IMG/VR virus record: IMGVR_UViG_3300037300_000313 | Span: 1-34,656 of that record | DNA from: a virus | Reading direction: 5' to 3' (one strand) | DNA: 34,656 nucleotides | Part shown: positions 1 to 34,656 of the stretch, piece after piece | How positions within the stretch are numbered: the first letter of the stretch is position 1 | Layout: each line of letters begins with the position of its first letter | Translations under genes and position numbers: made by a program | Notes under the pieces: model-generated | Told to the model about the DNA's origin: nothing | Seen by the model: only the letters and a program-made list of their open reading frames with translations | Databases searched by the model: none

Positions 1-2
1 AC

Positions 3-1373
3 TACCTATCCAGTGACCAAGTTGATGACAGCCTACCAGCTACCCTTCCTAGTCTAGGCACTACTGCTACAGTCTGGAACTCTCTAGGCATTGGCATTAA
101 CTCTAGCCCTGTTCAAACTGTTGGTGCTGGTGCCTTTGAAACTCTGCGTGGTGCTAAGACCTATGCTGTGGGTGCCATTAACCGTGGTCTAGAGCAGATT
201 GAAAATCACACTCTTATGACTCAACTAGAAGACCAAAGAGCAGTGAACCCTACTGGCTTTACCTCTTTGCATCCTTTACTAGTGTCTCGGGCTACTACCG
301 CTTGGGCACAAGGTCTCTCTGGTAACCTTTATGCTTTTGGCCCTAACCAAAGGCGTTTGACTAGTGCTGGCTTGACTCTTATGGGAGCTGCTACTAGGTT
401 GCATGGTGAGGCACCTACAAATGGGGCTACGTCTGGTGCTCCTACGTTGACGACACTGCCCGTAGAGGGTCTGTTTACTCCAATGCGAGTTGCTTCTAAT
501 GGCGCTGATAGCGCGGCCAGGGTCACGCAAACATTTTCGGTCAACAACGCAGTGCCAATTTATCTTCGGGTTAGACTTAAAGAGGGAACTTCTGCGCGCA
601 CACGCATAATTGTGCAAAATAACACCGCCTCAACGGTAAGTGTTGTTCGCGGAGAGTTTGCCGCTCCAAGTGTGGTTAATGAAAGTGCTGGCACAATCAC
701 ATCGTTAGTCAACAGGTTGCTTCCGGGCGGAGAGCGGGAGTTTACATTCACGTTTACCCCAAACTCGGCATCGTCAAGCGTAAATCTTGTAGCTGGTCCC
801 GACAGCGCCACCTCCGGCGAGACAATCGACATCATTGGTATGCAGGCCACTTCTCAATTTAGCGAGTGGATTATGGGCGGTACTGGAACGGTAGCCGTAG
901 CAGCTGACATTACAACGCTCGACTTAACTGGTGTGGACTTGTCAGAAGGGTTCATGCTGCGCTTAGATGGAACGGTATTAGCAACGCCGCGTATCCTCTC
1001 TGATAGGTTTTATCAGGCGGATACTGGGACAAACAACACCCGAGCGTTGACCTTTATTGTTTCGGTTTCGGGTACAATTTCTATTGAGCAATTCTCCGCA
1101 GGAGCCGGGCAAGGCGGCATCAATCTTAATGGTGCGCTGTCTCCACCTTCGGTTTTTTCGCTTGTCGGCGCGCATGGAGTTAACTACACTGGGGGTGCTT
1201 GGAACGGGGTGGTAGCAACGCCTGATAATATAGCGGAGTACGTGGTTCCTACAACCCTGCGCATTGGTTCTGCCTTGGGGGCGGTTAATAACTTACCCCT
1301 CACCCTCACACACCTCACCCTATTCCCCGAAACCCCCACCACAGCTAGAGTCACGGCGGTATCAGCAACATGA
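3..1373 (+). CDS. Tail fibre or adhesin-like protein (5' end outside window)
   Basis: The frame is open from base 3, so the true start lies upstream; the internal GTG at 168 has no clear ribosome binding site and is probably not the start. The visible part is about 456 residues. The first 150 residues are Ser/Thr/Gly/Leu-rich. The rest looks like a beta-sandwich receptor-binding module: many short beta-type stretches and a C-terminal pattern LRIGSALGAVNNLPLTLTHL, which resembles the end of jelly-roll modules in phage fibres. From about base 480 to 1250 the codons become GC-rich (GCG, CGG, GGC), unlike the CTA/ACT/CCT-rich first part and unlike TerL downstream. This suggests a recently exchanged C-terminal module. 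The gene overlaps the next start by ATGA. Fibre role is inferred from composition and context; no catalytic motif is visible. Confidence 0.6.
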   Translation, partial: YLSSDQVDDSLPATLPSLGTTATVWNSLGIGINSSPVQTVGAGAFETLRGAKTYAVGAINRGLEQIENHTLMTQLEDQRAVNPTGFTSLHPLLVSRATTAWAQGLSGNLYAFGPNQRRLTSAGLTLMGAATRLHGEAPTNGATSGAPTLTTLPVEGLFTPMRVASNGADSAARVTQTFSVNNAVPIYLRVRLKEGTSARTRIIVQNNTASTVSVVRGEFAAPSVVNESAGTITSLVNRLLPGGEREFTFTFTPNSASSSVNLVAGPDSATSGETIDIIGMQATSQFSEWIMGGTGTVAVAADITTLDLTGVDLSEGFMLRLDGTVLATPRILSDRFYQADTGTNNTRALTFIVSVSGTISIEQFSAGAGQGGINLNGALSPPSVFSLVGAHGVNYTGGAWNGVVATPDNIAEYVVPTTLRIGSALGAVNNLPLTLTHLTLFPETPTTARVTAVSAT

Positions 1374-1753
1374 TCTATCTTTTTCCCTACGATACCGTAG
1401 AAGAACGTAACCTTGCTTGGCCACTTTCTAACGACGTAGAAGAGACTCCACCAGCTGAGATTTACAGCTCAAGAGGTTTTAGCGTAGTCCAAGGTAGAGT
1501 AATCTTTGCCTTGGCTACCTACGACGAGGAACTTGGTGAGGTTATCTCTCCAGAGGTTGCTAGTACGGACTTTTGGCTAGCTGTACTAGAAAACAAGTCG
1601 GAGCGAGAAGAAGAACTCTGGGAAGACCCCACTTGTCAAATTGAGCTTAGTGTCTTTGAAGGTACTCTGACTGTCACAGCCTCTAAAACGGAACTTACAC
1701 CAGAACAAGCAGGGGCTACCTTTCAACCAATGCTTGCTGGACTACTACAGTAA
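1370..1753 (+). CDS. Small hypothetical protein between fibre gene and terminase
   Basis: This 127-residue protein starts at an ATG that overlaps the stop of the fibre gene (ATGA), so the two are probably translationally coupled. It is acidic, with Glu-rich stretches near residues 75-88 (KSEREEELWED), and has no membrane segment or signal peptide. Its codon use returns to the AT-rich style of TerL, unlike the GC-rich end of the gene before it. I do not recognise the family. Its position directly after a fibre gene and 15 bases before the terminase makes a fibre chaperone or a small virion accessory possible, but this is position-based inference only. Confidence 0.6.
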   Translation: MIYLFPYDTVEERNLAWPLSNDVEETPPAEIYSSRGFSVVQGRVIFALATYDEELGEVISPEVASTDFWLAVLENKSEREEELWEDPTCQIELSVFEGTLTVTASKTELTPEQAGATFQPMLAGLLQ

Positions 1754-1768
1754 AAGGAAACTAACTTA

Positions 1769-3112
1769 ATGTCTTTAAACATAACCCTTCACGAGGGCCA
1801 GTCTGAGGTTGTACAGGACCTCTTTATAGATAAAGCCTGCCGTTGGAGTGTTGTGAATGCCTCTCGTGGTTATGGTAAGTCTTACCTAGCAGCTACTACA
1901 GCTATGATTGCTGCTCAGGAGCTAATGCAAATGTCTCCTGACGTGCCTAATAAGAACGTAGCTATTATTGCTCCTACCTACCAGCAGGTTACAGACATTT
2001 ACTACCCCTTGCTTGCCTACCAGCTAGGTCTAGAAGACTTTGCTATTAAGTCCACTAGGGCAGGGGGTACCTTCTGGCTCCCTAACAACACTGTTCTCAA
2101 ACTCTGGTCTTATGAAGCCTCTGAAAGAATGCGTGGTAGTGGTCAGTACTTTGTTGTTGCTGACGAGGTGTGCTCTTGGAAGGGTGCTGGCTTGACCCTA
2201 AAAGAGTCTTGGGAAAGCATTATACAACCTTGTATTACTACTCGTTGGTCTCCTGCCAATGCTAAACGTTGGGGTGCCCCTTCACCGGGTCGTGCCTTGA
2301 TTATTTCTACTCCACTAGGTTATAACTACTTCCATGAAATGTTTAACCGTGGTGAGATAGATAAGGATTGGAGGTCCTACCACTACACCTACCGAGACAG
2401 TCCTTACTTGGACGTAGAAGAAATTGAAAGAGCAAAGCTTACTCTGGACCCCCTTAAGTTTGCTAGGGAGTATGAGGCTAGTTTTGAAGACTCTGGTAAT
2501 AACGTCTTTTATTCTTTTAAGCGTAAACTTCACATTGCTGATGACTTGCCTGACTTTGAGGCTAAAGAAACTGTTCACGTAGCCCTAGACTTTAACGTTG
2601 GTACTATGGCTGCTTCTATTGGTGCTAGGCGTGGTAATCAGACTCACTGGTTGTATGAACTAGTAGGGCACTCTGACACGTACTCTGTAGCAAGTCTTCT
2701 CAAAGAACGCTACCTAGATAAGGGTCACAAGGTTATTGTCTATCCGGACCCTAGTGGTAAGGCTAGGAAAACTTCCGCTGCTGTTGGTGTTACCGACTTT
2801 AGCATACTTAAGTCTTATGGCTTGCAACTACTGGTTAAGACTAAGGCACCACCTATTGTAGACTCTGTTAACGCCGTTAATAGCCAACTACAAAACGCTC
2901 GTGGTGACATTAACATGTACTTTCATCCTCGTATTGTAAACACTATCCGTTCTATGGAGAGAACTACTTGGTTAGAGAATAACCCTGACTCTGCTCAGAT
3001 CGATAAAAAAGAGGGTGTAGAGCACTGGTCAGATGGTATTCGTTACTACACTGACTTTGTAAACCCTGTTATACACTCTTCAACTAGGCCCGTACAAGGG
3101 TTCAACTTCTAA
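1769..3112 (+). CDS. terL: Terminase large subunit (TerL)
   Basis: This 447-residue protein is the packaging motor: an ATPase that pumps DNA through the portal, joined to a nuclease that cuts the concatemer. The ATPase half shows a Walker A-like ASRGYGKS at residues 31-38 and a Walker B with YFVVADE, D132 and E133. The nuclease half has the RNase H-like acidic set: D274 in ALDFNVG, D327 in YPDPSG and D422 in HWSDG. Length is normal for the family. An AAGGAAA ribosome site lies upstream of the ATG. No small terminase is recognisable in this window; it may lie upstream. The next gene follows 15 bases later and encodes a basic protein. Confidence 0.93.
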   Translation: MSLNITLHEGQSEVVQDLFIDKACRWSVVNASRGYGKSYLAATTAMIAAQELMQMSPDVPNKNVAIIAPTYQQVTDIYYPLLAYQLGLEDFAIKSTRAGGTFWLPNNTVLKLWSYEASERMRGSGQYFVVADEVCSWKGAGLTLKESWESIIQPCITTRWSPANAKRWGAPSPGRALIISTPLGYNYFHEMFNRGEIDKDWRSYHYTYRDSPYLDVEEIERAKLTLDPLKFAREYEASFEDSGNNVFYSFKRKLHIADDLPDFEAKETVHVALDFNVGTMAASIGARRGNQTHWLYELVGHSDTYSVASLLKERYLDKGHKVIVYPDPSGKARKTSAAVGVTDFSILKSYGLQLLVKTKAPPIVDSVNAVNSQLQNARGDINMYFHPRIVNTIRSMERTTWLENNPDSAQIDKKEGVEHWSDGIRYYTDFVNPVIHSSTRPVQGFNF

Positions 3113-3127
3113 TACAAGGAGACTAAA

Positions 3128-3598
3128 ATGTCTATGATGGGAAAACTTAAAGCAAAAGCTAAAGGTGCTTTGGCTACTGTTAAAAAAAAAGCTAAAGGTG
3201 CTGTGGCTGCTGTTAAAAAGGCAACAAACTCCACTGCACAACTCCGTGCTAAAGTTGCTGTTAAAGGGGCCGTAAGTAAGGTCACTAAGAGTGTACCTGC
3301 CTCTATTGCAAAAACAGCTGTTAAGGCTGGCTTTAAGGCTGGTAAGACTGCAGGTTCTGGACGCCCAGATCGTAAAAAGGGTAATCTTGACACTATGACT
3401 AAAGCCTCTAGTAAGACTAAACTTGGTAAGGTAGCTATGGGTGCTGGTGCCGCTGCTGGTAAAGCTGTAGGTTCCGGTCAAAAGCTTGCTGGTAAGGTGA
3501 GGACTTCTAACATTGGTCGTAAGATTGGTGGTGCCTTCCGTACTGCAAAGCAAAAGCTGGCCCTTAAAAAGGCACAAATGGCTTCGGCTAGAAAGTAA
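3128..3598 (+). CDS. Histone H1-like lysine/alanine-rich basic protein
   Basis: This 156-residue protein is made largely of Lys, Ala, Gly, Val and Thr. It contains KAKAKGAL and KKKAKGAV type repeats in the first 35 residues, only two Asp, and no Glu. It resembles the C-terminal tails of histone H1 and bacterial H1-like proteins, which bind and condense DNA through charge rather than a fixed fold. The likely role is DNA binding, either in the capsid, during packaging beside TerL, or on the host nucleoid after injection. No signal peptide is evident. A hairpin and the first copy of the candidate phage promoter follow it, so it probably ends a transcription unit. Low-complexity composition makes distant family assignment unsafe. 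Confidence 0.75.
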   Translation: MSMMGKLKAKAKGALATVKKKAKGAVAAVKKATNSTAQLRAKVAVKGAVSKVTKSVPASIAKTAVKAGFKAGKTAGSGRPDRKKGNLDTMTKASSKTKLGKVAMGAGAAAGKAVGSGQKLAGKVRTSNIGRKIGGAFRTAKQKLALKKAQMASARK

Positions 3599-3608
3599 TA
3601 CTACAAGT

Positions 3609-3634
3609 TTAGGGGCCAGTAACTTGGCCCTTAA
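3609..3634 (+). terminator. Strong hairpin without T-tract after the H1-like gene
   Basis: TTAGGGGCCA (3609-3618) pairs with TGGCCCTTAA (3625-3634), giving a 10-bp stem with one G-T wobble and the loop GTAACT. It lies 11 bases after the stop at 3598. There is no run of T after it, so it is not a canonical rho-independent site for host polymerase. It may act on the phage polymerase or protect the 3' end of the transcript. Confidence 0.5.
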
Positions 3635-3679
3635 CACCAAACCCGTACTGTAACAACTGTAAGGAAACCTTAAGAAAAC

Positions 3680-3715
3680 TAGGTGACGTTAAAGAATAGG
3701 GGTGTGAAGACCTCT
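3680..3715 (+). promoter_or_regulatory. Candidate phage promoter, copy 1, with leader hairpin
   Basis: TAGGTGACGTTAAAGAATA (3680-3698) matches the motif shared with copies at 11275, 11309 and 21273. It is followed directly by GGGG and the hairpin AGGGGT-GTGAAG-ACCTCT (3698-3715). The shape, a linear AT-rich motif of about 19 bases ending AATA followed by G, resembles single-subunit phage polymerase promoters. It precedes the tail-tip operon starting at 3747. Function is inferred from recurrence and position. Confidence 0.6.
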
Positions 3716-3746
3716 CCAACAAACTATAAAAAGAGGAGTAAACACT

Positions 3747-4367
3747 ATGCCTTACAAGTGGGAAGGACTAGACATTCTAGCACCCTTAACTATCAAGTCT
3801 AATCAAACTATTTGGACTGTAGAAAAGTTAGATAAAAGTATTGATCGTATGTCTAGTCCATCACAGCGTTGGGATATGAACTTTAGTGTTAAGGATAATG
3901 AAAATGAAGGAGCAGCTTTTAAAGCTATGACTAGTGGTTTTGCTTCTAAAAGCTTTATGCCCATGCCTAACCTTCTTCGTTCTAAGCACTCTACCTCTAA
4001 CTTTATTGCTCCTACTTGGGATGCTATTCGTTTAGGAGTGGTTTCTGCTTCTGGTGCAACAACAGTTAGCTTAAAAAACGTTACTGGTGTTGGCCTTGCT
4101 TCTGGCGTAAGTGCCTTTATTCAGTTTGTTAATGATACAAAGGTTTATGCCGCTACAACTCAAGCAGTTTTTAATCCGTTTGCTAGTAACGTAGCCTTGA
4201 GTATTTTTCCTCCACTAAGAAAAGCAACACCAATTGACACAGTTGTAAGGTTTTATGATCATGTGACCTATCACTACTACCTTAACACTGATAACCTACA
4301 AGGCATTACCTACACTGATGGTATTCTTTTTGGTATTGAAAACGTTGCCCTTTGGGAGGCCTTGTAA
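3747..4367 (+). CDS. Tail tip or distal tail-like protein
   Basis: This 206-residue protein opens the operon under the first candidate phage promoter, with AAGAGGAG 9 bases ahead of the ATG. Residues 30-65 contain RWDMNFSV and a stretch ending MTSGFASKSFMPMPN. This recalls distal tail proteins, where an Arg-Trp-beta strand is followed by a helix that reads 'which region of the profile to cover'. The following genes are a tail-tip protein and a J-like protein, which supports a place at the tail tip. The stop overlaps the next start (TAATG). The family is not firmly recognised, so the role rests mainly on context. Confidence 0.55.
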   Translation: MPYKWEGLDILAPLTIKSNQTIWTVEKLDKSIDRMSSPSQRWDMNFSVKDNENEGAAFKAMTSGFASKSFMPMPNLLRSKHSTSNFIAPTWDAIRLGVVSASGATTVSLKNVTGVGLASGVSAFIQFVNDTKVYAATTQAVFNPFASNVALSIFPPLRKATPIDTVVRFYDHVTYHYYLNTDNLQGITYTDGILFGIENVALWEAL

Positions 4368-4930
4368 TGAAGACTAATGCTAACGAACTTATCAGTCTCC
4401 TAGACGGAACTGATCTTGGTTTCTTTGCTCTTGTAGAGTTCAACTGGAATCAAAACTACTACTACACTGACCTTGGTCGTGATGTTACTTGGAACGGTAA
4501 CCTTTACCTTGCTAACCCTATGCCAATTGTCAGCATGGAACCCTTAAAGTATTCTAGTATTGTAGACCGTGAAGCCTTTAACCTGCAAATTTCTGCTATC
4601 GATCCTGCTATGAGAGCTGAGTTTGATTTTGGAATTGTTAACAGGTCCGTTAAAATTAGAACCGTCTTTACTTCTTTTGGAGCACCTCAACTGGGGTTGT
4701 CTCAAACACTACTTCTTTATGAAGGGACTGTAAGTAAAATCAGTGAAGTAATTAGTAATGAAACTCGTATTTTTAACATTGAGTGTACAGCTCCCTTGTC
4801 TAACCTAGACGCTACAGGGACTCTCTATACAACTCGTGATGGTATGAAAGTATTTAACGCAAATGACACAAGCTTTGATACTGTCTTTGAGGGTAGTGAA
4901 GCGATCAGTCTAAAGTGGGGTAAGGTATAA
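4367..4930 (+). CDS. Minor tail tip protein, DUF2163/DUF1833-like
   Basis: I place the start at ATG 4367, which overlaps the previous stop (TAATG) and has GGGAGG about 7 bases upstream; a longer reading from TTG 4352 lacks such a site. The protein has about 187 residues. The N-terminal pattern ALVEFNWNQNYYYTDLGRDV then WNGNLYLAN matches the style of tail proteins just before the J-like protein, in which a short beta motif around TD-x-GRDV-x-WNGxxY is typical. In lambda-like tails such proteins build the hub between tube and tip. It overlaps the next gene by TAATG, so translation is coupled. Family name is a pattern-level judgement. Confidence 0.62.
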   Translation: MKTNANELISLLDGTDLGFFALVEFNWNQNYYYTDLGRDVTWNGNLYLANPMPIVSMEPLKYSSIVDREAFNLQISAIDPAMRAEFDFGIVNRSVKIRTVFTSFGAPQLGLSQTLLLYEGTVSKISEVISNETRIFNIECTAPLSNLDATGTLYTTRDGMKVFNANDTSFDTVFEGSEAISLKWGKV

Positions 4931-7900
4931 TGATTTTTCCATTTCTAATTGCTGCTTTTGGCTCACTGTTTTCAGCAGCAGTAACTATCTTTTCTATTGT
5001 TTCTACTATTGCCAGTGCTATTTACCAACGTAAAAGGCAGAAAAAACTAGAATCAGAACTCGATAAACAAAAAGGCTTTAACCTAGTAACTGAACGTGAT
5101 CCTATTCACTTGCCGCTAGTTTATGGTACACAAATGGTTGGTGGTGTTAGGTCCTTCCATAAGACTATGAATGTGTTGACTCAAGCTCCTGCGCTTACTA
5201 GTCAAGGTTGGAAGAGTTTTCGTTACGGCTTAATTGACCCAAACATAGCTTATACTGGTACTGAAATTGACAGGCTCAGGAATGAGTTTCTTAACGGACT
5301 AAGGGGTACCTCAAGACGCAACAGGGATGGTGACGTTGAAATTGGTAATCCTGTTTTTGTCCCACCCACGGCACCAAGTAACGTAAGTAGCGTCAGTAAA
5401 AACCAATGGTACATCACGCAACAAGCTCTTTGCTTTGCTGGTATTGATGACATTATTGATATTGAGGTAAATAGTCAAAGTTGGAATCGTGGTAAGTTTC
5501 AACACATTCTAGAGTGCCACAGAAACGGTGGTATTGCTAACCCTACTGCTACGGCTTCCGGAGTTCCAGCAACCAACCTCTTCACTAACATTGCTTGGAT
5601 TAACGCTGTTTACTTTTTGAACCGTGATGAGCCTAACTACCAAGGTACACCTAGCCTTAATGCTTTTATTAAAGGTCAGAGGCTTTGGAACATTACTAAT
5701 AATAATTCTGTTTTTGCACTAGGTACAAAGTCTTACTCTAATAACAACTCTCTTGTTCTCTTAGATTACTTACTCCGGCCCTCTGAACTTGGTGGTCTTG
5801 GTCTTGGTAATCTTTCAGCGTCAGTTTGGCTTGCTGGTATTGTAAAACCCAACACAGACAAAGTTTGGCTTAAGTTTTTTTGGGAAGCTGCTCAACTTTG
5901 TGATACTGTAGTAGAAACCCTTCCTAAAGTTCGTGGCCGAGTTAACGGTGTACCCGATATTGACAATCGTGTTATTGCTCTTTCTGATCGTGAAGACGGT
6001 AAAGAAATTGGTGAAACAGTTTATGTAGAGGCTACAGATCAAGTTTTTGATTGGGTTCCTGTAAGTGGAACAAATCAGTGGGTGCTTAAAACTGCCTCTC
6101 GAGTTGTTAAGCTTTATGAGTGTAACATTACACTAGATACGCAACGTACTTTTCGAGACAACATTGAGCTTATTCTTGAAACTATGAGTGATGCTGAACT
6201 TGTTTACAGTGAAGGTAAGTACAAGCTTATTCTTAACTACCCAGAAAATAATGCTGCACAAGAACTTCTGCTCGTTGACTCTTATACAGACGCTAACATT
6301 GTAAACGGTGAAGTTTCTATTTCTTATCCGGGAGCTTCTGACAGGCTAAATCGTGTTGTTGTTAAATTTAATAACGAACAACTAGACTTTGGAACTGACT
6401 CAGTAAGTTGGCCGCAGTGGGGTGATGCTAACCATACAAAGCTCCTTGCAGAGGATAATGGTAAGCACTCTAAACAAGAGATTTTTCTACCGGGTTGTTC
6501 CATTTCTACCTTGGCTTTAGCTAAAGCTGAAACTATGGTACGTCAGTCAAGACTTTATGTTGGTGACGAACTTATTACTCCTAACTCGGGTTTTTCTCTA
6601 AACCAAAAGCTTATTACTCTTAAGCTAGATCGTCGTGCTCTCATTCTAGAAACAGGTGACTTGTTTAAGCTTACAAGTCTTGACGCTGAGATTACTAACG
6701 AAGTTTTTAAAGTTGAGACTATTAAGTACACTAAGAAAATGGAAGTAGAGGTTACGGCTTCTCAGTTTAACCACACTAACCTTAAGTACTCAAGTAAAGT
6801 TACTACTATACCACGACCTGTTTTTGTCTTTAACGACGTTAAACCACCTATTACAGCGTTTGGTTACGTTCCAAATAGAAGGTTTGGTCAAGGTGAAGAA
6901 TCTAATGGTTACTTGACTTGGGCTCCGCCTATTAACCAAGCTGTTAAAAACTACTACTTGTACTACTCTGACAGTCTTGGTAATATTTTCCCTCTTGGTG
7001 TAACTACTGAAGAGTACTTTGACTTACCAGCCACCTTTTTGGCTGCACAGTCTTACTTTTTTATTATTAAGTATGAAATAAGCAGTGGTGCTATGTTTCC
7101 GGGTTCAACTGTAATTGTAAACAACTTAATTAGCTTGTTGCCCGCCGCTAACTTAACAGCTTTGTCTGGTATAAACAGTGTTCTTCTTAGGTGGACTAAT
7201 GAAAAACCTCAACTTGTTTTAAGATATGAAATCTTTAGAGGGTTAACTAGTAACAGGTCTCTGGCTACAAGACTAGCCTTGACTACTGATCTTAATTTTA
7301 CAGTTTCACCTCTTAGTACTTCTAACCATTATTTTTGGGTTGATGCTATTAGTAAAGATGGTTCTGTTGCAGTAATGTCAGTACCTCTTCTTGTTCAAGC
7401 TTCTGAACTAGGTATAAAGAGTATTGATATAGCAGAAATAGTTAACCTGACTAGCTTTGCCGCTGGAATTCGCCCGGTAGAGGTTCTAGGTGCTTTGCCG
7501 GGAATACCTCACGTTGCAGGACGACAAGTGTTCTTGACTACCGACAACAAACTATATCGCAACACTGGTACAGGTTGGACGCGGGCGGTGGACGGCGGCG
7601 ACCTCGTCGCGAACAGCATCGTAACTGGCAGTATCGCAGCGGGCGCAGTTAACACTTCACAGCTTGCTGCAAATGCTGTTATTGCTTCAAAGATTGCTGT
7701 AACTAGCATTGAAAACCTTTGGCCTGATGGTAGTTTTGGAAACCAAGATACTGAACTCTTTACAGTTACCGGAACTGGAGCAACTTCAGCTTTTCCTTAT
7801 AATTTAAGCCGAACAGGGGGTAACAGTTTAGGTCTAGTCCGACCTGCTGGGCAGCATAACGTTACAACTTTAAAAACCGAGTATTATGCTCCGGTAAGAG

Positions 7901-9339
7901 GAGGTCACACCTACTGGGCAGAAACAGAAGTTGTTGCGAATGCTAGCGGCGGTATTAGCGCCGGGTTTTATTTTAGGGTAAACTGGTGGGACGTAAATAA
8001 GGTTTTTATTTCACAGGTTGACATAGCTAATGACGTGGCTGTTCCTAACGATTGGGTAAGCTTTTCTAGACAATTAGTAGCCCCCTCAACTGCAAATTTT
8101 GCTAGTTGGCAACTCTTCAACTGGGATACTAACACTACAGCAGTAAGTTTATTTGTTGACCGTGTTGTGCTGCGAAAAGCAAACGCAGCAGAACTGACTG
8201 TGGATGGAACAATTACTGGTAACTTGGTAGCGGCTGCAACTCTTACTGGTAACAACATAGTTGCAGGTTCTATAAACACTCGAACACTTAACATTGATGA
8301 AAAGCTTACTATTAATGAAACGGACGCCGGGTTTGTTATGGGTAAAGCTAGTTCAGCGGACTTTGCTGCTGATGGAATGTTTATGGGAAGAACTCTGGCC
8401 GCTGCTGGTGGTCCGGGTTTTGGCTTCTTGATGGGCAGAACAACTGCCGCAGGCAAAAAAGAGTATATTCAACACACAACAGACACGGGATTAGTTATTG
8501 TAAATGCGCAGTATGCTCTTGCATTGGACGTTTCTCCGGCAACGCAAACTCTTACAACCTCGCAGACTTTCGTGCTTGCTGCTGGCGTAAAGACTATCTC
8601 ATTCACAGCGTTGGGTGGGGGTGCTTCTCCAATTAATGCAGGCGGACTAACTCGGGTTCGACTGTTTTCTGGAGCCACCGATACCGGCGTTTCGTGGTCT
8701 TCAGCAGGTGGTCTTGCAGGAGGTTCTCCAAACGGACGCAACGGGCAAAGTTCTTTGCTTGGGACCGGGGGCGCGGGTGGATCTATATATTGGGTCGGGG
8801 GTTCTAACAATGGATATCAAGTTATAGAACCCCCGACACCGGGGACTGGTTTTGGCGCTGGTGGTGGATCAGATCGGGACTCTCCTGTTTCTGGTGGACG
8901 CGCAGCTACGGCAACTACAGTCAACCTCTACGATGTGAGTGCTGTAGTTAACCCCCGACTGGTGATCACTATTGGCGCGGCAGGAACAGGAGTGGCGGCG
9001 GGTTCTCCGGGCGTTGTTCAAGTGCAGCAAAGCCTTGCCACTTTGGTTCCTGCCGGAGTTATTCCACTTTACCCTACAGCTGTTGGTTCTTTTACTAAGG
9101 CAGCTAACGCTACGGGAACAACAGTGTTTCCTGACCTTGGGGTAGGTATGTGGGTGCTAACGGAAACTGGTGGAAACGAACTACGCATTGGTCGTGTTGT
9201 AATAGACGAGTTTACAAATTGGATAGACGTTATTCAGGCTCGCTCTGTTACCTTTATTGCTAACAGGAGGCCAGAAATAACTGTTGGAGACGGCAATGCC
9301 CGTACAATCCGCTATTTCTTTTACAGAATGAAGGTGTAA
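4930..9339 (+). CDS. Tail tip host-specificity protein, lambda gpJ-like
   Basis: This 1469-residue protein is the likely central tip protein that contacts the host receptor. Residues 1-30 are a hydrophobic helix; LVYGTQMVGGVRSF near residue 62 is the classic J-type hub motif. The hub continues to about residue 620 (FKVETIKYTKKMEVEVTA). Fibronectin III-like segments follow (about 640-830), then a linker with ANSIVTGSIAAGAVN, then a carbohydrate-binding-like module starting LWPDGSF near 930. A glycine-rich module lies at about 1230-1335 (GAGGAGG, GAGGGS), and a C-terminal beta segment ends the protein. Bases 7578-7650 and 8570-9020 are much more GC-rich than the rest, which points to swapped C-terminal modules. 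The gene is overlapped by the previous stop and followed closely by the next gene. Confidence 0.88.
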   Translation: MIFPFLIAAFGSLFSAAVTIFSIVSTIASAIYQRKRQKKLESELDKQKGFNLVTERDPIHLPLVYGTQMVGGVRSFHKTMNVLTQAPALTSQGWKSFRYGLIDPNIAYTGTEIDRLRNEFLNGLRGTSRRNRDGDVEIGNPVFVPPTAPSNVSSVSKNQWYITQQALCFAGIDDIIDIEVNSQSWNRGKFQHILECHRNGGIANPTATASGVPATNLFTNIAWINAVYFLNRDEPNYQGTPSLNAFIKGQRLWNITNNNSVFALGTKSYSNNNSLVLLDYLLRPSELGGLGLGNLSASVWLAGIVKPNTDKVWLKFFWEAAQLCDTVVETLPKVRGRVNGVPDIDNRVIALSDREDGKEIGETVYVEATDQVFDWVPVSGTNQWVLKTASRVVKLYECNITLDTQRTFRDNIELILETMSDAELVYSEGKYKLILNYPENNAAQELLLVDSYTDANIVNGEVSISYPGASDRLNRVVVKFNNEQLDFGTDSVSWPQWGDANHTKLLAEDNGKHSKQEIFLPGCSISTLALAKAETMVRQSRLYVGDELITPNSGFSLNQKLITLKLDRRALILETGDLFKLTSLDAEITNEVFKVETIKYTKKMEVEVTASQFNHTNLKYSSKVTTIPRPVFVFNDVKPPITAFGYVPNRRFGQGEESNGYLTWAPPINQAVKNYYLYYSDSLGNIFPLGVTTEEYFDLPATFLAAQSYFFIIKYEISSGAMFPGSTVIVNNLISLLPAANLTALSGINSVLLRWTNEKPQLVLRYEIFRGLTSNRSLATRLALTTDLNFTVSPLSTSNHYFWVDAISKDGSVAVMSVPLLVQASELGIKSIDIAEIVNLTSFAAGIRPVEVLGALPGIPHVAGRQVFLTTDNKLYRNTGTGWTRAVDGGDLVANSIVTGSIAAGAVNTSQLAANAVIASKIAVTSIENLWPDGSFGNQDTELFTVTGTGATSAFPYNLSRTGGNSLGLVRPAGQHNVTTLKTEYYAPVRGGHTYWAETEVVANASGGISAGFYFRVNWWDVNKVFISQVDIANDVAVPNDWVSFSRQLVAPSTANFASWQLFNWDTNTTAVSLFVDRVVLRKANAAELTVDGTITGNLVAAATLTGNNIVAGSINTRTLNIDEKLTINETDAGFVMGKASSADFAADGMFMGRTLAAAGGPGFGFLMGRTTAAGKKEYIQHTTDTGLVIVNAQYALALDVSPATQTLTTSQTFVLAAGVKTISFTALGGGASPINAGGLTRVRLFSGATDTGVSWSSAGGLAGGSPNGRNGQSSLLGTGGAGGSIYWVGGSNNGYQVIEPPTPGTGFGAGGGSDRDSPVSGGRAATATTVNLYDVSAVVNPRLVITIGAAGTGVAAGSPGVVQVQQSLATLVPAGVIPLYPTAVGSFTKAANATGTTVFPDLGVGMWVLTETGGNELRIGRVVIDEFTNWIDVIQARSVTFIANRRPEITVGDGNARTIRYFFYRMKV

Positions 9340-9341
9340 TT

Positions 9342-9758
9342 ATGTATGTGTTTTATGAACCCTTAACTGGAGCTATTTCTTACACAGCCACGGGTACTGA
9401 CGAACTTGTAGAAGGCCGAGAAAACTGGATCGAGGTTCCTAATCAAGAGCTTGGCGATCTGTCCGCGTGGAGTGTAGTTGAGGACGTCTTGGTACAGGAC
9501 AATGCCGTAGAGTTGCAATCTCAACGAAGGGGTATGTTCTGCACCCGCATGCAGGGCATCCTTGCCCTAGGTCCAGAACGTTGGGCTGCAGTAATGGAGT
9601 ACCACGACACAGCTACTTGGGCCGAACGTGTAGTAATTGATAGTGCTTCTGACTGGCTTCGACTAAGTCAAAACATTGCTTTCTTTTCCTACTTGCTCAA
9701 CCTTACTGATACAGAAGTAGATGAACTTTTTACAATAGCAGCGGGGATTGAAGCATGA
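9342..9758 (+). CDS. Tail tip accessory protein downstream of J
   Basis: This 138-residue protein begins three bases after the J-like gene. Its C-terminal half, from RMQGILALGPERWAAVMEY to TDTEVDELFTIAAGI, follows a helical pattern seen in small phage proteins encoded next to tail tip or fibre genes, where an Arg-rich helix is followed by a 'lTDtevDeLF..Aa.I' tail. The N-terminal 50 residues look like a short beta region. There are no membrane segments. A role in tip assembly or as a fibre adaptor is inferred from position and this pattern. Its stop overlaps the next start (ATGA). Confidence 0.6.
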   Translation: MYVFYEPLTGAISYTATGTDELVEGRENWIEVPNQELGDLSAWSVVEDVLVQDNAVELQSQRRGMFCTRMQGILALGPERWAAVMEYHDTATWAERVVIDSASDWLRLSQNIAFFSYLLNLTDTEVDELFTIAAGIEA

Positions 9759-10072
9759 AAAGACTTCCCCGCTTCTTTTACATTTTCTACAAACTATTTC
9801 AAAGTTTGATGTCTAGTATTTCAAGGTTTAGTAACGCAGCTTTCCTTAATGGTTCTACACATCAAACTATCTCAGCTAGAGCCTTTATTGAAAGCTCATC
9901 AAGCCCTAAGTGGAAAAAGAGACAAAACTTTATTGATGCTATGTTTTTCTTTCAACAAAAACATTGTCAGTGGGCTTGGGAAACCGAAGTAGAAAACGCT
10001 CGAAGAACTCTTCAACAGAACGATGTAAAGATAATAGTATACAACCTAAGTAAAGGATTTAAAGATGAGTAA
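9755..10072 (+). CDS. Small protein at head of lysis cassette
   Basis: This 105-residue protein overlaps the previous gene by ATGA and the endolysin gene by 8 bases. It has an amphipathic or membrane-leaning N-terminus (residues 6-22, FFYIFYKLFQSLMSS). It then shows a pattern of N-A-A-F-L-N-G, TISARAF, a Trp-Lys pair, a helix with DAMFFF, and a His-Cys at QQKHCQWAWE. Small proteins with this order (T-I-S-x-R-A ... HC) occur beside phage lysins in other genomes. I know of no proven function; a role in lysis timing is possible. The call depends mainly on operon position. Confidence 0.55.
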   Translation: MKRLPRFFYIFYKLFQSLMSSISRFSNAAFLNGSTHQTISARAFIESSSSPKWKKRQNFIDAMFFFQQKHCQWAWETEVENARRTLQQNDVKIIVYNLSKGFKDE

Positions 10073-10550
10073 TAAACTTAAAAAGAAGGATACAGGGTTT
10101 CTACTCAGTAACCGTTCTATTCTTAACTTAAAAGGGGTACACCCTGACCTTGTTAAAGTAGTTGAATTGGCCCTTACAAAGTATTCACAAGAAGACTTTC
10201 TTGTTGTGCAAGGTCTCCGTACTCTAGCAGAACAAAGGCGTTTTGTAGCTAGGGGCGCTTCAAAGACTATGGCTAGTCGACACCTTAATGGAAATGCTGT
10301 TGATCTTGCTTGGTGGAAGAATGGTAATGTTTCTTGGAACACTGACAATCTTAAAGCTTTCTACAGTATGGACCACTCTGTTGACTACTCAGGTTATCAA
10401 GCTATTGGTGTAGCCATGCTACAAGCAGGTAAAGACCTAGGCGTACCTATTCGTTGGGGCGCTGATTGGGATGGTGATGGTCAACACACAGACCATACTT
10501 TCCTTGACTGGGTTCACTTTGAGCTACCTAAAGGGAGTCTTTATCCTTAA
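10065..10550 (+). CDS. Endolysin, M15 family L-Ala-D-Glu/VanY-like peptidase
   Basis: This 161-residue enzyme should cut the peptide stem of peptidoglycan at the end of infection. The zinc-binding set is visible: SRHLNGNAVDL with H73 and D80, and DWVHFEL with H151 and catalytic-type E153. LxxxGRT-like FLVVQGLRTLAEQ near residue 47 is also typical of M15C phage lysins. No signal peptide is present, so it needs a holin to reach the wall; the next gene is a two-helix membrane protein. Its start overlaps the gene before by 8 bases. Length is typical of single-domain phage peptidases. Confidence 0.92.
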   Translation: MSNKLKKKDTGFLLSNRSILNLKGVHPDLVKVVELALTKYSQEDFLVVQGLRTLAEQRRFVARGASKTMASRHLNGNAVDLAWWKNGNVSWNTDNLKAFYSMDHSVDYSGYQAIGVAMLQAGKDLGVPIRWGADWDGDGQHTDHTFLDWVHFELPKGSLYP

Positions 10551-10564
10551 ACTAAGGAAAAACA

Positions 10565-10885
10565 ATGGACAAAGTAATAAAAAGAAAGATACTTCCGCCT
10601 ACTATGGAAGTAATGCCACCTAAGGGTTTAAGGCAAAAGACTTATAAAAGAGAGCTTTCTTTTATTATTTTTGCTGTTTGCCTTGGTTGGTACATGTGGT
10701 CAGGTTCTATACCTTTTCTTGAAGTAACTTTTATACCTACTCTATTTCTTGTTGCTTCAGCTTTCGGTCTACAAGAGTTTTCTACTAACATGAAAGGTTT
10801 TTGGGGCAGAAAAGAAACTAACTATGAAGAACCTGATTATGAAGAGACAACAACTATTGAACAAATAAGGAGTACTAAACCATGA
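10565..10885 (+). CDS. Holin-like membrane protein
   Basis: This 106-residue protein has a charged N-terminus (residues 1-30), two hydrophobic stretches at about 31-45 (LSFIIFAVCLGWYMW) and 53-68 (EVTFIPTLFLVASAFG), and a charged, acidic C-terminus. AAGGAAAAAC precedes the ATG. The hairpin membrane topology, small size and position between an endolysin and a spanin-like lipoprotein make it the best holin candidate in the window. Nothing in the sequence proves pore formation, and it could be another small inner-membrane protein. Its stop overlaps the next start by ATGA. Confidence 0.58.
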   Translation: MDKVIKRKILPPTMEVMPPKGLRQKTYKRELSFIIFAVCLGWYMWSGSIPFLEVTFIPTLFLVASAFGLQEFSTNMKGFWGRKETNYEEPDYEETTTIEQIRSTKP

Positions 10886-11277
10886 AAAAGCTTTTTGTAG
10901 CTTTACTTTTAATTGTGACTCTTACTTCTTGTTCAAAAGTAGGTGGTGTTGTAGCTAAGGCTGCTCTTGGTGGTATTGGACTTCCAACAGCAGCCTCGGC
11001 ACAAGTAGGTAAGACTAACACTCAAACTATAGGAACCTCAGAAAATGTTGACTTTGTAGTAAAAGACGTTACAAACAGCACTATCAGACCTGTTATGAGA
11101 CCTACGGGTATTACCACTACGGACAAGGTAGAAACAATAAATCAGATAAATAACAACGTACCTTTCTGGTTTATTGTCGCTTTTATCCTGTGGAGTATCT
11201 TTCTTTGGGAACTTCCTAGGTTCAGTACTATAGTAGAGTACTTCAAAAAAGGTAAACAAAAACAACAATATAATTAG
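10882..11277 (+). CDS. Lipoprotein with C-terminal membrane helix, u-spanin candidate
   Basis: This 131-residue protein has a lipoprotein signal: MKK, a hydrophobic stretch, then LTSC with the modified Cys at residue 17. Near the other end is a single membrane helix at about 94-110 (PFWFIVAFILWSIFLWE), followed by a basic cytoplasmic-type tail. A protein anchored by lipid in the outer membrane and by a C-terminal helix in the inner membrane is the topology of unimolecular spanins, as in phage T1, which fuse the two membranes at lysis. It closes the lysis cassette, just before the twin candidate promoters. The roughly 75-residue linker is Thr/Asn/Val-rich. Assignment rests on topology and position rather than on sequence similarity. 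Confidence 0.68.
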   Translation: MKKLFVALLLIVTLTSCSKVGGVVAKAALGGIGLPTAASAQVGKTNTQTIGTSENVDFVVKDVTNSTIRPVMRPTGITTTDKVETINQINNNVPFWFIVAFILWSIFLWELPRFSTIVEYFKKGKQKQQYN

Positions 11278-11312
11278 GGTGCGTTAAAGAATAGAGCCTA
11301 CCACAAAGTAGG
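11275..11312 (+). promoter_or_regulatory. Candidate phage promoter, copy 2a, with hairpin
   Basis: TAGGGTGCGTTAAAGAATA (11275-11293) matches the repeated motif with two or three differences. It is followed by GAG and the hairpin CCTAC-CACAAA-GTAGG (11297-11312). The 3' arm of the hairpin overlaps the first bases of copy 2b. It starts at the stop codon of the spanin-like gene and lies upstream of the portal gene. Confidence 0.57.
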
Positions 11313-11342
11313 TAACGTTAAAGAATAAAGAGGTCTTTCCTC
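11309..11342 (+). promoter_or_regulatory. Candidate phage promoter, copy 2b, with hairpin
   Basis: TAGGTAACGTTAAAGAATA (11309-11327) is the best match to the consensus. A short hairpin GAGG-TCTTT-CCTC (11330-11342) follows three bases later. The copy lies 34 bases after copy 2a and 50 bases before the portal start, so head genes would have a tandem promoter, fitting their need for high expression. Confidence 0.62.
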
Positions 11343-11376
11343 ATCAAAGTTAACTCATTAGTAGGAGGATGACCTA

Positions 11377-12987
11377 GTGTCAGAAATTAAAGTTTCTAGT
11401 GTAGCAGTGAAGAAAAACGTGGGTACTCCTTCTGATGAGTATGAGTCGATGTTGAATCTTTGGGCAAAGTGTCGTTCTGTTATTAGAGGACAAGATGCTT
11501 GTAAAGCTCATGATGAGTATGTAAATGACTATGATGACAAAGGTGTTTCTAAGAACTTGCTACTCCCTTTCTCACCTTCTATGTCTCAAAACCAGTATGA
11601 CTTTTTCAAAGCTGAAGCTGAACTACCAAACATTACATCACAGTATGCAAAGTCTATGGTTGGTGCTTTGCTCAGAAAAGATGCAAGCTTGGTAATTACT
11701 GACAGGCTTGGTGAAAAGTTCCAAAAAGACGTAAATGACTGGTTGAGGTACGAACTTACAGCAGACAATCGCTCTATGTTTCACTTCCTTGATAACGCTC
11801 TTTGGGAAGAAATTCAAACAGGTTACTGTTGGATCTATGCTGATCTTCCCAGTGTAAACGAAACAGAATATGAAGTTATGACAGAAGAACAAAAGAAAAC
11901 TGTTAAACCTTACCCTGTTACTTTGACAGCTGAACAAGTTATTAACGTAATCTATGGTAAGCACCCTATTACAAAAGCTCCAGCTATGTTGCGCTTTATT
12001 ACTAGGTACTTCACTAATGTTTTTTCTGAAGAAAACCCTTGGCACCCTGAGCGTGTTGACACAGTAAGAGATCACTTCCTAGATAATGAAGGTAAGCTTG
12101 TAGTAAAAGAGTATCACTCTAAAAAGCAAACCGTAGACATTTCTATCAAGGGTGGTCAAGTTTTTAATGAGGAGTTGACTGACAGTTCCTTTGGTAAAGA
12201 GGCTTATTCTTTTATTTTGGAAAAAGAGTTTAAACCAACTCGCTTTGGCGAAAGGCTTAATACTATTCCTGCTTGGCCACTTGATGGTGAGTATGAACTA
12301 GAAGACCCTCTCTTGCTTAACTTTGTTAACAGGGAGATTGGACTTTATAACAAGGTATCTCGAAGAAATCACTTAATGTATGGAGCCGCTACTTACACAC
12401 CTATTATTACAGGTGTTGAAGATGAAGACAAACAGTTGGAAATTGTCAGGTCTGGTCTTGGTAGTTGGATTTTTCTTGATACAGGTGCAACAGCCGAAAC
12501 ACTAGCCCCACCAACAGAAGCACTAGCTGACATGCAAACAGCTATTGAAGCTACTATTAGTGAAATGGCCCGCCTAGGTATCCGTATGCTTTCCCCTGAA
12601 ACTGTGCAGTCTGGTACAGCACTAGAGGTGAGAAGCAACGTACAAACTGCCTTGCTAGGGACACTTAACATGAAAGTTTCTACAACACTACGTAGTGTTT
12701 TTACTTTCTTGATTAACTGGCGCTACGATACAGACCTGACAACTAACGAAGTTGAGTTTAACATGTCTAGTGATTTTAGTCCTCAAAGCCAAGGTGAAGA
12801 GGCTATGCGTCTTATTGGAGAATGGTACCAAAGTGGTCTTATACCTCGTTCAATCTTTATTGAAGCAGCTAAGAGTAATGACTACATTCCTGCCGACTAT
12901 AACGATAAGTCTGGTGTAGAAGAACTAGAAAAAGATCCAGTTAGGCAAATGGCAATGGAAAGTCAGTCACCTACTATACAAGAATAA
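11377..12987 (+). CDS. Portal protein, DUF4055-like
   Basis: This 536-residue protein forms the dodecameric ring at one capsid vertex through which DNA passes. The start is GTG at 11377 with AGGAGG at 11363-11368, 8 bases away; an ATG at 11369 reaches a stop after two codons. The N-terminus SDEYESMLNLWAKCRSVIRG is characteristic of the DUF4055 portal group. Then come the LLLPFSPSMSQNQYDFFKA and GALLRKDASLVI segments, the central stem-like region, and a C-terminal helical region with MARLGIRMLSPE. Position before the MuF protein, scaffold and capsid gene is standard for portals. Tandem candidate promoters sit just upstream. A hairpin and a tRNA follow. Confidence 0.86.
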   Translation: MSEIKVSSVAVKKNVGTPSDEYESMLNLWAKCRSVIRGQDACKAHDEYVNDYDDKGVSKNLLLPFSPSMSQNQYDFFKAEAELPNITSQYAKSMVGALLRKDASLVITDRLGEKFQKDVNDWLRYELTADNRSMFHFLDNALWEEIQTGYCWIYADLPSVNETEYEVMTEEQKKTVKPYPVTLTAEQVINVIYGKHPITKAPAMLRFITRYFTNVFSEENPWHPERVDTVRDHFLDNEGKLVVKEYHSKKQTVDISIKGGQVFNEELTDSSFGKEAYSFILEKEFKPTRFGERLNTIPAWPLDGEYELEDPLLLNFVNREIGLYNKVSRRNHLMYGAATYTPIITGVEDEDKQLEIVRSGLGSWIFLDTGATAETLAPPTEALADMQTAIEATISEMARLGIRMLSPETVQSGTALEVRSNVQTALLGTLNMKVSTTLRSVFTFLINWRYDTDLTTNEVEFNMSSDFSPQSQGEEAMRLIGEWYQSGLIPRSIFIEAAKSNDYIPADYNDKSGVEELEKDPVRQMAMESQSPTIQE

Positions 12988-12990
12988 TTA

Positions 12991-13010
12991 GGACCAAACT
13001 GGTCCCTTTT
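12991..13010 (+). terminator. Tight hairpin with short T tail between portal and tRNA
   Basis: GGACCA (12991-12996) pairs perfectly with TGGTCC (13000-13005) around a three-base loop AAC, followed by CTTTT. It could be a weak terminator or an RNA processing element releasing the tRNA. A 6-bp stem with a 3-base loop and purine centre also has the geometry of N4 virion-polymerase promoters, but that is speculative. Confidence 0.5.
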
Positions 13011-13086
13011 CCCCTTTAGCTCAGTTTGGTAGAGCACTTGCCTTGTAAGCATGAGGTCGTTGGTTCGAGGCCAACAGGGGGAACCA
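13010..13086 (+). tRNA. tRNA-Thr (anticodon UGU)
   Basis: A full cloverleaf can be drawn. The acceptor stem is TCCCCTT (13010-13016) with AGGGGGA (13076-13082), including one T-G pair. The D arm is GCTC-AGTTTGGTA-GAGC; the anticodon arm is CTTGC-CTTGTAA-GCATG with anticodon TGT. The T arm is GTTGG-TTCGAGG-CCAAC, and discriminator A plus encoded CCA end at 13086. The anticodon stem has one T-T mismatch (second pair). It would read ACA and possibly other Thr codons, which are common in these phage genes. It lies inside the head operon, between portal and the MuF-polymerase gene. Confidence 0.93.
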
Positions 13087-13117
13087 ATAACTTACCAGTC
13101 AGGAGGCTGCTAGTTCT

Positions 13118-16100
13118 ATGGAAATAAATCAAGAACTCTTTGATAGTACAATTGATCACGCTGTGGACGTTAAGCTTTTTGAAGAGAGTGTTCAGGTAGG
13201 TAATAACCGTATTATTAGGCGTCATAAAGAAAAACTTTTGGCTATAGTTAAGGCAGACCTTGCTGGTCCATTGGTAGATAAGAAAAAATCTTTTAACAGT
13301 TTAAAAGCTGAACAGTCTAGGTTTGCCACAGAACTATTTTCTTGGCAAAAGACAAACATGACAGAACTTTCTACGGCTGAACTAGACTTCTCAAGCAACC
13401 TTCTTAACAAGAGTGCTAGAGGGTTTTATGAAGTAGAAAGGCCGAAGGTAAGAGAAATTCTTTCTCCGATTACTGGCTCTGTGATGAAAGGAGAAAAAAC
13501 CTTAAAAGGCAACATTAGTAACATCACTGCTGGTGAGCTTGTTAGAGTACAGACAAAAATTAAGTCTGGTCAGGCAAGAAAACTCACCCCTAATGAAATA
13601 CTTAAAGAAGTAGACGCCACTACAAGGATTACCTCTTCACAAACTTCCACTATTACTCGTACAGCAATTACTAGTACTCAAAGAGATTCTTTGGTAAGTA
13701 CCCTAGAGGCTAACGCTTCTCTTGTAAAAGGTTTCATGTTTTCTGCTATTCTAGACACACGTACCTCAAGTATTTGTAGCTTTCATAACGGTAAAGTCTA
13801 TAGTGTTGATAACAAAAGCTTTATGCCACCACTACACTTTAACTGTCGTTCTACTATGGTTCCTGTACTTAGGAGTAAGGAAGAACTACAAGGTAACGTT
13901 GAAGACTTGAGAATTAAGCAAGAAGGTCTTTCCAAAGTTTCTGATGGTTTCCTTTCAGGGGTTACTGCCGCTAAAGAAAATCTCAGTGAGTGGTTAAAAA
14001 GGCAAAGCTTTCCTACACAAGTGAAAATGCTAGGTGATGAGTTTCGAGTAAAGCTGTTCAGAGAAGGTAAACTTCTAGCTGAAGAGTTTATTACGCCTAA
14101 GGGTCTGGCGCTTAGTATAACTGCACTAAGAAAAAGAGCAGCTAGCGCAGTTTCAATTTATAAACCAAGACAGGAACTTAGGGAAGAAACTACAAAACTT
14201 TCTGTTTTTAAACCTAGTGAGCTGGTAAATAAGCCAGAAAACAGGGTAAAAGTTCGAGAATTGTTCTTGCTAGACTCTGATGATTACAACAAAACTTACG
14301 CCCTGACTGATTTTAAAGGAACTTCTCTACAAGGTAAACAAACTGCTCGCCGAAGAGTTGGCAATGAGTTTGACCCTAGTAATAACAGCTTTGACCCTCT
14401 TACTGGTGAAGCTAAGAATAACAACCTTTATGATCCTAACTACACACTGTTTCAAGAACGCCTTGATTTTATGCGAAACTCTAAAACACTAAAAGCTGAA
14501 CACAAGTCTTTTATTGAAGACGTTGTTAACGGTATTGAAGATAAAGTTTCTATAAACCAACAGACAGTTGCTATTGAAAACCTGAGAGTAGTTATTGAAC
14601 GTGCTCTAAGTGATGGTCAACCTTGGGATAACCTAGCCTCTGTGCTTCGTGCTGAAAACAGGTTTTCTGTACAAAACGTTTCTCGGCTTCTTGACGTAAG
14701 ACAGCGCAATGACAATGAGCTTTTTGCAAAGTTTACTGGAAAAGCAGAAGACAGCCTTCAAGTTCAAATTATGGGCAAGTACTACGACTTAGACTCACTG
14801 CAGGCTAACAGACTTAAGGACCAGCGTTTTATTGATGACTTTCGTAGAACCACTGGAAAAGAACTGGCAACAGAACTTTACTTGAAAGGTAAGCTTCCGG
14901 CTCGTGCCTACTTTAGCAACCTAGCAGGACAGTACCCTACTACAAAAAAAGTTAAAAAGTGGCTTATAGCTAACACTACAGTTGGAAGAGCTTACACAGC
15001 CTACAAGAAGTTTGGTGAGCCTAAAGATGACTGGTGGGTAACTCAAGTACAAACCCTTAACGAAAACTACCGTTACATTGTTGACCTAGAGTTTCTGAGA
15101 GTAAGTAAAAAACCGTCTTCCGATTTCCTCGATGACAGTGCAATCAACTCTCTCAGCAAGGCAGTAAAACTTGTAGCCTCAGGTCAGATGACAGACTATG
15201 ACGGTTTGGCCATTGCTATAGGTAAGCAGTTTGCTAAAGACTTTGAAAACATTCTGCCTTTTACAAAACACACTATGAAAGACTATCACAAGGAAGGTTC
15301 TAAAATCCTTGAGTTTATGTTGTCAAGTAAGATGATTAGAACAAACTTTCGTGGTAAAGTAAGACGAGGTGTTTATGACGTAGACACAGGTAGGTCTTCT
15401 TCTAGTTGGGGTGACACTATCTCAAGAGAAGTAGAAGTGCTAGACAAGAGAATGATAGCTTTGCAAGAAGCTGAACGTAGGACAGTTATTGCTAGACGTC
15501 TAGGTATTGTTGAGGAACGTGACAGACTCATTGTAAAAGCCAACAAGAAAACCTACTTTGATGCTAGAGGTAACGACACAGGTATACCTATTATCTCAAG
15601 AAACAAAGCTGCTAGTTATGATGCTACTCAAATTGACTCTGACATAGCTAACATGATGAATCATGCTATGGACGTTGAGTATGAGGTTGACCCAGAGTTC
15701 TTTAGCTTTATGGATGACCTAGTGCGCTTTCGTGACCCTCGTGGTAACTCTAAGTACTATGATGGTATCAATGAGTTTAGACATGAAGTTCTTGCTCGTG
15801 GTGACCAAGGCTACGGTCTTATGACTACAGCTAAGTGGCATGCTCAGAGAGGGAAACCCTTTAAAACAGAAGTCTACCTTGACTCTCGTGGTCGTGTTTA
15901 TCACCGTGGCTACCTAACACCTACTGGTGGGGAAATGGTAAGGCCCTTTCTAAATGATGCTAGGGCTGTCTCTATGACACCGCAAGCCTTGAGAGAAATA
16001 CGTATTCAGACTGGCGCTATGATTGGAGAGAGTACAGAAGCCCTTACCCAAACTGGTAGGTTGGAAATCTTTGCTAGAAATGAAAAGTCAATCTTAGAGC

Positions 16101-17524
16101 TAGGTCAGCTTCTTATGAGCAAAACCCAAAGAGACAGACGCCTTCGTGAGTTCCTTGAACACCCTCTTATTCAAAAACTTGAGGGGCCTGAGGTTCCAAA
16201 GTTGGCTAGGCTTTCCCTAGAATATGCTCGTGTACATAAGCACAATAACGGTGACTTTTTAAACAGTAAGTTATTGTCTACCTACAAAACCAAGCTTATG
16301 GTTGAAAACGACGCCTCTGCCTCTGGTGCCCAAATCATCGGGCTTAGCACTCGTGACAGAATGATCTCAGAGGCTTCCAACGTTGTTGCTACAACTAAAA
16401 AGAACAGGCTCTATGACCTTGTAGCTATGGATACTATTGATGATCCTGAATTTTTGAAAATACCCGCTCTACGTGATGCTAACCTTACTTGGGGAGACCT
16501 TGCTAAGGCTGCTAAGTCTCAGAACTTGGTTAGCTTCTATGGTGCTGGTGCTAACACTAAGACAGCTAACGTTGCTAGGGAGTTTGCTAAGGTACTTGAA
16601 AAGAAAGGTATTATGGCAATCACAAAAGAAAGCTTAGCTGAACAGCTTAGGATTATTGATACAAAGATAAAGCTTTCAAATAAGATTGGTGCCACAGTAG
16701 TAGAAGCTGAACTTAAAAACTTCAGAGAAGAACTGTTGGACCTTGTTAATAAAGATCAAAGTGTTGCTATTAAGTTAATGAAAGAGGCTGAAGAGATTTC
16801 GGAAGAAACCGCCGCCTTTGTAGCAAAGCTAATGAACAACCGGGGAGGACTAGTTGGACCAGAAGACTTCAAAAAGATTTCTGAGATCATGTCTAAAAAC
16901 CTTTCTGCTCGTGCCCCTGTTACAGACAACTTTATTCAGTTCTGGAAACTCGCCGCCAAGTCCTATGTAAAAGATACCAACAGTGTAGATATCCCGTGGA
17001 TAACTTTCGATGGTAAGCTCATGACACAAAAGTATAGGCCGCAGCTACAAGAAAGAATAGAGTTTAAAGACCCTGTTACAGGTCGTAAGGTTATGAATAT
17101 CTATCAAATGGAAGCCCAAGATGGGAAGCTACTTGGTAAGGGTTCTATTGCTGATGCCACTATTGGCCTTGGTGTGAACGGTAACCACTCTAACGACGCT
17201 AGTATTGTGAGGCAGTTCCACTTGTGGGGTCGTAAAAACAATCTTAGCACTGCAACAATTCACGACGCTTTCTTTACAAACGTTGCGGTAGCTGATAAAG
17301 CTATTTCCGCACTTAAAGTAATTTACGCAGACTCTCTTGATAGTAACACTATTAAGGACACACTAAAAGCTATGAGAAAAAAGGGTATGTCACAGAAAAC
17401 TTATGAAATTCTTCTTAGTGAAGCTAGAAAAGCTGGACTGATTGACGTGAGAAACCCCTTGACTAGAGAAGATATCTTGAAGCCTATACCTGAGGGGATG
17501 GACTACTATGGTATTGGACCATAA
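13118..17524 (+). CDS. MuF minor head protein fused to T7-type single-subunit RNA polymerase
   Basis: This 1468-residue protein sits where a MuF minor head protein is expected, between portal and scaffold. Residues about 180-250 hold the MuF signature: AILDTRTSSIC (D213, C220), HNGKVY, and PPLHFNCRS (H240, C243). The C-terminal half, from roughly residue 500, is a single-subunit RNA polymerase. It shows D922-S-R-G-R926 (T7 DxxGR), motif A ENDASASGAQ with D1065, motif B with K1133 and Y1141 at the same 8-residue spacing as T7 K631-Y639, and motif C TIHDAF with H1382 and D1383 (T7 H811-D812). The Arg four residues before the motif B Lys in T7 is Ala here, with Lys at 1130. Residues about 250-500 are unassigned. 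By position it should be in the virion and enter the cell with DNA to transcribe first genes, as in N4. Packaging and activity are inferred. Confidence 0.92.
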   Translation: MEINQELFDSTIDHAVDVKLFEESVQVGNNRIIRRHKEKLLAIVKADLAGPLVDKKKSFNSLKAEQSRFATELFSWQKTNMTELSTAELDFSSNLLNKSARGFYEVERPKVREILSPITGSVMKGEKTLKGNISNITAGELVRVQTKIKSGQARKLTPNEILKEVDATTRITSSQTSTITRTAITSTQRDSLVSTLEANASLVKGFMFSAILDTRTSSICSFHNGKVYSVDNKSFMPPLHFNCRSTMVPVLRSKEELQGNVEDLRIKQEGLSKVSDGFLSGVTAAKENLSEWLKRQSFPTQVKMLGDEFRVKLFREGKLLAEEFITPKGLALSITALRKRAASAVSIYKPRQELREETTKLSVFKPSELVNKPENRVKVRELFLLDSDDYNKTYALTDFKGTSLQGKQTARRRVGNEFDPSNNSFDPLTGEAKNNNLYDPNYTLFQERLDFMRNSKTLKAEHKSFIEDVVNGIEDKVSINQQTVAIENLRVVIERALSDGQPWDNLASVLRAENRFSVQNVSRLLDVRQRNDNELFAKFTGKAEDSLQVQIMGKYYDLDSLQANRLKDQRFIDDFRRTTGKELATELYLKGKLPARAYFSNLAGQYPTTKKVKKWLIANTTVGRAYTAYKKFGEPKDDWWVTQVQTLNENYRYIVDLEFLRVSKKPSSDFLDDSAINSLSKAVKLVASGQMTDYDGLAIAIGKQFAKDFENILPFTKHTMKDYHKEGSKILEFMLSSKMIRTNFRGKVRRGVYDVDTGRSSSSWGDTISREVEVLDKRMIALQEAERRTVIARRLGIVEERDRLIVKANKKTYFDARGNDTGIPIISRNKAASYDATQIDSDIANMMNHAMDVEYEVDPEFFSFMDDLVRFRDPRGNSKYYDGINEFRHEVLARGDQGYGLMTTAKWHAQRGKPFKTEVYLDSRGRVYHRGYLTPTGGEMVRPFLNDARAVSMTPQALREIRIQTGAMIGESTEALTQTGRLEIFARNEKSILELGQLLMSKTQRDRRLREFLEHPLIQKLEGPEVPKLARLSLEYARVHKHNNGDFLNSKLLSTYKTKLMVENDASASGAQIIGLSTRDRMISEASNVVATTKKNRLYDLVAMDTIDDPEFLKIPALRDANLTWGDLAKAAKSQNLVSFYGAGANTKTANVAREFAKVLEKKGIMAITKESLAEQLRIIDTKIKLSNKIGATVVEAELKNFREELLDLVNKDQSVAIKLMKEAEEISEETAAFVAKLMNNRGGLVGPEDFKKISEIMSKNLSARAPVTDNFIQFWKLAAKSYVKDTNSVDIPWITFDGKLMTQKYRPQLQERIEFKDPVTGRKVMNIYQMEAQDGKLLGKGSIADATIGLGVNGNHSNDASIVRQFHLWGRKNNLSTATIHDAFFTNVAVADKAISALKVIYADSLDSNTIKDTLKAMRKKGMSQKTYEILLSEARKAGLIDVRNPLTREDILKPIPEGMDYYGIGP

Positions 17525-17555
17525 CGTATTCTAGGTAATGTCTGTGACAGAACCT

Positions 17556-17580
17556 TAACCTTAAAGTAAGTAGTACTTAC
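17556..17580 (+). promoter_or_regulatory. Degenerate candidate phage promoter before scaffold/capsid
   Basis: TAACCTTAAAG (17556-17566) matches the core TAACGTTAAAG of the repeated motif with one change. The perfect inverted repeat GTAAGT-AGT-ACTTAC (17566-17580) follows, as in the other copies where a hairpin abuts the motif. AAGGAG and the scaffold start come next. A weaker match than the other four, but the same arrangement; a TAGGTAATG stretch at 17533 is a second partial echo. Confidence 0.38.
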
Positions 17581-17592
17581 AAGGAGAACTAA

Positions 17593-18345
17593 ATGCCTAA
17601 GACTATTGAAGAAATGGAAAAAGAGTTGGAAAAGCTTCGTGCGCTCGTAGCAATCAAAGAAAAAGAAAACACTGATCCTGAAGACGAAGACGAGGATGAA
17701 GAGCTTGAGAAAAAGAAGGCCGAAGAAGCCGCTCTAGAAGCTAAACAAAAGGCAGAAGAGGAAGAGGAAGAAAAACTCAGCCCTGACGTTCGTAAGCTTA
17801 AAGCTTCGCTTAACGCTCTTGATAAAAAATATAAAGACGCACTCAAAGAGCAAAAGATCCTTGAAGCCAAGGTTAAAGACTCCGACAAAAAGTCTCGTGA
17901 TGCAGAAATTGCGGCTCTTAAGAAAGAGGGTAAAGAATCTGAAGCCTTGACAAAACAAGCAGAAGACCTTTCTGCAGAGATTGCTGTACTTCGTGAAGAA
18001 AACGTAACTTTGCGTCGGGATCAAGTTTTGGACTCAGCTATTGCTGGCGTAGAGTTTAAGAGTGAACGTAGCCGTAAACTAGCTCGAAAAGACATTCTCG
18101 ATCAACTGTCGAAAAATGAAGATGGTTCTTGGTCAAGTAAAGATGGTAAGTCTATTGAAGACTTTGCTGCAAATTACTTTGAGGAAGAAGAAAACAGACA
18201 CTTGTTTCTTAAAGCTAAAATGAACTCCGGTTCAGGTACAGAAACTAAAGTAGCTAATACCAGCACTAATGGTGGTGGAACTGAGTCTATTTTTGACGTA
18301 CCTCAAGCACAACTTATGAAAAGTATCAAGCGAAAGCTTGGATAA
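17593..18345 (+). CDS. Capsid scaffolding protein
   Basis: This 250-residue protein is strongly charged and helical. Residues 1-65 contain an acidic block DPEDEDEDEELEKKK. Residues 65-145 form long coiled-coil-like heptads (LKASLNALDKKYKDALKEQ, then LSAEIAVLREENVTLRRDQ). The end carries a basic tail KSIKRKLG, typical for the capsid-binding helix-turn of scaffolds. It lies directly before the major capsid gene with AAGGAG upstream. It should line the inside of the procapsid shell and leave or be degraded before packaging. No protease domain is visible in it or in neighbouring genes. Confidence 0.85.
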   Translation: MPKTIEEMEKELEKLRALVAIKEKENTDPEDEDEDEELEKKKAEEAALEAKQKAEEEEEEKLSPDVRKLKASLNALDKKYKDALKEQKILEAKVKDSDKKSRDAEIAALKKEGKESEALTKQAEDLSAEIAVLREENVTLRRDQVLDSAIAGVEFKSERSRKLARKDILDQLSKNEDGSWSSKDGKSIEDFAANYFEEEENRHLFLKAKMNSGSGTETKVANTSTNGGGTESIFDVPQAQLMKSIKRKLG

Positions 18346-18361
18346 TAAAGGAATATAACAC

Positions 18362-19465
18362 ATGCCTATTGACACAGCTAACTTTCAAGTTTATCAAGAA
18401 ATGGTTCGCCAGTACCAGCACGAAGCCTACACTACTTCGCGTAAACTGACCGGAACGGGGGTTGTTGGTAACCGCTCGGACGTAGACGGTAGCGTGGAAT
18501 CTTACATTGGACAGTTCCGCTGGTACAAGCCGCTGAACCCGGTTATTAACATTGCTTCGGCTACTAACGCGGCTGATGGTCTTCTGACCGAAGTTTCGAC
18601 CGACATTGCTAAGTACGTCAAGACTGTTCGTACTAACGGTGGTGAGGCTGTGAACGTGGCTGAAGTTATCACTAAGGAAGACGGACTCAAGAAGCTTGGC
18701 CGAGACCTTGCTCAGACCCGCTCGGACGACGAAGGTACTGCCCTCATGTCTGTGCTTCAAGGCGTGGCCGCTGCTGAAGCCTTTCGAGGCAGTGTCAGTG
18801 GTGTTGTTAACTATGACACTAATGCCGATGCGGTTAACACAGGTTTCTTTGTGGACGTTAACGCTGCTGGTACCTTTGGTGCTACTGCTACTGGCGCTGG
18901 TGACCAACGTCGTCTTTTTGACTCTACTGGTATTGGCGCTGCTCGTGGTGAACGACTGTTTAAAGCTATTGGTATGGCCTTCAAGGACAACGAGCCTGAC
19001 TACATGTACATGGTTACTTCTCCTGAAACCATTGCTGAACTCCGAGCTGCTAACCTCGTTGAAGACACAAAGGTCACAGATGGTCAGCTAGAGTTCTCTA
19101 CACTGTTTGAGGGTAAGTTCCGACTTCTTCCTACTCGTCAAAACCAAATGGCTTCGGGCCTGACTGCTGGTCGTGTAAACGCCCGTTCGACTAAGTGTAC
19201 CTTCCTCTTGAAGCCCGCTGCTGTGTCGTTCTCGCCCGTTGTGCCGCCTATGCCTGTCGAAATTGACCGTAAAGCTGCTTCCTTTGGTGGTTCGGGTTCT
19301 AACCAAGTTTGGTACCGTTGGGGCTACGTTATGCACCCTGAGGGTTATTCGTGGTCCGGTGCTGAGAACGCTTTTGCTTCTAACGCAAACCTCAGTGCCG
19401 CTGCCTCGTGGACTCGTAAGGTTGACTCGCTCAACTTGCCTATCCTTTCTATTTTCCACTCGTAA
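18362..19465 (+). CDS. Major capsid protein
   Basis: This 367-residue protein follows the scaffold gene by 16 bases and precedes the neck genes, the standard place of the shell protein. The sequence is rich in Ala, Gly, Thr and Val. It has an N-terminal arm-like helix (FQVYQEMVRQYQHEAYTT), a helix-rich central part (GLKKLGRDLAQTRSDDEG), and a beta-rich C-terminus. An HK97-type fold is expected for this order of genes but no signature proves it. Codon use differs from most of the window: TCG, CTC, GCC and CGC are frequent, as if tuned to a GC-richer host for high expression. It has no clear maturation cleavage site. Confidence 0.85.
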   Translation: MPIDTANFQVYQEMVRQYQHEAYTTSRKLTGTGVVGNRSDVDGSVESYIGQFRWYKPLNPVINIASATNAADGLLTEVSTDIAKYVKTVRTNGGEAVNVAEVITKEDGLKKLGRDLAQTRSDDEGTALMSVLQGVAAAEAFRGSVSGVVNYDTNADAVNTGFFVDVNAAGTFGATATGAGDQRRLFDSTGIGAARGERLFKAIGMAFKDNEPDYMYMVTSPETIAELRAANLVEDTKVTDGQLEFSTLFEGKFRLLPTRQNQMASGLTAGRVNARSTKCTFLLKPAAVSFSPVVPPMPVEIDRKAASFGGSGSNQVWYRWGYVMHPEGYSWSGAENAFASNANLSAAASWTRKVDSLNLPILSIFHS

Positions 19466-19483
19466 TAAAAGGAGTAGTGCAAC

Positions 19484-19981
19484 ATGGCACTAGTTGTAGG
19501 TATCAATACCTACGTAACAGCAGTGGAAGCAGGGTTATACTTTGCTTCTACACCTGATGTAGCAGTCTGGACTAGCTTGAGCCTAGAGCTTAAAGAAGCC
19601 TTTTTGATTACAGCAACCCGTTACGTAGACAACAGACCTTGGATTGGTAGTGTTGTTAGCCCTACTCAAACTCTCAGTTGGCCTCGGACTAACGCTAACT
19701 ACTATGACGACAGGTTGGGAATCGTTGTTTACACTTCCACAACAACAATTCCTGAAAAAGTTAAAGAAGCAGTGCTAGAACAAACCCTTTACAACATTAA
19801 GAACAAAGACGTGCTTGAAGCTACAGGCCAAACCTTTGAGTCTATCAGTATTGGTACTATCTCGCTTTCTGACTCTAACTCAAGAAAAACAATCAATGCT
19901 ACTGCGCCTAAAACAAGGAAGCTCCTTAAAGGGCTTGAACGTGCCGGAACAGACAGTAAACTTTGGTGGAGGGCTTGGTAA
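19484..19981 (+). CDS. Head-tail connector, DnaT-like annotated family
   Basis: This 165-residue protein begins NTYVTAVEAGLYFAS and continues with KEAFLITATRYVDN, WIGSVVSPTQTLSWPR and IPEKVKEAVLEQTLYNIK. This series (a helix pair, a Q-x-L-x-WPR turn, then a proline and a long helix) is that of connector proteins often labelled 'DnaT-like'. Despite that label they bind below the portal as adaptor rings. It is the first gene after the capsid gene, the usual adaptor position. AAGGAG lies upstream of the ATG. The next gene begins immediately after the stop. No sign of an actual replication role. Confidence 0.75.
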   Translation: MALVVGINTYVTAVEAGLYFASTPDVAVWTSLSLELKEAFLITATRYVDNRPWIGSVVSPTQTLSWPRTNANYYDDRLGIVVYTSTTTIPEKVKEAVLEQTLYNIKNKDVLEATGQTFESISIGTISLSDSNSRKTINATAPKTRKLLKGLERAGTDSKLWWRAW

Positions 19982-20323
19982 ATGAGCCTTCAAAACACAA
20001 TTTCAAAAGCGGTTGATACGGCCTTTCTAAGTGTAGGTAACTTGAAAACCAAAGCGGTAGTAACTCAAAGAAACGTTTCTGGTTGGGACGTTGCTCTAGG
20101 GCAACCTATTGAAAACCCTCAAACCACTACTGTAGAGGTTATAGTACTGAGTAAAACCACTTCTGACAAGGGTGTAGTCACTGCAGACTTGCTTTTCAAA
20201 GCATCACAGTTGACAGTAGACTTGAGTTCAGTCTTCACTATTGGTGGAGAAGTTTTTCGAATTATTCCTCCTGTTGAAAACAATGGTTTTGTTGTTCAAC
20301 TCAAAGCAAAAAAGGAGCAGTAA
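19982..20323 (+). CDS. Neck protein, candidate head closure
   Basis: This 113-residue protein starts immediately at the base after the previous stop. It appears mostly beta-structured, with alternating hydrophobic strands such as TVEVIVLSKT and EVFRIIPPVENNGFVVQLKA, the form expected of small OB-like or beta-barrel head closure proteins. It lies between the connector and a protein that looks like the tail terminator, which supports a neck role. No membrane segment or catalytic motif is present. The family is not recognised with certainty. Its 3' end contains the AAGGAG ribosome site for the TTG-started gene that follows. Confidence 0.58.
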   Translation: MSLQNTISKAVDTAFLSVGNLKTKAVVTQRNVSGWDVALGQPIENPQTTTVEVIVLSKTTSDKGVVTADLLFKASQLTVDLSSVFTIGGEVFRIIPPVENNGFVVQLKAKKEQ

Positions 20324-20713
20324 TTGGATAGGTTTCTTGCTATAACTGCAGACGTTAGAACCGCACTTACTACCTCAACCCTAGAAGTTTACCCAGAAGA
20401 CTATACAGGGAATGTTACAAACGAAAAGCACTTTGCCAGATATTCCTTATTGCTGCCTAGCTCTTCTTCTTATAACTTTAGTGGAGACCCTTTTACAAGT
20501 GGCATGCTTATGGTTAGACTATTTTCAGAAAAAGGTTATGCTGGTAAGGTGTGCTATGAAGATGCTGTAAAGCTTAACCTGGCTTTGGAAAACAAAGTCT
20601 TTACCAACAACACAAAGTTTGGTAAAGCTATGCTCTCCGGAGTTAATCCTGACACAGAAAATGAAGCCCTTGTGATGATGGTGTACAGCATACCACTTAC
20701 TCACTACAAATAA
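20324..20713 (+). CDS. Tail terminator-like protein (TTG start)
   Basis: This 129-residue protein starts with TTG directly after the previous TAA (20321-20323), with AAAAAGGAG just upstream; no ATG is available without losing the conserved-looking N-terminus. Its pattern LAITADVRTALTTS at the start, a Phe/Tyr-rich strand set, and a helix-strand end VMMVYSIPLTHYK fits tail terminators, which cap the tail tube and join it to the neck. Position just before the tail tube gene is the usual one. The assignment is from order and general shape rather than clear sequence family. Confidence 0.6.
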   Translation: MDRFLAITADVRTALTTSTLEVYPEDYTGNVTNEKHFARYSLLLPSSSSYNFSGDPFTSGMLMVRLFSEKGYAGKVCYEDAVKLNLALENKVFTNNTKFGKAMLSGVNPDTENEALVMMVYSIPLTHYK

Positions 20714-20726
20714 GGAGACAGTCTTA

Positions 20727-21272
20727 ATGACTCACATTACTTCCCTAGACACAAGTATGTTTAGTTACCTCGATATTTTCGCTGGTCCACTTACTGCTTT
20801 TCCCGCAAACCCACTTACGGCTGACTTCGCTGCACTTTTCGTAGGTGCCACTGCTACTGTAGGTACCAACGTTCTTCGACTCCCTTCTATTCGAGAGTTC
20901 CCAGCTATAGGCAGCCCTGCAAACATTGCCAACGTTCCTGTTTTTGGACAACTCCAAAGTTCTCAGGTTTCGGGTCAAGTTGATGCACCTGCTATGGACT
21001 TTACTGTCAACTACATTGCAACCAGCATGCTTCCGTTTGAGGCTATTAAACGTCGGCGCGTTGTGTTCCGCTACATGATGGCTGACAGACCTATTACTCC
21101 TGCTCAGAGTGTGCTTGTTCCTTTACCTGCTGAGAACACGATTTACTACTATGTTGGACGAATTGAGTCTATTCAAGTTACACCTTCACTTACTGACGCT
21201 ACTACAGCAATCGTGAGTACTTCTAGTCAAGGTGACTTCAATGGACCTTCGACACTAGCAACGATTCCGTAA
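20727..21272 (+). CDS. Major tail tube protein
   Basis: This 181-residue protein is beta-rich and Thr/Ala/Pro-rich, with AAGGAG before the ATG. It lies between the tail terminator and the tail chaperone genes, where siphoviruses encode the tube protein that stacks in hexamers around the tape measure. Strands such as SGQVDAPAMDFTVNYIA, RRRVVFRYMMADR and IYYYVGRIESIQVT followed by SLTDATTAIVSTS recall tube proteins, in which a fold with a 'spike plus beta sandwich' repeats. Its stop is followed by another copy of the candidate phage promoter. Confidence 0.75.
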   Translation: MTHITSLDTSMFSYLDIFAGPLTAFPANPLTADFAALFVGATATVGTNVLRLPSIREFPAIGSPANIANVPVFGQLQSSQVSGQVDAPAMDFTVNYIATSMLPFEAIKRRRVVFRYMMADRPITPAQSVLVPLPAENTIYYYVGRIESIQVTPSLTDATTAIVSTSSQGDFNGPSTLATIP

Positions 21273-21311
21273 TAGGTAACGTTAAAGAGAGAGGGGAGAA
21301 ATCCCCTTTCT
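21273..21311 (+). promoter_or_regulatory. Candidate phage promoter, copy 3, with GAAA-loop hairpin
   Basis: TAGGTAACGTTAAAGAGA (21273-21290) matches the consensus until the last three bases. A 10-bp stem, AGAGAGGGGA with TCCCCTTTCT (one wobble), closes the GNRA tetraloop GAAA at 21298-21301. It is the strongest of the hairpins linked to this motif and could cap the 5' end of the tail transcript. It sits between the tail tube gene and the 80-residue gene at 21329. Confidence 0.6.
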
Positions 21312-21328
21312 TACTTTGAGAGGTAACT

Positions 21329-21571
21329 ATGAGAAAAGATAAGTTTTGTGGTAAAGTTGTAATGAGCTTTACCTTCCTGCACATGATCAGAGCTATTGAC
21401 ATCAGCCTTCGCAAAACAGTTGAAAAACTGAGCATTGTTGAAGAGGGTCCGGAAGGAACTGAGGTCTTGAAGACTCTATCAAAGTTGAACAGTATAAGGC
21501 GTTCACACGTCAAATTTATGGAAAGCAACCCAGAGTTGTTTGACAAAAACATTAAAGGTATTAAAGTATGA
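21329..21571 (+). CDS. Small hypothetical protein before the tail chaperones
   Basis: This 80-residue protein is basic and probably helical, with VMSFTFLHMIRAIDISLRKT in the first half and EVLKTLSKLNSIRRSHVKF in the second. AGAGGT precedes the ATG, and its stop overlaps the next start by ATGA. It is the first gene after promoter copy 3. No family is recognised. Its coupling to the frameshifted chaperone genes suggests a tail assembly role, which is positional inference only. Confidence 0.65.
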   Translation: MRKDKFCGKVVMSFTFLHMIRAIDISLRKTVEKLSIVEEGPEGTEVLKTLSKLNSIRRSHVKFMESNPELFDKNIKGIKV

Positions 21572-21900
21572 AAAAGATTAAATCTAAAGTCACTTCTAAA
21601 GAAACCACTCTTGATGGTGAAAAAGTAAAAATTATCAAGCTTACAATGAAGCGTCTAAAAGCTATTCAACGAGAAATTCGTGAACTTAAAGAAGAAGACG
21701 AAGACTATCAGATGAAGAGTATTCACATCACACTTCGTAACAGTGTTGTTGATGCTGAAGACATGACTGATGAGGACTTTGAAGAGTTTAATCCGGGCGA
21801 CCTTGCTAAACTTGCCAGTGAAGTTATGACTTACGCAGGAGTTGATGTAGAGTCCGTTGAGGATAAGGAGCTGGGAAACTCTCAGGTGAAGAAAGACTAA
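21568..21900 (+). CDS. Tail assembly chaperone, G-like form
   Basis: This 110-residue protein is the short, more abundant product expected from the chaperone locus. It is charged and helical (KRLKAIQREIRELKEEDEDY), with a domain-like stretch IHITLRNSVVDAEDMTDEDF and an acidic end. It contains the slippery GGGAAAC seven codons before its stop, so a fraction of ribosomes should shift back one base and continue into the next frame. In lambda, gpG and gpGT bind tube and tape measure subunits and are absent from the mature particle. The gene is coupled to the one before by ATGA and lies upstream of the tape measure gene. Confidence 0.78.
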   Translation: MKKIKSKVTSKETTLDGEKVKIIKLTMKRLKAIQREIRELKEEDEDYQMKSIHITLRNSVVDAEDMTDEDFEEFNPGDLAKLASEVMTYAGVDVESVEDKELGNSQVKKD

Positions 21901-22265
21901 AGCTATTCCTTTGTCTTAAGCTTGGTAGAACCTTAGAAGAACTAGAAGAAAGCCTTACTTGTGAAGAGTGGCTTCTTTGGGTAAGGTACTTTAACGAAAA
22001 TCCACCCGGTTGGGAAGAAGACTATCGTTCTGGTGTTTTGCTGCAAGCTATTTCAGGTTCTTTAGGCGGTAAGTCCATTGACATGTCCGAGTTCTTTCCT
22101 TCACTAAAAATAGTGTTCAATCAAAAGTCAAAAATTGAAGAACTAGATAGAATTATGCCCAAGGGGGTACTCTTGGCCTTCATGAAGAACGCTAAAAATG
22201 GTGATGACTCTGGTTGGGATTTTGATAAGCTATTGGAGGAAAATAAACTTGGTAGTAAGTCTTAA
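21568..22265 (+). CDS. Tail assembly chaperone, GT-like -1 frameshift fusion
   Basis: Reading the G-like frame to AAC at 21877-21879 and slipping back one base gives a fusion of about 232 residues. The added part, starting LSGEERLKLFLCLKLGRTLE and continuing EELEESLTCEEWLLWVRYF then NENPPGWEEDYRSGVLLQA, matches the pattern of lambda gpT-like domains (LGRTxxEL, ExxxW, P-x-G/W, D-x-R). There is no plausible independent start for this reading: the first ATG in it is at 22083, after the conserved part. The fusion is therefore read as a programmed product. Its end overlaps the TTG of the next gene. Confidence 0.85.
21873..21879 (+). other. -1 ribosomal slippery heptamer GGGAAAC
   Basis: The G-like reading is CTG GGA AAC, so the heptamer has the X-XXY-YYZ phase needed for tandem tRNA slippage. 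It is one base different from lambda GGGAAAG. After the slip the downstream frame stays open to 22265 and encodes the T-like domain. No obvious pseudoknot was looked for in detail; CTCAGGTGAAGAAAG follows. Confidence 0.88.
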
Positions 22266-22569
22266 AGTAATAAACTGGGCAGCTGCTATGAAGGACCTTG
22301 AAAAAGAGGTTTTCAGAATTGCAAGTGACGACCTAGAGTTTAAAGTTCGTTTTGCTACTGACACTCTCAGAAAAGTAACACCTGTTGATACAGGTAACGC
22401 AAGGTCTAGCTGGGAAAATGAAATCCTATTTAAGGACGGGGCTGTTGATGAAGCAGAGATTACGAGTGATGCAGACTACATGGTTTTTCTAAACGATGGT
22501 AGTTCTAGGCAAGCACCTGCTTTCTTTATTGAACAAGTTTTGATGACTATAGGTGTAATAACCTCTTAA
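22249..22569 (+). CDS. HK97 gp10-like tail/neck protein (TTG start)
   Basis: I choose TTG 22249 as the start because GGAGGA lies at 22235-22240, 8 bases before it; a longer reading from 22198 would overlap the chaperone gene by 68 bases without a better site. The product has 106 residues. Its MKDLEKEVFRIASDDLEFKV then RKVTPVDTGNARSSWE pattern matches the HK97 gp10 family, whose hallmark is a tPVDTGxxRxSW turn after an amphipathic helix. Such proteins act at the head-tail joint or in tail completion. Unusually it sits after the chaperones, next to the tape measure, rather than in the neck cluster. Confidence 0.75.
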   Translation: MVVSLKVINWAAAMKDLEKEVFRIASDDLEFKVRFATDTLRKVTPVDTGNARSSWENEILFKDGAVDEAEITSDADYMVFLNDGSSRQAPAFFIEQVLMTIGVITS

Positions 22570-22578
22570 CGCTATAGT

Positions 22579-22623
22579 GCCCTTAGTAGTAAAGACTGTA
22601 AACACAGTACAACTATTGAGGGC
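22579..22623 (+). promoter_or_regulatory. Two-tier hairpin in the leader of the tape measure gene
   Basis: GCCCTTAGTAGT (22579-22590) pairs with ACTATTGAGGGC (22612-22623), 12 bp with two G-T pairs. Inside, ACTGT (22595-22599) pairs with ACAGT (22604-22608) around AAAC. It fills the gap between the gp10-like gene and the tape measure ribosome site. AAAACTTT follows, so it could be a phage-polymerase terminator, a stability element or a translation switch. Confidence 0.6.
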
Positions 22624-22647
22624 AAAACTTTCAAAAAGGAGAACAAT

Positions 22648-25600
22648 ATGCTAGGTAGTGGAGCTGGTACTACAAAAGGCGTTACTATTAAGGTAAGAGC
22701 AGACACCTATAACGCTGAAAAAAACATGGCCCAACTTACAAGGTCAGTTAAAAACATTGATAACCAAGTTTCTAGGCTAGGTAAGTCTGTAAAGATTGCT
22801 GCAATTGCCTTTGCTGGTTTTGTTGCAGTAAATGGTTTTCTAAAAGGTGTTGCTAAGACTACTGACTCTATGGTTAACCTCGAAAACAGGCTTGCTCTTG
22901 TAGTAGGTCGTGGAAAAGAGCTTAACCAAACCTTTGAGGTACTTAGAAAGATTTCTGCTAAAACGGGTTCTTCTGTTAAGTCTTCAGCAGACATTTACAG
23001 TCGTTTTGGTATTGCATTGAAGAGTGCTAACGTAGAGTCTGAAGACCTTTACAAGATTACTGAAACCCTGCAAAAGTCAGTTTCCCTGTCTGGTGCAGAC
23101 GCAGTGGGTGCAGAAGCGGCTCTTATGCAGCTTGGTCAGGCCATGTCTTCTGGTGTGTTCCGTGGTGAAGAATTTAACTCAGTTAACGAACAACTTGGTC
23201 GTGTTATGGAGTCTCTTTCTATTCAGCTAGGTAAAACTAGAGGTGAGCTTAGAGCTATGGCTGAGGCTGGAGAACTTACTAGCGACGTAGTTTTTGCAGC
23301 ACTCCTTGCTGACGCTGAAAACGTTAACAAAGAATTTGAAACACTTAACTTTACCACTGCAAAACTTGCTCAGGTCTTTCGTGACGAGCTTACACTAGCT
23401 ATATCAAAGGTAGACAAAGCTTTTGGTATTTCAGAAAGCATTAAGAAAAAGCTAGGCTCTATGACTAAGGCTGTTCAGTTTTTTAATGATAACTTTGAAG
23501 GTATTGTTCTTAGAATTAAGCTTTCTGTAAATGCAATAAAGCAGTTGTTTGCGGGTATGTCTTCAAGCGTTCAAAACTACCTTCGTAAAACTTTCGGTGG
23601 AGACCGTTGGGATGCTGCCTTTTCTGGCCTTGGAAAAGCCCTAGCAAAAATACAAAGCTTTATTGCTAGCGTAATTGGCTTTTTTAAAGATGCTTGGCAT
23701 CAAATTGTTGGCAACTCTTACTGGCCTGAAATTTTTTATGAAGGTGCTAGAGCTATAGCTGGTCCTAACACTATTGCAGCTATTAATAAAGTTATTGGTT
23801 GGGTTTACAACTTTGTTACTAATATAAAGCAAAGTTTTTCTAAACTTAATAACTCAGCTACAGGTCTTTGGGAAGAAACTATAAAGAAAATTGAAAGCTT
23901 AGACCTTAAAACTTCTCTTGATCAAATTAGTATACCGCAAGCTTTTAAAGAGTGGATAAGTAGCCAAACAGACACAGCTATAGCTGCCGTAGCTTTAGGT
24001 TTAGGTTTAGTATTTCGTTTTGGTATTAGAAGAGCTTTTCTTGGCGCTGTTGCTTTAGCTCTTGCTCCTGAAATACTTAACTCCGGTATTTTCCAAAGTA
24101 CACTGTTTACACTTGGTAAAGGTATTGGAACGGCAATAAACGAGTTGTTTACAGGTGATGGCGAATTTGGTGAAAGACTCATACAAGGTATTAAAGACTC
24201 TCTTGCTTCTCTTGGTAGGGGTGTTTGGGAAGGTCTTTTTCCGGGTGCAGTAATAGAAGACTTTCAAGCTACTGTTGTAGGTACCCTTACTGGTGGCGCA
24301 CTTGGGGCACTGCTTTTTGCAGGACTTGGAAGAGCAATTTTTGGTTTACTTGCTGCTTTTGCTAGATCAATAATTGTAATGTTAGGAACATACTTATTGG
24401 CGGCAGCTATAGCAAACCCTATTGGTGCAATAATTACTGTTATTATAGCAGGGTCCTTTGCTATGGAGGCTTTTGACCTAGATAGAATAATAGGTGACTT
24501 TGTAGGTAATATTTTTGCTACTATGGTAAGTTGGCTTGGCCTTGGTTCAGGTGGTCAGCTACTAGTTAAAAATGCCATTAGTGGTATGATAGTAATTGCC
24601 TTGTCTCCTTTTAAATTTGTAGGTAAAATTATAAAAGCTATATTTTCTTCTGAGTATTCTATTGCTGATGCTTTTAGGGATAGTGGTCAAGAAATAGTGG
24701 AAGCTGTTAATGAGATTATTGATTTAATTACAGCTCCCTTTGAAGTATTTTTTACTTGGATTGGAACTAAATTTTCTGAAATAGGAAAGTCTATAAGAGA
24801 TGCTTTTTCAGGATTAGGTGGAATTAGCGATTCAGGACCGAAAAAACCATCAGTTGATTTACTTCCAGTTGAAGAAAGATTTCTTAACGAAACAAGACCT
24901 AAGCTTAAAGCAGCGGGGGGCTTTATTTCTGGACCCGGTACGGCCACTTCTGATAGTATACCAGCTATGCTTTCTAATGGAGAGTACGTTGTTAAAGGTG
25001 CTGCTGTAGATAAGTACGGCATTAACTTCCTTGACAAAGTTAACCAAGGTATGCTACCTAAGTTTGCTACTGGTGGTTACGTTGGTGGTGAGTCAGAAAG
25101 ACTTCAGGGTAAATTGGCTTCACTAGAAGCTAAACGTAACAGGATTATTATAAGTAACAAACTCAATAAAATTGATGATCCGGGTTACATTGTTGAGTCT
25201 ACTAGTTCTATAGAAGACAGTATCCGTTCTGTAGGCGAAAGAATAAACCAACTGAGTACTGACCAAGTTAATAACAGCGATGAACAAGAAACGGGTTCTG
25301 TTCAGAGTATGACTTCCTCAAGGAGCGTTAGTGATAAAGTTAAGGAACTTACAGGAAAAGGTAGCCTTCCTTCTTCGCTAACTGGTACTATTGAAAAGGT
25401 CATGGCAGCACTAGATGAACTTGGTATAGACTCTTCTCTTGCGTTAAAGGGTCCAGAAGCAATAAAAGAAGGTCTAAAGCTTCTTGAGCTTCAAAAGCAG
25501 CTTAACGCCCTGAGTGTTAGTGATGTAAACGCTGTTAAAGCAAAGACTGAGGAAATTAGAAAACAGCAAGAGCTTATAGACAAAACGCTACAAGGAAAAG

Positions 25601-26268
25601 AAGGCAACAGTATGAAAGAAGGCTTTTCTTCAAGCCTTTCTTCTGGTATAAGTGACTTCTTAAAAGGTGGTAGTCTTAAAGACCTGTTTACTGGGTTGCT
25701 TGATAACATTACATCTAACATTATTGATAATTTTTCTCAAGGGCTTACAGACTCTATAATGGACTCAAAGCTTTTTAAAGGAATTTTTGACAATTTCCTC
25801 AATCCAGATAACTTTAAAAAACTTGGTAAAAGTGTAGGTGGTATTTTTAAAGAAGTTGGTAGCGATCCCAAAACTTTTGAACCTATGAAAGGTGGACTTA
25901 CTAAAATGTTTTCTGGCGTAGGTAACTTTTTTAAGTCTATTTTTGGTTCTATTTTTGGTGGACTTGGTAAAGGTGCTGGCGTCAAGAAGCTCGCCTCTGG
26001 TGGTGTTGTACCAAACATTCCCGGTTCACAAGTTGGTAAAGACTCTGTGCCAGCTATGCTTATGCCCGGTGAGAGGGTTCTTTCTAAGAGTGACATTAGT
26101 AGTGGTACAAGGGGTGCTGGTTCTAACAGGACTACTACCGCTTCCTTTAACATTAACGTTACTGGTGATGTCTCTTCTCAAACTCGTAGAGAGATTATGG
26201 AAATGATCCCTCAAATTGCTCGTGGAGTAAACGCTGACAATCACGAGTCTAACTTTAGCTATAGGTAA
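22648..26268 (+). CDS. Tail tape measure protein
   Basis: This 1206-residue protein sets the tail length and helps DNA cross the envelope. The N-terminal 250 residues show the family pattern: membrane-leaning segment KIAAIAFAGFVAVNGFLKG, then ALMQLGQAMSSGVFRGEEFN, VNEQLGRVMESLSIQLG and RGELRAMAEAGELTSDV. Several hydrophobic segments lie at about 420-480 and 540-620. Two copies of a Gly-rich motif occur near residues 768 (SDSIPAMLSNGEYVV) and 1131 (KDSVPAMLMPGERVL), typical of tape measure C-terminal parts. Coiled-coil helices lie between them. AAAAGGAG precedes the ATG. At about 1.5 angstrom per residue the length suggests a tail in the 180 nm range, an inference from the family rule. Confidence 0.93.
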   Translation: MLGSGAGTTKGVTIKVRADTYNAEKNMAQLTRSVKNIDNQVSRLGKSVKIAAIAFAGFVAVNGFLKGVAKTTDSMVNLENRLALVVGRGKELNQTFEVLRKISAKTGSSVKSSADIYSRFGIALKSANVESEDLYKITETLQKSVSLSGADAVGAEAALMQLGQAMSSGVFRGEEFNSVNEQLGRVMESLSIQLGKTRGELRAMAEAGELTSDVVFAALLADAENVNKEFETLNFTTAKLAQVFRDELTLAISKVDKAFGISESIKKKLGSMTKAVQFFNDNFEGIVLRIKLSVNAIKQLFAGMSSSVQNYLRKTFGGDRWDAAFSGLGKALAKIQSFIASVIGFFKDAWHQIVGNSYWPEIFYEGARAIAGPNTIAAINKVIGWVYNFVTNIKQSFSKLNNSATGLWEETIKKIESLDLKTSLDQISIPQAFKEWISSQTDTAIAAVALGLGLVFRFGIRRAFLGAVALALAPEILNSGIFQSTLFTLGKGIGTAINELFTGDGEFGERLIQGIKDSLASLGRGVWEGLFPGAVIEDFQATVVGTLTGGALGALLFAGLGRAIFGLLAAFARSIIVMLGTYLLAAAIANPIGAIITVIIAGSFAMEAFDLDRIIGDFVGNIFATMVSWLGLGSGGQLLVKNAISGMIVIALSPFKFVGKIIKAIFSSEYSIADAFRDSGQEIVEAVNEIIDLITAPFEVFFTWIGTKFSEIGKSIRDAFSGLGGISDSGPKKPSVDLLPVEERFLNETRPKLKAAGGFISGPGTATSDSIPAMLSNGEYVVKGAAVDKYGINFLDKVNQGMLPKFATGGYVGGESERLQGKLASLEAKRNRIIISNKLNKIDDPGYIVESTSSIEDSIRSVGERINQLSTDQVNNSDEQETGSVQSMTSSRSVSDKVKELTGKGSLPSSLTGTIEKVMAALDELGIDSSLALKGPEAIKEGLKLLELQKQLNALSVSDVNAVKAKTEEIRKQQELIDKTLQGKEGNSMKEGFSSSLSSGISDFLKGGSLKDLFTGLLDNITSNIIDNFSQGLTDSIMDSKLFKGIFDNFLNPDNFKKLGKSVGGIFKEVGSDPKTFEPMKGGLTKMFSGVGNFFKSIFGSIFGGLGKGAGVKKLASGGVVPNIPGSQVGKDSVPAMLMPGERVLSKSDISSGTRGAGSNRTTTASFNINVTGDVSSQTRREIMEMIPQIARGVNADNHESNFSYR

Positions 26269-26291
26269 GCCCGTTCAAAGGAGTTGAGAAC

Positions 26292-26597
26292 ATGAAAAAA
26301 TGGAAAGAGTTGTTTGATCGGAAGGGAGGTGATCTATTCTGGAAGGTCTCAAAAGGACGTTCCGCTGCTGGTTCTATAGCTGGTACAGACCATGGTGATG
26401 GTTATAAGACAGTGAGGATCGATGGTAAAGCTGTTTACGTTCACCGCATTATCAAAGAAATGACCACTGGAAAGGCTGTAGTAGGTGACGTAGATCACAA
26501 GGACCGCGACCGAAAAAATAACGACCCAAAAAATCTGAAAGTTGTGTCTAGGTCAGACAACAACCGTAACAGGTCTAGTTGGGCTAAAGCTAAATAA
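26292..26597 (+). CDS. HNH endonuclease
   Basis: This 101-residue protein carries the HNH nuclease core: YVHRIIKEM with H51, VGDVDHKDRD with D68-H69, NNDPKNLKVV with N77 and N81, and SRSDNNRNR with N90. This matches the HNH_3 group, in which a His, Asp-His and Asn form the metal site. The N-terminal 45 residues (FDRKGGDLFWKVS, DGYKTVRIDGKAV) look like the short beta part that precedes the nuclease in this group. It lies between the tape measure gene and a terminator. It may be a free-standing homing nuclease or serve DNA processing at packaging. AAAGGAGT lies before the ATG. Confidence 0.85.
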   Translation: MKKWKELFDRKGGDLFWKVSKGRSAAGSIAGTDHGDGYKTVRIDGKAVYVHRIIKEMTTGKAVVGDVDHKDRDRKNNDPKNLKVVSRSDNNRNRSSWAKAK

Positions 26598-26603
26598 ACC
26601 TTA

Positions 26604-26631
26604 GGCTACCCTCGTTTGGGTAGTCTTTTTT
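26604..26631 (+). terminator. Rho-independent terminator of the late operon
   Basis: GGCTACCC (26604-26611) pairs with GGGTAGTC (26618-26625) around TCGTTT, with one G-T pair, and six T follow directly. It is the only fully classical host-type terminator in the late region, 6 bases after the HNH gene stop. It separates the structural genes from the block of small genes. Confidence 0.9.
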
Positions 26632-26671
26632 ATCAAAAACGACCACAAAAAAGTGAGAAAACTAAGGCATC

Positions 26672-26677
26672 TATAAT
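26672..26677 (+). promoter_or_regulatory. Possible sigma70 -10 box ahead of the small-gene block
   Basis: A perfect TATAAT sits in the 147-base gap after the terminator and 67 bases before the first gene of the block. No good -35 hexamer is seen 16-18 bases upstream, where the sequence is A-rich. A host promoter is plausible by position, but the evidence is only this box. Confidence 0.35.
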
Positions 26678-26725
26678 AGAAAGAATCCTTTAGGGGAAGA
26701 AATCTAACGGGAATAATCCCAAGTA

Positions 26726-26740
26726 GGCAAGGAGCCAAAA
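26726..26740 (+). promoter_or_regulatory. Shared ribosome-binding leader GGCAAGGAGCCAAAA, copy 1
   Basis: The Shine-Dalgarno AAGGAG lies inside GGC-AAGGA-GCC, whose ends can pair. The same block precedes the genes at 27194 and 28264. It sits 3 bases before the ATG at 26744. Confidence 0.65.
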
Positions 26741-26743
26741 GCT

Positions 26744-27124
26744 ATGCGCAACTTTCTCAGCCGTGTCAAGAATGTGGTAAGCATTCACTTGAACGCGCTT
26801 TTCTGGTATTCCAAATACTTGGAGTACTATTCTGAGGCCAAAAGGCTTTACGACGAGCTGGAAGTTGAACAGGAAACTGTTTACTACTGGGAAAACAATG
26901 CCGGGTGTCTTGCTGACCAGCTCAAGTGGTCTCAAGATGATGTTATACATCTGCGGGAGGGTAACACCCAGACCGAAGACTTTAACTCTCACCTGCAAGA
27001 GGAACTTGCGCGTATCACGAAGGAACTCTCCGACACAGAGAGGTTTCTCCTTGAGGCGATAGACGGCAAACGTCAGCTAAGCCTTAGCAACTGGAGAGCA
27101 TACCAGATGTGCTGCGGTCACTAA
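26744..27124 (+). CDS. Hypothetical coiled-coil protein
   Basis: This 126-residue protein is the first of the small-gene block. Residues 1-30 are basic and partly hydrophobic; residues 35-110 form charged helices with heptad spacing (YSEAKRLYDELEVEQETVYY, then QEELARITKELSDTERFLLE). The end holds two adjacent Cys before Gly-His. It has the shared GGCAAGGAGCC leader. Codons such as CTC, GCG and CGT are used more than in the tail genes. I do not recognise the family; small coiled-coil proteins in early phage regions often bind host proteins, but nothing here shows a target. Confidence 0.65.
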   Translation: MRNFLSRVKNVVSIHLNALFWYSKYLEYYSEAKRLYDELEVEQETVYYWENNAGCLADQLKWSQDDVIHLREGNTQTEDFNSHLQEELARITKELSDTERFLLEAIDGKRQLSLSNWRAYQMCCGH

Positions 27125-27134
27125 CACTGTTCGA

Positions 27135-27150
27135 ACACCTGAGTAGGTGT
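27135..27150 (+). promoter_or_regulatory. Intergenic hairpin ACACCT-GAGT-AGGTGT
   Basis: A perfect 6-bp stem with a 4-base loop lies 11 bases after the preceding stop. There is no T-tract. It could be a weak terminator, an mRNA stability element or a recognition hairpin. Confidence 0.45.
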
Positions 27151-27176
27151 ATAAACTGCTCAACTTCTTAAACACT

Positions 27177-27191
27177 GGCAAGGAGCCAAAA
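27177..27191 (+). promoter_or_regulatory. Shared ribosome-binding leader, copy 2
   Basis: GGCAAGGAGCCAAAA is identical to copy 1 and ends two bases before ATG 27194. The repeated identity beyond the AAGGAG core suggests a conserved expression element. Confidence 0.65.
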
Positions 27192-27193
27192 CT

Positions 27194-27418
27194 ATGAACT
27201 TACTGCAAAATCAATTGGGAGTTCCCTCCTTGGAAACTTTTGAAGAGTACCGTCTAGCCAACTCACCTCTCAGGTACGGTCAGGCTTTTTGCAACTACTA
27301 CAAGCTAAATGACCCGAGCCTTTTCTATGAGACTGATGATAGTAAAGCAAGGGTTAAGGCGACTAAGTACGTGGTTTACTATCAACTTCCCCTCGCGTAT
27401 AACACGGAGGTAACGTAA
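27194..27418 (+). CDS. Small hypothetical protein
   Basis: This 74-residue protein carries the second copy of the shared leader. It has several aromatic residues (YYKLNDPSLFYET, VVYYQLP), and no membrane segment or known motif. Its stop overlaps the next start as TAATG, so the Cys-rich gene after it is probably translated by coupling. GGAGGT near its end (27404-27409) serves as the ribosome site for that gene. Function unknown. Confidence 0.65.
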   Translation: MNLLQNQLGVPSLETFEEYRLANSPLRYGQAFCNYYKLNDPSLFYETDDSKARVKATKYVVYYQLPLAYNTEVT

Positions 27419-27582
27419 TGTCTTGCTGCAGTGAAAGGGGCTGTTCTGCTGAAGAAGTTGTAGGAAACTGCCCCGATTGTGATGAACCCGTAGACAAGGA
27501 TGGTAACGCAGCTGACAGTTGCTCTTTCTCTCCTGTCTGTTGTGAAACCTGTGGTCGGAGTCCTTGTGACCAATCTTGTTAG
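27418..27582 (+). CDS. Cys-rich zinc-ribbon-like mini-protein (54 residues)
   Basis: The reading starts at the ATG that overlaps the previous stop (TAATG), with GGAGGT about 9 bases upstream. The 54-residue product has 12 Cys: CC at 3-4, C9, CPDC at 18-21, C35, CC at 41-42, C45, C50 and C54. The CPDC ... CCETC spacing is that of a zinc ribbon, preceded by a separate Cys-rich start, and ends RSPCDQSC. It likely binds one or more metal ions. Proteins of this size and type in phage early regions are generally uncharacterised. The last third of the gene also holds the -35 part of a possible promoter. Confidence 0.72.
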   Translation: MSCCSERGCSAEEVVGNCPDCDEPVDKDGNAADSCSFSPVCCETCGRSPCDQSC

Positions 27583-27591
27583 GAGTATAAT
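27564..27591 (+). promoter_or_regulatory. Sigma70-like promoter
   Basis: TTGTGA (27564-27569) and TATAAT (27586-27591) are separated by 16 bases. The -10 is perfect and the -35 matches four of six consensus bases. Transcription from about 27598 would place a hairpin (27612-27645) in the leader and then the gene at 27690. Confidence 0.5.
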
Positions 27592-27611
27592 TGCCTTGTG
27601 GAAAATTAGCT

Positions 27612-27645
27612 ATGAGCCGGACTCCCCAAAAAAGGTCCCGGTCAT
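27612..27645 (+). promoter_or_regulatory. Bulged leader hairpin
   Basis: ATGA (27612-27615) pairs with TCAT (27642-27645) and CCGG (27617-27620) with CCGG (27638-27641); ACT with GGT extends it, leaving bulges and an A-rich loop. It lies just after the predicted start of the 27564 promoter transcript. An 11-codon reading starting inside it is too short to support as a gene. Confidence 0.4.
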
Positions 27646-27689
27646 AACAGTAGTAGAAAACTAAAACCTTATCCCTCTAGGAGGTAGAT

Positions 27690-27968
27690 TTGGAAGAAGT
27701 CTTAATAAATGTTTTGTTGGGCCTGTTTTGCAGGCTCATTGTCGTAAACCTTATAATTATGAAAGTGTCAGGTGGAAAAGTTGTAATTGTACACCCCGCT
27801 CTCATAGTTATAACTTCTATCCCTTTACTCTTGACTGGTTCTGCCTCTGTGATCCCCTTCGTACTAGGTTTGTGGGTCATGGACGTTGTTATCTTTTTTG
27901 GTAAAGCAGAAGAAGAAAAACAGAAAGAAGCTAAACTAATGAAAAATAAGAAAGAACGAGGTAAGTAA
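27690..27968 (+). CDS. Small membrane protein (TTG start)
   Basis: The start is TTG with AGGAGG at 27680-27685; no ATG in this frame occurs before residue 24. The 92-residue product has two or three hydrophobic segments, about 5-25 (INVLLGLFCRLIVVNLII) and 34-66 (VVIVHPALIVITSIPLLL then FVLGLWVMDVVIFF), and a highly charged C-terminus (EEEKQKEAKLMKNKKERGK) probably in the cytoplasm. It may be a phage inner-membrane protein of the early block, such as one involved in superinfection exclusion, but there is no specific motif. Confidence 0.62.
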   Translation: MEEVLINVLLGLFCRLIVVNLIIMKVSGGKVVIVHPALIVITSIPLLLTGSASVIPFVLGLWVMDVVIFFGKAEEEKQKEAKLMKNKKERGK

Positions 27969-27970
27969 TA

Positions 27971-28072
27971 GTGGCGGTAGGTTTGTCTATTATTTTTGGT
28001 GTTGTTTACGCAAAGTACTTCCACTCGAAGGTTTGCAGTAAGCCTCTACTAATTGAAATAGGCTCCAAGTAG
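27971..28072 (+). CDS. Possible 33-residue membrane peptide (GTG start)
   Basis: GTG 27971 follows the previous stop by two bases, with GAGGTAAG about 8 bases upstream. The product begins VAVGLSIIFGVVYAKYF, a short hydrophobic segment, and ends with a basic and Ser/Gly tail before TAG at 28070. Size and lack of relatives make this uncertain; support comes from the close spacing and hydrophobic pattern. Confidence 0.33.
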   Translation: MAVGLSIIFGVVYAKYFHSKVCSKPLLIEIGSK

Positions 28073-28247
28073 TACTACCCCACGAGGTTACTCCTTAAGA
28101 GTCTAAGTGCGTTGTAACTTTCAACAACCTACTCTAAGGTAGTTTAGCTGAGAAAAAGAGGTTAAGAGGGGCTTGCAGAAAGTTTCCCACTCTCCTCAGT
28201 TAGTTTGAAGAAGAAAAACACCATCCTGTTTCAGGGTTGTGAACAAA
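28073..28247 (+). other. Non-coding gap with weak inverted repeats
   Basis: No convincing reading frame is seen. It contains several short inverted repeats, such as ACTC-CTTAA-GAGT (near 28090), GTTG-TAACTTT-CAAC (near 28111) and CTAC-TCTAAG-GTAG (near 28130). None has a T-tract and no tRNA can be folded. It may be a structured leader for the gene at 28264. Confidence 0.4.
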
Positions 28248-28262
28248 GGCAAGGAGCCACAA
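28248..28262 (+). promoter_or_regulatory. Shared ribosome-binding leader, copy 3
   Basis: GGCAAGGAGCCACAA, one base different from copies 1 and 2, ends one base before ATG 28264. Confidence 0.62.
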
Positions 28263-28263
28263 A

Positions 28264-28560
28264 ATGAGCTATGATATCTACGTTGGAACTATGAGCCGCA
28301 ACATGACTTCTAACGTTTCAAAAATGTGGGATAGGGCAATGCCTAATCTCAATTTGAGAGACATGAGTGGTCTGACTGCCAAAGAGTGCCTTCCGCACCT
28401 TGAAGCAGGAATGTTGGACATGGCACAAAACCGCCTCTCTTATGAGGATATGGCCCCTGAAAACGGTTGGGGAAGTCACGGCGGTGCGCTGTCAGTGTTG
28501 GTGGAAATGGCAGCAGCCTGCAGGGAAAATCCTGAGGCCATTGTTTCAGTCCACTGCTAA
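28264..28560 (+). CDS. Hypothetical protein of early block
   Basis: This 98-residue protein begins SYDIYVGTMSRNMTSNVSKM and includes MWDRAMPNLNLRDM, a short helical region (LEAGMLDMAQNRLSYED), NGWGSHGGAL, and a helix ending VSVHC. A pattern of G-W-G-S near the end with an Asn-rich start is known from small phage proteins of unknown function. It carries copy 3 of the shared leader and is closed by a terminator hairpin 10 bases after its stop, so it is likely its own transcript end. No catalytic motif. Confidence 0.68.
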   Translation: MSYDIYVGTMSRNMTSNVSKMWDRAMPNLNLRDMSGLTAKECLPHLEAGMLDMAQNRLSYEDMAPENGWGSHGGALSVLVEMAAACRENPEAIVSVHC

Positions 28561-28569
28561 AAACCACTA

Positions 28570-28596
28570 CTGGGCCTCACGGCCCGGTTTATTTTT
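28570..28596 (+). terminator. Rho-independent-type terminator
   Basis: CTGGGCC (28570-28576) pairs with GGCCCGG (28581-28587) around TCAC, with one T-G pair, and TTTATTTTT follows directly (28588-28596). It ends the transcript of the gene at 28264. Confidence 0.85.
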
Positions 28597-28617
28597 CACA
28601 AAAACAAGCAGGGTCAA

Positions 28618-28743
28618 ATGACAAAGCAAGAAGCTGAAGCTAAAATTAGAGATCTTTTTAATAAGATTTCCAACAAGGAAACCTGGGACGCCTCTGTAGA
28701 CCAGTACTTCAATCAAATTCAAGAGCTGAGGAAAGTGCAATGA
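28618..28743 (+). CDS. Small hypothetical protein (41 residues)
   Basis: ATG 28618 opens a 41-residue reading that ends at TGA 28741-28743, overlapping the next start by ATGA. The product is a charged helix (KQEAEAKIRDLFNKIS, then DQYFNQIQELRKVQ). AAGCAGGG lies upstream, a weak ribosome site. The overlap with a well-formed next gene and the uniformly coding look support it. It is too small to assign. Confidence 0.52.
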   Translation: MTKQEAEAKIRDLFNKISNKETWDASVDQYFNQIQELRKVQ

Positions 28744-28973
28744 GCTGGGAAACAAAAACTGAGTATAAAGTCACGATTGAAATTTCGTTTGTAATTCCTG
28801 AACACGTTGTTAAAGACGTAAGGTATCATTACGAGAACCTTGGTAAAATTGCTGCAATCAGGTTTCTTCGTCTCTGGAGTAATGAAAACAGCAACAGTCA
28901 CAACTTGTCTTCGAGAGACTCCATAGGTCTTGTTGATCACATGTGTGCGGGTCTTAAGGCTCACAGGTCTTAA
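28740..28973 (+). CDS. Small hypothetical protein
   Basis: This 77-residue protein overlaps the previous gene by ATGA, with GAGGAAAG as ribosome site. It starts with beta-like TEYKVTIEISFVIPE and continues as helices (VKDVRYHYENLGKIAAIRFL), ending LVDHMCAGLKAHRS. No known motif. Its stop lies inside a nested RNA structure. Function is unknown. Confidence 0.6.
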   Translation: MSWETKTEYKVTIEISFVIPEHVVKDVRYHYENLGKIAAIRFLRLWSNENSNSHNLSSRDSIGLVDHMCAGLKAHRS

Positions 28974-29021
28974 GGATTGTATCGGCAAGTGATCCCCAGA
29001 TCACAAACCCCATGCAATCCT
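28973..29021 (+). promoter_or_regulatory. Nested stem structure, candidate regulatory RNA
   Basis: The outer arm AGGATTG (28973-28979) pairs with CAATCCT (29015-29021). The inner arm GTGATC (28989-28994) pairs with GATCAC (28999-29004) around CCCA. All 13 pairs are Watson-Crick. It occupies most of the gap before the 25-residue membrane peptide gene, and AAAGGAAAAG follows it. Terminator is unlikely since no T-tract follows. Confidence 0.5.
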
Positions 29022-29041
29022 GCAGGTGAAAAGGAAAAGCA

Positions 29042-29119
29042 ATGCTCCCTGAACTCGTGCTAGTAATAGCAGCCTTAGTTGTCTTTGTTCTTGTTTGTTT
29101 AGATGAAACAAGCAACTAA
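29042..29119 (+). CDS. Possible 25-residue single-helix membrane peptide
   Basis: ATG 29042 with AAAAGGAAAAG upstream gives MLPELVLVIAALVVFVLVCL followed by five polar residues and TAA at 29117. This is nearly one pure membrane helix. Such peptides are common in phage early regions but hard to prove. The ribosome site and the composition support it. Confidence 0.45.
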   Translation: MLPELVLVIAALVVFVLVCLDETSN

Positions 29120-29155
29120 GCTGTAAACTGAAACCTCCAACTTTGGAACAAGCAA

Positions 29156-29587
29156 ATGCAAAAATCAACTGTGATCCGTCTTATGCGCGAACGTTTTAAC
29201 CGAAACACCATCACTCGTTGGGGCCGCGATCGACCCGGTGGTTACGAAGCTACCAAGTTTTACCTTGATAAAAACCACGACCGCAAGACTCAGCGCCGCA
29301 ACCACAAGGCTATGCTGCAAGAAGAACTTCGTTACCACGATGCCGACTTGCACGCAGATCACCTTGAAGCTGTTCAACAGGAGCTTGATGAGTGGTATGA
29401 TGATAGCGGTTACTACTCTGATGAAAATCAGTACCTTTGGGATCATAACTCCTACGATGAAAACGACCGCTATGATCCAGAGCAAGAAGACGACAACGGT
29501 TGTTTCTACTACAAAGGTGGTTGTTTCTACTCCAACGGTGCCTCGGATTACTTTGGGGAAGTTCACCTACTTCGGTTTGGCCAATGA
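29156..29587 (+). CDS. Hypothetical protein with basic start and acidic Tyr-rich end
   Basis: This 143-residue protein has a strongly basic N-terminus (MRERFNRNTITRWGRDRPGG, then RKTQRRNHKAM), a short helix, and a very acidic, Tyr/Asp/Asn-rich second half (YYSDENQYLWDHNSYDE, DRYDPEQEDDNG), ending in a repeat CFYYKGG/CFYSNG. It may be partly disordered and could bind nucleic acid by its start. The family is unknown. Its stop overlaps the next start by ATGA. Its reverse strand and other frames give long artefact readings. Confidence 0.62.
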   Translation: MQKSTVIRLMRERFNRNTITRWGRDRPGGYEATKFYLDKNHDRKTQRRNHKAMLQEELRYHDADLHADHLEAVQQELDEWYDDSGYYSDENQYLWDHNSYDENDRYDPEQEDDNGCFYYKGGCFYSNGASDYFGEVHLLRFGQ

Positions 29588-29985
29588 CCCCTCTTTTGTG
29601 TCTGACTTTAGTAGTCTACTTTGAGGCTAGAGGTGAGTTAGCCCAAGACAACAGCGCTGGTTACGCCGTAGCTGAAGTTGTTATGAACAGGGTTGCCTCA
29701 CCAAGGTTTCCTAATACGGTCTGTGAAGTTATCAAGCAGCACAGAGAGGGGAGTGGGCCGAGGTCCTGCCAGTTTTCCTTTTACTGTGATGGTCTGGTTG
29801 AGGAAATGAAAGAAGAGTCAGCAGCAAAAGAAAGTCGGTTAATTGCTGCTGACGTGCTAGCTGGAAGAAACCTCTTAGGCATAGAGGCTGATCACTACCA
29901 CACTACCAGTGTTTCCCCTAGCTGGTCAACCTCAATGGAGTTAGTTGGAAAAGTAGGGTCTCACCTGTTCTATAAACAAAACTAA
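29584..29985 (+). CDS. Cell wall hydrolase, SleB/Hydrolase_2-like
   Basis: I start at ATG 29584, which overlaps the previous stop (ATGA), rather than at 29500. The 133-residue product shows the family series: VVYFEARGE (E14 likely catalytic), AVAEVVMNRV, RFPNTVCEVI, CQFSFYCDG, AADVLAG and ADHYHTTSVSPSWS ending HLFYKQN. SleB-type enzymes cut peptidoglycan glycan strands. There is no signal peptide. This is a second wall enzyme besides the M15 lysin; lying among the small genes rather than with the lysis genes, it may act early, be a virion enzyme, or support lysis. Confidence 0.88.
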   Translation: MTPLLCLTLVVYFEARGELAQDNSAGYAVAEVVMNRVASPRFPNTVCEVIKQHREGSGPRSCQFSFYCDGLVEEMKEESAAKESRLIAADVLAGRNLLGIEADHYHTTSVSPSWSTSMELVGKVGSHLFYKQN

Positions 29986-30007
29986 AATCCTAAACAGAGG
30001 AAAGCTC

Positions 30008-30652
30008 ATGGATTTTTCAAGGCTTGTGACCGGACTGTTTAACTTTGCTGTTAAACCGGAAACTTTAGAACTTTTTCCCTTGCTAGAAACTCAACCAAGT
30101 TTCTACAACAAAGCCTTGCTTGGCAAAGGCCGTTACGCTAGTGTTTACGAAACTTTTTCAGAAAAACACGTTGTAAAGTTTTCTGAAAAACTATTCGACG
30201 ATGGTTGGGTTTACTATGCTTTGCTTTGCTTAAGTAACCCTGAAAAAAACTTTTCTTTTATGCCTGTTATAGAAAAGTTGATAGTGAACTTTGAAGAAAA
30301 CACTTACGTAGCTGTATTAGAAAAACTTAAAGAGTTTTCTTGTGGGGAAGATGCCCCTTATATTATAGGTAAACTAAATACTATTCCCTTACAACTCAGA
30401 TCGTCTGACTCTTTAAATCAACAAGCGGGTTTAAAAAATCAACTGAGGTGCTTTGTAATTCAAATGTTAAAAGAAGACTATTATACAAAGTATATTTATT
30501 TTGATGCTCATTGCCTTAACTGGATGAAAAGAGATAATAACGAAATTGTGCTAACAGACCCTTTTTCTTACGGTGTCAGTTCTGAAGTTACAAGGGAAAA
30601 AATCATTAGCCTTTCTAAATCCAACCCAAACCGTGTAAAAATAGTAGGATAA
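30008..30652 (+). CDS. Small protein-kinase-like protein
   Basis: This 214-residue protein has the layout of a compact kinase. LGKGRYASVYE near residue 38 is a glycine loop, HVVKF gives the ATP-binding Lys (K57), and FDAHCLN holds the catalytic Asp D166 with H168 and N171 (D-x-H-x-x-N). LTDPF gives D184 in the DFG-like site. The spacing between catalytic D and N is that of the eukaryotic-like and APH-type kinases. No clear substrate-binding lobe is visible, so it may phosphorylate a host protein. Phage T7 gp0.7 is a known early kinase that alters host RNA polymerase; a comparable role is a guess. AGAGGAAAGC precedes the ATG. Confidence 0.75.
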   Translation: MDFSRLVTGLFNFAVKPETLELFPLLETQPSFYNKALLGKGRYASVYETFSEKHVVKFSEKLFDDGWVYYALLCLSNPEKNFSFMPVIEKLIVNFEENTYVAVLEKLKEFSCGEDAPYIIGKLNTIPLQLRSSDSLNQQAGLKNQLRCFVIQMLKEDYYTKYIYFDAHCLNWMKRDNNEIVLTDPFSYGVSSEVTREKIISLSKSNPNRVKIVG

Positions 30653-30657
30653 CTCAA

Positions 30658-30831
30658 ATGACAAAGACAACAAACTCAAAGCTGTTCAAAGACCGTGATG
30701 CAGTGCGTCTTGAAAAAACCACAGCAAAGTGGATCATGGAAAACCGTCCAGCAGAAGGTTACAAGGGTTTCAAGGCTACAGCCAACTTTTTTGGTGAAGT
30801 AAAAACTATGAACATCGAGTGGAGCAACTGA
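30658..30831 (+). CDS. Small hypothetical protein (57 residues)
   Basis: ATG 30658 follows the kinase-like gene by five bases. It gives a 57-residue, Lys/Thr-rich product (SKLFKDRDAVRLEKTTAKW, then PAEGYKGFKATANFFGEVK) ending at TGA 30829-30831. The stop overlaps the start of the next gene (TGATG). The ribosome site AGGATAAC is weak. Even codon structure and the tight junctions on both sides support it. The family is not recognised. Confidence 0.58.
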   Translation: MTKTTNSKLFKDRDAVRLEKTTAKWIMENRPAEGYKGFKATANFFGEVKTMNIEWSN

Positions 30832-31004
30832 TGGAAAAACCAAAGTTCTATTGCAGGGTTATTTACCCTTATGTCAGCGAAGAATGGAAACCTGTTGTTT
30901 GTTACGTAGAAGGGAGAGTTGTTGTTGTGTCAGACATTGACGATGGTTTTCTTTGTTTAATTGATTTGCAACAATCAACTGTGGAGTTCAAAAGTGTCCA
31001 CTAA
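30831..31004 (+). CDS. Small hypothetical protein (57 residues)
   Basis: The start is ATG 30831, which overlaps the previous stop as TGATG; GGAGCAAC lies just upstream. The product is 57 residues, beta-like and aromatic (FYCRVIYPYVSEEWKP, then VVCYVEGRVVVVSDIDD). No membrane segment or catalytic motif is apparent. It overlaps the HD-domain gene by 11 bases. No family recognised. Confidence 0.55.
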   Translation: MEKPKFYCRVIYPYVSEEWKPVVCYVEGRVVVVSDIDDGFLCLIDLQQSTVEFKSVH

Positions 31005-31548
31005 AAAAAGCATTGCAAACAAGCTGTGGTCTTCGGGGTTTGTTAACCGTTACCACTCTCACGAGAGTCCTATTCTTCGCAACAGTCAGGACCTTACTGA
31101 CGCTCACAGCAATCGAATGGTAAAGTTGCTCTTGTTTCTGTTTCCGGAAAGAGCAAAAAACTCCAAGCTAATTACTCACATTGTTATGCACGACGCAGGT
31201 GAGTTTCTTTCCGGTGATGGTCCTTACAGTGCAAAGATGGCAAACCCTGACCTAAGGCTTGCTCTTGACGTTATTGAAGACTTTCAGTTGGAAGAGTTTT
31301 ACAGCTTCTTCAGTGAAGCAGAGGACAGGTTTCTTGATGAGGAAGACAAACCTGTTGTTAAGTTGCTTGACTTGTTGGATAGCTTTCTCTATCAAGCTGT
31401 TCATGACCCTGTTCGTACAAGCACGGAGTTTAGGCTCTACTCAGACATTTTGAGGCGCGCTTGTGTACTAAATGTTTTTGCGTCTGTAAACGGTTTGATT
31501 GGTAACGCCCTCTACGTGAACAACATCAAAATGAAAGAAGTTAAATGA
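30994..31548 (+). CDS. HD-domain phosphohydrolase-like protein (YfbR-type)
   Basis: I choose GTG 30994, with GGAG 8 bases upstream; a reading from TTG 30961 would overlap the previous gene by 44 bases. The 184-residue product has H21 and H23 in RYHSHE, H38 in DAHSNRM, and the HD pair H66-D67 in IVMHDAGEFL, with further Asp in LLDLLDSF. This is the metal-binding arrangement of HD-fold nucleotidases such as YfbR, which remove phosphate from deoxynucleoside monophosphates. A role in nucleotide turnover during phage replication is plausible. Family is clear at the HD level, less so for substrate. Confidence 0.76.
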   Translation: MSTKKSIANKLWSSGFVNRYHSHESPILRNSQDLTDAHSNRMVKLLLFLFPERAKNSKLITHIVMHDAGEFLSGDGPYSAKMANPDLRLALDVIEDFQLEEFYSFFSEAEDRFLDEEDKPVVKLLDLLDSFLYQAVHDPVRTSTEFRLYSDILRRACVLNVFASVNGLIGNALYVNNIKMKEVK

Positions 31549-31808
31549 ACGGTGAAGTACGACTAAGCCCGCCCAATCGAGATGGTTTTTCTTCTTGGTC
31601 TGTTACAAGGACCTCAATGTTTACGGGCAAAGAGCAAACTATGGTTATGAGTTATAGAGACGCAGACTATAGCTCGTGGTGGGATGGTAGGTCGATTCAA
31701 AATGCCTTCCCCTACCTTTCGGCCAACAAACGTGAGTTTTTGAAAACAGGTGTCACTTCTGAAGAGTGGGATTCCGCTTTCTCAGTTACAGCAAAAGGAA
31801 AAAAGTGA
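31545..31808 (+). CDS. Hypothetical protein, small phage family with REFL-TG-EWD motif
   Basis: This 87-residue protein overlaps the HD gene by ATGA. It includes WWDGRSIQNAFPYLSANK then REFLKTGVTSEEWDSAF, a pattern seen in many small phage proteins of unknown role, in which a short 'IQ-x-AFP-x-L' and 'REFLxTGxTxxEWDxxF' region occurs at the C-terminus. Its start is beta-like (VRLSPPNRDGFSSWSVTR). Its stop overlaps the next ATG (TGATG). I do not know the function. Confidence 0.65.
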   Translation: MNGEVRLSPPNRDGFSSWSVTRTSMFTGKEQTMVMSYRDADYSSWWDGRSIQNAFPYLSANKREFLKTGVTSEEWDSAFSVTAKGKK

Positions 31809-32068
31809 TGGATGAGTCAGTGCAAGTAGTAGACTTCCAACCTTTTAGCGCACCCCGTTTCCCTAATGTAAAGGGTGTAAAAGCTTATATTGGTAAGGAC
31901 AAAAACAATGTTCTTTTTGAAGTGTCTTTAAACACCTTTGAAGACAGCCTCATGGTTTACGACAACAAAACGAATGATTGCGTTTTTTCGTGCTACAACG
32001 CAAGCTATAACAAGTTCAACGAAGTGGTTAACCTCTACCTGCGACTGGCAAGACTGCAAGTGTATTAA
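31808..32068 (+). CDS. Small hypothetical protein
   Basis: The start is ATG 31808, overlapping the previous stop; AAAAGGAAA lies a few bases upstream, and a reading from 31766 would overlap by 43 bases. The 86-residue product contains VVDFQPFSAPRFPNVKGVKA, then strand-like NVLFEVSLNTFEDSLMVYDN and a C-terminal helix. It is followed by the first of two near-identical hairpin/T-run elements. No family is recognised. Confidence 0.6.
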   Translation: MDESVQVVDFQPFSAPRFPNVKGVKAYIGKDKNNVLFEVSLNTFEDSLMVYDNKTNDCVFSCYNASYNKFNEVVNLYLRLARLQVY

Positions 32069-32074
32069 AAACAA

Positions 32075-32117
32075 GCCTCACCCTTCGGGGTGGGGCACCC
32101 CTGAAACTTTTTTTTTT
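32075..32117 (+). terminator. Twin element A: UUCG hairpin with alternative stem and T10 run
   Basis: GCCTCACCC (32075-32083) pairs with GGGTGGGGC (32088-32096) around the stable TTCG tetraloop. An alternative stem GGGGTG-GGG-CACCCC (32087-32101) uses the same G-rich bases. A run of ten T lies at 32108-32117, six bases after the second stem, longer than usual for a standard terminator. It may be an attenuator-like element. A near copy precedes the polymerase gene at 33704. Confidence 0.72.
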
Positions 32118-32135
32118 CTCGCCTAAGGAAAAACC

Positions 32136-32423
32136 ATGCAAGATACCTGCTATGAAGTCATCTTTGGTAACGGTTCTAGTGTCTTTGTTAACGAGGACCG
32201 TCTGGACGTTTTTCAAAGCCACCTAGACCCTAACGAGTACGAAGTCAAAGCTTCTAACAAGGTTCCTGACAACGTTGATGTTTATAACGCTGCCTTTAGT
32301 TCCTTGGTTGGTATTATGAACGCTAAAAGAGAGGAACCCTACCGAGAAACCTATATCAACGACTATCCTGAAGAGTTTTTTGAATACCTCTTTCCTAATA
32401 CAAAAGATGAAACTTTCAACTGA
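32136..32423 (+). CDS. Hypothetical protein
   Basis: This 95-residue protein starts at ATG 32136 after TAAGGAAAAACC and directly follows twin element A. It has a beta-like start (CYEVIFGNGSSVFVNEDRL), a central acidic region, and an aromatic end (YINDYPEEFFEYLFPNTKDE). No known motif. It is the first of three genes lying between the twin elements, which may share regulation. The function is unknown. Confidence 0.6.
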   Translation: MQDTCYEVIFGNGSSVFVNEDRLDVFQSHLDPNEYEVKASNKVPDNVDVYNAAFSSLVGIMNAKREEPYRETYINDYPEEFFEYLFPNTKDETFN

Positions 32424-32432
32424 GGAATAACC

Positions 32433-32822
32433 ATGTATAAACTTACACAAAAAGCTTACGATCGTCTTATGGCCTCTGCCTACCTTATTGAAACACTTGG
32501 AGAGTGTAGTAGTGGTAGTACTTGCTACTACCGTCGAGGAACTAAGGTAGAAAAACCTTCAAGTCCGGGTTGCGTTGTAGGAAACCTCTTGCCAGATAGT
32601 TTGTTTGTCAGCGGAGGTGGCAGTATTCCTGATAACATTGTTCAGTCGGTTCCCAGGTTGTTTCACGACTATGTACAGGTGCGACCATACCTTACAGACT
32701 TTCCAATGGATCTTTTGAAGGAGCTACAAGACCTACACGATAATTATTCTTCTATCAAGGACTTTATCAAAGAAGACGTAGAAGTAGGAGAAGAAGAAAA
32801 GGAAAACCACTATGGAGTTTAA
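32433..32822 (+). CDS. Hypothetical protein with Cys pair and GNLLPD motif
   Basis: This 129-residue protein has TGAGGAATAACC before the ATG. It contains ECSSGSTCYYR, then PGCVVGNLLPDSLF, and a helix LLKELQDLHDNYSS, and a very acidic end (EVGEEEKENHYGV). The order of a Cys with G-x-LLPD followed later by LQxLHDxY is seen in small conserved proteins of unknown function in phages. It overlaps the HTH gene by 11 bases. Metal binding through the Cys is possible, though only three are present. Confidence 0.6.
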   Translation: MYKLTQKAYDRLMASAYLIETLGECSSGSTCYYRRGTKVEKPSSPGCVVGNLLPDSLFVSGGGSIPDNIVQSVPRLFHDYVQVRPYLTDFPMDLLKELQDLHDNYSSIKDFIKEDVEVGEEEKENHYGV

Positions 32823-33639
32823 AGCTGGAGACTATGTTAAGTTTGTTTGGAATGGTATTCTCAACAAAGCTGTCAATAATATCCACGTAGTTGAACCTTG
32901 TGGTAATACTACAAGGGGTCTGTTTGGTAACAAGGATAAACGAGGTTTCGGTGCAGGTCATAAGTTTGAAAAACTTGAAGTAGGTTTTTTGAGGGAACTT
33001 AACCTTGCCGAGGGTGATGTAGTTGTTTGTGTTTCAAACTACCTAGAAACTGACGCTTGGTCTTTTGGAAAAGGTACAGAGTACCCAGTTGAAAAAAGCC
33101 TTCACCATGGTTTCACGGTTTGCCACGCGCCAGTTTTTGATAATAAGTACCCTATTACACAGCTCTTTGCTGTAACTTACCGTAAGCCTCGCTACGTCGC
33201 CTCTGTTGTTGCCGTAGAAGTAGAAACAAAAAAGGAAGAACTTAACTTGACTTTGCAGAAGAAGAAACTTGACCACAGTAACAGCCCTATCCCTTACAAC
33301 GTTTCTGGTTGGGGTAATACTCAGTACGCTATTCCACTGGAAGATCACTTCCAAGTCTTTTTTGACTCAGTAACTTCTACCTTTGCTCAAGCTGCAAAGA
33401 AGTGGAAAGTTTGTACTACTACAGCTTGGAGTGTTTCTAAGAGTATTGGAATCCCCAGTGACAGTATTATTAAAACTGTTGGGGACTACGACAAGAACTT
33501 TCGAATGAGGGCTTGTATTATTTCTAACAAGCTTGGTGTAAGGAAAGCCTCAGAAATTATGGGCTGTTCGAAAAGCTCTATTTACTACTGGTTGAAAGCC
33601 TATAACATGACTAACTCTTATTTCAACCCACAATACTAG
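32812..33639 (+). CDS. Protein with C-terminal helix-turn-helix, candidate regulator
   Basis: This 275-residue protein has AAAAGGAAAACC before the ATG. Residues 234-262 read as a homeodomain-like helix-turn-helix: ACIISNKLGVRKASEIMG then CSKSSIYYWLK, in which A-x-G-V-x-K-A-x-x-I-x-G-x-S-x-S-x-I-Y-x-W is the pattern of transposase-type HTH units. The rest is beta-like (residues 60-135) and holds a coil (EVETKKEELNLTLQKKKLD). No transposase catalytic triad is visible, so a DNA-binding regulator is more likely. It lies just upstream of twin element B and the polymerase gene, which could be its target. Confidence 0.68.
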   Translation: MEFKAGDYVKFVWNGILNKAVNNIHVVEPCGNTTRGLFGNKDKRGFGAGHKFEKLEVGFLRELNLAEGDVVVCVSNYLETDAWSFGKGTEYPVEKSLHHGFTVCHAPVFDNKYPITQLFAVTYRKPRYVASVVAVEVETKKEELNLTLQKKKLDHSNSPIPYNVSGWGNTQYAIPLEDHFQVFFDSVTSTFAQAAKKWKVCTTTAWSVSKSIGIPSDSIIKTVGDYDKNFRMRACIISNKLGVRKASEIMGCSKSSIYYWLKAYNMTNSYFNPQY

Positions 33640-33646
33640 AATCTTT

Positions 33647-33691
33647 GCCCTGCCCTTCGGGGTGGGGCACCCCTCACTGATTTTTTTTTTT
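33647..33691 (+). terminator. Twin element B: UUCG hairpin with alternative stem and T11 run
   Basis: GCCCTGCCC (33647-33655) pairs with GGGTGGGGC (33660-33668) around TTCG. The alternative stem GGGGTG-GGG-CACCCC (33659-33673) is identical to that of element A. A run of eleven T lies at 33681-33691. It sits between the HTH gene and the RNA polymerase gene, with AAGGAAG and ATG 33704 following at once. The 5' arm differs from element A at three positions, yet all nine pairs can form (with G-T pairs). Confidence 0.72.
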
Positions 33692-33703
33692 CAAGGAAGT
33701 TTA

Positions 33704-34656
33704 ATGACTGCAGAAAAAATTCTAGAAGACCTTACTCAAGACCTGAGTTACAGGCTAGAAAAAATGGATGCAAGGAACGGAGCTTTCTGGCTAACTGAAC
33801 AAAAAGAATTTTTAGCCGACTTCCTTATTCAGTTTTCCTACTCTCACGTACTACGCGCTATAGAAAGAAAAAGTACCTTAGTAGAAGTCTCTTCAAGTAT
33901 TGGTAGAAGGCTCAGGCAAAAACTAAGACTAACCCAAGACAGTGTTTTAGAAATCCATGCTGGTTGGTTTATCCTAATATCCTTTATTGACCTTGACTTG
34001 GTTTCTTACACTAAAGAAAAAACTAAGGATGCTAACCAAAGGACTTCTAAACACCGTGCTTACGTTGTTGTTGCAAAAGACTGGGAAAAACTAAAGTCCC
34101 TACTAGACAGCGTAAAACATGAAAACTGTGACATGTTTCCGGTAAAGGAAGCCCCTGATCCTTGGTTGTTAGGTGATCCTTTCCACGGTTCTACAGGAAC
34201 ACCTGTTATCAAAAAAGCCTCTATTTCTCAGCTAAAGCCTTTTGAGAAGCCTACTAAAGAAATGGAAGTCTTAACAAGAACTTTGAACAGGCTTTCCTCT
34301 ACTGGTTGGAGAATTAACAAAGCTATTTTTCCTGTTTACACTTACTTTCTAGATCACAAAGACACAGTTAAGGATAGCCCTTTTAAGTTCCATAAAGAGA
34401 TTGATAAGCAAAAGAAAAAGTCTATGCTTATTGAAGTAGAAGCTATTCGTCGTCTTGCTGAAAAAAACCTTGACAACGCTTTTCACCACCTTTATAATTT
34501 TGACTTCCGGGGCAGGGTTTACCCAAACACAGCCTTTTTACATGAGCAAAGTAGTGACAATGCTAAGGGTATCCTTATACTAGACGAGCCTGTAGAGTTA
34601 GGCAGTACTGGTATGAAGTGGCTTTGGTATCACGCGGCTAACTCTTGGGGTGAAGA
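33704..34656 (+). CDS. Second T7-type single-subunit RNA polymerase (N-terminal part, cut by window edge)
   Basis: ATG 33704 follows AAGGAAG and opens a frame that stays open to the window end, about 317 residues. D267-F-R-G-R271 in YNFDFRGRVYPN is the T7-family DxxGR signature. It is followed by FLHEQSSDNAKGILI and the helix MKWLWYHAANSWGE, equivalent to the T7 WLxxHxAN segment. This is much closer to normal polymerase sequence than the MuF fusion (which has DSRGR). The N-terminal domain is short compared with T7, where the same motif is near residue 421. Catalytic motifs A, B and C lie beyond the window. By analogy to N4 RNAP II it may transcribe later genes, which is inference. Confidence 0.88.
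   Translation, partial: MTAEKILEDLTQDLSYRLEKMDARNGAFWLTEQKEFLADFLIQFSYSHVLRAIERKSTLVEVSSSIGRRLRQKLRLTQDSVLEIHAGWFILISFIDLDLVSYTKEKTKDANQRTSKHRAYVVVAKDWEKLKSLLDSVKHENCDMFPVKEAPDPWLLGDPFHGSTGTPVIKKASISQLKPFEKPTKEMEVLTRTLNRLSSTGWRINKAIFPVYTYFLDHKDTVKDSPFKFHKEIDKQKKKSMLIEVEAIRRLAEKNLDNAFHHLYNFDFRGRVYPNTAFLHEQSSDNAKGILILDEPVELGSTGMKWLWYHAANSWGE

Follow-up and report, generated by a model that had tools for sequence, protein, structure and literature searches.

Organisation of the window and distribution of the late motif

The stretch of DNA analysed here (the window) is the 34,656-base IMG/VR record IMGVR_UViG_3300037300_000313, positions 1 to 34,656, a genome fragment whose kin are the roseophages DSS3_VP1 and DSS3_PM1 (hereafter VP1 and PM1), filed under Naomviridae. 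Two single-subunit RNA polymerases are encoded in the window: a polymerase domain fused to a MuF head protein (13118–17524, forward strand; hereafter MuF-RNAP), which is a candidate virion polymerase, and a T7-like RNA polymerase, the likely reader of the late promoters, whose gene is represented by its 5' part (33704–34656, forward strand), the window stopping short of the specificity loop. Four late promoters are predicted, all on the forward strand: 3680–3694 (start at the G at 3694; one mismatch to a repeated 19-mer), 11275–11289 (start 11289; three mismatches) and 11309–11323 (start 11323; no mismatches), which in that order form a tandem pair upstream of the portal gene, and 21273–21287 (start 21287; three mismatches), directly after a stop codon. 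A second, early element is present in one copy at 26653–26679 (forward strand, with two changes at its 3' end), and a terminator-like hairpin lies just 5' of it at 26603–26626 on the same strand.

The sequence-only reading of this DNA had proposed a phage-specific promoter with copies at 3680, 11275, 11309 and 21273, and these copies are real: with up to three mismatches allowed, the 19-mer matches the window four times, always on the forward strand, compared with a mean of 0.03 in 100 dinucleotide shuffles, none of which reaches four. The position-matrix search suggested at that time ranks the same four sites top in the window (19.8–26.8 bits; next best 7.9 bits), using a matrix built from 26 sites in relatives with zero window sites in training. 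A weaker form listed at 17556 is rejected as a copy by this matrix, under which it scores -10.3 bits and comes 212th among the window's sites. All four predicted starts lie 42–88 nt 5' of a start codon, in agreement with the proposal that the copies precede genes. As seen in the sequence, the late motif TAGGTGACGTTAAAG is without an inverted repeat. In the non-coding DNA of the window, an unguided finder of repeated 15-mers (a method that recovers the promoters of SP6 and T7 as the top word of their respective genomes) places the late motif third among the three top words listed, behind two words that are both ribosome-site-like.

Exact copies of the core TAGGNNNCGTTAAAG number 4 in the window, 12 in VP1, 13 in PM1, and 7 in G2, a third lineage compared beside the window type, VP1 and PM1; reverse-strand copies number 0, and shuffle means are at most 0.01. 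The tandem arrangement, with a spacing of 34–35 nt, is found in the window, locus L005, VP1 (where the first member is one base off), and PM1. Many copies within coding regions had been named beforehand as an observation that would speak against a promoter, and this is partly the case in VP1, whose genome has an intergenic share of 5.9%: four of the 12 copies are wholly inside annotated genes and one overlaps a gene end, while seven are fully intergenic. T7 likewise has an intragenic promoter, phi4c. Across the 37 records or loci that carry VP1 homologues, all 62 copies are oriented in the gene sense; many of the contigs overlap or are almost the same, and the majority of the loci were retrieved via the motif itself, so that orientation is a test and copy number is not. 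A search with TAGGTDACGTTAAAGA matched 117 stretches, of which 80 were examined; 31 of these (including the weak homologue L130) have VP1 homologues, and the 49 that lack them are probably chance matches. A variant, TAGTTGACCTTWAAGA, occurs in four copies in G3 (the record of L021), which was left out of the covariation test described below because its polymerase is absent from the contig.

Promoter register and covariation with the T7-like polymerase

In T7 numbering, the consensus of the late motif reads T-14 A-13 G-12 G-11 K-10 N-9 R-8 C-7 G-6 T-5 T-4 A-3 A-2 A-1, followed by G+1 A+2, and in this register it is identical to the SP6 promoter at 12 of 15 positions. Only 21 of 20,000 letter shuffles equalled this agreement when compared against the SP6, T7, T3, and K11 promoters. 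A profile of 30 sites chosen by the pattern TAGG...CGTTAAAG, whose fixed columns are therefore invariant by construction, has A after the start G in 28 sites and C in two, followed by a G-rich tendency from +3 to +7 and a loss of conservation beyond. When each fixed column was freed singly and the window, VP1, PM1, and G2 were searched again, freeing -13 added one site each in VP1 and PM1, freeing -5 added two in VP1 and one in PM1, freeing +1 added one in VP1, and freeing -12 or -11 added one each in G2; freeing -6 added none in the window, VP1, PM1, or G2, and no single-position change added a reverse-strand site in the four genomes.

The SP6/T7 register together with the loss of conservation after +2 indicates that +1 is the G inside the motif, and the start site is most likely this internal G (TTAAA|GA). 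In VP1, the predicted late starts at the G of TTAAAG include positions 2257, 2348, 6595, 7423, 19252, 19341, and 29411. The earlier proposal of a start at a G following AATA was therefore misplaced and is rejected on the register and the conservation pattern; the statement that AATA is followed by G in most cases holds for two of the four copies (3680 and 11275), the copy at 11309 continuing with A and that at 21273 reading GAGAG. On this reading, the specificity loop would recognise positions -12 to -7 while the DNA is double-stranded, the TTAAA stretch would melt, and transcription would begin at the internal G. As in T7-class promoters, a conserved block of ~15–23 bp ends at the start G and lies on the sense strand before genes. 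The bases A-6 C-5, the consensus core of the SP6/T7/T3/K11 promoter group, are replaced by G-6 T-5. Judged by its sequence, the late motif taken alone is thus an addition to the T7/SP6-type promoters with a core of its own.

A cognate T7-like polymerase is encoded in the same phage in VP1 (gp080) and in G2, and the window covers the 5' part alone. VP1 gp080 matches T7 RNA polymerase chains at 1.8e-58 to 4.9e-58, and its predicted model (mean pLDDT 89.8) aligns to 1CEZ, the complex of the T7 enzyme with its promoter, with Z 34.6 over 668 residues at rmsd 4.0. Covariation was examined in the best 80 of 488 stretches from a profile search (mostly 45–57% identical), 76 of which have enough downstream DNA, by seeking the core [AG]C[ACG][CT]T[AT]AAG, with -12 to -9 left free, within 420 nt. 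Where the residue equivalent to T7 position 748 is E, the core was found in 36 of 37 loci, with CC at -12/-11 in all 36 (14 distinct loops); where it is K, the core was found in 14 of 25 loci, with G at -11 in all 14 (7 distinct loops). Among the 14 loci with other residues, the core was found in one (L), with CT. No core was found within 420 nt in 11 of the 25 K loci and one of the 37 E loci. VP1 has K (K614 of gp080), and G2 and SP6 have R, at this position, and GG is present in all three. For the window's own enzyme, K or R is predicted here. The E/K change resembles the switch between N748 in T7 and D in T3. In T7, N748 contacts -10 and -11 (PMC5937735), and the pairing of this residue with the bases there is seen in the relatives (E with CC, K with G-11), the window's own loop lying beyond its end. 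The change may represent a single evolutionary event, with which the tree is compatible, so that few independent events may be counted even though the chemistry is clear. In distant clades whose residue 748 is K or R, other words are used and the residue rule is not plainly followed.

The core is also positioned with respect to the polymerase gene, being present in the sense orientation in 49 of 74 downstream windows (antisense 3/74) and in 10 of 65 upstream windows (antisense 2/65). The first late copy follows the matched end of the polymerase by 10–30 nt in all seven K contigs and by 174–204 nt in all five E contigs; the corresponding distances are 1293 nt in VP1, 1281 nt in PM1, and 691 nt in G2. 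Among contigs having a late copy upstream of the polymerase, none is nearer than 12 kb except in G017 (2.1 kb); in loci L174–L176, a late copy lies ~250 nt 5' of the polymerase. With three words listed per contig, the unguided finder places the late motif first in VP1, G2, and G3. It also leads in four of the five E contigs (in the fifth, G016, it is not among the listed words). Of six K contigs (G008–G012 and G031), four have it in first place, one in second, and one in third, and it is third in G026. Reverse late-motif copies were seen once each in two contigs (G012 and G014). In the more distant G020, G022, G023, and G024, one listed word differs from the late motif, and a copy of this different word sits ~195 nt past the polymerase in G020, G022, and G024 and ~456 nt past it in G023.

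The observed copy number, strand, position, and polymerase covariation make it very probable that the late motif is the late-gene promoter of a marine tailed phage, which the T7-like RNA polymerase encoded by the phage itself (gp080 in VP1) would bind and read. Copy number, strand bias, the SP6-like sequence, polymerase adjacency, and specificity-loop covariation thus lend strong support to the proposal of a phage-specific promoter for a single-subunit polymerase. Recognition by host RNA polymerase instead is extremely improbable: although sigma-70-like matches occur in the window, those in its late half are at the shuffle rate (24 versus 26.1 expected), an absence of enrichment by which host sigma-70 is rejected for the late sites, and the late block is without a -35/-10 pair and shifts in sequence in step with the phage enzyme.

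The head-fused polymerase and the early element

The presence of a polymerase domain in the MuF virion protein is indicated by Pfam, PHROG, and profile matches, and an alignment of 11 rows shows conservation of the catalytic motifs DxxGR, motif A, K..YG, and HDA. Folding of the C-terminal domain of three sequences gave no usable model (mean pLDDT 39.6). The polymerase domain of MuF-RNAP is present in all 11 contigs of relatives showing a portal or capsid gene, and in all 10 contigs where both parts match, it shows higher similarity than the head region. Fused effector domains on MuF are described in other phages, and the available text of that source makes no mention of a polymerase fusion (PMC5512222). 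Kolga has a T7-like RNA polymerase together with a MuF head part from which the polymerase domain is absent, and EBPR siphovirus 1 has a split MuF-RNAP; each has one match to the late core with two mismatches, and no promoter-like word was present among the 20 largest repeat families of Kolga.

The zone of the T7-like polymerase gene is without the late motif and carries the early element, GTGAGAAAA-N5-GCATCTATAATGA, which precedes early genes as well as the polymerase gene. Since the polymerase gene lies in a motif-free zone, another polymerase must make this enzyme first. The early element is present in one copy in the window and in two copies each in VP1, PM1, and G2. Among 23 contigs of relatives, 16 have it 5' of the polymerase, and none has it reversed; three of the seven contigs without it (G026, G029, and G031) start at or near the polymerase. 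A looser form of the pattern is present in 86 IMG/VR stretches and in zero of 84,980 scanned prokaryote genomes; of 80 such stretches examined, 74 encode proteins homologous to those of VP1 or the window, and all 110 copies in them follow the gene sense. In G025, which has the most diverged polymerase domain, the early block is altered (CCCCTCTATAATG), and in G024 the early block was not found.

These features make the early element a candidate early promoter of the MuF-fused virion polymerase, in which case the early starts of VP1 are predicted near TATAATGA, at about 35814–35821 and 36261–36268. Alternatively, the early element may be a host promoter whose conserved upstream part is unusual; TATAAT is present, but nothing TTGACA-like is seen in the sequence at 16–18 nt, and sigma-70-like matches in the early half of the window are only slightly above the shuffle level (25 versus 19.0, sd 4.3). 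The opposite assignment, in which the late motif rather than the early element would be the promoter of MuF-RNAP, could draw on the finding that every contig covering both regions encodes the two polymerases, and that these diverge together. This assignment is nevertheless improbable, as the -12/-11 bases track the residue of the T7-like enzyme that contacts -10/-11 in T7, and a separate early element suits the virion enzyme better.

Predicted hairpins at the 5' ends of late and early transcripts

A short hairpin had been described immediately after each copy of the motif. Hairpins are indeed predicted at all four late promoters, at 3698–3715 (6 bp, z -0.46, by itself not better than shuffles), 11296–11313 (6 bp, z -2.9, with a 3' arm that is the start of the next promoter), 11330–11342 (4 bp, weak, z -0.43), and 21287–21312 (11 bp, beginning at +1, z -3.0), all on the forward strand, but only two of the four are clearly better than their own shuffles. 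The hairpin pattern of the late sites is significant across the family only. When +1 to +45 was folded for 34 non-redundant sites (35 minus L130), the mean z was -1.01, whereas 100 random windows averaged -0.07 (p 4e-5), with z below -1 at 15/34 late sites versus 17/100 random windows and the first paired base reached by +10 at 32 of the 34. At the site 3.75–3.79 kb past MuF-RNAP, stems of 11, 12, and 11 bp are predicted in the window (21273), VP1 (29397), and the L016/L083 contig (9085), and their sequences differ; a GAACA/TGTTC stem starting from the start G is found in many E-clade loci. Early transcripts are also predicted to have a 5' hairpin, beginning from the TGA of the early element, with arms of at least 5 in 45 of 67 unique sites versus 13% in shuffles and a mean z of -1.57, compared with 0.13 ten bases further on. 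The suggestion that the arms vary while pairing is kept is thus upheld family-wide, both by the shift in mean z at late sites and by the early-transcript hairpins.

The late RNA would fold into a 5' hairpin of free sequence in which pairing is kept, and this hairpin would most likely shield the 5' end of the late mRNA, a plausible though putative function. There is an appreciable, though lesser, chance that the hairpins instead aid promoter escape or arise as a side effect of G-rich starts. Such an origin is consistent with the G-rich +3 to +7 region and with several strong late hairpins being no stronger than same-letter shuffles, but the mean z is still shifted and the AT-rich early transcripts have hairpins as well. 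It is very improbable that the whole element is a protein-binding operator or a processing or regulatory RNA element with the hairpin as its active part; while a hairpin lies 3' of the motif in many copies, it is the motif 5' of the hairpin that is conserved and not the hairpin sequences, and the T7/SP6 register and the location past the polymerase gene would not be accounted for.

A possible two-promoter programme and comparison with known systems

Taken together with the late promoter, the early element suggests a tentative programme of two polymerases and two promoters, to which slightly less than an even chance is given. The injected MuF-fused polymerase would read the early element, AAAAAGTGAGAAAA-N5-GCATCTATAATGA, without need of an upstream hairpin and make the T7-like enzyme, which would then read the SP6-like late promoters, with 5' hairpins of free sequence on both classes of transcript. 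An upstream stem of at least 4 is present in five of 27 early blocks of the GAGAAAA type and is therefore not taken as a rule, although some variants have one (e.g., L221, L236, L173, and L178). The programme includes a further point concerning deoxyuridine (dU), which replaces dT in the DNA of VP1 and PM1, both cultured (PMC12697855). In T7, a single template dU at -6 lowers kcat ~4-fold and raises Km ~4-fold (PMC6486633), and in the dU-containing members a G:C pair at -6 would avoid the template T whose exchange for dU hurts T7 RNA polymerase most. The first core has G at -6 in 30 of 36 E loci (C in six) and in 13 of 14 K loci (A in one), T being barred by the search pattern. This point is a lead only because dU is known for VP1 and PM1 alone, and the reading as a whole is held correspondingly tentatively.

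No description of these promoters was recognised in the literature, as judged from titles and the beginnings of abstracts, and the arrangement of a MuF-fused polymerase with its own early element is new as far as found. The proposed assignments provide a readable transcription map for nearly uncultured marine phages, naming both polymerases and the likely starts, as well as naturally occurring pairs of polymerase and promoter that differ jointly in one residue and two bases. The dU-containing VP1 and PM1 offer a direct test of T7-like promoter reading without thymine methyl groups, and the early element offers a specific template for testing the activity of the head-fused polymerase.

Amongst known systems, the late promoter resembles that of SP6 in sharing TAGGTGAC in addition to the 12/15 agreement in the T7 register, in the combination of R at 748 of the SP6 polymerase with GG at -12/-11, and in the hairpin-like 5' leader of at least one SP6 transcript. 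It differs in having GT rather than AC at -6/-5 and A at -2, the polymerases are 25–29% identical, and the phage type of the window adds a MuF-fused polymerase and is not of the Autographiviridae type. The likeness to T7 and T3 lies in the polymerase fold (the 1CEZ alignment of the predicted model), a G start after a melted A/T stretch, and a first promoter soon past the polymerase gene, whereas promoter agreement with T7 is limited to 8 of 15 positions. With respect to the second element only, N4 is comparable in having a virion-type single-subunit polymerase and early genes; however, N4 early promoters need an upstream hairpin and template-strand recognition (PMC4496689). The late-motif hairpin lies downstream of the start, so that the hairpin upstream of the start that marks N4 virion polymerase promoters is absent there, and the usual early element is without a regular upstream hairpin. 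In the Thermus phage P23-45, a structural protein of the virion is similarly fused to a polymerase, which makes a second polymerase that is not part of the virion; its enzymes, however, are homologues of cellular polymerases and the tape measure protein serves as carrier (PMC10770324), whereas here the enzymes are single-subunit and the carrier is MuF.

Sequence elements in the early region

A second conserved element heads the early region: GTGAGAAAA-N5-GCATCTATAATGA (a candidate early promoter for MuF-RNAP, the MuF head protein-polymerase fusion), which occurs in the window at 26653-26679, in roseophage DSS3_VP1 (VP1) at 35795 and 36242, and in G2, a third lineage with the late motif, at 151 and 2517. 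The element is phage-specific: a scan with a looser form matched 86 viral stretches versus 0 of the prokaryote genomes scanned. A repeat, GGCAAGGAGCC, stands directly 5' of the start codons of three early genes in the window (26719, 27170, and 28241) and comprises a ribosome site flanked by short GGC/GCC arms; it was absent from all four relatives searched (VP1, roseophage DSS3_PM1 (PM1), G2, and G3).

Hairpins and introns at the polymerase genes

Terminator-like hairpins with a T run directly precede the T7-like polymerase gene in both the window (33661-33678) and VP1 (42389-42406), a placement compatible with possible attenuation of the polymerase, and a near copy lies at 32081 in the window (hairpin at 32084-32105). 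Each of the two polymerase genes of the G2 lineage contains a group I intron (Rfam RF00028; 13392-13621 of relative stretch L017 and 13455-13639, - strand, of L031), and the intron of the T7-like polymerase gene seems to enclose an HNH-type reading frame.

MuF-RNAP and its relatives

A relative with a MuF-RNAP identity of 49% uses a variant late motif, TAGTTGACCTTWAAGA (L033/L034, record of L021: 3280, 13806, 23892, and 24006), on a contig that does not include its T7-like polymerase gene. The gap between the portal and MuF-RNAP genes holds tRNA genes that vary in both type and count: the window has one for Thr (13010-13086), VP1 one for Asn (21063-21138), and L017 five Rfam hits (9038-9827). 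The window protein (13118-17524) is a MuF head protein fused with a single-subunit RNA polymerase domain; in VP1 and PM1 the annotation of its counterparts goes no further than minor head protein or head morphogenesis protein.

Follow-up and report, generated by a model that had tools for sequence, protein, structure and literature searches.

To our knowledge, few independent ways are known for a phage to bring its own RNA polymerase (RNAP): the N4-type, the phiKZ/AR9-type, the crAss-like and the tape-measure fusion of P23-45. In N4 (Schitoviridae), a right-hand single-subunit polymerase forms part of gp50, a large structural protein made late, and a second phage polymerase follows. Thermus phage P23-45, which has a long tail, fuses its virion RNAP to a structural protein, the tape measure (gp96), and this enzyme transcribes the gene of a second, non-virion RNAP (gp64). 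The virion enzyme uses AT-rich promoters and the other polymerase a class of its own (PMC10770324), so the joining of a virion RNAP to a structural protein is already known among long-tailed phages. A separate group of proteins, comprising phage Mu gpF, SPP1 gp7, MuF polymorphic toxins and MuF-ADP-ribosyltransferase proteins, has an N-terminal MuF part encoded next to the portal gene and often a C-terminal enzyme cargo. SPP1 gp7 binds the portal, and a few copies reach the procapsid interior (PMC6316719). MuF proteins carry effectors according to the available text of two reports (PMC5512222, PMC5576092), in which RNA polymerase does not appear as cargo among the MuF fusions described.

The 34,656-nt stretch of viral DNA analysed here (the window) contains a gene that, like those MuF proteins, lies next to the portal gene. 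A preliminary description had read it as one 1468-residue protein, a MuF head protein joined to a T7-type RNAP, encoded between portal and scaffold genes. The frame is indeed free of stops across all 1468 codons, with a phrog_145 portal gene upstream and a phrog_206 scaffold-like gene downstream (Table 1). The MuF half matches PF04233 (Phage_Mu_F) over the Pfam core at residues 156-247 (E=1.4e-9, 39.1 bits, exceeding the curated cut-off of 29.6) and phrog_241 over residues 1-363 (E=1.8e-49), adjoins the portal gene in the head cluster, and yields an AF2 model that retrieves minor capsid and MuF proteins in a structure search. Its proposed signature (D213, C220, H240 and C243) is complete and unchanged in 75/75 full-length relatives. 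The same ORF matches phrog_414 'RNA polymerase' (E=7.9e-21), and residues 1048-1424 match PF00940 (E=5.7e-6, 25.8 bits, above the curated cut-off of 22). Because colinear homologues span the whole protein in two isolated phages and in 75 ORFs, a frameshift or assembly error joining two genes, the artefact that the preliminary description had wished to see excluded, is ruled out. These results confirm one uninterrupted gene (hereafter MuF-RNAP) in which a MuF head protein (residues 1-345) is joined to a single-subunit RNA polymerase of the T7 type (residues ~361-1468).

Table 1. Positions of the MuF-RNAP gene, its functional motifs and related features in the window.
Feature	Position	Strand	Evidence
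Class 1 promoter-like motif TAGGTGACGTTAAAGA	3680..3695	+	
Class 1 promoter-like motif before portal / MuF-RNAP	11275..11290	+	
Class 1 promoter-like motif before portal / MuF-RNAP, second copy	11309..11324	+	
Portal protein gene, directly upstream of MuF-RNAP	11377..12987	+	phrog_145, E=6.9e-48
tRNA-Thr(TGT), between portal and MuF-RNAP	13010..13086	+	
MuF-RNAP fusion gene, 1468 aa	13118..17524	+	ORF reading, full-length homologues
MuF / portal-associated head part, about residues 1-363	13118..14206	+	PF04233, phrog_241, AF2 model, 75/75 invariance
Single-subunit (T7-type) RNA polymerase part, about residues 361-1468	14198..17521	+	PF00940, phrog_414, AF2, Foldseek, hhalign
Polymerase motif D922-S-R-G-R926	15881..15895	+	Invariant in 75/75 at 922, 924 and 926; aligns with T7 D421-W-R-G-R425
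Motif A catalytic aspartate D1065 (= T7 D537)	16310..16312	+	Alignment to T7, relatives
Motif B, K1133 to Y1141 (= T7 K631 to Y639, equal spacing)	16514..16540	+	Alignment, relatives
Motif C, H1382-D1383 (= T7 H811-D812)	17261..17266	+	Alignment to T7, relatives
Scaffold-like gene, downstream of MuF-RNAP	17593..18345	+	phrog_206, E=3e-4
Major head protein gene	18362..19465	+	phrog_247, E=1.7e-22
Class 1 promoter-like motif	21273..21288	+	
Tail tape measure gene (long-tailed phage)	22648..26268	+	phrog_2335, E=9e-60, and others
Terminator-like hairpin with T-run, end of structural cluster	26603..26626	+	
Class 2 (early) promoter-like motif AAAAAGTGAGAAAACTAAGGCATCTATAAT, inferred start site 26678	26648..26678	+	No match in 100 shuffles
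Free T7-like RNA polymerase gene, 5' part, cut by contig end	33704..34656	+	Homology to DSS3_VP1 RNAP

The polymerase half shares motifs A, B and C, the DxxGR motif, the H784 equivalent and the predicted right-hand fold with the T7 RNA polymerase family (PF00940). All polymerase motifs proposed earlier (D922-x-x-G-R926, D1065, K1133, Y1141 and H1382-D1383) are present and identical in 75/75 relatives, as are R1097 and H1357, and alignment to T7 finds invariant equivalents of D537/D812, K631, Y639, R425, H784 and H811. The fold, whose loss would have spoken against a polymerase, is retained in the AF2 model of residues 361-1468 (43 sequences; pLDDT 80.3, pTM 0.73): Foldseek matches it to T7 RNAP at E=5.3e-19, and the RNAPs of T7 and of mitochondria rank highest among PDB entries (E 5e-19 to 1e-14). 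Against T7 RNAP the model reaches modest TM-scores (0.37-0.43 by query length; rmsd 11-22), in line with 14% identity and insertions. A single-sequence phmmer search of the PDB reaches T7 RNAP at E=0.68, and an alignment profile at 1.5e-6. The suggested profile comparison with T7 and N4 polymerases gave a split outcome, with hhalign matching the T7 family (E=6.5e-12) but finding no significant similarity to N4 mini-vRNAP (probability 0.8%, E=0.07), while N4-like virion RNAPs are among the lower matches in a viral fold search. Judged by profile, the polymerase is therefore T7-type and not close kin of the N4 virion enzyme, and descent from the latter is unsupported. N4 gp50 further differs in its size (~3,500 aa), its own C-terminal encapsidation region, its lack of a MuF part, its podovirus setting and its motif C (FDGMN versus HDAFF in the window), whereas the polymerase here runs to the C-terminus. 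Compared with T7 family members, the window enzyme has a MuF N-terminus and a polymerase of ~1100 aa that is ~14% identical to T7, and would be virion-borne.

The window comes from the marine phage lineage that includes the roseophages DSS3_VP1 and DSS3_PM1 (Naomviridae, Noahvirus), which infect Ruegeria pomeroyi DSS-3 and were probably described by Rihtman et al. in 2021. Both isolates carry the orthologous full-length fusion (67% identity to the window's), whose polymerase part in DSS3_VP1 covers residues ~345-1463, and share its gene order, the second RNAP and both promoter classes; their records name the gene 'minor head protein-like protein' or 'head morphogenesis' and leave the polymerase half unnamed. 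Across the lineage the deposited names are 'minor head protein-like', 'head morphogenesis' or 'head protein'. The same fusion occurs in EBPR siphovirus 1, at 30% identity, and in more than 500 IMG/VR contigs; a search of bacterial genomes for it found none. The architecture had been called non-standard; it is, however, common to the whole lineage, and P23-45 offers a precedent (PMC10770324). The P23-45 carrier is a tape measure protein and both P23-45 polymerases are of the two-barrel, cellular type, whereas the carrier here is the MuF head protein and both polymerases are right-hand and T7-type.

New here are a second, free RNAP in the long relatives and two classes of promoter-like motifs. 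The window ends inside the gene for this T7-like enzyme, whose truncated product is 65% identical to residues 1-316 of the DSS3_VP1 RNAP (PF00940, E=8.5e-83 for the latter), and the gene is present in seven long IMG/VR contigs and both isolates. These genomes encode two phage RNAPs, one within the structural cluster and the other outside, a combination that, as far as the genes tell, resembles the virion and non-virion RNAPs of N4, P23-45 and phiKZ. Both motif classes are strand-specific. Class 1 motifs stand before structural genes, MuF-RNAP included, and vary with the clade and specificity loop of the free RNAP, whereas class 2 stays constant; in one genome (G003) the free RNAP and the class 1 motif have diverged, while MuF-RNAP and the class 2 motif are normal.

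Among 2.9 million viral contigs, exact copies of the class 2 motif (GTGAGAAAANNANNGCATCTATAAT) lie in 72 stretches, each of which carries genes of this lineage, and 84,980 prokaryote genomes contain none. DSS3_VP1 has class 2 motifs at 35795 and 36242. The motif lies 3' of the tape measure gene in 62/62 cases and 5' of the free RNAP gene in 33/33, on the same strand, so that one of two promoter-like classes precedes the non-virion RNAP gene. At 61 of 104 distinct class 2 sites, a stem of at least 5 pairs opens on the very base that follows TATAAT, against 0.67 in shuffles (maximum 4), and more than one stem sequence is represented, several in all; the window's own site starts with A and lacks a perfect stem of 5 pairs. 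This placement of the stem-loop suggests that transcription probably starts directly after TATAAT, unlike at sigma70 promoters and much as in the T7 family, where promoters end in TATA and the start follows directly. The N4 stem, by comparison, lies within the promoter, upstream of the start, while the conserved stem here would lie downstream. An N4-like hairpin upstream of the start was considered as well, but can form only in the GTGAGATTTTTGGGG subgroup and is not general.

The position in the late cluster, the conserved second RNAP and the lineage-exclusive, non-sigma70 early promoter class point to MuF-RNAP as a virion-borne RNA polymerase that uses MuF as packaging handle and transcribes the class 2 early genes, a reading to which we assign a probability of roughly 0.8; they also support the earlier interpretation of the MuF head protein as a vehicle for the polymerase. 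Packaging, injection, polymerase activity, independence from host RNAP and the pairing of motif classes with polymerases are what we infer from these data. The phages probably inject their own RNA polymerase with the DNA and start their first genes without the host enzyme. Late in infection, the free RNAP would transcribe the structural genes, including portal and MuF-RNAP, from class 1 promoters; the MuF part would bind the portal and bring the protein into the procapsid in a few copies, in the manner of SPP1 gp7; and MuF-RNAP would enter the new host together with the DNA. There it would use class 2 promoters (GTGAGAAAAnnAnnGCATCTATAAT, with the start at the following G/A) to transcribe the early genes; these promoters would drive an operon containing the free RNAP gene, and the free RNAP would then go on to the middle and late genes and so complete the cycle. 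To enter the cell, a protein of 1468 residues would need to thread through a long and narrow tail, probably in an unfolded state, a problem that the P23-45 tape-measure fusion also meets.

An alternative that we consider unlikely is that host RNA polymerase reads the early genes from the class 2 TATAAT, a perfect sigma70 -10 hexamer, and that MuF-RNAP serves otherwise after entry, by making primers, pulling in DNA or boosting a subset of genes. T7 RNAP is known to help pull DNA into the cell, which lends this some credit. Yet the class 2 site has no -35 box at 16-18 nt and is absent from a sigma70 scan, the conserved block continues unbroken through the sigma70 spacer, and the stem-loop would lose its 5' arm if transcription began 7 nt further on, as at a sigma70 promoter; the exclusivity of the motif to this lineage likewise disfavours sigma70.

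It is less probable still that MuF-RNAP is a late polymerase used in the producing cell and removed or left out before packaging. Its gene does lie within the late structural cluster, behind class 1 motifs, but the late genes would already be served by a free T7-like RNAP whose own promoter class varies along with it, and the in-frame MuF fusion is retained in all members, even at 30% identity. Hardly credible is a catalytically dead polymerase half acting as scaffold or plug in the head, for which the Pfam score barely above cut-off and the strong divergence from T7 RNAP might speak, given that sixteen MuF and catalytic positions checked are identical in 75/75 full-length members down to ~30% identity, that dN/dS is 0.089 in the polymerase half (0.076 in the MuF half), and that the interruptions at motif B in several relatives are group I introns, whose splicing should leave the catalytic codons whole.

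If MuF-RNAP is indeed virion-borne, it adds another route by which phages bring their own RNAP, with a new carrier, the MuF protein very common in siphovirus heads, and a T7-type enzyme. MuF would then deliver more than toxins, class 2 and its polymerase would form a compact pair for biotechnology, and it would be explained how such phages could begin infection whatever the host transcription. With somewhat less confidence, we favour the broader view that virion-borne transcription arose independently in a widespread lineage of marine siphoviruses through attachment of a T7-type polymerase to portal-bound MuF, with a two-polymerase, two-promoter cascade that needs host RNA polymerase at no stage and, in some members, a thymine-free (dU) genome. 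This abundant lineage has two cultured members and is therefore directly testable, and the lineage-exclusive class 2 motif makes a sharp, checkable prediction.

Two further observations concern variation within the lineage. dU-DNA was rejected as a general reason for a virion RNAP because the fusion is a constant feature, in contrast to the patchy occurrence of dCMP-deaminase and YfbR-like genes. Two relatives (L126 and L128) carry a MuF-RNAP gene with a single interruption.

The preliminary description had placed a MuF head protein and a T7-type single-subunit RNA polymerase in one reading frame between portal and scaffold genes. Both points hold for the 34.7-kb viral record: Pfam and PHROG profiles match both halves of the protein (hereinafter designated MuF-RNAP), and its gene has the portal gene on the 5' side and a putative scaffold-like gene on the 3' side. 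The order portal, tRNA-Thr, MuF-RNAP, scaffold-like, major head and tail genes is that of a standard siphovirus head cluster. The portal/MuF-RNAP gap holds one tRNA-Thr in the window and a tRNA-Asn in roseophage DSS3_VP1 (VP1); arrays of several tRNA genes occupy it in related loci (L024, 73-544; L029, 1-456; L105, 5060-5519).

Features of the MuF-RNAP locus and promoter-like motifs in the window
Feature	Position	Remarks
Class 1 motif TAGGKNRCGTTAAAGA	3680, 11275, 11309, 21273	four sites
Portal gene	11377-12987	
tRNA-Thr	13010-13086	between portal and MuF-RNAP
MuF-RNAP ORF	13118-17524	1468 residues
MuF part, first	residues 1-363	phrog_241 E=1.8e-49; PF04233 E=1.4e-9
Single-subunit RNA polymerase part, second		PF00940 E=5.7e-6, over the curated cut-off; phrog_414 E=7.9e-21
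Scaffold-like gene	17593-18345	
Major head protein gene	18362-19465	
Tape measure gene	22648-26268	among tail genes
Class 2 motif AAAAAGTGAGAAAANNANNGCATCTATAAT	26648-26678	3' of a terminator-like hairpin closing the structural cluster, 5' of early genes
Start of free RNAP gene	33704-34656	first 316 residues, 65% identity; window ends within gene

An AlphaFold2 model of residues 361-1468 (43 sequences; pLDDT 80.3, pTM 0.73) retains a predicted T7 RNAP-like fold, with T7 RNA polymerase and mitochondrial RNA polymerases as the top Foldseek matches in the PDB (best E=5.3e-19; TM 0.37-0.45 by query length, identity 10-14%). Among viral models, the first match is a 1463-residue homologue, whose length and identity are those of the DSS3_VP1/DSS3_PM1 protein, followed by phage RNAPs, with N4-type virion RNAPs lower; the fold search with the MuF half matched minor capsid and head morphogenesis proteins. 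In profile-profile comparison the polymerase half matches a T7-type set at E=6.5e-12 but an N4-type set at only E=0.07, the two sets matching one another at E=3e-9.

The closest sequenced phages, roseophages VP1 and DSS3_PM1 (PM1; Naomviridae, Noahvirus), encode full-length MuF-RNAP at 67% identity, annotated as 'minor head protein-like protein' or 'head morphogenesis'. The fusion recurs at ~30% identity in EBPR siphovirus 1, where a group I intron and an HNH gene interrupt the coding sequence, and among 50,697 phage records only these three phages carry it. IMG/VR holds genes for relatives on, at the least, more than 500 contigs; those retrieved include 75 full-length ORFs, with a distant branch (L135-L142) at ~30% identity. 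No such fusion turned up in 84,980 bacterial and archaeal genomes. Because homologues occur in isolated phages and IMG/VR, the gene is neither a single oddity nor the product of a sequencing frameshift joining two genes, an artefact considered earlier and ruled out by the intact VP1/PM1 proteins and the 75 ORFs.

At each of the 16 tested MuF and catalytic positions, 75/75 members share one residue, and median dN/dS (39 pairs) is 0.089 for the polymerase half and 0.076 for the MuF half. Three relatives (L014, L069, L120) reach ~1584-1603 residues, with ~130 extra residues somewhere before residue 361. Several others are interrupted at or near motif B (L024, L026, L028-L030, L105, L004, L136, L143); every locus searched with Rfam (L024, L029, L105, L004, L136 and L143) has a group I intron at this place, L143 having two, and the L004 insert holds an HNH gene. 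Such introns break the DNA; the protein should stay intact.

VP1 and PM1 also encode a separate T7-like polymerase (free RNAP; VP1 protein, PF00940 E=8.5e-83), as do seven long IMG/VR contigs, including distant branch G007. Records without it are short or stop before its region, and the EBPR siphovirus 1 sequence is partial. In G004 (L193), ~720 bases interrupt this gene between residues 268 and 269.

The noncoding DNA of lineage genomes contains repeated strand-specific motifs. Class 1, for which shuffles average 0.42 sites with two mismatches permitted, has two copies directly 5' of portal and MuF-RNAP. Its VP1 type occurs in VP1, PM1, the window, G004 and G005, and a CTGAC(C/G)TT(A/T)AAG type in G001, G002, G006 and G008; G003 has AATACTGCCGCCTAATGA and G007 ACCCGTTAAATTAACCC. 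Wherever the free RNAP gene is covered, these types track free RNAP clades and specificity loops, the pattern that recognition of class 1 by the free RNAP would produce.

Class 2 hardly varies over the range VP1 to G003; in G007, whose MuF-RNAP is down to ~33% identity, it has a similar but distinct form, GGAAAAATnAGTATCTTATATGATA. G003 tells the two classes apart, with a diverged free RNAP and class 1 but a MuF-RNAP and class 2 that have not diverged. Searching 2.9 million viral contigs for exact matches returned 72 stretches, 72/72 with genes of the lineage; class 2 lies 3' of the tape measure gene in 62/62 testable cases and 5' of the free RNAP gene in 33/33, in the same orientation every time. 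Run against 84,980 prokaryote genomes, this search returned none. In the CCCAAAAAGTGAGATTTTTGGGGCATCTATAATGA subgroup the upstream half could fold into a hairpin whose loop contains GTGAGA, reminiscent of the hairpins in N4 promoters, a feature that is not general. A free-standing HNH_3 endonuclease gene (26292-26597; PF13392 E=1.5e-12) lies between the tape measure gene and the class 2 site, with no detectable homologue in VP1.

Of 104 distinct class 2 sites, 61 have a perfect stem of 5 or more pairs whose first base is the one immediately following TATAAT (shuffles: mean 0.67, maximum 4). Stem sequences vary (GATAC/GTATC, GATATA/TATATC, GATAAA/TTTATC, GAACT/AGTTC, GATAGAA/TTCTATC), so pairing is what is kept. 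Judged from these sequences, transcription would start at the base directly after TATAAT, giving an RNA with a 5' stem-loop. T7-type polymerases typically use promoters that end in TATA and begin transcription at the very next base. Reading TATAAT as a sigma70 promoter, with a start ~7 nt further on, is disfavoured: that transcript would drop the stem's 5' arm, and no -35 box lies 16-18 nt from class 2 TATAAT.

The SPP1 MuF protein gp7 attaches to the portal and enters the procapsid in few copies, and gp7-like fusions have been proposed as cargo carriers at the start of infection (PMC6316719, PMC5576092, PMC5512222); a polymerase fused to MuF would thus be packaged into the virion. We infer that MuF-RNAP, encoded among structural genes 3' of class 1 motifs, would enter the host along with the DNA and, if active, read class 2 promoters to yield free RNAP, which in turn would read class 1 and supply new MuF-RNAP. 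Polymerases carried in the virion have already been described for N4-type phages and for jumbo phages of the phiKZ type (PMC5512222, PMC13282480). The closest system in logic is long-tailed P23-45, where a tape measure-fused virion RNAP transcribes a second RNAP's gene (PMC10770324), but its carrier is the tape measure protein rather than MuF, and its polymerases are two-barrel rather than T7-type. In our judgement what sets the present system apart is MuF as a new carrier, a polymerase of another type and a promoter class to itself; the consulted portions of MuF and polyvalent-protein surveys contain no MuF-RNAP fusion, and the original VP1/PM1 description might mention one.

The window also encodes a YfbR-like HD hydrolase (30961-31548) with 50% identity to VP1 gene 40058-40615; the latter, as VP1's sole YfbR-family match, is presumably its characterised dTMP phosphatase (PMC12697855). 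The window phage genome may likewise contain deoxyuridine; dU genes occur patchily across the lineage. The terminase large subunit gene, intact in the window and a single gene in PM1, is split into two ORFs in VP1 (4390-6410; L003 3149-5169) by an insertion that is possibly an intron.

Follow-up and report, generated by a model that had tools for sequence, protein, structure and literature searches.

Two T7-type RNA polymerases, one fused to a MuF head protein, and a proposed transcription relay in a phage lineage related to naomviruses

Virion-delivered single-subunit RNA polymerases (RNAPs) are known from N4-like phages, and in SP6 and T7 it is the host RNAP that makes the phage RNAP first. 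In N4 (Schitoviridae), the virion RNAP (vRNAP), gp50, is a 3500-aa protein, and RNAPII is a heterodimer of gp15 and gp16 (269 + 404 aa). In the part of the N4 literature available here, RNAPII is described as having a minimal AT-rich promoter, the hairpins of N4 promoters have their centre near −11 and contain bases that are recognised, and the late genes are transcribed by the host RNAP (PMC4496689). A different arrangement is described, in the available text, for the Thermus phage P23-45, which has a vRNAP fused to the tape-measure protein (gp96) and a nonvirion RNAP (gp64), and whose relatives without the fused polymerase are also without its motif (PMC10770324). In polyvalent MuF proteins, a MuF domain is joined to an enzyme that is presumably delivered along with the phage DNA. 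The partners named in the portion of the source consulted are RNase, phosphoesterase, RelA/SpoT, and PRTase domains, and a single-subunit RNAP is not among them (PMC5512222).

Here, we analyze a 34,656-base IMG/VR virus record, IMGVR_UViG_3300037300_000313 (hereafter, the window), which ends within a gene for a T7-like RNAP (RNAP2) and encodes a second polymerase fused to a MuF head protein (MuF fusion). The resemblance to N4 lies in a putatively virion-linked single-subunit RNAP, a second single-subunit RNAP in the early region, and hairpins near candidate early promoters; however, the MuF fusion stands in the place of gp50, and RNAP2 is one chain rather than a heterodimer. P23-45 likewise has two promoter motifs and pairs a nonvirion polymerase with one joined to a protein of the virion, but in the text available its enzymes are homologues of cellular RNAPs and its carrier is the tape measure (PMC10770324), whereas the enzymes described here are T7-type, with a MuF protein as the carrier. 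With the Autographiviridae T7 and SP6, the window's lineage has in common an RNAP2 that aligns over the whole catalytic region and a promoter-like element (class 1) that resembles SP6 promoters. RNAP2 (732 aa in DSS3_VP1) is N-terminally shorter than the RNAPs of T7 (883 aa) and SP6 (874 aa), and while early transcription in T7 and SP6 depends on the host RNAP, we propose a virion polymerase for this role here. The closest resemblance is to DSS3_VP1 (VP1) and DSS3_PM1 (PM1) (Naomviridae, Noahvirus), which match the window in gene order, in having the two polymerases, and in the two classes of promoter-like element, and differ from it in that protein identity is ∼65 to 67%.

The order portal, tRNA, MuF fusion, capsid, tape measure, a run of small genes (the early interval), and RNAP2 is common to the window and VP1, a member of Naomviridae. 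Judged by this gene order and by the core proteins it has in common with VP1, the window belongs to the Naomviridae lineage. The MuF polymerase is found in at least 552 IMG/VR stretches. The tRNA directly 5' of the MuF fusion is a tRNA-Thr (TGT; 13010-13086) in the window and a tRNA-Asn in VP1 and PM1. A 74,179-base contig (G036:C53, L255-L258) in a Gammaproteobacteria MAG (JAOUJT010000001.1) is collinear with naomviruses; it is equal in length to an IMG/VR phage contig and is probably a misbinned phage. The features of the window are collected in the table.

Table. Features of the window that bear on its two polymerases and their candidate promoters.
Feature	Position	Strand	Context or basis
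Class 1 TAGGTGACGTTAAAGA	3680..3695	+	Between ORFs ending at 3598 and starting at 3747
Class 1 TAGGGTGCGTTAAAGA	11275..11290	+	Upstream of portal, tRNA, and MuF fusion
Class 1 TAGGTAACGTTAAAGA, 1 mismatch	11309..11324	+	In tandem with the 11275 site, upstream of portal and MuF fusion
MuF head protein fused to single-subunit RNAP, 1468 aa	13118..17524	+	Pfam, catalytic residues, model
Class 1 TAGGTAACGTTAAAGA, 1 mismatch	21273..21288	+	Structural region, ahead of ORF 21329
Tape-measure protein gene, end of structural module	22648..26268	+	Domain and PHROG matches
Terminator-like hairpin and T-run	26601..26631	+	After tape-measure region, directly 5' of class 2
Class 2 element AAAAAAGTGAGAAAACTAAGGCATCTATAATAG (GTGAGAAAACTAAGGCATCTATAATGA at 26653)	26647..26679	+	One match at ≤3 mismatches; 0 in 100 shuffles
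Terminator-like hairpin and T-run	33646..33691	+	Directly upstream of RNAP2
RNAP2, T7-like single-subunit RNAP, first 317 codons	33704..34656	+	Cut by contig end

Several lines of evidence identify the window's last gene, at the level of sequence, as the start of a genuine T7-like RNAP. The frame begins at the ATG at 33704, with AAGGAAG ahead of it, and has no stop before the contig end; the GTG at 33662, which the gene-calling program took as the start, lies 5' of the start seen in homologues. A reading of the sequence alone (hereafter, the sequence-only reading) had taken this gene for a second single-subunit RNAP with FDFRGRVYPN and WLWYHAAN segments in the T7 arrangement. The segments are found at D267-R271 (within NFDFRGRVYP) and 306-313, and the identification is borne out by PHROG matches (RNA polymerase phrog_414, E 9e-28; N4-like RNAP phrog_2166, E 6e-8) and by a tblastn search against phages, in which 317/317 residues align with the "RNA polymerase" of DSS3_VP1 and DSS3_PM1 at 65% identity. 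The N-terminal part is truly shorter than that of T7, as the same reading had proposed, because the T7 counterpart of the motif at ∼267 lies near residue 421. The window ends before motif A, so motifs A to C, which had been named as the check on this enzyme, were examined in relatives. Among the 30 of 45 collected RNAP2 sequences that span the catalytic region, the motif A Asp, the motif B Lys/Tyr, and the motif C Asp are invariant (30/30), and the Asp/Arg pair of DxxGR is present in 27/27, the three further rows being split there by an insert. The VP1 ortholog matches T7 RNAP with E 1.8e-58, and the match reaches the C-terminus (SDFAFS vs SDFAFA). An RNAP2 profile scores 296 bits against T7 RNAP, 246 against SP6, 24 against N4 gp16, and 19 against N4 gp15, and has no significant match to the N4 vRNAP. 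In VP1, PM1, and other complete copies, RNAP2 is a single frame of ∼730 aa. With one chain and T7-type profile scores, a heterodimer of the gp15/gp16 kind is ruled out.

Some RNAP2 genes are split, and a group I intron accounts for the break in 3/3 genomes scanned. In L004 (10786-11510), an insert of ∼720 bases, also found in L005-L008, splits the gene exactly between DFR and GR; in L004, the one locus of these scanned, it contains a group I intron core (53.4 bits; Rfam cut-off 50). On this ground, we reject the reading that RNAP2 is broken, or stops prematurely, in L004-L008. The L004 insert also holds a 172-aa ORF that, by eye, resembles an HNH-type homing endonuclease. In a distant clade, group I introns are found at L284:2626-2889 (G037; 80 bits), where the intron sits at motif B, and on the minus strand at L281:1738-1971 (G038; 78 bits); these are separate insertions into the RNAP2 catalytic core.

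The MuF fusion contains the Pfam domains MuF (aa 156-247) and RNA_pol (aa 1048-1424). Its catalytic residues are D922/R926, D1065 in motif A, K1133/Y1141 in motif B, and D1383 in motif C, and the equivalents are invariant in all 72 MuF-fusion polymerases that span the catalytic region (of 87 collected); thus, both polymerases have kept these residues. An AlphaFold2 model of aa 381-1468 has a mean pLDDT of 69.6, with most of the core at 75 to 95. This model matches T7 RNAP with a Foldseek E of 2e-18 and, in VIA-align, with Z 27.8 (580 residues, rmsd 8.9); the corresponding values are Z 24.6 (475 residues, rmsd 3.3) for human mitochondrial RNAP and Z 15.9 (500 residues, rmsd 4.6) for the N4 vRNAP. 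In sequence, the fusion resembles T7 RNAP weakly (phmmer E 0.03, profile E 9e-4), and a search with a MuF-fusion profile did not report the N4 vRNAP at E≤100. By its motifs and predicted fold, the MuF fusion is a second polymerase of T7 type. In the public records examined, the protein is annotated as a head protein only, and in VP1, where it is gp108, and PM1 its label is head morphogenesis or minor head protein-like protein only. In EBPR siphovirus 1 (L009:20713-21573), the MuF polymerase is split just 5' of FYGAG, at motif B, by a group-I-intron-like RNA (40.5 bits, below the cut-off of 50) with an HNH endonuclease gene, and the parts are annotated as the separate genes gp47, gp48, and gp49. 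An intron insertion point at motif B is typical of conserved active sites.

The strong difference between the two polymerases that the sequence-only reading had noted is evident in the VP1 pair, in which RNAP2 matches the MuF fusion with a blastp E of 0.013. In a tree from which SP6 RNAP (lost to the motif filter) and the N4 vRNAP are left out, RNAP2 and the MuF polymerases form separate groups with 100/100 support, each including its distant member. Because the N4gp16, Kolga, T7, and MAG rows have long branches, we use this tree solely for the split between RNAP2 and MuF polymerases. A recent duplication, which phylogeny had been expected to reveal if it had occurred, is rejected on these two results, and the sequences point to two groups that are ancient and distinct. 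An hhalign comparison of the two gives a probability of only 0.4, and their remote kinship therefore rests on motifs and fold.

The two polymerases occur together in the window and in 3/3 long records of the distant clade, whose MuF polymerase is ∼27% identical. We searched 30 of 80 MuF loci for RNAP2, choosing longer contigs and determining the downstream lengths by hand. RNAP2 was found in 7/30, which are all seven that extend at least 14.7 kb downstream of MuF; the remaining 23, with at most 14.3 kb downstream, gave no RNAP2. Two phages depart from this pattern, and both count against the relay proposed below. The 54 kb record of EBPR siphovirus 1 has the MuF polymerase, and RNAP2 and class 2 are absent from it. 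Conversely, in Pelagibacter phage Kolga (L010) the MuF protein has no polymerase part, while an RNAP2 relative (29%) is present at full length; thus, RNAP2 expression is possible without a MuF polymerase.

Two intergenic motifs divide the genome. Class 2 has the consensus GTGAGAAAA-N5-GCATCTATAATGA, also written GTGAGAAAACTAAGGCATCTATAATGA. Its single site in the window lies 3' of the tape-measure gene and heads the interval leading to RNAP2, and we propose this site as a candidate promoter for the MuF polymerase; VP1 and PM1 have two sites each in the equivalent region. A scan of 2.9 million IMG/VR viral contigs with a seed pattern that fixed 20 of the ∼30 conserved positions, leaving the poly-A and downstream bases free, matched 72 stretches, and 72/72 encode relatives of VP1 proteins. 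At ≤4 mismatches, these stretches contain 138 distinct sites and no antisense site. Among 196 matches, in which contigs covered by overlapping stretches are counted more than once, none lies before the end of the tape-measure gene and two lie after the start of RNAP2. At least one site is present in 31/31 stretches that hold both the tape-measure gene and RNAP2. In the distant clade, the element takes the form TGCGCAAAATCAGGTATCTTATATGA followed by a hairpin. Eight such sites in three genomes are all sense and upstream of RNAP2, with none in 30 shuffles each: three in the MAG contig (whole contig), all in the interval that separates the last tail gene from RNAP2, and two in G037 and three in G038 (parts scanned). 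These were taken from an intergenic listing, the matches in a loose scan of the distant contig (≤8 mismatches) being mostly noise. A scan allowing ≤7 mismatches found nothing at ≤4 in EBPR siphovirus 1 or Kolga. At VP1 67793 (L002:17793), a 13-base class 2 core, GCATCTATAATGA, without the upstream half, follows a terminator and lies upstream of gp032; it is perhaps another early promoter variant. Together with the two matches after the RNAP2 start, we count this core against the relay.

Class 1 has the SP6-like consensus TAGGTGACGTTAAAGA. The window has four sites at ≤1 mismatch, compared with 0.01 expected, all on the plus strand and placed as in VP1; the site at 21273, for example, is placed relative to genes like VP1 29397. 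All 16 sites in VP1 (≤2 mismatches) and all seven exact sites in G022 are also on the plus strand. The VP1 sites from 6581 to 29397 precede structural genes, and those at 45927, 46394, and 46552 lie just 3' of RNAP2. A class-1-like site with two mismatches at VP1 38534, also present in PM1, lies inside the early interval and counts against the relay. The resemblance to SP6 promoters, one of base sequence, was assessed with the SP6-like core TAGGTGAC...TA.AGA; the SP6 genome site TTAGGTGACACTATAGAAG has 14/18 bases in common with the window site at 3680. Class 1 varies with RNAP2: in records whose RNAP2 is 57 to 58% identical to that of VP1, it becomes TA[GC]CTGACNTTAAAGAACAAT or near variants, and in G019 (RNAP2 47% identical), it becomes ATACTGCCG[CA]CTAATGA, also given as AAAAATACTGCCG[CA]CTAATGA. 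Class 2, by contrast, is retained in 10/10 contigs scanned. A class 1 that changes with RNAP2 and a class 2 that stays constant fit with RNAP2 reading class 1 and another enzyme reading class 2. Sites of either class from related phages are not independent.

Both classes are followed by hairpins. Among the 135 of 138 class 2 sites with full flanks, 87 have a stem of at least 5 within a few bases 3' of the element (shuffle mean 8.4, largest 17; 200 shuffles) and 48 have none; counting stems of at least 4, there are 41 distinct hairpins. Such a stem is present 3' of class 1 at 24/32 sites (shuffle mean 10, largest 17; 500 shuffles). Because both classes carry one, we read the hairpin as belonging to the 5' end of the mRNA, the more likely interpretation, rather than as a recognition hairpin. 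Unlike the N4 promoter hairpins, the class 2 hairpin lies 3' of the conserved block, is variable in sequence, and is missing at about a third of sites. An N4-style recognition hairpin for the virion polymerase is, for its position, its absence from 48/135 sites, and its presence at class 1, rejected as the simplest reading. The terminator-like hairpin ahead of RNAP2 occurs in the window, VP1, PM1, and G019, and most other relatives are without it. Lying between class 2 and RNAP2, it means that RNAP2 needs read-through or an unseen promoter, which counts against the relay.

We consider it probable that the two polymerases form a relay. The MuF fusion would become part of the head, close to the portal, and would enter the cell with the DNA. 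The MuF polymerase would then initiate at class 2 and transcribe the early interval into RNAP2, and RNAP2 would recognise class 1 and transcribe the later genes, including those for the portal and the MuF polymerase. The loop would close across infections in that MuF polymerase made by RNAP2 would serve the next infection. We infer packaging and ejection of the fusion, the assignment of enzymes to promoters, and the timing; the class 2 step is suggested by promoter anatomy, and the class 1 step by anatomy and covariation. This anatomy fits the proposal of the sequence-only reading that the MuF fusion would act first and RNAP2 later. Its further description of the phage as N4-like is not supported as kinship, with RNAP2 a single T7-like chain rather than gp15/gp16 and with the predicted fold of the MuF fusion closer to T7 RNAP (Z 27.8) than to the N4 vRNAP (Z 15.9). 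An N4-like plan stands as an analogy only, in that SP6-like putative phage promoters precede the structural genes, unlike the N4 late genes read by host RNAP. For the same reason, we regard a true N4-type plan, with the MuF polymerase early, RNAP2 restricted to middle genes, and the host RNAP late, as very unlikely. It would be in line with two single-subunit polymerases of which one is virion-linked, as in the available account of N4 (PMC4496689), and with the class 1 sites just after RNAP2 in VP1, but class 1 also precedes structural genes at all four window sites and at VP1 6581-29397, and RNAP2 is not the N4 heterodimer.

A plan of the T7/SP6 type, in which host sigma70 RNAP would read class 2 and so produce RNAP2, which would read class 1, is unlikely, though much less so. 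The MuF polymerase would then have another job, e.g., transcription-driven DNA entry, or would act at a small number of dedicated promoters that were missed. This plan draws on the TATAAT within the near-clade class 2, a perfect bacterial −10 hexamer that counts against the relay, and on Kolga, which, with RNAP2 and with neither a MuF polymerase nor class 2 at ≤4 mismatches, must start transcription with something else. However, no TTGACA-like hexamer was found 16 to 18 bases upstream of the TATAAT, and there are instead ∼30 contiguous conserved bases, from the poly-A through ATGA. Moreover, the distant clade has TTATAT in place of TATAAT but retains the remainder of the element, again located upstream of RNAP2, and the contigs matched by class 2 (72/72) belong to one lineage. 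We find it scarcely credible that RNAP2 is the sole functional enzyme and that the polymerase carried by the MuF fusion is a passenger, whether structural or decayed: the weak sequence similarity to T7 RNAP would agree with decay, but the catalytic residues are intact in 72/72 sequences, the predicted fold is T7-like, the polymerase is kept in the distant clade, and the intron-like insert of EBPR siphovirus 1 lies right at motif B. The relay thus remains our preferred reading.

In the literature searched, we found no description of a fusion between MuF and a single-subunit RNAP; the naomvirus description, reportedly that of Rihtman 2021, was not covered by this search and may contain one. The dU-DNA phage paper has no RNA polymerase text, and the consulted part of the EBPR phage paper makes no mention of an RNA polymerase (PMC3097231). 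On balance, we favor the view that two T7-type polymerases, one of them delivered in a MuF head protein and each driving the gene of the other, form a self-contained relay in a large and largely unrecognised lineage of phages. Early transcription would then start without host RNAP, possibly from deoxyuridine-substituted DNA, at a new type of promoter with a variable 5' hairpin. The promoter motifs make the whole transcription programme testable in cultured DSS3_VP1, Kolga provides a natural comparison for whatever replaces the MuF polymerase, and the two orthogonal polymerase/promoter sets are candidate tools. In the portions of the sources consulted, DSS3_VP1 is called a dU-DNA phage (PMC12697855) and dU:A pairs are reported to inhibit T7 RNAP (PMC6486633); thus, these enzymes would reveal how dU templates are handled by an RNAP of T7 type. 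If the relay is true, MuF would be a second carrier protein for a virion-delivered single-subunit polymerase, in long-tailed phages.
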